DNA from: a virus
Reading direction: 5' to 3' (one strand)
Virus record (IMG/VR): IMGVR_UViG_3300005095_000171
Location: 1 to 29,683 of that record
Length of the DNA: 29,683 bases
The position numbers and the translations under genes are program-made. Position 1 is the stretch's first letter. The number at the start of each line of letters is the position of its first letter. Under the pieces are notes generated by a model, which saw nothing but the letters and a program-made list of their open reading frames with translations, made no database searches and was not told the DNA's origin. Below are positions 1 through 29,683 of the stretch, one piece after another.

Positions 1-11
1 GTGGTGACACC

Positions 12-50
12 AAAAAAAAAAAAAAAATAAGACACTCACAAGGAGTGCCT
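12..50 (-). terminator. Rho-independent terminator after the RNA polymerase gene
   Basis: Read leftward, a 7-bp stem (GGCACTC / GAGTGTC, one G-U pair, arms at 43-49 and 31-37) with a 5-nt loop is followed by TTA and a run of about 15 T (complement of the A run at 12-27). It starts about 9 bases past the polymerase stop codon. Stem plus long T tract is the classic intrinsic terminator layout, so leftward transcription of this module probably ends here. Confidence 0.85.
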
Positions 51-58
51 ATTGAACC

Positions 59-1840
59 CTACATGATTGCAGGGTTGTGGAGTGGAAGCTCACGATCTGG
101 GATCGTGAACTCAGCTTTGATGCCAGTCTGAGCTTGAATTTTCTCAAACTCAGCCTTGTACCAGCCGGTTAGATCTTCCAATCCCTGATTAACGATCTTG
201 CGAATGACTGGCACAAGTGCCGGTCGGCAATATACAGCATCCAACGTAGTCTTGACTTGCAAGTCAGCGTCGAACATGTGTCGCTCTACCTTACGCATCA
301 GATAGCCATCAGAGCCATGGGCTACCTGTACGGCAAGCCCTGAGACTTTCTTCTCGCCTTCAAGCCCTTGTGTGAAGGGCATAATGGCGTGGATCGCAAG
401 ATCCGACAACTCAAGTCCGACGCGACAGTTCTTGATGTATGGATTCCATACCATCATCAAGCCATCGAAGGCTTCGTACGTTATGTAAGGCACTCCTGCA
501 AAAGCACATTTAATACCGTACTCAGCGATTTGACGAATAAGATGATAACGCTCACCAAATACACTATTAACAATATCAATGAGCTCATCATCGACACGAC
601 CGCCATGATGAGGAGCAACAAACACCTTTTTAGCATCATCTCTACCGATGCCAAGAGCATCAGCAACAGCTTGGTGAAAGTCTCCTTTTGTTCCAAGGAG
701 ACCAGCACCATTCATCCACTTGCGGTCGCCAAATTGGTTGGCGTACATAGTTGGACCGCTGGCAGAGATGTCGACGCCAATTAATGCATTTGTCACGCCT
801 CCCTCATTGTATATTATGCTATTACAGATCTCTTGGATCCATAAATATTTGCCAAATGTCTTGGAGTCAATATTCCAAGTTACTTTACGACCAGCCTCGA
901 AAACTTTGTTCAGGCGACGTGCCTTTTCAATCTCTTTCGAAGCCTTTTCAAAGAGTTTACGCCAAGATTTTACCTTGAACTCAGATTTGAGAAAAGCTTT
1001 CGCAAGTTTAATATCATCTTTTGTAACTCTATAGAAATAGGTTGTTTGTATCAACCACTTCTCAAAGGAGTCGCCATGCTCCTTTGCAAATCCAAAGAAT
1101 GGCACAGGATAATGTCTTCCAGCGCCATCGAATTTCCTAATGTTCTGGTAGGTCATCCCAGCGTGAGCTATGGTTACACTAGCAAACGATTCGAGCTCCT
1201 TGAGGTACTTCGATGGGGAATATTTAACATTCCCAACGTTCTCGCTGAACTTCATGTTAGCATAGGTATATACTAAGTCATGGTCGATTTCTCTAACCAT
1301 GAATTCCTGCTGAGAAAGCATATTCAAATGCTTCTCTCTCACGCTACAATGGATTTGCTTTTTGGAGCCCTTCATGATGTACACAGACTCGTACGTCTCG
1401 GGTAATCGAGCATATTCAGGCTCAGAGTACTCGCCTTCAGAGGCGTTGGAGTAGTATTTGGTCTCTCTGCTCGTTAAGTTCCCTTGGTCATCAAAGTACT
1501 TAACGACCTTGGTGGACCAAGGAATGCAGTTTTCAATGATAGTTCCAACAACAGAAATCATTGATTTCTTAAACATATTTGAACCGTCGTTGATAGACTG
1601 GAATTCAGGCTGAAACAACATCTTGTCAACCACTTTACCCGCTAACTCATCAATCAGTGGGTGTGATTGAACCAATTTGTTGGCAGTCTCAATCACCTCG
1701 TCAATATCAAGAATAGGAGCAATCTGTTGAACATGGCTACTCATACTTATTGGGAAATCGTAAGAGCTCAACAATGCAACGATCTCGCTTGTATTAAGTA
1801 CCGCGTTTGTAGAGTTTGTGTTTGTGTTTGTGTTTTTCAT
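59..1840 (-). CDS. Compact single-subunit (T7-family) DNA-directed RNA polymerase
   Basis: 593-aa protein. The start is the ATG at 1840, preceded by AAAGGA at good spacing; a longer frame opens at 1873 but has no ribosome site. Hallmarks of single-subunit RNA polymerases are visible: a DxxGR motif (D238-R242, in FDGAGRHYPVPFFG), motif A with D357-x-S-x-SG (like T7 DGSCSG, D537), and motif B R400-x3-K404-x7-H412-G413, the exact spacing of T7 R627, K631, Y639, G640. A motif-C candidate is H508-GS-D511. The DxxGR to motif A distance (119) matches T7 (116). The protein is much shorter than T7 RNAP (883 aa): the N-terminal part is about 180 residues shorter, and the A-B and B-C intervals are also contracted. 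It should transcribe phage genes in the infected cell. The His in place of the sugar-selecting Tyr and the altered motif C are odd. The assignment rests on motifs, not on a database search. The N-terminus carries an Asn-Thr repeat encoded by a 6-bp microsatellite. Confidence 0.82.
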   Translation of the reverse strand: MKNTNTNTNSTNAVLNTSEIVALLSSYDFPISMSSHVQQIAPILDIDEVIETANKLVQSHPLIDELAGKVVDKMLFQPEFQSINDGSNMFKKSMISVVGTIIENCIPWSTKVVKYFDDQGNLTSRETKYYSNASEGEYSEPEYARLPETYESVYIMKGSKKQIHCSVREKHLNMLSQQEFMVREIDHDLVYTYANMKFSENVGNVKYSPSKYLKELESFASVTIAHAGMTYQNIRKFDGAGRHYPVPFFGFAKEHGDSFEKWLIQTTYFYRVTKDDIKLAKAFLKSEFKVKSWRKLFEKASKEIEKARRLNKVFEAGRKVTWNIDSKTFGKYLWIQEICNSIIYNEGGVTNALIGVDISASGPTMYANQFGDRKWMNGAGLLGTKGDFHQAVADALGIGRDDAKKVFVAPHHGGRVDDELIDIVNSVFGERYHLIRQIAEYGIKCAFAGVPYITYEAFDGLMMVWNPYIKNCRVGLELSDLAIHAIMPFTQGLEGEKKVSGLAVQVAHGSDGYLMRKVERHMFDADLQVKTTLDAVYCRPALVPVIRKIVNQGLEDLTGWYKAEFEKIQAQTGIKAEFTIPDRELPLHNPAIM

Positions 1841-1860
1841 GATGTATCCTTTGTATTGGT

Positions 1861-1994
1861 TAAAGCATCCCAACTCATGACATTGGGACTCGAATGTTTG
1901 TAGAGCAGTTTAAACCTGTGGAACATACCGAAATATGCTCCATCAGTCCAAACTATGAACCAATGAGCTTATGTACTCACTGGTTCAAATATGC
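1861..1994 (-). other. Structured leader / intergenic region upstream of the RNA polymerase
   Basis: This short gap between the 227-aa gene and the polymerase contains three inverted repeats readable as hairpins in the leftward transcript: GAACCAGTGAG/CTCATTGGTTC (arms 1976-1986 and 1957-1967, 10 of 11 paired), GGAGCATA/TATGTTCC around a TTTCGG loop (1920-1941, one G-U), and CCCAA/TTGGG (1869-1887). No 18-bp promoter-like element is present, so the polymerase is probably read from upstream. Function is unknown; RNA processing, translational control or attenuation are possible. Confidence 0.5.
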
Positions 1995-2678
1995 CTAGAA
2001 GAAGACTTTGTCTAATGCATCTTTAGGGAGAGGTTTCTCCCCATTAATTCTCCTCTTTGCTTCTAAGATGAGGTTGCTTGGTATATCCAACAATATATTG
2101 TTGGACACCCTTATCAACTCCCTCAACCCATTCTCGAGGATCATAACCTCTAGGGTTTTGGGTTCCTGAGAAAACGATGCAAGGAACCCGAAGTTCCCTT
2201 CGTCTATATTAGACAAATCTTCGCTCAAGTATTGAACGCAGGCAAGTTGCCCTGCCTGCATGTGGAGAGAACTTCCAAACTCTTTCTTGGCTTTCGCCAA
2301 AGCTCTAGATAATTTAAGTTCCATAACATCTTCCCTCACCTGAGGAAACTTTTGGATTAAGTCGAGTTTTAACTCTAGCAATTTATCCAATTTGGGTTTT
2401 AAACCCAAGGCCATATTTTGTATGGCAAGTTGCTGCTCGGTTGTCAGCTTGGCGGTCAGAACCGCGCCCAACTGGACGTCGTCCAGCGACTTGAAAAACT
2501 CTGGCGTATTTTCTATTCTCTCTGGAATAGAGTCTTTAAATATTCTGGAGATCGCCTTTGCAGACAACCCAAGTTCGTTGACCAGAACTCCAAACTCTGA
2601 TCCAATCACTGCTCGCTTTTTAGCTTCAGATGGGTTAGAGGTGCTTGCTGAGTTAGTTCCGAAAGTAATTGTTGCCAT
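1995..2678 (-). CDS. Hypothetical protein, 227 aa
   Basis: The start ATG at 2678 is preceded by AAAGGA with 6-bp spacing. I do not recognise the family. The protein is mostly predicted alpha-helical, with a charged Leu/Lys-rich stretch (about residues 95-140, for example LDKLLELKLDL) that could form a coiled coil. There is no signal peptide or membrane segment and no Cys-rich motif. It lies between two non-coding regulatory stretches and is the gene just upstream of the RNA polymerase. Two copies of the 18-bp promoter-like element (2791-2808 and 3008-3025) point into it. The position suggests an early, non-structural gene, possibly a transcription or replication accessory, but nothing in the sequence proves this. 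Confidence 0.75.
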   Translation of the reverse strand: MATITFGTNSASTSNPSEAKKRAVIGSEFGVLVNELGLSAKAISRIFKDSIPERIENTPEFFKSLDDVQLGAVLTAKLTTEQQLAIQNMALGLKPKLDKLLELKLDLIQKFPQVREDVMELKLSRALAKAKKEFGSSLHMQAGQLACVQYLSEDLSNIDEGNFGFLASFSQEPKTLEVMILENGLRELIRVSNNILLDIPSNLILEAKRRINGEKPLPKDALDKVFF

Positions 2679-2790
2679 GTTATATCCTTTGTTATTGATT
2701 GTATCAAGATCACTGGATCTCGAAATCTACTCCACAATGACAGAGAGTAGACGAAGGTTAGCTCAAAGATGAGCAACAGCAGGTTGATAC

Positions 2791-2808
2791 CAATACTACC
2801 AATATCAA
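2791..2808 (-). promoter_or_regulatory. 18-bp promoter-like element, copy 1
   Basis: Reads TTGATATTGGTAGTATTG leftward and is identical over 18 bp to the element at 3801-3818. It lies about 110 bp before the start of the 227-aa gene. The bases just after it are GG, then a region able to form GCTCA-TCTT-TGAGC. The length, the conserved block and the G at the 3' end resemble promoters of T7-type polymerases. It does not show a normal sigma-70 -35/-10 pair. The promoter role is an inference. Confidence 0.5.
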
Positions 2809-2939
2809 AAAGATTGAAGGTTAGTTCAATGTTAAATTTGAAAAGGTAATATTGATTTAGGAAAATTTAGGTCAAAATCAAAAGTCAAACTTACATTATA
2901 TATTGAAGATAAGTTTTGGATTATTTGATGTTTGACAAA

Positions 2940-3010
2940 TTGGGTTTACGCAAAGCCCGAAACTGTGGGATTTGAACGGCATTAGAGTGCATTGGTTCAA
3001 GTAAACCCAA
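2940..3010 (-). ncRNA. Three-way-junction-like structured leader RNA
   Basis: A perfect 10-bp inverted repeat (TTGGGTTTAC at 2940-2949, GTAAACCCAA at 3001-3010) encloses two inner inverted repeats: TTGAAC/GTTCAA with an inner GCA/TGC pairing (2972-3000) and CAAAGCCC/GGGATTTG (about 2950-2974, 7 of 8 paired, slightly overlapping the other helix). In the leftward transcript this forms a closing stem with two arms. It begins immediately after the promoter-like element at 3008-3025, so it would be the very 5' end of that transcript. It is not a tRNA: there is no CCA, no anticodon arm and no T arm. Its function may be RNA stability or a cis-regulatory element. Confidence 0.5.
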
Positions 3011-3025
3011 TAGTACAGATATCAA
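3008..3025 (-). promoter_or_regulatory. 18-bp promoter-like element, copy 2 (15 of 18)
   Basis: Reads TTGATATCTGTACTATTG leftward; it differs at three positions from the two identical copies at 2791-2808 and 3801-3818. The next bases are GG, so a transcript would begin GGG and enter the structured leader at 2940-3010 at once. It points toward the 227-aa gene and the RNA polymerase. Confidence 0.45.
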
Positions 3026-3291
3026 GAAAGTTGAGTCTGTCGCACTAAACAACATTTAGTCTGCAGTACATAAGGCAAGCAGTGTGTGAGGTGACATGTT
3101 GCGCAAGACCAGCCAGAACCAACTGGACAGACGTGCGCGTGAGTGTGACGTGTACTGCGTGATACATACTGAGTGGAGTGCGTGCTTGACTGAGTATGCT
3201 TGGTGTGCTTGTGTGTGCTTTGGAGGACTGCATTGGTTCTGGTGTGCTTGCGGGAGTTTGAATGCGACTTCCCTTGACCCATTATCGATGG

Positions 3292-3334
3292 GGTGATATA
3301 CCGTGATATGATCGTGACATAATCGTGATGTTAT
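3292..3334. repeat. Tandem 11-bp repeats (iteron-like)
   Basis: Three consecutive 11-mers, CGTGATATGAT (3302-3312), CGTGACATAAT (3313-3323) and CGTGATGTTAT (3324-3334), follow the consensus CGTGAYRTDAT. A fourth imperfect unit, GGTGATATAC, precedes them (3292-3301). An 11-bp period places each unit on the same helix face, as in repressor operators and replication iterons. The last unit overlaps TGTTATAAT (3329-3337), an extended -10-like word on the plus strand. The protein that binds here, if any, is unknown. Confidence 0.6.
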
Positions 3335-3370
3335 AATAAAAAAAAGAAGAAGAGGCTTAGGCCTCTTCTT
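3332..3370 (-). terminator. Rho-independent terminator overlapping the stop codon of the 134-aa gene
   Basis: Read leftward, a 10-bp stem (AAGAAGAGGC / GCCTCTTCTT, arms 3361-3370 and 3347-3356, loop of 4 containing the stop codon) is followed by a T-rich tail (complement of the A run at 3338-3345). This is a strong intrinsic terminator. The plus strand also has a short T run after the stem, so it may act in both directions. Confidence 0.85.
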
Positions 3371-3761
3371 TCTTTTTGATCGCGACGATTCCGCAGTCGT
3401 TTAACAACGACTGTGCAATCTTATACGTGTCTGACTCTTTAAAATCAGACTTTACCTCTACAGCACTTTCGATAAAGATACTGATGCGCATGGCCTTTAA
3501 GTGCTTGTTGTCCGCGGAGTCCTTTTCCTCGAAAGCCTTAATTGCCTCTACCATTTCCTCGAACAACTCTTGTATCTGAGACTGATCTGTGCCAAACAAC
3601 AACCTGTCGAAGCTGTCAACTAACTTATTAATTAGAATAGCGGTTGATGTAACAACGTCTAAAGACGCTCCAATTGCGTCGATGGTTTTGCCACCTAGTT
3701 TTAGGCTTGCAGTCTTGAGATCTTTCTTTGATTCGATTGTAGTTGGTTTGAAGTTGAGCAT
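3357..3761 (-). CDS. Hypothetical protein, 134 aa
   Basis: The ATG at 3761 follows AAAGGAC at good spacing. The family is not recognised. The protein is predicted helical, with a hydrophobic middle (about residues 27-50, IDAIGASLDVVTSTAILINK) too weak to call a membrane segment. An acidic helix follows (EELFEEMVEAIKAFEEKD-like), and the C-terminus is Lys/Glu-rich. It is transcribed alone: the promoter-like element at 3801-3818 lies about 40 bp upstream and a strong terminator overlaps its stop. A small, separately controlled first gene of a leftward module suggests early expression, possibly host takeover or regulation. Confidence 0.75.
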   Translation of the reverse strand: MLNFKPTTIESKKDLKTASLKLGGKTIDAIGASLDVVTSTAILINKLVDSFDRLLFGTDQSQIQELFEEMVEAIKAFEEKDSADNKHLKAMRISIFIESAVEVKSDFKESDTYKIAQSLLNDCGIVAIKKKEEA

Positions 3762-3786
3762 AATATGTCCTTTATGTTAATTTTGT

Positions 3787-3800
3787 CATCACGAATGATG
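3787..3800 (-). promoter_or_regulatory. UUCG-loop hairpin at the presumed 5' end of the leftward mRNA
   Basis: Leftward this reads CATCA-TTCG-TGATG, a 5-bp stem closed by a UUCG tetraloop, beginning directly after the promoter-like element at 3801-3818. Such 5' hairpins commonly protect phage mRNAs. It ends 25 bp before the start codon of the 134-aa gene. Confidence 0.5.
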
Positions 3801-3818
3801 CAATACTACCAATATCAA
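3801..3818 (-). promoter_or_regulatory. 18-bp promoter-like element, copy 3
   Basis: Identical over 18 bp to 2791-2808 (TTGATATTGGTAGTATTG, read leftward). It sits about 40 bp before the 134-aa gene and directly before a UUCG hairpin. An exact 18-mer shared by two upstream regions, with a 15/18 third copy, is unlikely by chance. A phage-polymerase promoter is the simplest reading; a regulator-binding site is the alternative. Confidence 0.55.
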
Positions 3819-4199
3819 TAACTGTGATGTGTTCCTTGTTCTTGTCCATGCTGCATGATGCTGTATGGCTTTGTATACTTGTGTGCGTTGGTTGGTTCTC
3901 GTATGTCTGTGTGTCTGCTGTGTGTGCGGAGTATTCCTTTGTGTATGGCTGGTGTGTGTGCTTGGTTCTGGTGTGTATGAGGATGTTGCCTTGTGTGTGT
4001 CTGGTTGTGTGCGTATGCTTGTGCCTGCTGCGTGTATGTTGCTGTATGCCTGTGTGCATGAGTGTGCATGCTTGCTGTTGTTGTGTGCATGCTGTTGCTG
4101 TGCTTGTTTGCAGCATACGGGGGGTATGTTTGCAGGTTTTTGGATTTTGTTTTGCGCATCTACACTTGTCCCCCCGGGGTTTACCAGAACCAGTTTAGG

Positions 4200-4328
4200 G
4201 TATATACTACAGGTCTGGACATGGGTAGATAGGTATATACTACATTGTATATACTACAGGTAGATAGACAGGTAGATAAACAGACAGGTCTTGACAGACA
4301 GACAGATAGATAAACAGACAGATAGAGA
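4200..4328. repeat. Short tandem and interspersed repeats before the late operon
   Basis: GTATATACTACA occurs three times (4200-4211, 4233-4244, 4247-4258). Next comes a GATA/GACA-type repeat tract (about 4256-4328) with units such as GATAGATAAACAGACAG. The tract is purine-rich with no coding potential. It ends about 15 bp before the AT-rich promoter zone. Possible roles are iteron-like binding sites, DNA bending or an origin. Confidence 0.65.
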
Positions 4329-4343
4329 ACTGGACTGAGCCAC

Positions 4344-4381
4344 TTGATACTAATAGTTTATTTGTTGTATACTTTTATAAA
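4344..4381 (+). promoter_or_regulatory. Candidate promoter of the rightward module
   Basis: TTGATACTAATAGTTTAT (4344-4361) matches the leftward 18-bp element at 12 of 18 positions, including TTGATA and TAGT. It is followed by an AT-rich stretch with TATAAA (4376-4381). It lies 25-60 bp before the first rightward gene. Whether it works as a degenerate phage promoter or a host sigma-70 site cannot be told from sequence. Confidence 0.35.
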
Positions 4382-4405
4382 GAAAATATAAGAAAGGACA
4401 TATCT

Positions 4406-4894
4406 ATGAAACCAGAGAAAGGATTAGCCATATTTCATAATGCATTTAGAAAAGGATCTAAGTGGTATGAATGGGTAACTGGAGTAGTTACTTTTGGAAG
4501 ATACAGTCATGTGGAGGTGTTTACGCTAGATAGAACCAAGACTCTCTACGTTTCTGCGCACGCGAATGGAGCAATTTTAAAGGACAGGAATATAGAGGAT
4601 TTAGATATAGATAATGAGTGGGATGCTGTTGAGTTTGATATTGACAGCGGACTAACAGAAAGGATATATCAGACAGTAGAGGAACATAAGGGCAAAGGGT
4701 ATGATTATGCTGGTGCATATCTGTCTGTACTGCCTTTCATAGACTGGTTCTGTAACAACGACAAGGTTTTCTGTTCTGAGGCGGTTCACGAGGCAATATA
4801 TGGAGAGGCTAACTCGTGCAATTACTCACCTCAGAGGCTGTTTGAAAAGATAATAAGAAGAAACAACGGAAAAATACTTAAAAGCCTCAAGTAA
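4406..4894 (+). CDS. Permuted NlpC/P60 (YiiX/YaeF-like) papain-fold hydrolase
   Basis: 162 aa; ATG preceded by AAAGGAC. The order of motifs fits permuted papain-fold amidases or peptidases: a His in YSHVEVF (H35) comes first and the nucleophile Cys in KVFCSEAV (C123) later, with GYDYAGAYLSVLPF between them. The C-terminal part around YSPQRLFEKI is also usual for this group. There is no signal peptide. It is the first gene of the rightward module, just before the terminase genes, so it could be a virion-associated cell-wall hydrolase, a peptidase, or an enzyme acting on lipid- or peptide-linked host targets. The fold is fairly sure; the substrate is unknown. Its stop codon lies within the left arm of a long inverted repeat. 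Confidence 0.7.
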   Translation: MKPEKGLAIFHNAFRKGSKWYEWVTGVVTFGRYSHVEVFTLDRTKTLYVSAHANGAILKDRNIEDLDIDNEWDAVEFDIDSGLTERIYQTVEEHKGKGYDYAGAYLSVLPFIDWFCNNDKVFCSEAVHEAIYGEANSCNYSPQRLFEKIIRRNNGKILKSLK

Positions 4895-4968
4895 CAATAT
4901 ATGAGCTGACGCTCTGCATTCGAGCGAAGCGAGAAGCTAAGCGCGTCAGTGAAATATGTTGTTACTTG
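4888..4968 (+). other. Long interrupted hairpin with a GC-rich tip
   Basis: The outer arms CAAGTAACAA (4888-4897) and TTGTTACTTG (4959-4968) are perfect complements. The inner arms CTGACGC (4906-4912) and GCGTCAG (4943-4949) are also perfect, with partly pairing AT-rich bases between. The 30-nt tip contains CGAGCGAAGCGAG, an unusually GC-rich word for this genome. The hairpin lies between the peptidase and the possible small terminase and has no T tract. It could slow or partially stop transcription, act as an RNase processing site, or be an inserted repeat element. Confidence 0.6.
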
Positions 4969-4995
4969 AAACATTTGTTAAATAAGGAGATGAAA

Positions 4996-5787
4996 ATGAA
5001 CACAAAATTAAAAATAAGAAAAATGCTTCCAAGAGGGACAAGTGTCGCAGTAAGTGATAGGGCTGCAGAGATATTTGAGAATCTAGAAAATGACACAGGA
5101 ATTGTTCAAGAATACATGGAGGAGATGGTCTCTAGGAACATAAACATTGTTACGGGGAAAGGAAATCTCAGCATAGAGCGATATCTCGATGCAATTAAAT
5201 ATGTGTCATTAAAGAAGAGAATGTCTAATTTTGAGGCATGGAAGAAAACATTCCCAGATAGATACAAGAGAATGGTAGACAAAGGGCACGATGACAAGAC
5301 AATCTCTGCATCTGTAGCGGCATACAACACTAACTGGTTCATAGTAGAGATAGAAGCACAGATGATTCTAGATTTCTCAATATACTACCATTGGGCCAGA
5401 CATGAAGCAATGATGAAGAATATTGACTTAATGAGAGGTATTGCTGCGCCAACTCAGGTTCCAAGAAAAATAAAAGATCCAGATACTGGAAAAATGGTAA
5501 TAGTTAGAGATGAAGATGGTGAACCAATATATGATGAGATACGACCAATGGTTTCGGCAACAGTTCAGCAAGTTGCAGCAGCCAAAATACTCGACATAAC
5601 AGCTCCACCTGAAGAGAAAAATATAACACTAAAACTAGGAATGTCAGACGAGGCTGTTGAGGCTCAAAAAGAGACATCTGATGCAATGAGAGCATTAGCC
5701 GAGCAGATGAGAGAGGCACTAGAAAATGGAGCATCAATAGAGGATGTGCAGGTTATAGGGCATGTATTGGAGAGTAGAGATGAGTAG
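4996..5787 (+). CDS. Probable terminase small subunit
   Basis: 263 aa from the ATG at 4996, six bases after GGAG; two in-frame ATGs upstream (4966, 4990) are too far from or too close to the ribosome site. No family motif is visible. The protein is predicted helical, with an N-terminal part rich in short helices and a C-terminal acidic helix (LAEQMREALENGASIEDVQ). A short DPDTGKMVIVRDEDGEPIYD loop lies near residues 165-185. Place is the main evidence: it precedes the large terminase, separated only by a homing endonuclease, and phages normally pair these two. It would then recognise the packaging start on the DNA. It could also be another DNA-binding or virion protein. Confidence 0.45.
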   Translation: MNTKLKIRKMLPRGTSVAVSDRAAEIFENLENDTGIVQEYMEEMVSRNINIVTGKGNLSIERYLDAIKYVSLKKRMSNFEAWKKTFPDRYKRMVDKGHDDKTISASVAAYNTNWFIVEIEAQMILDFSIYYHWARHEAMMKNIDLMRGIAAPTQVPRKIKDPDTGKMVIVRDEDGEPIYDEIRPMVSATVQQVAAAKILDITAPPEEKNITLKLGMSDEAVEAQKETSDAMRALAEQMREALENGASIEDVQVIGHVLESRDE

Positions 5788-5841
5788 TGTGCTTTACTTA
5801 ATTAGAGACAGACATGATCACTGGTTCACAAGGATTACGTT

Positions 5842-5940
5842 ATGATTTTAAGTGACCCAAAGGGAATTCCGAGAACAAAAGTCATTGAAGCATACTTTTG
5901 CTATAATACAGTACAGATTAATAAATGGAGTGTGCAATGA
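5842..5940 (+). CDS. Possible 32-aa small protein
   Basis: Short frame MILSDPKGIPRTKVIEAYFC... with AAGGA eight bases before the ATG. Its stop overlaps the start of the endonuclease gene (ATGA). It may be a real tiny gene, a leader peptide, or a remnant of sequence brought in or broken when the endonuclease inserted. Nothing in its sequence is recognised. Confidence 0.3.
   Translation: MILSDPKGIPRTKVIEAYFCYNTVQINKWSVQ
5899..5907 (+). promoter_or_regulatory. Candidate extended -10 promoter before the homing endonuclease
   Basis: TGCTATAAT is a perfect extended -10 (TGn plus TATAAT), 30 bp before the endonuclease ATG. A good -35 at 17 bp is not evident, which extended -10 promoters tolerate. 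This would give the mobile endonuclease its own host-polymerase transcription, as is common for free-standing phage endonucleases. Confidence 0.45.
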
Positions 5941-6950
5941 AAAAGAAAAAAATGTTTAGTGTAGGACATAGAGTAAATAGGTTGTCATACATTGAGGAAG
6001 ACATAGATATGTCAACAAAGCGAAAAAGACGTTTTGTAAAGCTTTTGTGCGACTGCGGAAATACGAAATCAATATACTGTTATCATTGGACATCAGGAAA
6101 AACAAAGTCGTGTGGATGCCTAGGAAAAGAAGCATGCTCATTAATGGCAAGGAACAGGAGCACAAATAAACTCAGAGATAAAGACAGGGATGAGATGGTT
6201 ATAATGTGGAAAGATGGGCTATCTACTGGTGAGATAGCAGATAAATTTAAAGTTACTAGCTCAAGTGTGTTAAGTGCTCTAAGGACAAGGGGGTACGATA
6301 CGGACGGAAGGGTTCGTGATAATGGAATGATATCCAATCATAATGCTTTTGATACACAAACAGAGGAAGCAGATTACTGGGGAGGTTATATAGCATGTGA
6401 CGGATACATATCGAGAAAAGGACAGATTTCGCTTACATCGAAAGACTATGAACATATAGTAAAATTTAAATCGTTTGTAGGATCAAAAAACAAAATACTT
6501 GTTGACGGCAGGAATGGATCAACATCATTTACGTTGTCAATAACATCAAAAAAAATATTAGATGTGCTATTGAAAAAATATGGATTACATAACAACAAAA
6601 CATACACATACAGTGTTCCTATTTTGGTATCCAACAATACTGCATTCTGGAGAGGATGCGTTGATGCGGATGGCTGGTTCTCAAAGCAAGAGATAGGATT
6701 GGCGGGAACGCTTGATAAATGTGAGAAATTTATGTCGTTTGTACAAAGCGAAATAGGCATAAAAATGAGATTGAAAAAAAAGAAACTTACGCATATCAAT
6801 GGGTATTCTTATGCTGCAATATCAACAAGACAAAGTGACATTTTAAGAATATTGAACATGTTGTATGATAATGCAAGAATATTCCTAAGTAGAAAATATG
6901 AAAAGTATATTACAATAACCAAGCACAAAGGTGAGCATTATGATATATAA
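5937..6950 (+). CDS. Free-standing LAGLIDADG homing endonuclease with zinc-finger and HTH domains
   Basis: 337 aa from the ATG at 5937, six bases after GGAG. Three parts are visible. First is an N-terminal Cys4 module (C38, C40, C59, C61 in LLCDCG and SCGCLG), of the kind seen in phage HNH/AP2-type endonucleases. Second is a helix-turn-helix (about 86-120, GLSTGEIADKFKVTSSSV). Third are two LAGLIDADG motifs, YWGGYIACDGYI (catalytic D155) and FWRGCVDADGWF (D245). It probably cuts a specific site in phage DNA lacking the gene and spreads by repair. It lies between the probable small terminase and the large terminase and overlaps the latter by 11 bp. The terminase reading frame itself is not interrupted, so this is not an intein. 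Family assignment is firm; target is unknown. Confidence 0.88.
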   Translation: MKKKKMFSVGHRVNRLSYIEEDIDMSTKRKRRFVKLLCDCGNTKSIYCYHWTSGKTKSCGCLGKEACSLMARNRSTNKLRDKDRDEMVIMWKDGLSTGEIADKFKVTSSSVLSALRTRGYDTDGRVRDNGMISNHNAFDTQTEEADYWGGYIACDGYISRKGQISLTSKDYEHIVKFKSFVGSKNKILVDGRNGSTSFTLSITSKKILDVLLKKYGLHNNKTYTYSVPILVSNNTAFWRGCVDADGWFSKQEIGLAGTLDKCEKFMSFVQSEIGIKMRLKKKKLTHINGYSYAAISTRQSDILRILNMLYDNARIFLSRKYEKYITITKHKGEHYDI

Positions 6951-8847
6951 AGATGTTATTCCTAGATCAAAAGAAGAGATGCGGCACGCCATAAACACTG
7001 GGTATATTATACCTGCATTCAAAGACAAAGATGAGATAACCGTTGAGATGCTACTAGACTATGTAGACTTAAAATTAGATTGGTATACGCCGTCGGTAAA
7101 CGCAATCATGTTTATTTCGTTTATTCGTTTGTGCATAGGAGAAGAGCCAGAAAACCTAAACCCAAAAGCTCATTACTTTTTTGTTGACTGCATGTTTCAG
7201 TCAGAGGAGGTTAGGCCATACTATCAAGTAAGAAATATGGACTTTGATACGCTAAAAGGGAATACGCTGATATTGTCAACTAGGGAATTTTCAAAATCAA
7301 CGATTCTTGCATACATGATTTTGTACATGGCTGATCAAGGAGAGATGCCAGGATTTGGAAAAGTTAACTTTGGCATGTATGTGTCTGACAGAATGGACGG
7401 TAACGTTAAGACAACAATGAGAACGATAGAGGATCTCTATCTTGGATCAAAATACCTGCAAAGCAGGTTTGAGTGGACTCACTTCACTGATGCAGCAGTC
7501 GAGATGATACGAAAGCCGAGAACCAAGCAAGAAATAAAAGCATACAATGACCACATGTCAAAGAAAGGCGCAAGAGAAGATGGCGTCCCTGGTAGAATGA
7601 AGCGAAGATTTAAGGTGCAAGGTCTAGGGTCATCTGGTGGTAGGGGATCAAGATCTGGACTAGACAGACCACAGTTTGCAATCTTCGACGACATGGTAGC
7701 AAATGAAAAGGATGCATATTCAAAGGCTATGCTTGCAGCTATTGATAGTACTATTGAAGCAGACGTTGGTTCATCGCTATCTGGAGAGGGTCACTTCAAA
7801 GTGCTAATTGGGACAGCGTATCACACAGGAGATCCTGTATATAAAAGAGTAACAGAGGGAACATATTTACCTGTTGTATTTCCAAAGGCCGAAGTACAGC
7901 CACATGGAGATATATATGATGAAAAAACAGGAAAGCTTATAAAGCCTGCAATGACAAAAGAAAAATTTGTTTCAGTATGGCCAGATAGACATACATTTGA
8001 GAAGCAAAGAAAAGAGTATGAAATTGCAGAAAGAGCCGCAAAAAGAGGAAATACTAACAAGCTAAAAACACTAGATCAAGAGTACTATGTTAGGGTAACT
8101 TCTGAGCACGAAAGACTAATACAGGATAAGCATATACGGTGGGTCGACATGCAGAAAATAAAGGATAATGCTCAACTGTATACATGGTACGTGACAACAG
8201 ACTACACAACAACAGCAAATAAAGGGTCAGACTTGAGTCCTCAGATATTATGGGCTGTAGATTGGAATGATAAATGGTATCTTGTTGACATCATTGCTAG
8301 AAAGCAAACAATACAAGAACAATATGGTTCTACATTCAAGTTCACTAGAAAGGCAAAAGGATGGGGGGCATATATTGTTGAGGTTGGTGTCGAGATAGAC
8401 GGACAACAAGTTTTGCACCTAAACGGTTTACAGAGATTCTATGACGACAATGGAGACACGCTGATATTTGCAAGGCAGAAGCCTGTTCCAGGAAAGACAG
8501 TCACATGGGATGGAATAAAATCAAAAGGTAGTGGAGATAAGCTGTGGAGACTTCACATGGTTGCAGAGAAGTTTTATGAAGGAAAAATTTTTTTCAACAA
8601 CGAGTTAAAAGACTATAATCAGGATATGGCAGAGCTATTAAATGAGCTAAAAATGACTACAGGAACAGAAATTAAAGCAAAACATGATGATGCGCTAGAT
8701 GCATTAAGTCAGATGGGGCTAATAGACATATTGATCCCACAAAAGCCTGTCAAAGAGCAAATGCGATATAATAATGTAACATACGACCCTGTCTACATGT
8801 CTCATATTGACAGCAGTGAAGAGGAGGGTTACGGATATTACAATTAA
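6940..8847 (+). CDS. terL: Terminase large subunit (packaging ATPase/nuclease)
   Basis: 635 aa from the ATG at 6940; AGGTGAG lies just upstream (a GTG at 6931 is the alternative). The ATPase half has a Walker A-like loop STREFSKST (113-121, lacking the usual GK), Walker B FAIFDD (D250, D251) and the coupling motif LIGTAYH (289-295). The nuclease half has D421 in VTTDYTTT, E481 in IVEVGVE and the C-terminal HDDALDALSQ (D583, D584), a RNase H-like catalytic set. Length suits the family. It pumps DNA into procapsids through the portal and cuts concatemers. It overlaps the upstream homing endonuclease. The portal is unusually far downstream (27193). Confidence 0.93.
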   Translation: MIYKDVIPRSKEEMRHAINTGYIIPAFKDKDEITVEMLLDYVDLKLDWYTPSVNAIMFISFIRLCIGEEPENLNPKAHYFFVDCMFQSEEVRPYYQVRNMDFDTLKGNTLILSTREFSKSTILAYMILYMADQGEMPGFGKVNFGMYVSDRMDGNVKTTMRTIEDLYLGSKYLQSRFEWTHFTDAAVEMIRKPRTKQEIKAYNDHMSKKGAREDGVPGRMKRRFKVQGLGSSGGRGSRSGLDRPQFAIFDDMVANEKDAYSKAMLAAIDSTIEADVGSSLSGEGHFKVLIGTAYHTGDPVYKRVTEGTYLPVVFPKAEVQPHGDIYDEKTGKLIKPAMTKEKFVSVWPDRHTFEKQRKEYEIAERAAKRGNTNKLKTLDQEYYVRVTSEHERLIQDKHIRWVDMQKIKDNAQLYTWYVTTDYTTTANKGSDLSPQILWAVDWNDKWYLVDIIARKQTIQEQYGSTFKFTRKAKGWGAYIVEVGVEIDGQQVLHLNGLQRFYDDNGDTLIFARQKPVPGKTVTWDGIKSKGSGDKLWRLHMVAEKFYEGKIFFNNELKDYNQDMAELLNELKMTTGTEIKAKHDDALDALSQMGLIDILIPQKPVKEQMRYNNVTYDPVYMSHIDSSEEEGYGYYN

Positions 8848-8858
8848 AAGGATAAAAC

Positions 8859-9302
8859 ATGATGACGTGGGGCAGATTACAGGCACTAGCAGAAGCTTTG
8901 TTGGCTGGAGATCACACTCTAACAACAAATCCTGAAGGAAGAATTGCTCTGTTGCAATATGCGATAGAAGAGATTGCTGACAGGGCAGACGTACTTTATT
9001 TAGAAACAGACGATGTAACGGTTGATAGGGTTAGAAAGAGTTATAACCAGTTCATAATACGAAGACCAGATTTACCATCTGACGACAGCGATACAATAGA
9101 GCTTGATGTGAGCCTATGTTTTGCTGCCGCAAGATTGATAGCATCGTATATAAGCAAAGAAAAATACAATGTGCATAGAGATTTCGCAATAGAGCTAATA
9201 CAATTGTGGAACCAAAAAGTTATGTCGCTAAGAGATGACTATGCAGAGCTTGGAGTTGGTCTTGAGAATACAGTGATAGTTGAAGATCAATATCAAATGT
9301 AG
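8859..9302 (+). CDS. Hypothetical protein, possible head-tail adaptor
   Basis: 147 aa, AAAAGGA before the ATG at 8859. A predicted helical protein: an N-terminal helix (RLQALAEALL), a helix around YAIEEIADRADV, a short loop with acidic residues (PDLPSDDSDTIELD) and a long helix pair (LCFAAARLIASYISKEKY, AIELIQLWNQKV). Size, helical build and place after the terminase resemble head-completion or adaptor proteins of podoviruses, but no signature is visible. Confidence 0.7.
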   Translation: MMTWGRLQALAEALLAGDHTLTTNPEGRIALLQYAIEEIADRADVLYLETDDVTVDRVRKSYNQFIIRRPDLPSDDSDTIELDVSLCFAAARLIASYISKEKYNVHRDFAIELIQLWNQKVMSLRDDYAELGVGLENTVIVEDQYQM

Positions 9303-9311
9303 GAGCGAGAC

Positions 9312-11051
9312 ATGACAAGTAAGGCAAGAGATTTTTTTTACTACACAGGAATAGACAACACATGTGATGTCATATACTATATCAGTGAAACAACTGAAGA
9401 CTGCAATGAGAAAAAAGAGTTGCTTATCGATGACAGATATGATATAGTAGATGGAGAAATAAGTGTATCAATAGCAAAAAGCGAGATACCGCAAGATATA
9501 GGAAATGATGCATCAGTTATTGTTTTGTATGATGGAGACGGAGTTGTATCTGAAGTGCTGTATGAGGACAGCAATATTAGCTTCAGCATAGCAGGTGCAG
9601 GAACAATAAGTGAGGCATTCAACGAGTATGTAAATGAAAAAATATCAATCGTTATTGTTAGTGGCGACAAGACTGTTGGGTGCAGAGTTGAACTTGAATA
9701 CACAGTTGACCCAACGCTACTAAAAATTGTATACGACGACAGTAGCAATGAGCTAAAAATAGTGTATGATGATGATAACGACAGCATTGATGTAGATATT
9801 CTTGACATTGGACCAATCGCTTGGTTCGTAGATTACACAGAAGATAGCACAGGAGCAAATAGTGTATCGCTAGATGTCACAAACACAAGACTAACAAAGA
9901 TAACAGACAATTACTCAGCAAACATATACGCAATGGTTGGAGACGTAAAAATAGAGTACGGAGAGTGGATAATTCCTCAAAATGCGTATGAGCTAGATGC
10001 TTATCTGGATTACGTTATAAATGGTGACTTCATATATGCTAACATATTTGCTTCAGCAGAGAGCGCTCCAGAAGATATGAATCTTACAGTGTTTATTGAT
10101 GGAGAAAAATATGACAGTGACAATTTTATGCTAACAGATGAAATGGTTGGGAAAAGTGTATGTGCAGTTGTACACAAAGATAACCTTGATGAGTTTGATG
10201 AAGAAAAATATGAACTTTACGAAATAAGCAAGTGCATAGCTGTTGATGATGAAACGTTCGATACTGTGTATGGAGACGATGTTCTAAATAGACTATTAGA
10301 CGCAGTAGAAAGTGATAATACAATAGTCAACACAATGTTCCCTGGAATAAAACAGATTCCTATAGATATGGTAGACATAAATAACTATGATATATTTTTA
10401 AACAAGATTGTTGTTGAGACCGACATGGAGGAGTACTGCTATACGGTTGACTACATTAGATCATCAACGCCAACAAAGGTCGGAGAAATACTGTATTTCA
10501 ACAATAAGTTTCATATAGTTAGAGAAGATATGTCTGTAGAAGAGATTGTTGACCTATCAAGATTTATAGAGAAAGAAGTTGTTACGGTAAAAGATGAATA
10601 CTATTATGCAATCTTCACAAGTCAAATGTTTGATAATTTCTTTGAGAGCAACACAAATCTTGTCACAGACAGCGACGGATGGATTACTCAACAGAGTGAT
10701 GATGACGAATTTTCTGTTGAAGCAATATTTGACAAAGACATTACAAATGTTCAGATAGAGCTAAAATATACAAAGCAAACAAACCCAAGAACATCAAAGT
10801 TTTTAATCTATCTAATGACACTAGACGGAGAACATGTGTCAAAATACGGATTCGAACGACAAACTGATGGAACAATGGCGTTTTATGACGAAGATAGAAA
10901 CACAATAATGATGAACCAGGATGATTTTTACACTCAGATGACAATATATCCAACAGCTACACAAAAAGCAGAAATGATAAAAATTGTTGGTGTTGGCATG
11001 AGTATAGATAAGATAATGTTTAAAAATTTGGTTATAGGAATAGAAAAATGA
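9312..11051 (+). CDS. Large beta-rich virion protein, 579 aa
   Basis: AGGAG precedes the ATG. Not recognised. It is predicted to be mainly beta strands in Asp-rich loops, such as an internal near-repeat LKIVYDDSSN / LKIVYDDDND (about 137-157). Net charge is very acidic. The last 150 residues, with strand patterns like FSVEAIFDKDITNVQIELKY and TSKFLIYLM, resemble a jelly-roll. It is the first of four adjacent large, acidic, secretion-signal-free proteins and ends in an ATGA overlap with the next. A structural role in tail or fibre is likely from context. Confidence 0.75.
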   Translation: MTSKARDFFYYTGIDNTCDVIYYISETTEDCNEKKELLIDDRYDIVDGEISVSIAKSEIPQDIGNDASVIVLYDGDGVVSEVLYEDSNISFSIAGAGTISEAFNEYVNEKISIVIVSGDKTVGCRVELEYTVDPTLLKIVYDDSSNELKIVYDDDNDSIDVDILDIGPIAWFVDYTEDSTGANSVSLDVTNTRLTKITDNYSANIYAMVGDVKIEYGEWIIPQNAYELDAYLDYVINGDFIYANIFASAESAPEDMNLTVFIDGEKYDSDNFMLTDEMVGKSVCAVVHKDNLDEFDEEKYELYEISKCIAVDDETFDTVYGDDVLNRLLDAVESDNTIVNTMFPGIKQIPIDMVDINNYDIFLNKIVVETDMEEYCYTVDYIRSSTPTKVGEILYFNNKFHIVREDMSVEEIVDLSRFIEKEVVTVKDEYYYAIFTSQMFDNFFESNTNLVTDSDGWITQQSDDDEFSVEAIFDKDITNVQIELKYTKQTNPRTSKFLIYLMTLDGEHVSKYGFERQTDGTMAFYDEDRNTIMMNQDDFYTQMTIYPTATQKAEMIKIVGVGMSIDKIMFKNLVIGIEK

Positions 11052-12862
11052 TAAAAAAAAGAGATATATCTGGAGCATATAATGAATTTGTGTACAACAA
11101 TGAGCAAGGAAAACTAACACTGTACGCAAATGATGGATCAGCTGGAAGCGTTGCTATAATAGGCAATGCAGACTTTAGAACGGCAACAGGAAACAAGCCG
11201 ACAGTCGTAAACTACAAGGACAAGAATCACCCTGACTATACAGTGTATCAAGACATAGAGACAGGTGACGTGTTTATGAAGATAAATGGAGTATACGAGC
11301 TCATATACAAAAATGATATATACAGGAACTTTTTTAGAATTCCATACTTTAAGTATCAGTACTACGAAGACTCTGTGTACTATAAAGAAAACGTTATCGT
11401 TGGTCATGACAGGCTAATGTTCGCAACATACGGTCAAAGTGACGAGCAGCATACGCCAAGAGATGAAAAAGCTAACATGCCACAAGACGAATATGATGGC
11501 ACGGTTGTTTCGCCATCTAAGCTAACAGAGATACTTGGAATGGAATTCAGCAACGAGTACGACACAATCGTAATATCAACAACTCAAGGTGTATATCACA
11601 TGAGGCTGTTTGATGAAGACGGAGAGACAAATTACACGATACATGAGGAGGAGAGGTACACAGAACTGGTTCACGAGAAGAGAGTGATAATTGCAGGTCT
11701 TATAGCGCATGGAGATGGAAGACTAGTGAGAATATACGATCTAGACAGAGAGATAACCGATAAGGTGCTAGAGTTAGATTTTGACTTCTCGTCAATAGCT
11801 GTGTCAAACAAGCTGCTTGTTGTGTGCGGAAAGGATGGAGATATTATTCTTGTTGACCCGTCAACTTTAGACGAAAAGAAAAGAGTAAATATAGAGATGA
11901 AAATAGAATACGCAACAGCATCAGACCAGGATATAGCGATAAGAGTAGATTCTGGGGATGTATTATTTTTGCATCCTGAAACGCTTGAGATAACAGACTC
12001 GTCATTTACGCAGTATGATAAGCCATTTGCGATAACAAACAAAAACAAACTATACGGAGCAATGTCTGATGGAAACATATTCGAGTTTATATACAGAGAC
12101 ACAAGATGGGACCTTATAACTGTAGATGATATTTTTGCGCTAAGCGAAAAGTGTTTGTCAACATACACAAAAGAGTTAACACACATAAATATTGTAGACA
12201 ATAGCGAATATGACTACAAACTCATAGATTTTGAGCCAGTTGCTTTTTGTTTTGCATGTCCAGGAAAGCTTTTTATAGCATCAGACGATATAAGAGGAAT
12301 AGTTCATCAGTATGACATAAGTGACGGTATTTTTGACCAAAAGTATGTAGGAAGTTTCCAGACAGGAAAAATCGTAACTGCAATATCATATTTCAAGGAA
12401 GAGCTGCTTGTGTTTTGCGGAACAACATGCTACGCATACGATTGCGACACACTTGAACTAATAGAGATTATTGATATGCAAAACATTCTTGAGGACTATG
12501 GAGTGATATCATCATCTGTAAGATGGGATTCAATATATCTACTAACTTCAAACGGAAAGATATATTCATTTTTTGAGATAAGAAAAGATCCGTATGACAT
12601 AATAGTTCTTGAAATGTATACATCAAAAAGCAATATAGCTGTAATAGACTACAATAGGGTATACGTGTCGTATCCATATAGTGTAGACACATACATATAC
12701 GAATTTTCACTAAAAGATGGATCGCTGTTGCAAAAGACAGCACTAGACAGAGGACTTGAGGTTGATATAGAATTATATTTTGATTCACTATACGTAATGG
12801 ACCTTGAAGGAAGATATTTGCTTACAAAATATCAAACTAGAGAAATTTTAACACTAGGATAA
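11048..12862 (+). CDS. Beta-propeller-like virion protein, 604 aa
   Basis: Starts within the stop of the preceding gene (ATGA), so translation is probably coupled. From about residue 170 the sequence shows recurrent four-strand blades of the kind found in propellers, for example RLVRIYDLDREITDKVLELD, KDGDIILVDPSTLDEKKRV, VDSGDVLFLHPETLEI, GKIVTAISYFKEELLVFCG and YAYDCDTLELIEIID. The first 100 residues form a separate domain (tyrosine-rich, RNFFRIPYFKYQYYEDSVYY). It is probably a tail or spike component that contacts a host ligand. The exact family is unknown. Confidence 0.72.
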   Translation: MIKKRDISGAYNEFVYNNEQGKLTLYANDGSAGSVAIIGNADFRTATGNKPTVVNYKDKNHPDYTVYQDIETGDVFMKINGVYELIYKNDIYRNFFRIPYFKYQYYEDSVYYKENVIVGHDRLMFATYGQSDEQHTPRDEKANMPQDEYDGTVVSPSKLTEILGMEFSNEYDTIVISTTQGVYHMRLFDEDGETNYTIHEEERYTELVHEKRVIIAGLIAHGDGRLVRIYDLDREITDKVLELDFDFSSIAVSNKLLVVCGKDGDIILVDPSTLDEKKRVNIEMKIEYATASDQDIAIRVDSGDVLFLHPETLEITDSSFTQYDKPFAITNKNKLYGAMSDGNIFEFIYRDTRWDLITVDDIFALSEKCLSTYTKELTHINIVDNSEYDYKLIDFEPVAFCFACPGKLFIASDDIRGIVHQYDISDGIFDQKYVGSFQTGKIVTAISYFKEELLVFCGTTCYAYDCDTLELIEIIDMQNILEDYGVISSSVRWDSIYLLTSNGKIYSFFEIRKDPYDIIVLEMYTSKSNIAVIDYNRVYVSYPYSVDTYIYEFSLKDGSLLQKTALDRGLEVDIELYFDSLYVMDLEGRYLLTKYQTREILTLG

Positions 12863-12865
12863 AAA

Positions 12866-13936
12866 ATGATCAATAAAGACCTAAACGACTTAAACAGAAA
12901 AATAGTAAACATATACAGATCAGGAATGAATCTTATAATAAAAAGATTCGACGGATCTAGAACGGTTGAGACAATAGAGGAAGTTATTCCTGATATGAAT
13001 GAAGAAGATGAACAGAGTGCATCCTATGTTGAGAATAAGCCAAAGATATATAACGTTCTGTACTCTCCGTACGAAGTTGACTATCCCTATGATATGGATA
13101 TTGCCGTACTTAAGGATGAATCGAGATTTATATACTCCGACCAGATGAAAAAATGGGTAAAAATCGACAGATCGCTTGAGGACAAATCAACAAGAATAGA
13201 TATTCCGTACTATATAAAAGATAAAAAGTATGCAATAGGAGAGGTTGTTGCTATAGCTGATCAATTGTTTATGGCAACAAAAGATACAGCGGTATATCCT
13301 TTAGCGTACGGATCTCCATGGTTAAGAATGACGCATCTAGACATGTTCGTTAATAGGTGTGGAATGGAACCTCCAAGGCTATATGGACAGCTTGTTGTGT
13401 CTGAAATCGAACCATGGATAGAGCATGAGATAGAGATAACGAACAGAGAAGAATTCTATTACTACTTCAATCAGAACGATAGAGATGGTGACTTTGACAT
13501 AGTTGACACAACTGGAGGTTTTTGCCTTGTCGCAAAAGATGATAGTGTTGAGGAGATGAACTTCTTTAAGCTATTTGAACCAGGGTCAAAAATATTTAGA
13601 TCAGTAGAAATAAGTGGAACAACAGATTCAGATGACTCGATTGGTTCTATAGACATAGAGTGCAATGGATCGTTTCTTGTGTCAGTAACAGATAATATAA
13701 TTGAGTATGATGATGTTCTTCTTGAAACATTGTCGTACGATGCAGACGGATATGCAATAAGAACATTTGACATTGTTAATGGAAGCGGAGAGGAGTTCAG
13801 TGTTGGGATAGAGACAGTTGGCACTGAGACAACATGTGATAAAATAAATGTTAGATTTAAATACAGTAACGATTATGATTTATCTAGACATGTAATAAAA
13901 TCAATAAAACTAAAATACCTAGAAAAAGAGGAGTAA
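12866..13936 (+). CDS. Virion protein with possible carbohydrate-binding segment, 356 aa
   Basis: AGGA lies before the ATG; four bases separate it from the upstream stop. A short helical N-terminus is followed by beta-rich sequence. The segment KKYAIGEVVAIADQLFMATKDT (given here only in outline, about residues 119-140) resembles the Y-x-x-G-x-V-V...L-F-x-A pattern of small carbohydrate-binding modules. The C-terminal part (about 230-350) looks like a jelly-roll with YDADGYAIRTFDI. It is probably co-assembled with its large neighbours. No enzyme motif is seen. Confidence 0.68.
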   Translation: MINKDLNDLNRKIVNIYRSGMNLIIKRFDGSRTVETIEEVIPDMNEEDEQSASYVENKPKIYNVLYSPYEVDYPYDMDIAVLKDESRFIYSDQMKKWVKIDRSLEDKSTRIDIPYYIKDKKYAIGEVVAIADQLFMATKDTAVYPLAYGSPWLRMTHLDMFVNRCGMEPPRLYGQLVVSEIEPWIEHEIEITNREEFYYYFNQNDRDGDFDIVDTTGGFCLVAKDDSVEEMNFFKLFEPGSKIFRSVEISGTTDSDDSIGSIDIECNGSFLVSVTDNIIEYDDVLLETLSYDADGYAIRTFDIVNGSGEEFSVGIETVGTETTCDKINVRFKYSNDYDLSRHVIKSIKLKYLEKEE

Positions 13937-13939
13937 AGT

Positions 13940-16900
13940 ATGAATAAACAAAAAGTCGGATTGTTTGCTACTGCCGACTTCAAATGCAGACTATACGGAT
14001 CAAGATATTGGACATATCTAAAAGGAAACGAGTGGCATTATCTTGAGTTCGAACCAGAAGATATAGTTGAGTTTGCGTCAGACGAATATGTTGAAAATAT
14101 CCAGGTTAGAGGAGCAGTGAAAGATATTCATGTTGACATATCAGAATTGACTTCAATAAGTAATTCGTTTAGAGACATGAACACTATCGAAAGCGCATCT
14201 GTAGTGTCATCAAACGAAATAACTGAGGCTGTAGATACATTTAAAAATAGTTCAATAAAAGAGTTTGATGTTCCAATGATGTCACTTGTTATTGCTGACG
14301 GAATGTTTGACGGAACAACAAATCTTGATGAGCTAAAGATTGACGCATCTGAACTTGAGTCGCTTGAGTCAGCAAACAGAATGTTCGCAAATTCAAGTGT
14401 GCAAGTGATAGCTTCATTGAGCGGATTCTCTAAGGAGAAAATATCGGAACTACTACTTGGTTCAGACCCTGTAAAAATAGATGAGTTAGACTTAACAAGA
14501 GCAGATGAAAATTCTCTGAGAACACTTGCAATAGATACTGGGAATGTAGTATCAGACTTCAATATATTCATATCAAGAGATAGAGTAGTTTTTGCAAAAT
14601 CATACACAAAAGTAAACGACGTTGATGACAGCATGAACATAGAATACGATATCAGTACAAAAGAGGACATTTTGTATCATGACAAAAACGATATTAAAGA
14701 CAGTCTAGATACAGATATTGATGACAACATGAATATAGAGTACGACATAAGTACTGATGAAATACTGTATTCTCACGAACAAGATACTGTGTCAGATGAT
14801 TTAGATAATAGTGTTGATGATTCAATGAATATTGAGTACGATATATCAACTGACTCAAATGCATACTCTCATGAGGAAGTAGTTACAATAGATGATGAGC
14901 TAGATACCGTCCTAGACGAAAGCCTTGAATTGGAATATGACTTTGCAACACTTGACGGTGAACGAATAGAGCATGAAGAGAGTGCTGTAGATGATAATTT
15001 AAAAACAGAGTACGATGATAATTTTGATGTTGAGTATGATGTTAGTTCTAGTGGGTTTAATTCTGACACTCATGAACCAATCTCTGTTGATGACGGAATG
15101 AGTAGTGATTACGATAGCTCGTTTAATACAGAATACGATTTGTCTGTAAGCGGATTTGGTTCATATTCTCACGAAGATATATCAGTTGATGATGGAATGG
15201 ATACTGATGCAGATGAAACAATGACTTTAGAGTATGATGTTGTATCAAAAAACAGCTTATTTAAGCATGATGAGAATGATGCTGAGACAGGATTGTCAGA
15301 GGAATATGATGATGACAAGTACGTTGAGTATGATGTTGACTCAGTAAACACAGACATTCCAGTATACATAAGAAAGGATCACACAGTAAGCGTTGGGCTT
15401 GATGAGACCTATGATAGCAACTATAACTTTGAGATGGATATATGCCCACTAAAAGAGGTTGTTGATCCATTTGGAGATGGGTCATGTGTGTACGCAACAA
15501 GCGCATCAAACAGACTAGAGCTTATTAGGCAAAGAGTCATGAGCGATGAGGATCTTGAAGATATAAGATGGTCAAAAAAGTTTGAATCGCTGCACAGATT
15601 CCCAATATACTCGTCAGAAGGTGGAGAGGAAAGCGACGACGAAGCAAGAAGTGCATCACACAATAACATCTATGGAAGATTTATGGTGAGAACACCTCCA
15701 GCATATACTGAGTTCTTGTACGTGTATTCAATAGAAACACTAAACTCAAATGACGAATCAGTAATCATGTTTGGTGTAGGAATAATAAAGCAGGACGATG
15801 GAAGGATACAGTTTTTCGTTAACACTAGATATGATCCTGACGAAGAAGATGTTACTAGCGTTTATGCAGGAGACCTATCTGACGACATATACTTTAATGC
15901 AGTTACAGATTTCTCATTCGCACTGGTTCATAGCAATGACGACAATAACTCAGAGTATGACATATATATTAACGGAGAAGTTATTGCACAGAACATAGTG
16001 ATACTAAAAAGCGATGACAATATACCGTCTACATCAAAGTATTACTTGTCAGCAGAGAATGGAAGCACAAAGAACAATCTTGGGCTAATGGGCGTGCAAG
16101 CATTCAATAGAAGAATTGATAGTGATGAAATAAAGTTCTTGGATACAATAACTCAAAGAGGAGAGACTTCCGCTATAAGAAGGAATGGCCCTGTAACACT
16201 GTATTTTGACTTTGACGTAGAGTATTCGTATAGTGATGATGAAAATGGAGACAAAATATGGAATGAACTAGATAGCAGAACAGAGGAGATTGTCGACGGG
16301 TCACTGATAAGAGAGAATGGAATAGTAAATATCAGAACCGACTACGAATATGTGTTCTGGGTAAGAACAGACAAGTTAAATGTTAAGCGTGAAATATTTG
16401 AACACATGAATATAAAACAGGGTATGCAAATGGTGTACGCATCATCAAAGTTCTATCTAGCATCAATGTATCATGCAAGAATGGCAAACATACCAAACGT
16501 AACTAGCATATCAAGTATAGCGCAAGAAGCATGGTTAAGCAGTTTACATGTTGACGTGACAGAAAACACAAAATACCTAACAAGATTGTGCAGGGACGCA
16601 AGAATAGCAGAAATGTCAACAATCGACATGTCAAAAAGACAAGAGAAAATGTATATTTATGAAGCATTTTTGAGGGCAAATATCTATATGTCTGGAAACA
16701 TATTGTTCCCAAGAAAAACTGGAGAATACATGGAGCCTATTGACGACAGGCACTACTATTACGACATGTTTTCTTATTCATCCTTTACTCTATTTCCATA
16801 TATAGAGATGGTTGCAAGAGGGCTAAAAGATCTTGATAGATCGCCATTTATGAGCATGAACACAAAGTATATGTTGTACTCGATAATCAAGATAGTTGAA

Positions 16901-17986
16901 GATGCAAATGATGAGGATTATATAAACTCGCCAATAAGTGGCGGAGAGACAAGTGGTCTCGTTGGTGTAACAAGCGAAAACCTAATGTTCTCAGGGCTAG
17001 ATATAAATGAGTTCTTCTATTCAACAGAGACAAGCAGGAGAATAACTGCATTAAGAGATCTTCCAAAGGCGACATCATTGTACTCTAGATATGTAGACAG
17101 ATCATATCAAAAGGAGACAGACGTGTTTAGCCTGTTTAGCAATGTTAACGATGAGTTAACAGAAAAACTTAAGCCACTAACAAGAAGTGCAACCTATGAT
17201 ATACTTGAAGATCCTGATTGGGCACCAACATTCAAGGTGCTAGATACGCTAATACAGTCAAGACATCTAAGGTTATCAACAAGATTTGGAGTAATAGGAA
17301 ACAGGATTGCATACATGGAAGATGACAGCACAATAAGAGTTGCAATGGAGCCATCTCTCCATGACGACAATCTTTGTTTTGCAATGGACAAAATAGAACT
17401 AGACTCACAGTGGCACTGGTTCTCAATTGATGGAAGTCTAGCTGTACAAAATGATGACGACAGTCTAACTCTGTATGATGCAGACTCTGGTAATGAGAGA
17501 ACTATTGATAACTTCAAGATTGATAATGCAGTCATGATGAGAGATGAATCAGAGAGATGGGCAAGTGGGTCAATTATCTGTGGAATAGAGAGAGACGAAA
17601 TTGATCCGGATGGTGGAAGCGGCCAGCAGCTAAGTTCAACTGTAAAGATAACAGGAACATCTAGAACTACAACAAAATACATTACTGTTGAAAACAACAG
17701 TGACGAGGTTGCAGAGGTTGCTATTGGAACACAGATAGGTGCACCTGTGTATGTATTAAAAAAGCAATACGAAGATGACAATGGAACAATGAAGCATGTA
17801 TCGTCAACAATATGCAGATACAATACTGGAGCAACTGATGACTTTGACGTATATGAGCTACCAGTTGTTGCGACTCACATCTATCCTGTTGCAGGAGAGA
17901 GCAACGAATTTGTCTGTGTTGACAACAGGAGTGATGATGAGCTTGGTGATGAACCAAGGAGATTTGCAAGATGTTTTTGTGTATAA
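13940..17986 (+). CDS. Giant multidomain virion protein with 33-residue repeats, 1348 aa
   Basis: GAGGAG precedes the ATG. Domains in order: a 50-residue N-terminal cap; about 60-170, repeats with an (S/M)F-centred pattern (SNSFRDM, VDTFKNSS, ADGMFDGT, ANRMFANSS) like BspA/DUF285-type repeats; about 221-500, nine acidic repeats of 32-33 residues each with an EYD core (at 235, 267, 299, 332, 365, 398, 431 and 463, and EMD at 498); about 510-740, a concanavalin/LamG-like beta sandwich (KNNLGLMGVQAFNRRIDSDE); then about 600 residues ending in a propeller-like part with a final FARCFCV. The repeats are Asp-rich and could bind calcium. Probably a tail spike or host-surface adhesin. The end and the N-terminal repeats are shared with the 581-aa neighbour. 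Confidence 0.78.
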   Translation: MNKQKVGLFATADFKCRLYGSRYWTYLKGNEWHYLEFEPEDIVEFASDEYVENIQVRGAVKDIHVDISELTSISNSFRDMNTIESASVVSSNEITEAVDTFKNSSIKEFDVPMMSLVIADGMFDGTTNLDELKIDASELESLESANRMFANSSVQVIASLSGFSKEKISELLLGSDPVKIDELDLTRADENSLRTLAIDTGNVVSDFNIFISRDRVVFAKSYTKVNDVDDSMNIEYDISTKEDILYHDKNDIKDSLDTDIDDNMNIEYDISTDEILYSHEQDTVSDDLDNSVDDSMNIEYDISTDSNAYSHEEVVTIDDELDTVLDESLELEYDFATLDGERIEHEESAVDDNLKTEYDDNFDVEYDVSSSGFNSDTHEPISVDDGMSSDYDSSFNTEYDLSVSGFGSYSHEDISVDDGMDTDADETMTLEYDVVSKNSLFKHDENDAETGLSEEYDDDKYVEYDVDSVNTDIPVYIRKDHTVSVGLDETYDSNYNFEMDICPLKEVVDPFGDGSCVYATSASNRLELIRQRVMSDEDLEDIRWSKKFESLHRFPIYSSEGGEESDDEARSASHNNIYGRFMVRTPPAYTEFLYVYSIETLNSNDESVIMFGVGIIKQDDGRIQFFVNTRYDPDEEDVTSVYAGDLSDDIYFNAVTDFSFALVHSNDDNNSEYDIYINGEVIAQNIVILKSDDNIPSTSKYYLSAENGSTKNNLGLMGVQAFNRRIDSDEIKFLDTITQRGETSAIRRNGPVTLYFDFDVEYSYSDDENGDKIWNELDSRTEEIVDGSLIRENGIVNIRTDYEYVFWVRTDKLNVKREIFEHMNIKQGMQMVYASSKFYLASMYHARMANIPNVTSISSIAQEAWLSSLHVDVTENTKYLTRLCRDARIAEMSTIDMSKRQEKMYIYEAFLRANIYMSGNILFPRKTGEYMEPIDDRHYYYDMFSYSSFTLFPYIEMVARGLKDLDRSPFMSMNTKYMLYSIIKIVEDANDEDYINSPISGGETSGLVGVTSENLMFSGLDINEFFYSTETSRRITALRDLPKATSLYSRYVDRSYQKETDVFSLFSNVNDELTEKLKPLTRSATYDILEDPDWAPTFKVLDTLIQSRHLRLSTRFGVIGNRIAYMEDDSTIRVAMEPSLHDDNLCFAMDKIELDSQWHWFSIDGSLAVQNDDDSLTLYDADSGNERTIDNFKIDNAVMMRDESERWASGSIICGIERDEIDPDGGSGQQLSSTVKITGTSRTTTKYITVENNSDEVAEVAIGTQIGAPVYVLKKQYEDDNGTMKHVSSTICRYNTGATDDFDVYELPVVATHIYPVAGESNEFVCVDNRSDDELGDEPRRFARCFCV

Positions 17987-18016
17987 TTTAATAATAAAAA
18001 AATAAAAGGAAAAAAA

Positions 18017-19762
18017 ATGATCAAAAAAAGATTACCGGTAATTATTGATCTTCCAGCTGATTGTGAGTACTCCATTGACGGTGGAGACTCATGGACTGCT
18101 GTTCCTGCAAATACCAGAACAGAGGTATTTGAAGAGGATAGCGGAGTCACTGTTAGATCGCAAAATGAAATAGATTTCATTGATGGAACAAAAAATGAAT
18201 TCAACACAAGACTGTATGACTACATTAATATCCGTAATGGAAAATCGCTAAAAAGTCTAGACAGATTATTTGAGTATGCAATTGTTGATAAAGTTAGAGT
18301 TCAAAACGTTGATGCAGTAGAGACACTTGATAAAACGTTTAAGAATCTTATATGTGACACACTATTTGTTGACGATGTACCTCTTGCTACAACTGCAGAA
18401 GAAATGTTTAGTGGGACAAAGGCTAATATTGTATCAAAGATATCATTGTCAAACAAAGATGCTATTATGAAGTCTGTAAAAGGTATGTTTGAAGACTCGA
18501 AGATAAACATAGTTGGAGATGTTGAATTGCTATCAAAAGCAGTTAGCTCTAGTGAAAAAATGTTCTCAAATGCAAAGATAGATTTCTTCCCTTATGTAAA
18601 AATGAATTTATCAACAACAGAAGATGAAGCTGGAGGATATGAGTTTAGACAAGCTGGTATGTTCAGTTCCTTAAAAACTCCATATTTGCTGAGTGGACAC
18701 ATATACATGGTTCCAGGAGATGAGACAACATCAGCTGCTGCAAGTAGCGCTTTGCTTGGATACGACAATGGCCAATCAGGCTATGGATTTATGGAGAACT
18801 CTACAGCAATATTCTCAGGGCTTACTATAATGTACGACAACGAAAATGAACCAGTTGCAGAAAGATTATTCACTGGTTCACAAAACTTAAGAGCACCATT
18901 TAGCATGTTAGTAAATAGATCAAAAGCATTTGTTGCAGAGGACAAGCTTGATCAAGCAATAGACGGTACACTTATAGATGATAAAGTTAATAATCCTGAA
19001 TTGATGTCTATTGATGGTGGATATATTGGCGTTTACGACTGGATAGAAGATATTGTTATCCTTGAGCAGTCATCATGTAAATATCTGATTGATCTTGACT
19101 ATTTGAATGTTGTTGGAGGAAAAGCACTATTCAAGCCCACAACATCAGATATTGCAGTTGAAGCTGTAAGACTTGAAAGGTATGATGAAATAACTGAAAC
19201 GGTAAATGTAGATCTATCATCAAAGAAAACAGACTGGAAAGCTAGAGCTCAAAATGGATACACTGTTGTTGGAATATCTGATACAGAATTTGCAACATCA
19301 CATGATGATGAAGACTACGTAGCAAGCTTCTCTTGCGACGATGAAAACAAGCAAGATATCTATATGTCAGCAGATGGACTTACAGCGTACATTGTTTCAG
19401 GAGAACAGTATGATCAAGATGCTGCAGGGAATCAAACAAAGAATGCAAAAATATCATTCTATGATTTTGAGACTGGAGACAGCCTTGGTTCAGAAGAGTA
19501 TACGCTACCATCAAACACAAGTGTAAGAGGAGGATACAAGCCATACTCAGACTCAAACACTATATTGCTGCTCAACTCATTTGATCCAGATACTGGAGAC
19601 GAGCTAAATTCAATAGTTATATCGTACAAGGATGGCGTAGAGGTTACAAGAAAAGAACTCGACATGAAAGCAGATGTATTGGCAAAATACTACTGGGAAG
19701 AGAATGAGTTTATTTGTGCAAACACAGAAGATGGAAGCTATGTGAGATGTTTTGGAAAATAA
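18017..19762 (+). CDS. Virion protein with MF-type repeats, paralogous to the 1348-aa protein, 581 aa
   Basis: AAAAGGA precedes the ATG after an AT-only gap. About residues 70-200 carry repeats of roughly 30-35 residues (SLDRLFEYAIV, TLDKTFKNL, TAEEMFSGTK, SVKGMFEDSK, SSEKMFSNAK) like those of the upstream giant protein and of BspA/DUF285-type surface proteins. The end (EENEFICANTEDGSYVRCFGK, in outline) also matches the giant protein's end (NEFVCVDNR...FARCFCV). So it looks like the giant protein without the acidic repeats. It is likely an alternative or companion adhesin or tail component. Confidence 0.72.
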   Translation: MIKKRLPVIIDLPADCEYSIDGGDSWTAVPANTRTEVFEEDSGVTVRSQNEIDFIDGTKNEFNTRLYDYINIRNGKSLKSLDRLFEYAIVDKVRVQNVDAVETLDKTFKNLICDTLFVDDVPLATTAEEMFSGTKANIVSKISLSNKDAIMKSVKGMFEDSKINIVGDVELLSKAVSSSEKMFSNAKIDFFPYVKMNLSTTEDEAGGYEFRQAGMFSSLKTPYLLSGHIYMVPGDETTSAAASSALLGYDNGQSGYGFMENSTAIFSGLTIMYDNENEPVAERLFTGSQNLRAPFSMLVNRSKAFVAEDKLDQAIDGTLIDDKVNNPELMSIDGGYIGVYDWIEDIVILEQSSCKYLIDLDYLNVVGGKALFKPTTSDIAVEAVRLERYDEITETVNVDLSSKKTDWKARAQNGYTVVGISDTEFATSHDDEDYVASFSCDDENKQDIYMSADGLTAYIVSGEQYDQDAAGNQTKNAKISFYDFETGDSLGSEEYTLPSNTSVRGGYKPYSDSNTILLLNSFDPDTGDELNSIVISYKDGVEVTRKELDMKADVLAKYYWEENEFICANTEDGSYVRCFGK

Positions 19763-19773
19763 GGAGTGATGAT

Positions 19774-20130
19774 ATGGGGGATACTCGTGAATGTCCAGCA
19801 TTAGCAAGGGTGGAAAAAGTGGAAGACGCAATAAAAACTATAAACTCATCATGCTGTTCAGCTGCTCAAATGGAGCAGAGGGTAAAAACAAACATTCTAC
19901 TTGAACAACTAATAATTCAGGTAGAAGCTTTAGAAAAAGAAATTAAGGTTGGCGAAGAAAAAAATAAGATACAATATAGCAAGCTCATAGAGGACCTGAG
20001 ACACGATCAGGAGGAGCTGAAAGAGGCACAAGGTGTATACCAGAGATATCTGCATTATGCCGCTGGAGCGATTGCTGTGTTGTACTTTTTTGGAATCGAC
20101 GACAAGATAAAAGCTATATTAGGAGGCTAA
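19774..20130 (+). CDS. Coiled-coil protein with C-terminal membrane segment (XhlA-like, possible lysis accessory)
   Basis: 118 aa from the ATG at 19774, seven bases after AGGAG (an earlier in-frame ATG lacks a site). It starts MGDTRECPALARVEKVEDAI, has Cys-Cys at 27-28, a long heptad-like helix (about 33-86, rich in E, K and L), and one hydrophobic segment near the end (about 93-107, YHYAAGAIAVLYFFGI-like). A soluble coiled coil plus one C-terminal membrane helix is the build of XhlA/hemolysin-type phage proteins that assist holins. The match is to architecture only. Confidence 0.6.
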   Translation: MGDTRECPALARVEKVEDAIKTINSSCCSAAQMEQRVKTNILLEQLIIQVEALEKEIKVGEEKNKIQYSKLIEDLRHDQEELKEAQGVYQRYLHYAAGAIAVLYFFGIDDKIKAILGG

Positions 20131-20132
20131 AC

Positions 20133-20387
20133 GTGGCAGAAGAAATAGACAACGGAAGAATAGTTATCAGTAAGGATGAAGTGAGAACTCCAATACTTGT
20201 ATCAACTGCTAACTTTATTCAGGTACCAACATTCAGCACAGATCCGCTCGAAAGAGTATATGTATCTAGGCATGGCGACATGACAAAGACATGGGTTGGG
20301 TTCACTCAGGAGACAAACCTGTACATTGAACCACCATTCTATGTTCATACGAAGTATCCGTGCACAATACCTTGTATGGAGATGTAA
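20133..20387 (+). CDS. Small hypothetical protein, 84 aa, GTG start
   Basis: A perfect AGGAGG lies six bases before the GTG at 20133, which decides the start. The protein is short and beta-rich (RIVISKDEVRTPILVST, RVYVSRHGDM), with two Cys near the end. It lies between the coiled-coil membrane protein and the first fibre-like gene, two bases after the former. No family recognised. Confidence 0.7.
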   Translation: MAEEIDNGRIVISKDEVRTPILVSTANFIQVPTFSTDPLERVYVSRHGDMTKTWVGFTQETNLYIEPPFYVHTKYPCTIPCMEM

Positions 20388-20388
20388 T

Positions 20389-20784
20389 ATGTCATGGAGA
20401 AGAGGTTATAATAGAAGCACATTCGTAGGACCTAAGCCATTCTCATTTAAAGTTCCAGACCAACCTGAGGATGAAGGCGAATACATAGTATCTGTTGATG
20501 ACGAAGGAAATGTGACATTTGTCGAGGCAAACAATCTTGAACTAGGTGAAACAGCAGATACTGCGTACTATGGTGACAAAGGTAAAATTGCCTACGATCA
20601 TTCGCAGGAAGTTGGAACGAATCCTCACGAAGTAACAAAAGACGACATTGGACTAAGTGAGGTAACAAATGACAAGCAGATACCATACTCAGAGAAGGGT
20701 GAACCAAACGGTGTTGCAACGTTGGATGATGAAGGCGTTGTTCCAGACGAGCAGATAGACGATATCGATGGTGGAACATTCTAA
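20389..20784 (+). CDS. Short tail-fibre-like protein ending in DGGTF, 131 aa
   Basis: The ATG at 20389 follows GGAG and is one base after the previous stop; the longer upstream frame has no ribosome site. The sequence NPHEVTKDDIGLSEVTND and GVATLDDEGVVPDEQI is typical of phage fibre shaft repeats (H-x-V/I-T-x-x-D-I-G-L-S-x-V). The protein ends IDGGTF, the same as the next fibre gene. From here to 21578 glycine is mostly GGT rather than GGA, unlike neighbouring genes. It is probably a trimeric fibre segment. Confidence 0.75.
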   Translation: MSWRRGYNRSTFVGPKPFSFKVPDQPEDEGEYIVSVDDEGNVTFVEANNLELGETADTAYYGDKGKIAYDHSQEVGTNPHEVTKDDIGLSEVTNDKQIPYSEKGEPNGVATLDDEGVVPDEQIDDIDGGTF

Positions 20785-20825
20785 TAAGAGTGTGCCATAA
20801 AACAAAAAACAAATAAGGAATAAAA

Positions 20826-21578
20826 ATGATTAAAACTATTCAGATTAAACGAGGTGACTTAGCAGCATTGCCATCAGAGGCTCTAGAAGGAGAATTGCTA
20901 TTTGCCAAAGACGTAAATCAGGTATATATTGGTAAGGGTGACGGAGTTGAACCAGTCCAGATTGGTGGTGATTTCAGCTCAGTGGTTCAAGTCGACTCAA
21001 CAGGTAAAATTGATCCAGCAGTTCTTCCTGCCTTGGCTATCAGTGAAACCTATGTTGTAGATAGCGAAACAGCACAGCTCGAGCAAGATGTTCAAGAAGG
21101 TGACATTGCTGTTCGTACAGATGAGAACAAATCGTACATCAATGTAACAGGTAACAATGACTCTATGGACGATTGGCAAGAACTGCTTACTCCAACAGAC
21201 TCTGTATTGAGCGTTAACGGTAAGACTGGTGCAGTTGTTCTTGATACTGATGACATTGAAGAAGGTGATAACAACCTGTACTACACAGATGACCGTGCAA
21301 TTGAAGCAGCAAAAACACTTGATATCAAAGACTTGAGCGATACACCTGATGATGACCCTGATACAGGAGTAGATACACGTTCCGTACTTGTATATGAGCC
21401 GGAAGCAGGTAAATGGGTATATGATGAAGTGGACGATATTGGGCGAACAGACTTTATTGACTTAGACGATACACCAGACAGCTATGATGGTGCAGCAGGA
21501 TACTCGTTACGAGTCAATTCTGATGGAACAGCCGTAGAGTTCGTTGATGACTCTGTTGTTGATGGTGGAACCTTTTAA
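20826..21578 (+). CDS. Tail fibre protein, 250 aa, ending in DGGTF
   Basis: AAGGA precedes the ATG. N-terminal IQIKRGDLAALPSEALEGEL and VNQVYIGKGDG match the small N-terminal fibre domain of many phages (IQxRRG...L.x.GE......xxIGDG). The centre has SVNGKTGAVVLDTDDI and NLYYTDDRA, both standard fibre motifs, and the C-terminus is VVDGGTF. CGT and GGT codons are used freely here while the rest of the late region uses AGA and GGA, a sign of separate origin or of selection for high expression. It probably forms a trimeric fibre. Confidence 0.82.
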   Translation: MIKTIQIKRGDLAALPSEALEGELLFAKDVNQVYIGKGDGVEPVQIGGDFSSVVQVDSTGKIDPAVLPALAISETYVVDSETAQLEQDVQEGDIAVRTDENKSYINVTGNNDSMDDWQELLTPTDSVLSVNGKTGAVVLDTDDIEEGDNNLYYTDDRAIEAAKTLDIKDLSDTPDDDPDTGVDTRSVLVYEPEAGKWVYDEVDDIGRTDFIDLDDTPDSYDGAAGYSLRVNSDGTAVEFVDDSVVDGGTF

Positions 21579-21595
21579 TAAAATATGATGTATAA

Positions 21596-21625
21596 TCTCC
21601 TTATATAGCACATAGTATAAGGAGA
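21596..21625 (+). promoter_or_regulatory. Perfect hairpin that buries a ribosome-binding site
   Basis: TCTCCTTATA (21596-21605) and TATAAGGAGA (21616-21625) are exact complements around a 10-nt loop. The right arm contains AAGGAGA, the ribosome site of the gene starting at 21634. In mRNA this stem would hide the site. TATAAT at 21591-21596 directly before the stem could be a -10 sequence. Confidence 0.7.
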
Positions 21626-21633
21626 AAGAATTA

Positions 21634-22578
21634 ATGGCCATTAAAAAAATACTTCAACTGCGCTCGTCAGAGTCAGGAAAGGTTCCGTCCTCTCTTGAGG
21701 ATGGCGAGATAGCAGTAAATACCGCAGATGGAAAAATATTTATAAACAAAATAGATGATGATGGAAACATTGTCGTAACATCACTTCCTACATTTGATGA
21801 TATAAACTCTAGCATAGACCATACACACGACAACCTTGACCAACTCAACACAATAGTTGATGGTCCAGAAGATGGAATGCTACAGTCAGGAGACCATATT
21901 ATTCAGATGACAAGAAGATTTGATGACAGAGCATCGCTAGCGGACTATTCGCCTTCATTTAGAGGAGAGTTGACGTATCTTATGAGCAACGATGTTTTCT
22001 GCTGGTTCGACTATAGTCAGAGCAAATGGATAATGCTTGGAACTGGAGATATAGTAACAAAGCCAGGATACGGAATTGGACCATCAGGAACATACTCTAA
22101 TGGATGGGAAGATGAAGATGATATTGACCTTCACTTTGAATCTGATTTATGGGGATCAACAACAAACGGAACAGATGCAGGAAAATGGAACAGATACGAT
22201 GCTCCTACTCCGTCAAGTGATACTGGTACAGCAGGGCCGTATGAGGGCTCAAACATGGTTTATGCAGAGGTATCATCAGGTGGAGATAGCGAATACTTTA
22301 GACTAGAATTTAAATATTTTGCAAAACTAACAAGAGTAGCATTCTATGTTCAACTTGAAGGATCAAATGCAGGTACATTCGAACTGAAAACATACAACGA
22401 AGAAGATGGAGAAACTACTCACTACAGCATAACAGGAGACCAGGGATCAGCATGGATATCTGTTGATCTAGATTTAACTGGTTCAAATGCAGAAGCGATA
22501 TACTTTGACTACCATGATGCATCTGGGTATCAAGGTGACTTATGTCTTGATGCAATAACAATTGAAAGCGAGGATTAA
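21634..22578 (+). CDS. Receptor-binding/tail fibre protein 1 with MAM-like C-terminal domain, 314 aa
   Basis: Start ATG 21634, its ribosome site inside a hairpin. N-terminal LQLRSSESGKVPSSLEDGEI and VNTADGKIFI form the same small attachment domain as other fibre genes here. HTHDNLDQLNTI is a short shaft element, and KWIMLGTGD-type strands follow. The C-terminal about 160 residues (from GTYSNGWEDEDD, through TPSSDTGTAGP and MVYAEVSSG, to DLCLDAITIESED) resemble MAM-type jelly rolls, which often bind glycans or proteins. Paralogues lie at 23377 and 24800. It is followed by a probable chaperone. Confidence 0.8.
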   Translation: MAIKKILQLRSSESGKVPSSLEDGEIAVNTADGKIFINKIDDDGNIVVTSLPTFDDINSSIDHTHDNLDQLNTIVDGPEDGMLQSGDHIIQMTRRFDDRASLADYSPSFRGELTYLMSNDVFCWFDYSQSKWIMLGTGDIVTKPGYGIGPSGTYSNGWEDEDDIDLHFESDLWGSTTNGTDAGKWNRYDAPTPSSDTGTAGPYEGSNMVYAEVSSGGDSEYFRLEFKYFAKLTRVAFYVQLEGSNAGTFELKTYNEEDGETTHYSITGDQGSAWISVDLDLTGSNAEAIYFDYHDASGYQGDLCLDAITIESED

Positions 22579-22582
22579 AAAT

Positions 22583-23068
22583 ATGATAATTAAAGTACTT
22601 AAAAATACAATTGACCCGGCAGTTCTAATGATGACGCTTCTGTATGACACAGATGCAAAAATAGTTGGAGAGACAGACAACTTCTACATCTTCGAGTATA
22701 CAGACAAGACTGTTCCAGGGCTAATAGAAGAACATGCTGACATGTTTCCAAATTTTACACAAGAAATTCTTGGCTTGTATGCGAAGAATATGGAAACTAA
22801 AATAACAAGACAAATAAATAATCTACTAGACTCAACAGCAGCATCGTACGGATATGAAGACATGAAGTCGGCCAGAAGCTACACTGGGTTTGATAATCCA
22901 TTTAGAGAAGAGTGCTTGAGATTAGCAATATGGGGAACATCTTGTTGGGACAAGGCAAGAGAACTAAAAGAAGCATTCTATAGAGGGGAGCTTGAAGAGG
23001 TTAGTGTTGAATACGTTATGGGGCAAATGCCACAGTTTGATCCAAACGCTGATGTATCTGGAGTATAG
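22583..23068 (+). CDS. Tail fibre assembly chaperone-like protein 1, 161 aa
   Basis: Start ATG at 22583, after GAGG; the ORF could begin at 22562 but would overlap the previous gene. The core GYEDMKSARSYTGFDNPF then REECLRLAIWGTSCWDKA fits the pattern common in phage tail-fibre assembly proteins (GYDSIxSAxSY...F..E...L..W...W). It is a clear paralogue of the gene at 24327 (same core). Its position directly after a receptor-binding gene fits a dedicated chaperone. Confidence 0.75.
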   Translation: MIIKVLKNTIDPAVLMMTLLYDTDAKIVGETDNFYIFEYTDKTVPGLIEEHADMFPNFTQEILGLYAKNMETKITRQINNLLDSTAASYGYEDMKSARSYTGFDNPFREECLRLAIWGTSCWDKARELKEAFYRGELEEVSVEYVMGQMPQFDPNADVSGV

Positions 23069-23071
23069 AGC

Positions 23072-23365
23072 ATGGCAACAAAAACTATAAAATTAAAAAG
23101 AAGTACATCTCCAGGGGCTAAGCCGTCTGGCTTAGAAGATGGAGAGGTTGCAGTAAATATTACTGATGGAAGATTTTATACAAACAGACAAAACGACACC
23201 GGCTGGTTCACAAATGACAGGCATATAATATCGTCCCACATGTCAACAATTACAGAGGACGTTGTTATTGAGGACGGTTTTAACGCAATGTCTGTTGGAC
23301 CAATTACGGTTGAAGACTCTGCTACAGTATCCGTTCCAAGCGACTCTGTATGGCTAGTATTGTAA
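23072..23365 (+). CDS. Mini tail fibre protein, 97 aa
   Basis: Very short fibre: an N-terminal attachment domain (IKLKRSTSPGAKPSGLEDGE, VNITDGRFYTNR) joined to a C-terminal tip (VIEDGFNAMSVGPITVEDSA then VSVPSDSVWLVL), a pattern seen at the C-terminus of many marine phage fibres. It contains one copy of the 11-mer CTGGTTCACAA. It lies between chaperone 1 and receptor-binding protein 2. It may be a small accessory fibre or the remnant of a larger one. Confidence 0.72.
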   Translation: MATKTIKLKRSTSPGAKPSGLEDGEVAVNITDGRFYTNRQNDTGWFTNDRHIISSHMSTITEDVVIEDGFNAMSVGPITVEDSATVSVPSDSVWLVL

Positions 23366-23376
23366 AGGAGAAATAG

Positions 23377-24315
23377 ATGGCAGTAGTAACTAACACACTG
23401 GTTCATTATAAGAACCAAGATAAGGGTATAGATTTAGACAAGATAGTATTCATTGACGATGACGGAAATGCGTCAAACATAAAAGGAGATAATGTTCCTG
23501 TAACCTCGCATGTGCACAATGATCATGCAGCGTTAAATATGATAGGACTAGACAGCAATGGAAACATGATGGCTGATGGTGCATACATGATGTTTCTTGT
23601 TCAAAAAAATGGAAGAAATGAAATAGCAAACTATGTTCCTTCGAGCCCATTTGAGATGATTTTTGATACAGGCTCAAGCAGATATGCAATATATGACTAC
23701 CAGGTCAAAAAGTGGAAGTACATAGGAAGTAAAGGGTATCAATACATAAATGAAACAGGAAAAGGAAATGGACTTCCAGGAACATTTGTTCAGGACTGGG
23801 AAGACCCAGAAAACATAATTGGCATCTGTGAACCAATCGTATATATAGGCAACGAAAAAAGAAAAGGATGGGGAGACGCCTATGACGGAAAAAGAGGTGG
23901 GCTATGGAATAGACATAGTGATACAACTCCATCGTGGGGCACAGGTAGGCAAGAGGCAAAAAATGGAAAATGGTACATATATACAGAGATGTCTGGATCA
24001 GATGATGATGGGAACACTAATTACAAAAAGGATCTTAGACTATACTATGACAATTTTTGCAACCTAGACTCAATAAGCTTCTACTACAACTACTATGGTG
24101 ATGGTACTGGTGTATTTGAGGTTATAGCTGTTGCGTCAAATGGTGTAGAGAGTGTATTGTTTTCTGATTCAACTGGTTCACAATTGGACTGGAAATTTAT
24201 AGAAATAAACACGGCAGGAAAAGACATAGAGAAATTTTATTTCAGAAACAGCGGATGCACAACGTCATACTCAGATCTATGCCTTGACGTAATAACAATA
24301 AACAGCTCTGAATAG
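23377..24315 (+). CDS. Receptor-binding/tail fibre protein 2 with MAM-like domain, 312 aa
   Basis: AAAGGAG precedes the ATG. Its N-terminal part differs from protein 1 (VTNTLVHYKNQDKGIDLDKI), but the mid part KWKYIGSKGYQYINETGKGN and the C-terminal domain align: PGTFVQDWEDPENI, TTPSWGTGRQ, WYIYTEMSGSD and the end DLCLDVITINSSE. Same MAM-like jelly-roll. An inverted pair TGGTTC-N7-GAACCA lies just after the start (23399-23417 region). Probably alternative receptor specificity. Confidence 0.8.
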   Translation: MAVVTNTLVHYKNQDKGIDLDKIVFIDDDGNASNIKGDNVPVTSHVHNDHAALNMIGLDSNGNMMADGAYMMFLVQKNGRNEIANYVPSSPFEMIFDTGSSRYAIYDYQVKKWKYIGSKGYQYINETGKGNGLPGTFVQDWEDPENIIGICEPIVYIGNEKRKGWGDAYDGKRGGLWNRHSDTTPSWGTGRQEAKNGKWYIYTEMSGSDDDGNTNYKKDLRLYYDNFCNLDSISFYYNYYGDGTGVFEVIAVASNGVESVLFSDSTGSQLDWKFIEINTAGKDIEKFYFRNSGCTTSYSDLCLDVITINSSE

Positions 24316-24326
24316 AAAGGAATTAG

Positions 24327-24794
24327 ATGGTACTAAAGATTGATACAAATTTTATAGTTGATGGGATATTTCAAATGTGTGTTCTTTATGGAGGAGAATA
24401 TGAACTATCTTCTGACGACACATATACATACATAAAGACGAACGACGATGATCTTGCTGATAGGTTTTTTGCCTACAAAAAGCAAGTTCCAAACTTCAGC
24501 CAAGACGTTCTAGACATGTACGCTAAGAATACGCTTGAGGCAATAAAGAAAGAAGTGCAAGCTGTACTTGATAGAGAGGCTCAAAATCGTGAGTATGAAG
24601 ATATGAAATCAGTAAGAAGTTATACAGGTTTTGATAATATGTTTAGAGAAGAGTGCATAAGACTTGCTACATGGTGTACTGATGTTTGGGCTGAGGTATG
24701 GAAAATAAAACAGCAATACGAGGCAGGAGAAATAGGATTTCCAACGGTACAGTATGTGCTAGACAGACTGCCGGAATACAAAGATGAAGGATAG
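24327..24794 (+). CDS. Tail fibre assembly chaperone-like protein 2, 155 aa
   Basis: AAAGGA precedes the ATG. The core REYEDMKSVRSYTGFDNMF with REECIRLATWCTDVWAEV is nearly identical to that of the gene at 22583. The remainder is diverged, as expected if each chaperone matches its own fibre. It sits just after receptor-binding protein 2. Confidence 0.75.
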   Translation: MVLKIDTNFIVDGIFQMCVLYGGEYELSSDDTYTYIKTNDDDLADRFFAYKKQVPNFSQDVLDMYAKNTLEAIKKEVQAVLDREAQNREYEDMKSVRSYTGFDNMFREECIRLATWCTDVWAEVWKIKQQYEAGEIGFPTVQYVLDRLPEYKDEG

Positions 24795-24799
24795 ATAAT

Positions 24800-25825
24800 A
24801 TGGCAATTAAAACAGATAAGCTAATTTCAATAGTTGATGATTCGCTAACAGTAGATATTTCTGCGTTAACAAAAACTGCTGACGGCAAACTTTATTCACT
24901 TGATGGGACAGAAATACAAGTTTCATCTGGAGATGAACATACGCACGACAACAAAGACTTGCTTGACTCACTATATGTAAATACAGAGACAGGAACATAC
25001 AATAATCCACTTATGTACAATGATGGGTTCTTTGATAGACAGTGCACAGTAACAGGTGTTGTGTCGCTTGACGATTCGCCTGTTGCTCAAGCTGCAGACA
25101 TAATGAGAACGTCTGCTGGAGAGACATTCCTGTTTGATAAATCAGTTCTTCCAACATGGAGAACAAACTCTAATTCATACTATGGAAAAAGAGCATACAA
25201 GTGGAGAAATGTATTTAGCGGAGAGTTTTTGAATGGGCAAGGGTTCGGAACTGGTGTTCCAGGAACATATATCCAAGATTTCAGCAATCCAGCAAATAAT
25301 CTTGACGACTTCTTCATGTGTTATAGAACAAAAATAATGGGTGCAGACGTTGATTTTGCCGGTAACAAATGGAACGGATCAGTTGATGGAAGCTGGAACG
25401 TTATTGAGGGACCTACACCAACAAGTGGAACAGGCGAGCTGTATCCTCAAACAGGAAGAGCTTATGTATATGCAGAGCTGAGCGGAGTTGATGATGAAGG
25501 GGATACATATTTTCCTTATGCAAGCTATGTTCTTGCAACAACAAACTTTAGAGACATAACAGAGTTCAGCTTCACGTACAATTGGAAAGGATCTGGAACC
25601 AATCGAATAGCTGTATTGGCAGGAGACAAATATGATGTTGCAGAAGGCAATGACTCAAACGCAGACGTATTGTGGGAATCAACAACAGAGGCAACAGCAT
25701 GGACAGATGTAACGATACCTATAGACGCTGGTTCAGGATATGAGTGTATAGGAATAGTGTCTTATGAGGCTGACAGCGATGTTGCTGACTTGTGTATTGA
25801 CAGAATTAAGATTGTAAGCGAATAA
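24800..25825 (+). CDS. Receptor-binding/tail fibre protein 3 with MAM-like domain, 341 aa
   Basis: GGATAG lies before the ATG at 24800. The N-terminus (MAIKTDKLISIVDDSLTVDI) is a diverged version of the attachment domain; HTHDNKDLLDSL is a shaft element. The middle (GQGFGTGVPGTYIQDFSNP) and C-terminal domain (PTPTSGTGELYPQTGRAYVY, AELSGVDDEGD, DLCIDRIKIVSE) align with the other two MAM-like proteins. No chaperone follows it; the amidase gene comes next. Confidence 0.8.
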   Translation: MAIKTDKLISIVDDSLTVDISALTKTADGKLYSLDGTEIQVSSGDEHTHDNKDLLDSLYVNTETGTYNNPLMYNDGFFDRQCTVTGVVSLDDSPVAQAADIMRTSAGETFLFDKSVLPTWRTNSNSYYGKRAYKWRNVFSGEFLNGQGFGTGVPGTYIQDFSNPANNLDDFFMCYRTKIMGADVDFAGNKWNGSVDGSWNVIEGPTPTSGTGELYPQTGRAYVYAELSGVDDEGDTYFPYASYVLATTNFRDITEFSFTYNWKGSGTNRIAVLAGDKYDVAEGNDSNADVLWESTTEATAWTDVTIPIDAGSGYECIGIVSYEADSDVADLCIDRIKIVSE

Positions 25826-25836
25826 AGGAGTATCAG

Positions 25837-26319
25837 GTGAAAAGAGAAATAAATAAGATAAGCATTCATTGCAGTGCGACAAAAACTGGTGGAGTTAGAG
25901 CCTTTGATGTATATCACAGAGAAGTTAAGCATTGGCATCAGGTTGGATACCATTTTGTGATAGGAAACGGCATGATTGATGGTCACTATATAAAAAGCGC
26001 AGACGGAAACATAGAAGTTGGAAGGCCACTGTCTATAGATCCTGCTGCTGTTAAGGGGCACAACAAGGGAATGATAGCTATATGCTTGGTTGGTGATTCA
26101 ATAGACTCATTTACTGAGAAGCAGTTTGACTCATTAAAGAAGCTTATTGTTGACTTGTGCTCCGAATTCAATATAGACCCGTTCAACAACGTTCTTGGTC
26201 ACAGGGATTTTCCTGGGGTCAAAAAAGAATGCCCATGCTTTGACGTGAAAACATTTGTTAAAAAATATAAGAATGGAGAAGGCATAAAGGTACTGAAAGA
26301 GATCGAAAACAAAAAATAA
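25837..26319 (+). CDS. N-acetylmuramoyl-L-alanine amidase (T7 lysozyme-like endolysin), 160 aa
   Basis: A GTG start six bases after GGAG. An Amidase_2/PGRP fold is seen with zinc ligands H11 (ISIHCSAT), H122 (GHRDF) and C132 (ECPCFDV), and the catalytic-type Tyr in GYHFVI (Y38); spacing follows T7 lysozyme (H17, Y46, H122, C130). It cuts the bond between muramic acid and the stem peptide of peptidoglycan. It has no signal peptide, so it needs the holin encoded next. In T7 the homologue also binds RNA polymerase; whether this one touches the polymerase at 59-1840 is unknown. Confidence 0.92.
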   Translation: MKREINKISIHCSATKTGGVRAFDVYHREVKHWHQVGYHFVIGNGMIDGHYIKSADGNIEVGRPLSIDPAAVKGHNKGMIAICLVGDSIDSFTEKQFDSLKKLIVDLCSEFNIDPFNNVLGHRDFPGVKKECPCFDVKTFVKKYKNGEGIKVLKEIENKK

Positions 26320-26331
26320 AAAGGATAAGAG

Positions 26332-26757
26332 ATGGGAAGCCTTCTAGAGTTCAGCTTAAATGATGCTGGAGACTTGATAAAAGACATAAGAGAAGCAATC
26401 ACAGGAGAGGCAATAAAGGACCCTATAAAAATAGCAGAACTTGATCTTAGGTTGCAAGCTTTAAACAATGAGTTATCAAAGGGTCAGATGGAAATAAACA
26501 AGACGGAGGCAATGTCGTCAAACTGGTTCGTATCTTCATGGAGGCCATTTATAGGCTGGGTGTCAGGGTTTGCGCTAATGTACACGTTTGTACTTGCACC
26601 ATTCCTGCACAGTCTGTTTTACGTATATGAGGTAGATTTTCCACTACCTGAGCTAGACATGGGTCTACTTGTGAATCTTGTGATGGCAATGCTAGGTATA
26701 GCAGGATTAAGAACGTATGAGAAAGCATCTGGAATACAAAACAATAAGGCAGAATAA
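26332..26757 (+). CDS. Holin of the three-transmembrane family, 141 aa
   Basis: AAAAGGA precedes the ATG. A helical cytoplasmic N-terminus (1-65) is followed by the signature SSWRPFIGWVSGFALMY and a hydrophobic stretch (about 71-97), then a second (about 110-126) closing with MLGIAGLRTYEKASG. The SWRPFIGW and GLRTYEK motifs mark the three-TM holin family (Holin_3TMs). It opens the membrane for the amidase encoded 12 bp upstream. Confidence 0.88.
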   Translation: MGSLLEFSLNDAGDLIKDIREAITGEAIKDPIKIAELDLRLQALNNELSKGQMEINKTEAMSSNWFVSSWRPFIGWVSGFALMYTFVLAPFLHSLFYVYEVDFPLPELDMGLLVNLVMAMLGIAGLRTYEKASGIQNNKAE

Positions 26758-26896
26758 AGGTTCATTAAGCAATAATACCTTTAGTGTCCAGCGATCAATG
26801 ACAAACTTCATACATCTCCTATAAACACTATCTCCTTGAAAATTAAACTTCATCATCGCTGGATACTGTTATAATAACTAAAAAAAGGATGGATAG
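26758..26896 (+). other. Structured intergenic region with promoter
   Basis: Non-coding, 139 bp, between holin and the next gene. It holds two 13-bp arms, AGTGTCCAGCGAT (26783-26795) and ATCGCTGGATACT (26855-26867), complementary at 12 of 13 with the exception a possible G-U pair. The 59-nt loop includes two anti-Shine-Dalgarno-like words (ATCTCCT and ATCTCCTT). An extended -10, TGTTATAAT (26867-26875), overlaps the right arm and lies 21 bp before the next start. A structured small RNA, or a promoter under structural control, are both possible. Confidence 0.5.
26867..26875 (+). promoter_or_regulatory. Candidate extended -10 promoter
   Basis: TGTTATAAT is a perfect TGn plus TATAAT, 21 bp before the ATG of the 99-aa gene that leads into the portal gene. 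No clear -35 is present. It could provide separate transcription of the head genes. Confidence 0.45.
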
Positions 26897-27196
26897 ATGA
26901 CAGACGAAGTGTATGGGTACATTCCAGAAGAATTATATCCAGGTCAAAGCAAAGAAATCGTCATAACTGTTCCAGACAACTATTCTAGCGATACACACAC
27001 AATATCACTATTAATAGAGAGTGCATACACAAGGTGTGTTATAATGTCTGGTATAAAGGTTGATAGCGACACATATATTGTTTCGCCAGACTTGTCAAGT
27101 AAATTACTTGGTGAATACTATTTTGTTTTTACTATAGTAGAGAATGAGAACAAGTTCACATCAATAGACAAAGTTTACGTAAAGGTTAAGAGATGA
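26897..27196 (+). CDS. Small beta-sandwich protein, 99 aa
   Basis: AAAAAAAGGA before the ATG. The pattern YPGQSKEIVITVPDN, YIVSPDLSSKLLGEYYFVFT and KVYVKVKR suggests an Ig-like or BppU-N-like small beta domain. No enzyme motif. It shares an ATGA overlap with the portal gene, so the two are translationally coupled; a virion or assembly role is likely. Confidence 0.65.
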   Translation: MTDEVYGYIPEELYPGQSKEIVITVPDNYSSDTHTISLLIESAYTRCVIMSGIKVDSDTYIVSPDLSSKLLGEYYFVFTIVENENKFTSIDKVYVKVKR

Positions 27197-29625
27197 GTGG
27201 TGAATGGAAAAATAAACCAAGTATATCTGATTTAAAAGCAGATTTTGACTCAGCAAATGCATCGCATTTAAGGCAAATAGATAGATTGGATCTATACAAT
27301 GAAATCTATGACGAAACAACTCCGAACGAACAAAAAACGTTTCTAAAGAGATTAAGGTCAACATACAAAAGTAGACTGTTCAAGAAAATGATGGAGTGGG
27401 TTGTTCCCAACATAGAGAATCCAGTGTTATCAAAAAAGACACTTTTTACGTTGTCGCCTAAAAGCAATTCTGCAATAACTGTGCTAGATAAAAACGCAAG
27501 CATATTGAACCATCAATGGAACAAGGAAATTGGTAAAGTTGAGCTTGTAAATAAAGCTGTAAGAAACTTTGCAATAGAGGGTACATGCGTGCTTAAAGTT
27601 GGATGGAAAACTGAAACAAAAATAGAAACAGTTGTTCAGCAGCAAACGGTTTTTACATCAGATATATCAGAGATTAACAGTATATTGGAGAAGGCGTCGG
27701 TGAACCAGGAGCTATATACAAAGCTTAAGCAGCAGTATGAAGCAACAGGAATGCTACCATCTGGTTCTATCGACGTTGAATGCGAAGTTGAAACCGTTAT
27801 CGAAAATAGGCCATATTTAACAGTAAGAGATAACAGAGCAATAATTGTTGATCCGTCAGCAAAGGGAGTTCTTGACAATGTTAGATTTGTTATTGATATA
27901 CAAGAGACAGATTACTCAACTCTTTCAAAAAACGATTCATATTTTAATCTTGATTATGTGAAAGAGTATATAAAAAACAAATCAGGAGTTGGGTCAAATG
28001 ATTATAATCTTGCAACATATACAGACTACGACGAAGATGATTTGTTTGAGTTTTCTGATCTTGCAAGAAAGAAAATAACAATATATGAATACTGGGGATA
28101 CTGGGATATAAATGGCGATAACAACCTGGTTCCAATTGTTGCATCATGGGTAGGAAATAAGCTTATTAGGCTTGAAGAGAATCCATATCCTCACCAAAAG
28201 ATTCCTTATGTGTTTGCGCAGTTCAATCCTCTGAAAGACGAGATATGGGGAGAGCCGTACGCAACACTATTGGAGAACGATCAAAAATCTCTAACTGCTA
28301 CATATAGAGCAATGGAAGATATTACTAACGAGAATGCTGTTGGGCAAGAGTTCATAGACGATAGCATATTTAAAACACCAATACAGAAAGAAAACTATGA
28401 GAAAGGTAAAACAGTATACGTAAACAGAGGAACGGACCTAAGCAAAGCTATTATGAGAAAGTCTGTTGAGCCAGTGCCTAAGGTACTGTTTGATATGAAG
28501 GGAATATATACTGAACACTCAACTCTACTTACAGGAATAGAGGACATGGATGGAGGAGCTGGTTCAAGAATGACACAGTCTGTTACAGGTGCTCCAATGA
28601 AAGTAGATGCAAAGACAAACAGAGAGATGGAAGTCCTCAGAAGGTTTTTGACAATGCTTGAAAACGCAGGAAACCTAATACTGTCGATGAACAAAGAGTA
28701 CTTGCTTGATACAGCGATATACGACACTGGTTCAGGATACCAAGAGATAAATGATGTAGACACATTAAATGACGACTTCTCTGTATCTGTTGACGTATCA
28801 ACTCCAACAATAGACAATGATAAAGCGTCAAAGATAATGTTCCTAATGCACAACAATGGCGCAAATATGTCTCCACAACTTGCAGCACTGCATTATGCAA
28901 AAACAGCTGAGCTATGGAATATGCCAGATCTTGCAAAAACAGTTCTTGATGAAGCAAATAGACCACCATCAGAAGAGCAGGCACTCGCACAGCAACTAGA
29001 ACTAGAAAGACTAAAACTAGAAAACAAGAAGGCACAAATAGAGTTACTTGCAAAAATAAAAGAAATGGAATTCAAAGACGCAAAAATAGAAGAGATAAAA
29101 GAATCTATCATTGCTGGTTCACAAGAAGCAAGAGTTATCAGAGACAAATCTCAAGCCGAACTTGCACTTGCACAAGCAGATAAGATGGATGCGCAAGTCA
29201 GACTATTTAATCAAGAGTTTGAGCTTGTTGAAAGCGGAACGAAAAGAGAATGGGAAAAAGAAGATAATGAATTCCATCACCTAGCAAACCTTGAGAGAGA
29301 GGAAGTGAGAACCAAGAGAGAGCAGGAGAATATTAAGCTTAAAGAAGAAAAGAAGAATAAAGATGACATGACTACAAAAGAGAAAAATCTTGAGTACATA
29401 CGAAGGGGGACTCTTGAGAACGACACCTACGATGCAGCGGACGATATATTCAGGAACATACTCGATAAAAACAGTATAGACACTGAGCAGTACAAAAAGG
29501 ATCTTCCGTCAATGCAGCGAATGCCAAGTGTCAGACAGCCAATGAAAGATCCAGACGTAAAAAGCACTATTGCACCAGAAGACATGATTGGTGAAGATAA
29601 GCCAATAGACGATACAATAAAATAA
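27193..29625 (+). CDS. Portal protein (P22/N4-like), 810 aa
   Basis: Starts in the ATGA overlap; AAGG upstream. The core fits podovirus portals: an N-terminal helical part (HLRQIDRLDLYNEIYDE), VRNFAIEGTCVLKVGW, YWGYWDINGDNN, HQKIPYVFAQFNPLKDEIWG, EPYATLLENDQKSLTATYRA and TLLTGIEDMDGG. The last about 200 residues are a long charged helical region with many E, K and L (LELERLKLENKKAQIELLAK), like the helical barrel of P22 portal. It forms the dodecameric DNA gate on which the terminase docks. It contains one 11-mer CTGGTTCACAA. It lies 18 kb from the terminase, an unusual separation. Confidence 0.85.
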   Translation: MSGEWKNKPSISDLKADFDSANASHLRQIDRLDLYNEIYDETTPNEQKTFLKRLRSTYKSRLFKKMMEWVVPNIENPVLSKKTLFTLSPKSNSAITVLDKNASILNHQWNKEIGKVELVNKAVRNFAIEGTCVLKVGWKTETKIETVVQQQTVFTSDISEINSILEKASVNQELYTKLKQQYEATGMLPSGSIDVECEVETVIENRPYLTVRDNRAIIVDPSAKGVLDNVRFVIDIQETDYSTLSKNDSYFNLDYVKEYIKNKSGVGSNDYNLATYTDYDEDDLFEFSDLARKKITIYEYWGYWDINGDNNLVPIVASWVGNKLIRLEENPYPHQKIPYVFAQFNPLKDEIWGEPYATLLENDQKSLTATYRAMEDITNENAVGQEFIDDSIFKTPIQKENYEKGKTVYVNRGTDLSKAIMRKSVEPVPKVLFDMKGIYTEHSTLLTGIEDMDGGAGSRMTQSVTGAPMKVDAKTNREMEVLRRFLTMLENAGNLILSMNKEYLLDTAIYDTGSGYQEINDVDTLNDDFSVSVDVSTPTIDNDKASKIMFLMHNNGANMSPQLAALHYAKTAELWNMPDLAKTVLDEANRPPSEEQALAQQLELERLKLENKKAQIELLAKIKEMEFKDAKIEEIKESIIAGSQEARVIRDKSQAELALAQADKMDAQVRLFNQEFELVESGTKREWEKEDNEFHHLANLEREEVRTKREQENIKLKEEKKNKDDMTTKEKNLEYIRRGTLENDTYDAADDIFRNILDKNSIDTEQYKKDLPSMQRMPSVRQPMKDPDVKSTIAPEDMIGEDKPIDDTIK

Positions 29626-29643
29626 AATTAGAAAGGAACAATA

Positions 29644-29683
29644 ATGCCAGTATCATACGATGATGTAGAAGAAAGAAAACTAG
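29644..29683 (+). CDS. Start of a further gene, truncated by the window end
   Basis: GAAAGGA eight bases before an ATG at 29644, then MPVSYDDVEERKL. Only 13 codons are visible. After a portal gene, a scaffold or protease gene would be expected, but the sequence is too short to tell. Confidence 0.55.
   Translation, partial: MPVSYDDVEERKL

Follow-up and report, generated by a model that had tools for sequence, protein, structure and literature searches.

A divergent single-chain N4-RNAPII-like RNA polymerase predicted in a fragment of an N4-like phage

The locus and its phage context

The window analyzed here, an IMG/VR stretch of 29,683 bases taken at its full length, is, judged by its sequence, part of the genome of a divergent phage of the N4-like group (Schitoviridae). 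It encodes a predicted single-chain RNA polymerase (RNAP) in a leftward cluster that points away from the terminase and the late genes, which are read rightward. The features of the locus are as follows.

30..50, minus strand: terminator-like hairpin (8 pairs, 4 GC) and T-run, directly 3' of the RNAP stop codon
59..1840, minus strand: predicted single-chain N4-RNAPII-like RNA polymerase, 593 aa (ORF, profile match at E=1.8e-11, alignment, fold search)
1995..2678, minus strand: 227-aa gene 5' of the RNAP gene in the same leftward cluster, without known relatives (ORF and searches)
2791..2808, minus strand: 18-nt repeat TTGATATTGGTAGTATTG 5' of leftward genes, candidate promoter or operator (repeat search)
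6931..8847, plus strand: terminase large subunit, N4-like (profile and homology searches)
27193..29625, plus strand: portal protein, N4 gp59-like (profile and homology searches)

The phage is placed near the Schitoviridae because its terminase is N4-like; terminase and portal have hundreds of matches in that family, at about 28-30% identity. The window terminase is without an insert, and an endonuclease gene (5925-6950) overlaps its start. Intein-like inserts occur in the terminases of two related contigs, at two different conserved sites (L007:8560-9570 and L005:8840-10010).

The RNAP gene is a single uninterrupted ORF with its ATG at 1840, preceded within a few bases by AAGGAT, which resembles a ribosome-binding site. 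The original prediction from the sequence had its position and length right, and left the strand unstated. The region holds 13 terminator-like sites, as compared to 3.6 in shuffles. The search that yielded the 18-nt repeat gave four sites (chance, 0.04), with further minus-strand copies at 3801-3818 (exact) and 3008-3025 (3 mismatches); the repeat was not found in the related loci that were searched for it. A reading of the repeat as a hairpin of the N4 early promoter type was set aside by eye, there being no stem common to all copies. Unusual GT-rich stretches, apparently non-coding, lie at 3060-3290 and 3830-4140, between the leftward early-type and the rightward late genes. That the 227-aa gene might be a lost gp15-like half of the polymerase was considered and rejected, since the RNAP has all motifs and the gene is without any match.

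Evidence for an N4-RNAPII-like polymerase

The kin of the window protein were reached through weak tblastn matches to two Alteromonas phages, vB_AmeP_PT11-V19 and vB_AmeP-R22Y (hereafter V19 and R22Y), and through terminase and portal neighbors. A profile of the RNAPs of N4, PT15-A5, Littlefix, L103, V19 and R22Y, built without the window protein, matched the window ORF at E=1.8e-11, whereas 500 shuffled versions of the protein reached 0.41 at best and no other window ORF did better than 0.41; the match is therefore above chance. A profile of V19 and R22Y only matched the protein at 9e-7 and one of the N4 group only at E=0.1, and BLASTP against the V19 RNAP gave 1e-8. The window protein was not seen by a profile of the L007-type family only, a group of RNAPs found in related uncultured phages and described below. 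Direct searches of Pfam, PHROGs and the PDB with the protein matched nothing, and scans of IMG/VR with it, with V19 and with their alignment found no relatives. In the profile search that had been proposed as a check, PF00940 gave no match at its cut-off; 16 L007-type relatives did not match PF00940 either, and V19 matches it only below the cut-off.

A structure was predicted with AlphaFold2 on a 17-sequence alignment that included RNAP relatives. The model has low confidence (mean pLDDT 51.6, pTM 0.52; a large part of the catalytic half reaches 60-79) and has a palm-fingers-thumb fold nearest to those of RNAPs. In a Foldseek search of the PDB, ranks 1-39 were all single-subunit RNAPs (POLRMT, 4.6e-6; T7, 7.8e-6) and the first DNA polymerase, Pol theta, stood at rank 40; a fold search of a viral library also placed phage RNA polymerases first. 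Since the model is weak and RNAPs were present in its alignment, this result is support and not proof. The model of the L007 relative (pLDDT 90.1, pTM 0.85) matches the folds of T7 and mitochondrial RNAPs. A profile of the 17 proteins had N4 RNAPII as its best PDB match (6dt7_B, 4.4e-7).

The motifs were placed with MAFFT L-INS-i in an alignment of 32 sequences: the window protein, T7 RNAP, N4 gp15+gp16, two other Schitoviridae pairs, V19, R22Y and a further 25 RNAPs that this analysis identified. All catalytic positions are filled in the window protein.

1115..1129, minus strand: DxxGR motif, DGAGR, residues 238-242, aligned with T7 D421-R425
755..772, minus strand: motif A, DISASG, residues 357-362, with catalytic D357 and with Gly362 at T7 G542
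602..643, minus strand: motif B, RDDAKKVFVAPHHG, residues 400-413, with K404 at T7 K631 and H412 at T7 Y639
308..319, minus strand: HxxD motif, HGSD, residues 508-511, aligned with T7 H784-D787
239..244, minus strand: true motif C, LD, residues 533-534, at T7 H811-D812

The DxxGR, motif A (D357) and motif B assignments of the original prediction line up with T7, N4 and the remaining RNAPs of the alignment: D238/R242 fall on T7 D421/R425, D357 on D537, and R400/K404/H412/G413 on R627/K631/Y639/G640. Its motif C, H508-GS-D511, was misplaced, for H508/D511 align with T7 H784-SQ-D787. Motif C instead reads LDAV, in which L533/D534 correspond to T7 H811/D812, so that the His is replaced by Leu533 and the catalytic Asp, D534, is kept. 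The prediction had staked itself on D357, K404 and D511 occupying catalytic positions; the first two do so, and the third position belongs to D534. The distance from motif B to motif C, formerly given as 98 residues (T7 172), accordingly becomes 134 (T7 185 by the same count).

T7 Y639 helps to select ribose, and the alignment bears out the predicted replacement of this Tyr by His, which V19 (H435) and R22Y (H433) have in common with the window protein. The motif C His is also replaced elsewhere, by Tyr in L122 and by Phe in L123; thus, neither the motif B nor the motif C change is unique. In Pol A enzymes, a Glu that acts as a steric gate stands five residues past the motif A Asp, at the position of T7 G542. 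The presence of Gly362 there in place of the Glu argues for the use of rNTPs.

The proportions of the protein are close to those of N4 RNAPII. There are 237 residues before DxxGR in the window protein, 235 in N4 RNAPII and 420 in T7, so that the N-terminal part is indeed about 180 residues shorter than in T7, as was first noted. The distance from motif A to the T7 R627 position is 43 residues, again as noted, compared to 59 in N4 and 90 in T7 (A-to-B distances in relatives of N4 RNAPII are 33-53), and that from motif B to HxxD is 108, compared to 111 and 157. The compactness that had caught attention is that of N4 RNAPII, and a short N-terminus and A-to-B stretch are usual for that enzyme and its relatives; of the supposed unusual build there remain the single chain and His at the Y639 position, the latter common to V19 and R22Y. 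N4 RNAPII itself has been called rather minimal and among the smallest of its family (2015 review, PMC4496689). It resembles the window enzyme in proportions, motif order and its N4-like phage, but consists of two polypeptides of 673 aa in total (gp15+gp16; PDB 6dt7, 6dt8, 6dta), split after DxxGR where the window enzyme is unsplit, and it keeps the motif B Tyr and the motif C His. T7 RNAP (883 aa) shares the catalytic residues and overall fold, but is 290 residues longer, with the N-terminal domain and a complete specificity loop among the extra parts, and is factor independent. Profile match, alignment and fold search together support the idea of a minimal single-subunit RNA polymerase, and by its sequence the window protein is a genuine N4-RNAPII-like RNA polymerase, one-chain and highly divergent, with predicted activity.

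Relatives, gene exchange and division into pieces

The nearest kin of the window RNAP are the single-chain RNAPs of V19 (WAK44711.1, 670 aa) and R22Y (667 aa). The window enzyme groups with them in trees (98/98), on a very long branch (3.0) that leaves its exact position unsure. With V19 and R22Y removed, it remains with N4 and T7, apart from the L007 type (100/99), and an AU test gave a borderline result (p=0.056) against a tree that unites it with the L007 type. The two Alteromonas enzymes share with it the single chain, His at T7 Y639, Gly at G542, a motif B of the form RDDAKK/RKDAKK-HGG and an N4-like phage context. They differ in having SxxGR rather than DxxGR, a normal HD motif C, a B-to-C stretch longer by 45 residues and a total length greater by 75, and identity to the window protein is about 20%.

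Contigs with terminases 58-64% identical to that of the window (L007, L005) carry a different single-chain RNAP at the same leftward position; L004, a terminase relative at 71%, is too short to reach the RNAP region. The enzymes of L007 and L005 share 38% identity, and BLAST of the window protein against that of L007 gave E=0.08, no usable match. The syntenic L007 gene was dropped as a simple orthologue, the L007-type profile being blind to the window protein. Because phages with closely related terminases have an RNAP of another clade at this locus, the RNAP gene has probably been exchanged there between related phages. The L007-type RNAPs, from uncultured N4-like phages and AD45, resemble the window enzyme in being compact (571-676 aa) and in occupying the same locus in close terminase relatives; unlike it, they form a separate clade, are single-chain or split, and have Tyr at Y639 and a bulky residue at G542. 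Throughout this clade (L111-L136 and L007) the residue at T7 G542 is M, V, I, L or N, as against Gly in T7, N4, V19 and the window protein. The parts of the L007-type and AD45 RNAPs correspond to PHROGs 27203, 22493 and 22720, which are listed as of unknown function.

Division of the polymerase varies among these loci. The enzyme is a single chain in 19 of 26 L007-type loci from IMG/VR (571-676 aa) and is encoded by two ORFs in the other 7. In six of the seven split loci the break lies 30-31 residues past the Asp of DxxGR (33 in N4); in the remaining one, L118, it lies at 7 residues, and L118 is sister to a one-chain enzyme (99/96). At least two different split points occur, and on the tree the enzyme must have switched between one-chain and split forms no fewer than four times. 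N4-type pieces in L100 and L102, as against L101 and L104, apparently stop past motif A or begin shortly before motif B, a possible third split position. In the Alteromonas phage AD45-P1 (L110:2677-6040) the RNAP is spread over three ORFs, gp044, gp046 and gp048, each annotated as a hypothetical protein. The last break there is a group I intron (RF00028, E=4.5e-13, 4545-4799) with a GIY-YIG gene, and it lies in the conserved H784 motif, at the codon of an active-site His that is itself conserved.

The virion RNA polymerase (vRNAP) was sought by PHROG profile (phrog_2206), which found it in 20 of 22 related and control records; a query with one N4 sequence found it in 2 of 22 and was too insensitive. 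It is not in the window, a 29.7-kb fragment too short to show vRNAP or cofactors, with the early region outside. By the profile, vRNAP and one-chain RNAP occur together in 12 records, namely 10 contigs, V19 and R22Y; the pairing in R22Y is also described in PMC11705849. The match in V19 and in one contig is limited to the C-terminal part. In the contigs of L116, L120, L123, L128, L130 and L134 the vRNAP matches fall in two ORFs, of about 2,500 and 1,300-1,450 aa, and in several relatives the C-terminal part of vRNAP seems, from these sequences, to be a separate protein.

A 2015 review states that all but two of the species with a vRNAP have a heterodimeric RNAP, gp16 being split in those two, and finds it unclear how the heterodimer arose and what advantage it brings (PMC4496689); three RNA polymerase genes are counted in the description of the Schitoviridae (PMC7650795). 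The records that hold both a one-chain RNAP and a vRNAP go against the near-universal heterodimer of the 2015 review. Because there are 12 such records, with two-chain and intron-broken versions among their kin, the question of splitting or fusion, and with it that of how the two-piece form arose, is now open to tests by comparison and by simple fusion and splitting experiments. Candidates for a minimal RNA polymerase are the window protein, at 593 aa, and relatives as short as 571 aa, all below the 673-aa N4 enzyme.

Proposed function and alternative readings

We consider it highly probable that the observations are best explained jointly by a one-chain N4-RNAPII-like RNAP that would depend on a helper to start and would serve middle genes, and by exchange of the RNAP gene at its locus. 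The analysis suggests that the window enzyme is most likely a middle-gene RNA polymerase that needs a helper for promoter finding. It would be made early or midway in infection from the leftward gene cluster, and would join rNTPs by the usual two-metal mechanism through D357 and D534. Apparently having no N-terminal promoter-binding domain of the T7 type, it would start on melted AT-rich DNA, aided by a phage ssDNA-binding factor of the gp2 type, as does N4 RNAPII, and would then transcribe the middle (replication) genes. Helper-aided start on melted sites is proposed because the T7 domain seems to be missing and because of what is reported for the family: N4 RNAPII works on and binds ssDNA, and needs gp2 and probably gp1 too (PMC4496689). 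A different way of finding promoters, as originally proposed, is thus plausible relative to T7 but is not new, since it would equal the factor-dependent mode of N4 RNAPII.

A more far-reaching reading, which we regard as rather unlikely, is that the enzymes of the window, V19 and R22Y make up a separate lineage of minimal one-chain RNAPs, in which the His at Y639, facing the kept H784 partner and Gly542, would alter sugar or base selection (for example, toward mixed ribo/deoxy or modified nucleotides) and the fused state would be ancestral to the N4 heterodimer. Less probable still is an autonomous RNAP in the style of T7 that recognizes its own duplex promoter without helper proteins. The single chain is like that of T7, and the 18-nt repeat 5' of the leftward genes could be such a promoter; however, the N-terminal domain is about 180 residues short of that in T7, the part of the chain in which T7 has its specificity loop is reduced (108 residues from motif B to HxxD, compared to 157), and N4 RNAPII, of equal proportions, needs gp2 (PMC4496689).

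We give somewhat less weight again to a decayed or repurposed protein of polymerase fold that has no RNA polymerase activity. The change of motif C His to Leu, that of motif B Tyr to His and the very long branch would fit decay, but D357, K404, D534, R242, G413 and H508 are all kept in an open and intact frame, the motif C His is changed in L122 and L123 as well, and V19 and R22Y share the motif B His. The least probable reading, and a very improbable one, is that of a DNA polymerase or, as originally proposed, of a branch lying between the DNA and RNA polymerases: His does replace the ribose-selecting Tyr of T7, and the fold is common with Pol A (Pol theta at rank 40), but Gly occupies the steric-gate position at +5 in motif A, DxxGR stands where Pol A has TxxGR, no DNA_pol_A profile matches, the fold matches RNAPs first, and the sequence relatives are all RNAPs, with the window enzyme on the N4/T7 side of the tree.

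Follow-up and report, generated by a model that had tools for sequence, protein, structure and literature searches.

What is the meaning of a short word that recurs throughout a piece of viral DNA, within genes and between them, and which protein reads it? The question is raised by a stretch of 29,683 nt, referred to here as the window. The hexamer TGGTTC occurs 34 times in it and the complement GAACCA 24 times. These 58 core hexamers lie between bp 1669 and 29,314, 27 of them outside YTGGTTCA octamers; an earlier note on this DNA had counted about 54 and called the word over-represented, which the recount bears out. The copies are found in all three frames, sense and antisense relative to the genes. 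As a null model, the codons of the 27 genes in the window were shuffled synonymously with the proteins held fixed. The shuffled genes fail to reproduce the count, giving 17.2 ± 3.6 copies in coding DNA, where 49 are observed (z 8.8). For YTGGTTCA, 27 copies are observed in coding DNA versus 4.9 expected (z 11), and for the 11-mer CTGGTTCACAA, 4 versus 0.14. In the same model, TGGTTC, TGGTTCA, and CTGGTTCA are the highest-ranked 6-mer, 7-mer, and 8-mer of the window's genes. Since the excess survives shuffling and the copies take every frame and orientation, the word is a real DNA-level signal, as the earlier note had supposed, about threefold above expectation.

The sites, located by word counting and, where stated, by gene context, are distributed as follows. 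The 11-mer CTGGTTCACAA is present at 5821–5831, 18,873–18,883, 23,203–23,213, 24,173–24,183, and 29,114–29,124, in all five cases on the + strand; the first copy is intergenic, three are in frame 2, and one is in frame 0, in agreement with the earlier statement that the copies sit in different frames or none. The octamer CTGGTTCA is on the + strand at 5334–5341 (inside gene 4966–5787), 11,666–11,673, 15,923–15,930, 22,478–22,485, 23,398–23,405, 25,728–25,735, 28,559–28,566, and 28,727–28,734, and on the − strand at 10,912–10,919, 13,576–13,583, 18,847–18,854, 20,948–20,955, and 27,701–27,708. The octamer TTGGTTCA is on the + strand at 2992–2999 (intergenic), 7766–7773 (inside the terminase gene), 14,457–14,464, 15,156–15,163, and 19,485–19,492, and on the − strand at 1668–1675 (within gene 59–1873, − strand), 5520–5527, 15,073–15,080, 17,950–17,957, 20,700–20,707, and 23,829–23,836. 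At 1956–1987, two intergenic octamers, at 1956 (−) and 1980 (+), form an inverted, hairpin-like pair, TGAACCAATGAG-loop-CTCACTGGTTCA. All nine positions previously listed as non-coding proved exact, and on recount these nine copies fall within about 2.1 kb called non-coding.

Judged by its homologies, the window derives from a distant member of the N4-like phages (Schitoviridae and relatives), as a linear fragment of 30 kb. The placement follows from the portal protein (SU10_portal; 27,193–29,625, + strand; PF23899, E 1.5e-71) and the terminase large subunit (6931–8847, + strand; phrog_38, E 3.8e-32), which match their Schitoviridae counterparts at 28–29% and 30% identity, respectively. A megablast of the window against phages gave no match. 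The HMM of the giant virion RNA polymerase (vRNAP) matches several related long contigs; the 30-kb window is without the part of the genome where vRNAP and RNAP1/2 would be expected. No primase gene is present within the window, the gene lying outside the fragment.

The earlier note had also asked whether the enrichment extends elsewhere, and in the relatives the word is enriched genome-wide. The same word, in lineage dialects built on the core TGG[T/C]T, is the dominant one in most relatives. It is enriched in 17 of 20 cultured Schitoviridae, including E. coli phage N4 (210 observed versus 72 expected), and in metagenomic relatives it likewise exceeds codon usage, at a density of about one per 430–770 bp; in a 112-kb contig, CTGGTTCC occurs 143 times versus 3.5 expected. 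Site positions turn over and the density is maintained. Among the dialects are CTTGGTTA, present in Vibrio phage 1.169.O, and GTGGTTCT; Pa2 has TTGGCTT and JA-1 has CTTGGTT. Three phages of P. aeruginosa have three dialects, whereas a single dialect is common to N4 (E. coli) and ZC08 (P. aeruginosa); dialect and host do not go together. Word-bearing lineages are non-monophyletic in the portal tree. Some intergenic inverted pairs, that of the window among them, resemble terminator hairpins. When viral contigs were scanned for the hairpin form of the word, in search of unrelated word-bearing phages, there were 69 matches, with only an already known N4-like contig clearly enriched; among the unrelated contigs making up the rest of the scan, which serve as a negative control, a 6-mer of the family ranks in the top three in 0 of 46. 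Full-text searches of open-access PMC yielded no paper that connects N4-like phages to a TGGTTC-type word.

The word has a strand bias of about 60:40, with the same map polarity in 26 of 26 genomes. The polarity is independent of gene direction, holding in genes of both directions, and is strongest in the left 5–10 kb; no simple fork model accounts for this left-end peak.

Two natural recombinants show which part of the genome the word accompanies. G016 joins structural genes of the word-plus type to a word-minus replication block and has no word; G004 is the reverse, with structural genes of the word-minus type, a word-plus replication block, and the word. Therefore, the word goes with the replication module and not with the structural genes. 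Among the core genes compared in cultured and metagenomic phages, the word is not tracked by the DNA polymerase gp39, the exonuclease gp42, the helicase gp37 (RecD/Dda-like), RNAP1/2, rIIA/B, or gp25, and its best tracker is the gp43-type primase. In the primase tree, a fully supported split divides the metagenomic genomes into those with and those without the word. Across the cultured phages, the best correlate of dialect distance was not primase distance; structural proteins topped the ranking, which covers few taxa.

The primase domain has a predicted structure with one significant PDB match, the AEP domain of the cyanophage S-2L PrimPol; at the sequence level, the primase profile found no relative in the PDB. 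N4 gp43 contains PriCT_1. All aligned primases of word-bearing phages retain the AEP sxH motif (TTKRH/TTKSH/TTRSH), which is P/N-substituted or absent in seven of seven wordless metagenomic genomes; hhhDhD and sxH are both kept in the aligned cultured word-bearers and in four metagenomic genomes. In an independent sample, 6-mers of the word family are among the top three at 43 of 69 AEP-intact loci, found with search patterns that themselves include AEP motifs, versus 0 of 14 AEP-defective relatives (Fisher 9e-6). Scans with single primase sequences recovered only their own contigs, and searches of the wordless phages with Toprim_2 and Zn_ribbon_DnaG returned no DnaG-type substitute. In essence, the association with loss of the AEP motif reduces to a single deep division of the primase tree, together with the two recombinants. 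The AEP motifs are also intact in Vibrio phages 1.026.O and VBP32, where no clear word is seen, and in Klebsiella phage Pylas, whose word is only weak, so that an intact primase is not sufficient for the word. These exceptions bear on sufficiency and not on whether the primase is required.

A precedent exists for such a reader. The AEP primase-polymerase of phage NrS-1 starts at the template sequences 5′-TTTGGTTA-3′ and 5′-GTG-3′ (PMC8718748), and the first of these has the TGGTT core in common with the window word, in equal strand sense. The earlier remark that no described phage signal has this sequence does not stand. We propose that the phage's own helicase-primase, an AEP-type enzyme of the gp43/phrog_2135 family, recognizes the word as its initiation site, and put the probability of this reading at roughly 0.7. 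As the lagging strand is replicated, the enzyme would bind 5′-[C/T]TGG[T/C]T[C/T/A]-3′ (ACTGGTTCA in the window) on the single-stranded template and begin a primer at the bound word. The dialect would be particular to each lineage and read by that lineage's primase. Selection for sufficient start sites on both strands would sustain the density, with single sites gained and lost by point mutation. A primase that reads the word and primes at it, in the window's phage as in its relatives, would best explain what is observed: the enrichment, the dialects, the turnover, the common polarity, the tie to the replication module, and the co-occurrence with an intact AEP domain. It is reasonably likely, too, that in most N4-like phages the entire genome has been reshaped to suit a lineage-specific start word of 7–11 bp for the AEP primase, word and primase co-evolving as dialects. 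The length of the word, greater than that of most known primase sites, and the left-end peak in polarity count against the primase. The linkage of other replication-module proteins to the primase counts against assigning the word to it alone.

Among the meanings listed in the earlier note, a binding site for a phage protein is probably correct, whereas an uptake word and a methylation target have gained no support, and a recombination hotspot fits less well. The last would be a Chi-like word at which an exonuclease or recombinase (N4 gp42, Sak4, helicases) pauses or switches, protecting ends and loading an annealase. The word does track a replication-recombination module, its uniform polarity with a left-end maximum would suit an enzyme entering there, and a PD-(D/E)XK nuclease is found by blastp clustering in four of four word-plus versus zero of seven word-minus complete contigs. 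E. coli Chi contains CTGGT, as does the word. We nevertheless regard this explanation as unlikely: the word-bearing phages have no exonuclease family in common, enzymes of the gp42 type being present both in cultured phages with the word and in metagenomic genomes that lack it, whereas metagenomic phages with the word contain just the diverged PD-(D/E)XK nuclease, the strand bias is weak, and a characterized AEP primase already reads the same core. The host Chi differs from the word. Nor is it probable that the site belongs to another protein of the module (Sak4, SSB, a helicase, or an unrecognized DNA-binding protein), serving, for example, genome organization or packaging. Sak4, SSB, and the nuclease co-travel with the primase, and every gene of the module is linked, but three word-minus genomes likewise have Sak4 HMM matches, and loss of catalytic motifs was not found linked for Sak4 or SSB. 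We know of no sequence specificity for these two proteins, which counts against them.

A word imposed on the phages by the host, as a host Chi, an uptake sequence, or a host-protein site, might be suggested by the non-monophyly of the word-bearers and by the inverted pairs, which recall uptake-sequence terminators. It is very improbable, being contradicted by the distribution of dialects over hosts; moreover, when genome contigs were searched for a host, the word in a Caldisericia MAG was dense only in small phage-like contigs and not enriched in the larger ones. An RNA-level signal in termination or RNA processing would suit the terminator-like pairs, such as that at 1956–1987, but most copies are single, intragenic, and in both orientations relative to transcription, making this highly unlikely. 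An artefact of codon usage, protein motifs, or composition is refuted by the shuffling. The word is contained in the frequent in-frame phrases ACT GGT TCA and GAA CCA, but it occupies all frames, both strands, and intergenic DNA, and the 46 unrelated contigs show nothing.

We have found little published detail on how lagging strands are started in N4-type phages. The primase reading makes this step directly testable in a classic E. coli system with one oligonucleotide and one protein. If true, it would describe a primase code that spans the genome, passed on together with the replication module, lost upon AEP decay, and visible in N4 itself. Genome sequence would then directly reveal primase specificity, naturally matched enzymes and site dialects would be available for studying DNA recognition by AEP primases, and strand polarity would predict fork direction on the N4 map.

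Among known systems, the NrS-1 PrimPol is comparable as a phage enzyme of the AEP superfamily that reads an 8-nt template word and is encoded beside its own helicase and SSB. Its genome has just two copies of the site, proposed to be origins (PMC7102993), whereas the N4-like word is dense genome-wide and has lineage dialects; the N4-like enzyme, in contrast, is a separate helicase-primase, and its sequence shows no detectable similarity to any solved structure. The sites of T7 gp4 primase, (G/T)GGTC, are likewise short phage primase sites, moderately enriched beyond codon usage (GGTC in T7, 355 versus 269 expected), but the enzyme is of the DnaG type, the site is shorter, and the enrichment is far weaker. 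The DNA uptake sequences of Neisseriaceae and Pasteurellaceae are also dense non-palindromic words of 8–12 bp on both strands, with dialects, extra intergenic copies, and inverted pairs. They are read by a host competence pilin, whereas the N4-like word is phage-specific, linked to the replication module, and constant in strand bias. Chi (GCTGGTGG) is similarly an over-represented, oriented, position-independent octamer, but it is a signal for host RecBCD, whereas the carriers of the N4-like word have denser sites, phage dialects, and no common exonuclease.

Across its 29,683 bases the window holds 58 copies of TGGTTC/GAACCA (34 forward, 24 reverse), and the positions listed for the word in the earlier note were all correct on recount. 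The copies lie in intergenic DNA as well as in genes, where they occupy every frame and both orientations relative to the gene. When synonymous codons were shuffled within each gene, a null model that preserves proteins and codon usage, coding copies of TGGTTC numbered 49 against 17.2 ± 3.6 expected and the octamer YTGGTTCA 27 against 4.9; the top over-represented 6-, 7- and 8-mers were TGGTTC, TGGTTCA and CTGGTTCA, respectively. The over-representation claimed earlier is thus borne out by the shuffling check and is a real, DNA-level effect.

The window, a linear IMG/VR virus fragment, encodes a terminase (phrog_38), an SU10-type portal (PF23899) and, at 5925–6950, directly upstream of the terminase gene and overlapping it, a LAGLIDADG homing endonuclease. 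Among named phages it is closest to the Schitoviridae (N4-like phages), with 28–30% protein identity. Near the terminase, between divergent gene blocks, are G/T-rich low-complexity stretches (3020–3290 and 3820–4130) with runs of TGTGTGC and TTGGTTCT, no convincing gene and four words. Degenerate short tandem repeats at 4200–4330 (GTATATACTACA; AGACAGATAGATAAAC), also between divergent gene blocks, are possibly a control region, and a long imperfect inverted repeat at 4890–4970 (AACAATATATGAGCTGACGC...GCGTCAGTGAAATATGTTGTT), just past the gene at 4406–4894, is probably a terminator. CATATG is absent from the window's genes (about 24 expected under synonymous shuffling), as are other palindromes from related contigs, for example CAATTG, GATATC and TCTAGA from G011 (67–79 expected each) and TCTAGA, CATATG and AACGTT from G008, which suggests restriction avoidance.

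A similar word is the dominant over-represented oligomer in metagenomic viral contigs with related portals or terminases, and it occurs in dialects. The window's closest kin share CTGGTTCA; a 112-kb relative has CTGGTTCC (143 against 3.5 expected), another has CTGGTACT (106 against 6.5), several have CTGGTTCT and one further relative has GTGGTTCT. Some relatives of about 90–120 kb have no such word. The word is present in 17 of the 20 cultured Schitoviridae examined, with TGGTTC at 210 against 72 in phage N4; Vibrio 1.026.O and VBP32 are without it, and it is weak in Pylas. The cultured dialects include CTGGTTC (N4, G7C, ZC08), CTTGGTTC (Axy04, ort11, Zuri, Y38), TTGGCTT (Pa2), CTGG[CT]TT (CB4, GADU21), TGGTTCA (Vibrio 1.238), CTTGGTT (JA-1) and, more weakly, CTTGGTTA (Vibrio 1.169). 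Three P. aeruginosa phages have three different dialects, and one dialect is common to an E. coli and a P. aeruginosa phage, so the word's reader is encoded by the phage rather than the host.

Between homologous genes word density is maintained but word positions are not: those of the window and its relative L010 have 13 and 10 words, one in common. Where nucleotide identity is 83%, the shared fraction is 67% for words and 45% for control hexamers. Intergenic enrichment is mild, and inverted pairs are occasional. In the metagenomic phage G004 (L096–L100), the word is longer, at about 16 bp (CTCTGGTACT..TTGAT), and intergenic words number 45, three times the 15 expected. Roseophage DSS3phi2 (L236, L256) has CTTTGG and CTGAGATC enriched about as much as TTGGTTC. 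Locus L159 and small contigs C19, C22, C40 and C56 of the Caldisericia MAG JAGLCW01 are word-dense and resemble pieces of an N4-like phage; in its larger contigs the word is not enriched.

Word-bearing lineages do not form one clade in the portal tree, because two genomes are natural recombinants. G016 combines word-bearing-type structural genes with a wordless-type replication block and has no word; G004 combines wordless-type structural genes with a word-bearing-type block and has it. The exchanged block includes the primase, a Sak4 annealase, SSB and a PD-(D/E)XK nuclease. We read the word as a primase recognition site for lagging-strand starts, with a probability of roughly 0.7; the main rival is Chi-like use of the word by a linked recombination protein. 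N4 core-gene HMMs were run against every cultured and metagenomic genome, and the word was not tracked by the DNA polymerase, gp42 exonuclease, gp37 helicase, phage RNA polymerases or rII genes. What does track it is the gp43-type primase, in whose tree a fully supported split divides the metagenomic genomes with the word from those without.

This primase is identified as an archaeo-eukaryotic primase (AEP) from its hhhDhD and sxH motifs, PriCT_1 in N4 gp43 and a predicted structure, an AlphaFold model (pLDDT 89.5) that matches just one PDB entry significantly, the cyanophage S-2L PrimPol, in its AEP domain (E 1.5e-4, TM 0.45). Both motifs are intact in every aligned primase from word-bearing phages (sxH as TTKRH, TTKSH or TTRSH, and ITKRH in Vibrio 1.169). 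The seven wordless metagenomic genomes all either carry a substitution of the sxH histidine (TSDP, SKDP, SEDP, TSDN) or have no AEP domain. On the primase tree, these losses go back largely to a single event, and the word is absent from two cultured phages whose AEP is intact. In G011 (L126–L131), wordless and AEP-defective, ACCGGT is enriched (60 against 19), possibly as another signal.

New loci were then drawn from viral contigs, 69 with an AEP-intact primase profile and 14 with a profile of AEP-defective relatives; the 69 are AEP-intact by construction, the profile patterns including the AEP motifs, and the word had no role in selection. A hexamer of the word family (18 of 2080 hexamers) was the most enriched of all in 25 of the 69, and among the top three in 43 of the 69 versus none of the 14 (Fisher 9e-6; Mann–Whitney 1e-7). 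L405, in the AEP-defective-profile set, has an intact AEP motif, and the result is unchanged without it. Among 46 unrelated viral contigs, none had a family hexamer in the top three.

In each of 26 genomes examined, about 60% of words lie on one map strand (1853 versus 1224 overall). That strand is invariably the one antiparallel to the early genes, and the bias holds in genes whichever way they point. On the primase-site reading, the primase would recognise the word and begin lagging strands there; the word-richer strand would be the preferred lagging template, so that forks are predicted to move net leftward. In the cultured Schitoviridae the bias is far stronger at the left end (first 5–10 kb) than elsewhere: it reaches 78% (27:94) over the first 5 kb but mostly 54–65% from 15 kb on, a difference that a simple fork model leaves unexplained. 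The window has no primase gene, so for its phage the primase-site reading rests on the family.

Per-strand mean word spacing in cultured phages is 0.6–1.9 kb; Okazaki fragments of T7 are about 1–6 kb (PMC12839067). The proposed mechanism draws on two known primases. The AEP primase-polymerase of phage NrS-1 needs the template 5′-TTTGGTTA-3′, also using 5′-GTG-3′, and initiates just 5′ of its recognition site (PMC8718748; the 8-nt requirement is also in PMC7102993), and this site shares a core with the words found here. The T7 primase site GGTC, taken as a yardstick in the same shuffling test, is enriched in T7 (355 against 269).
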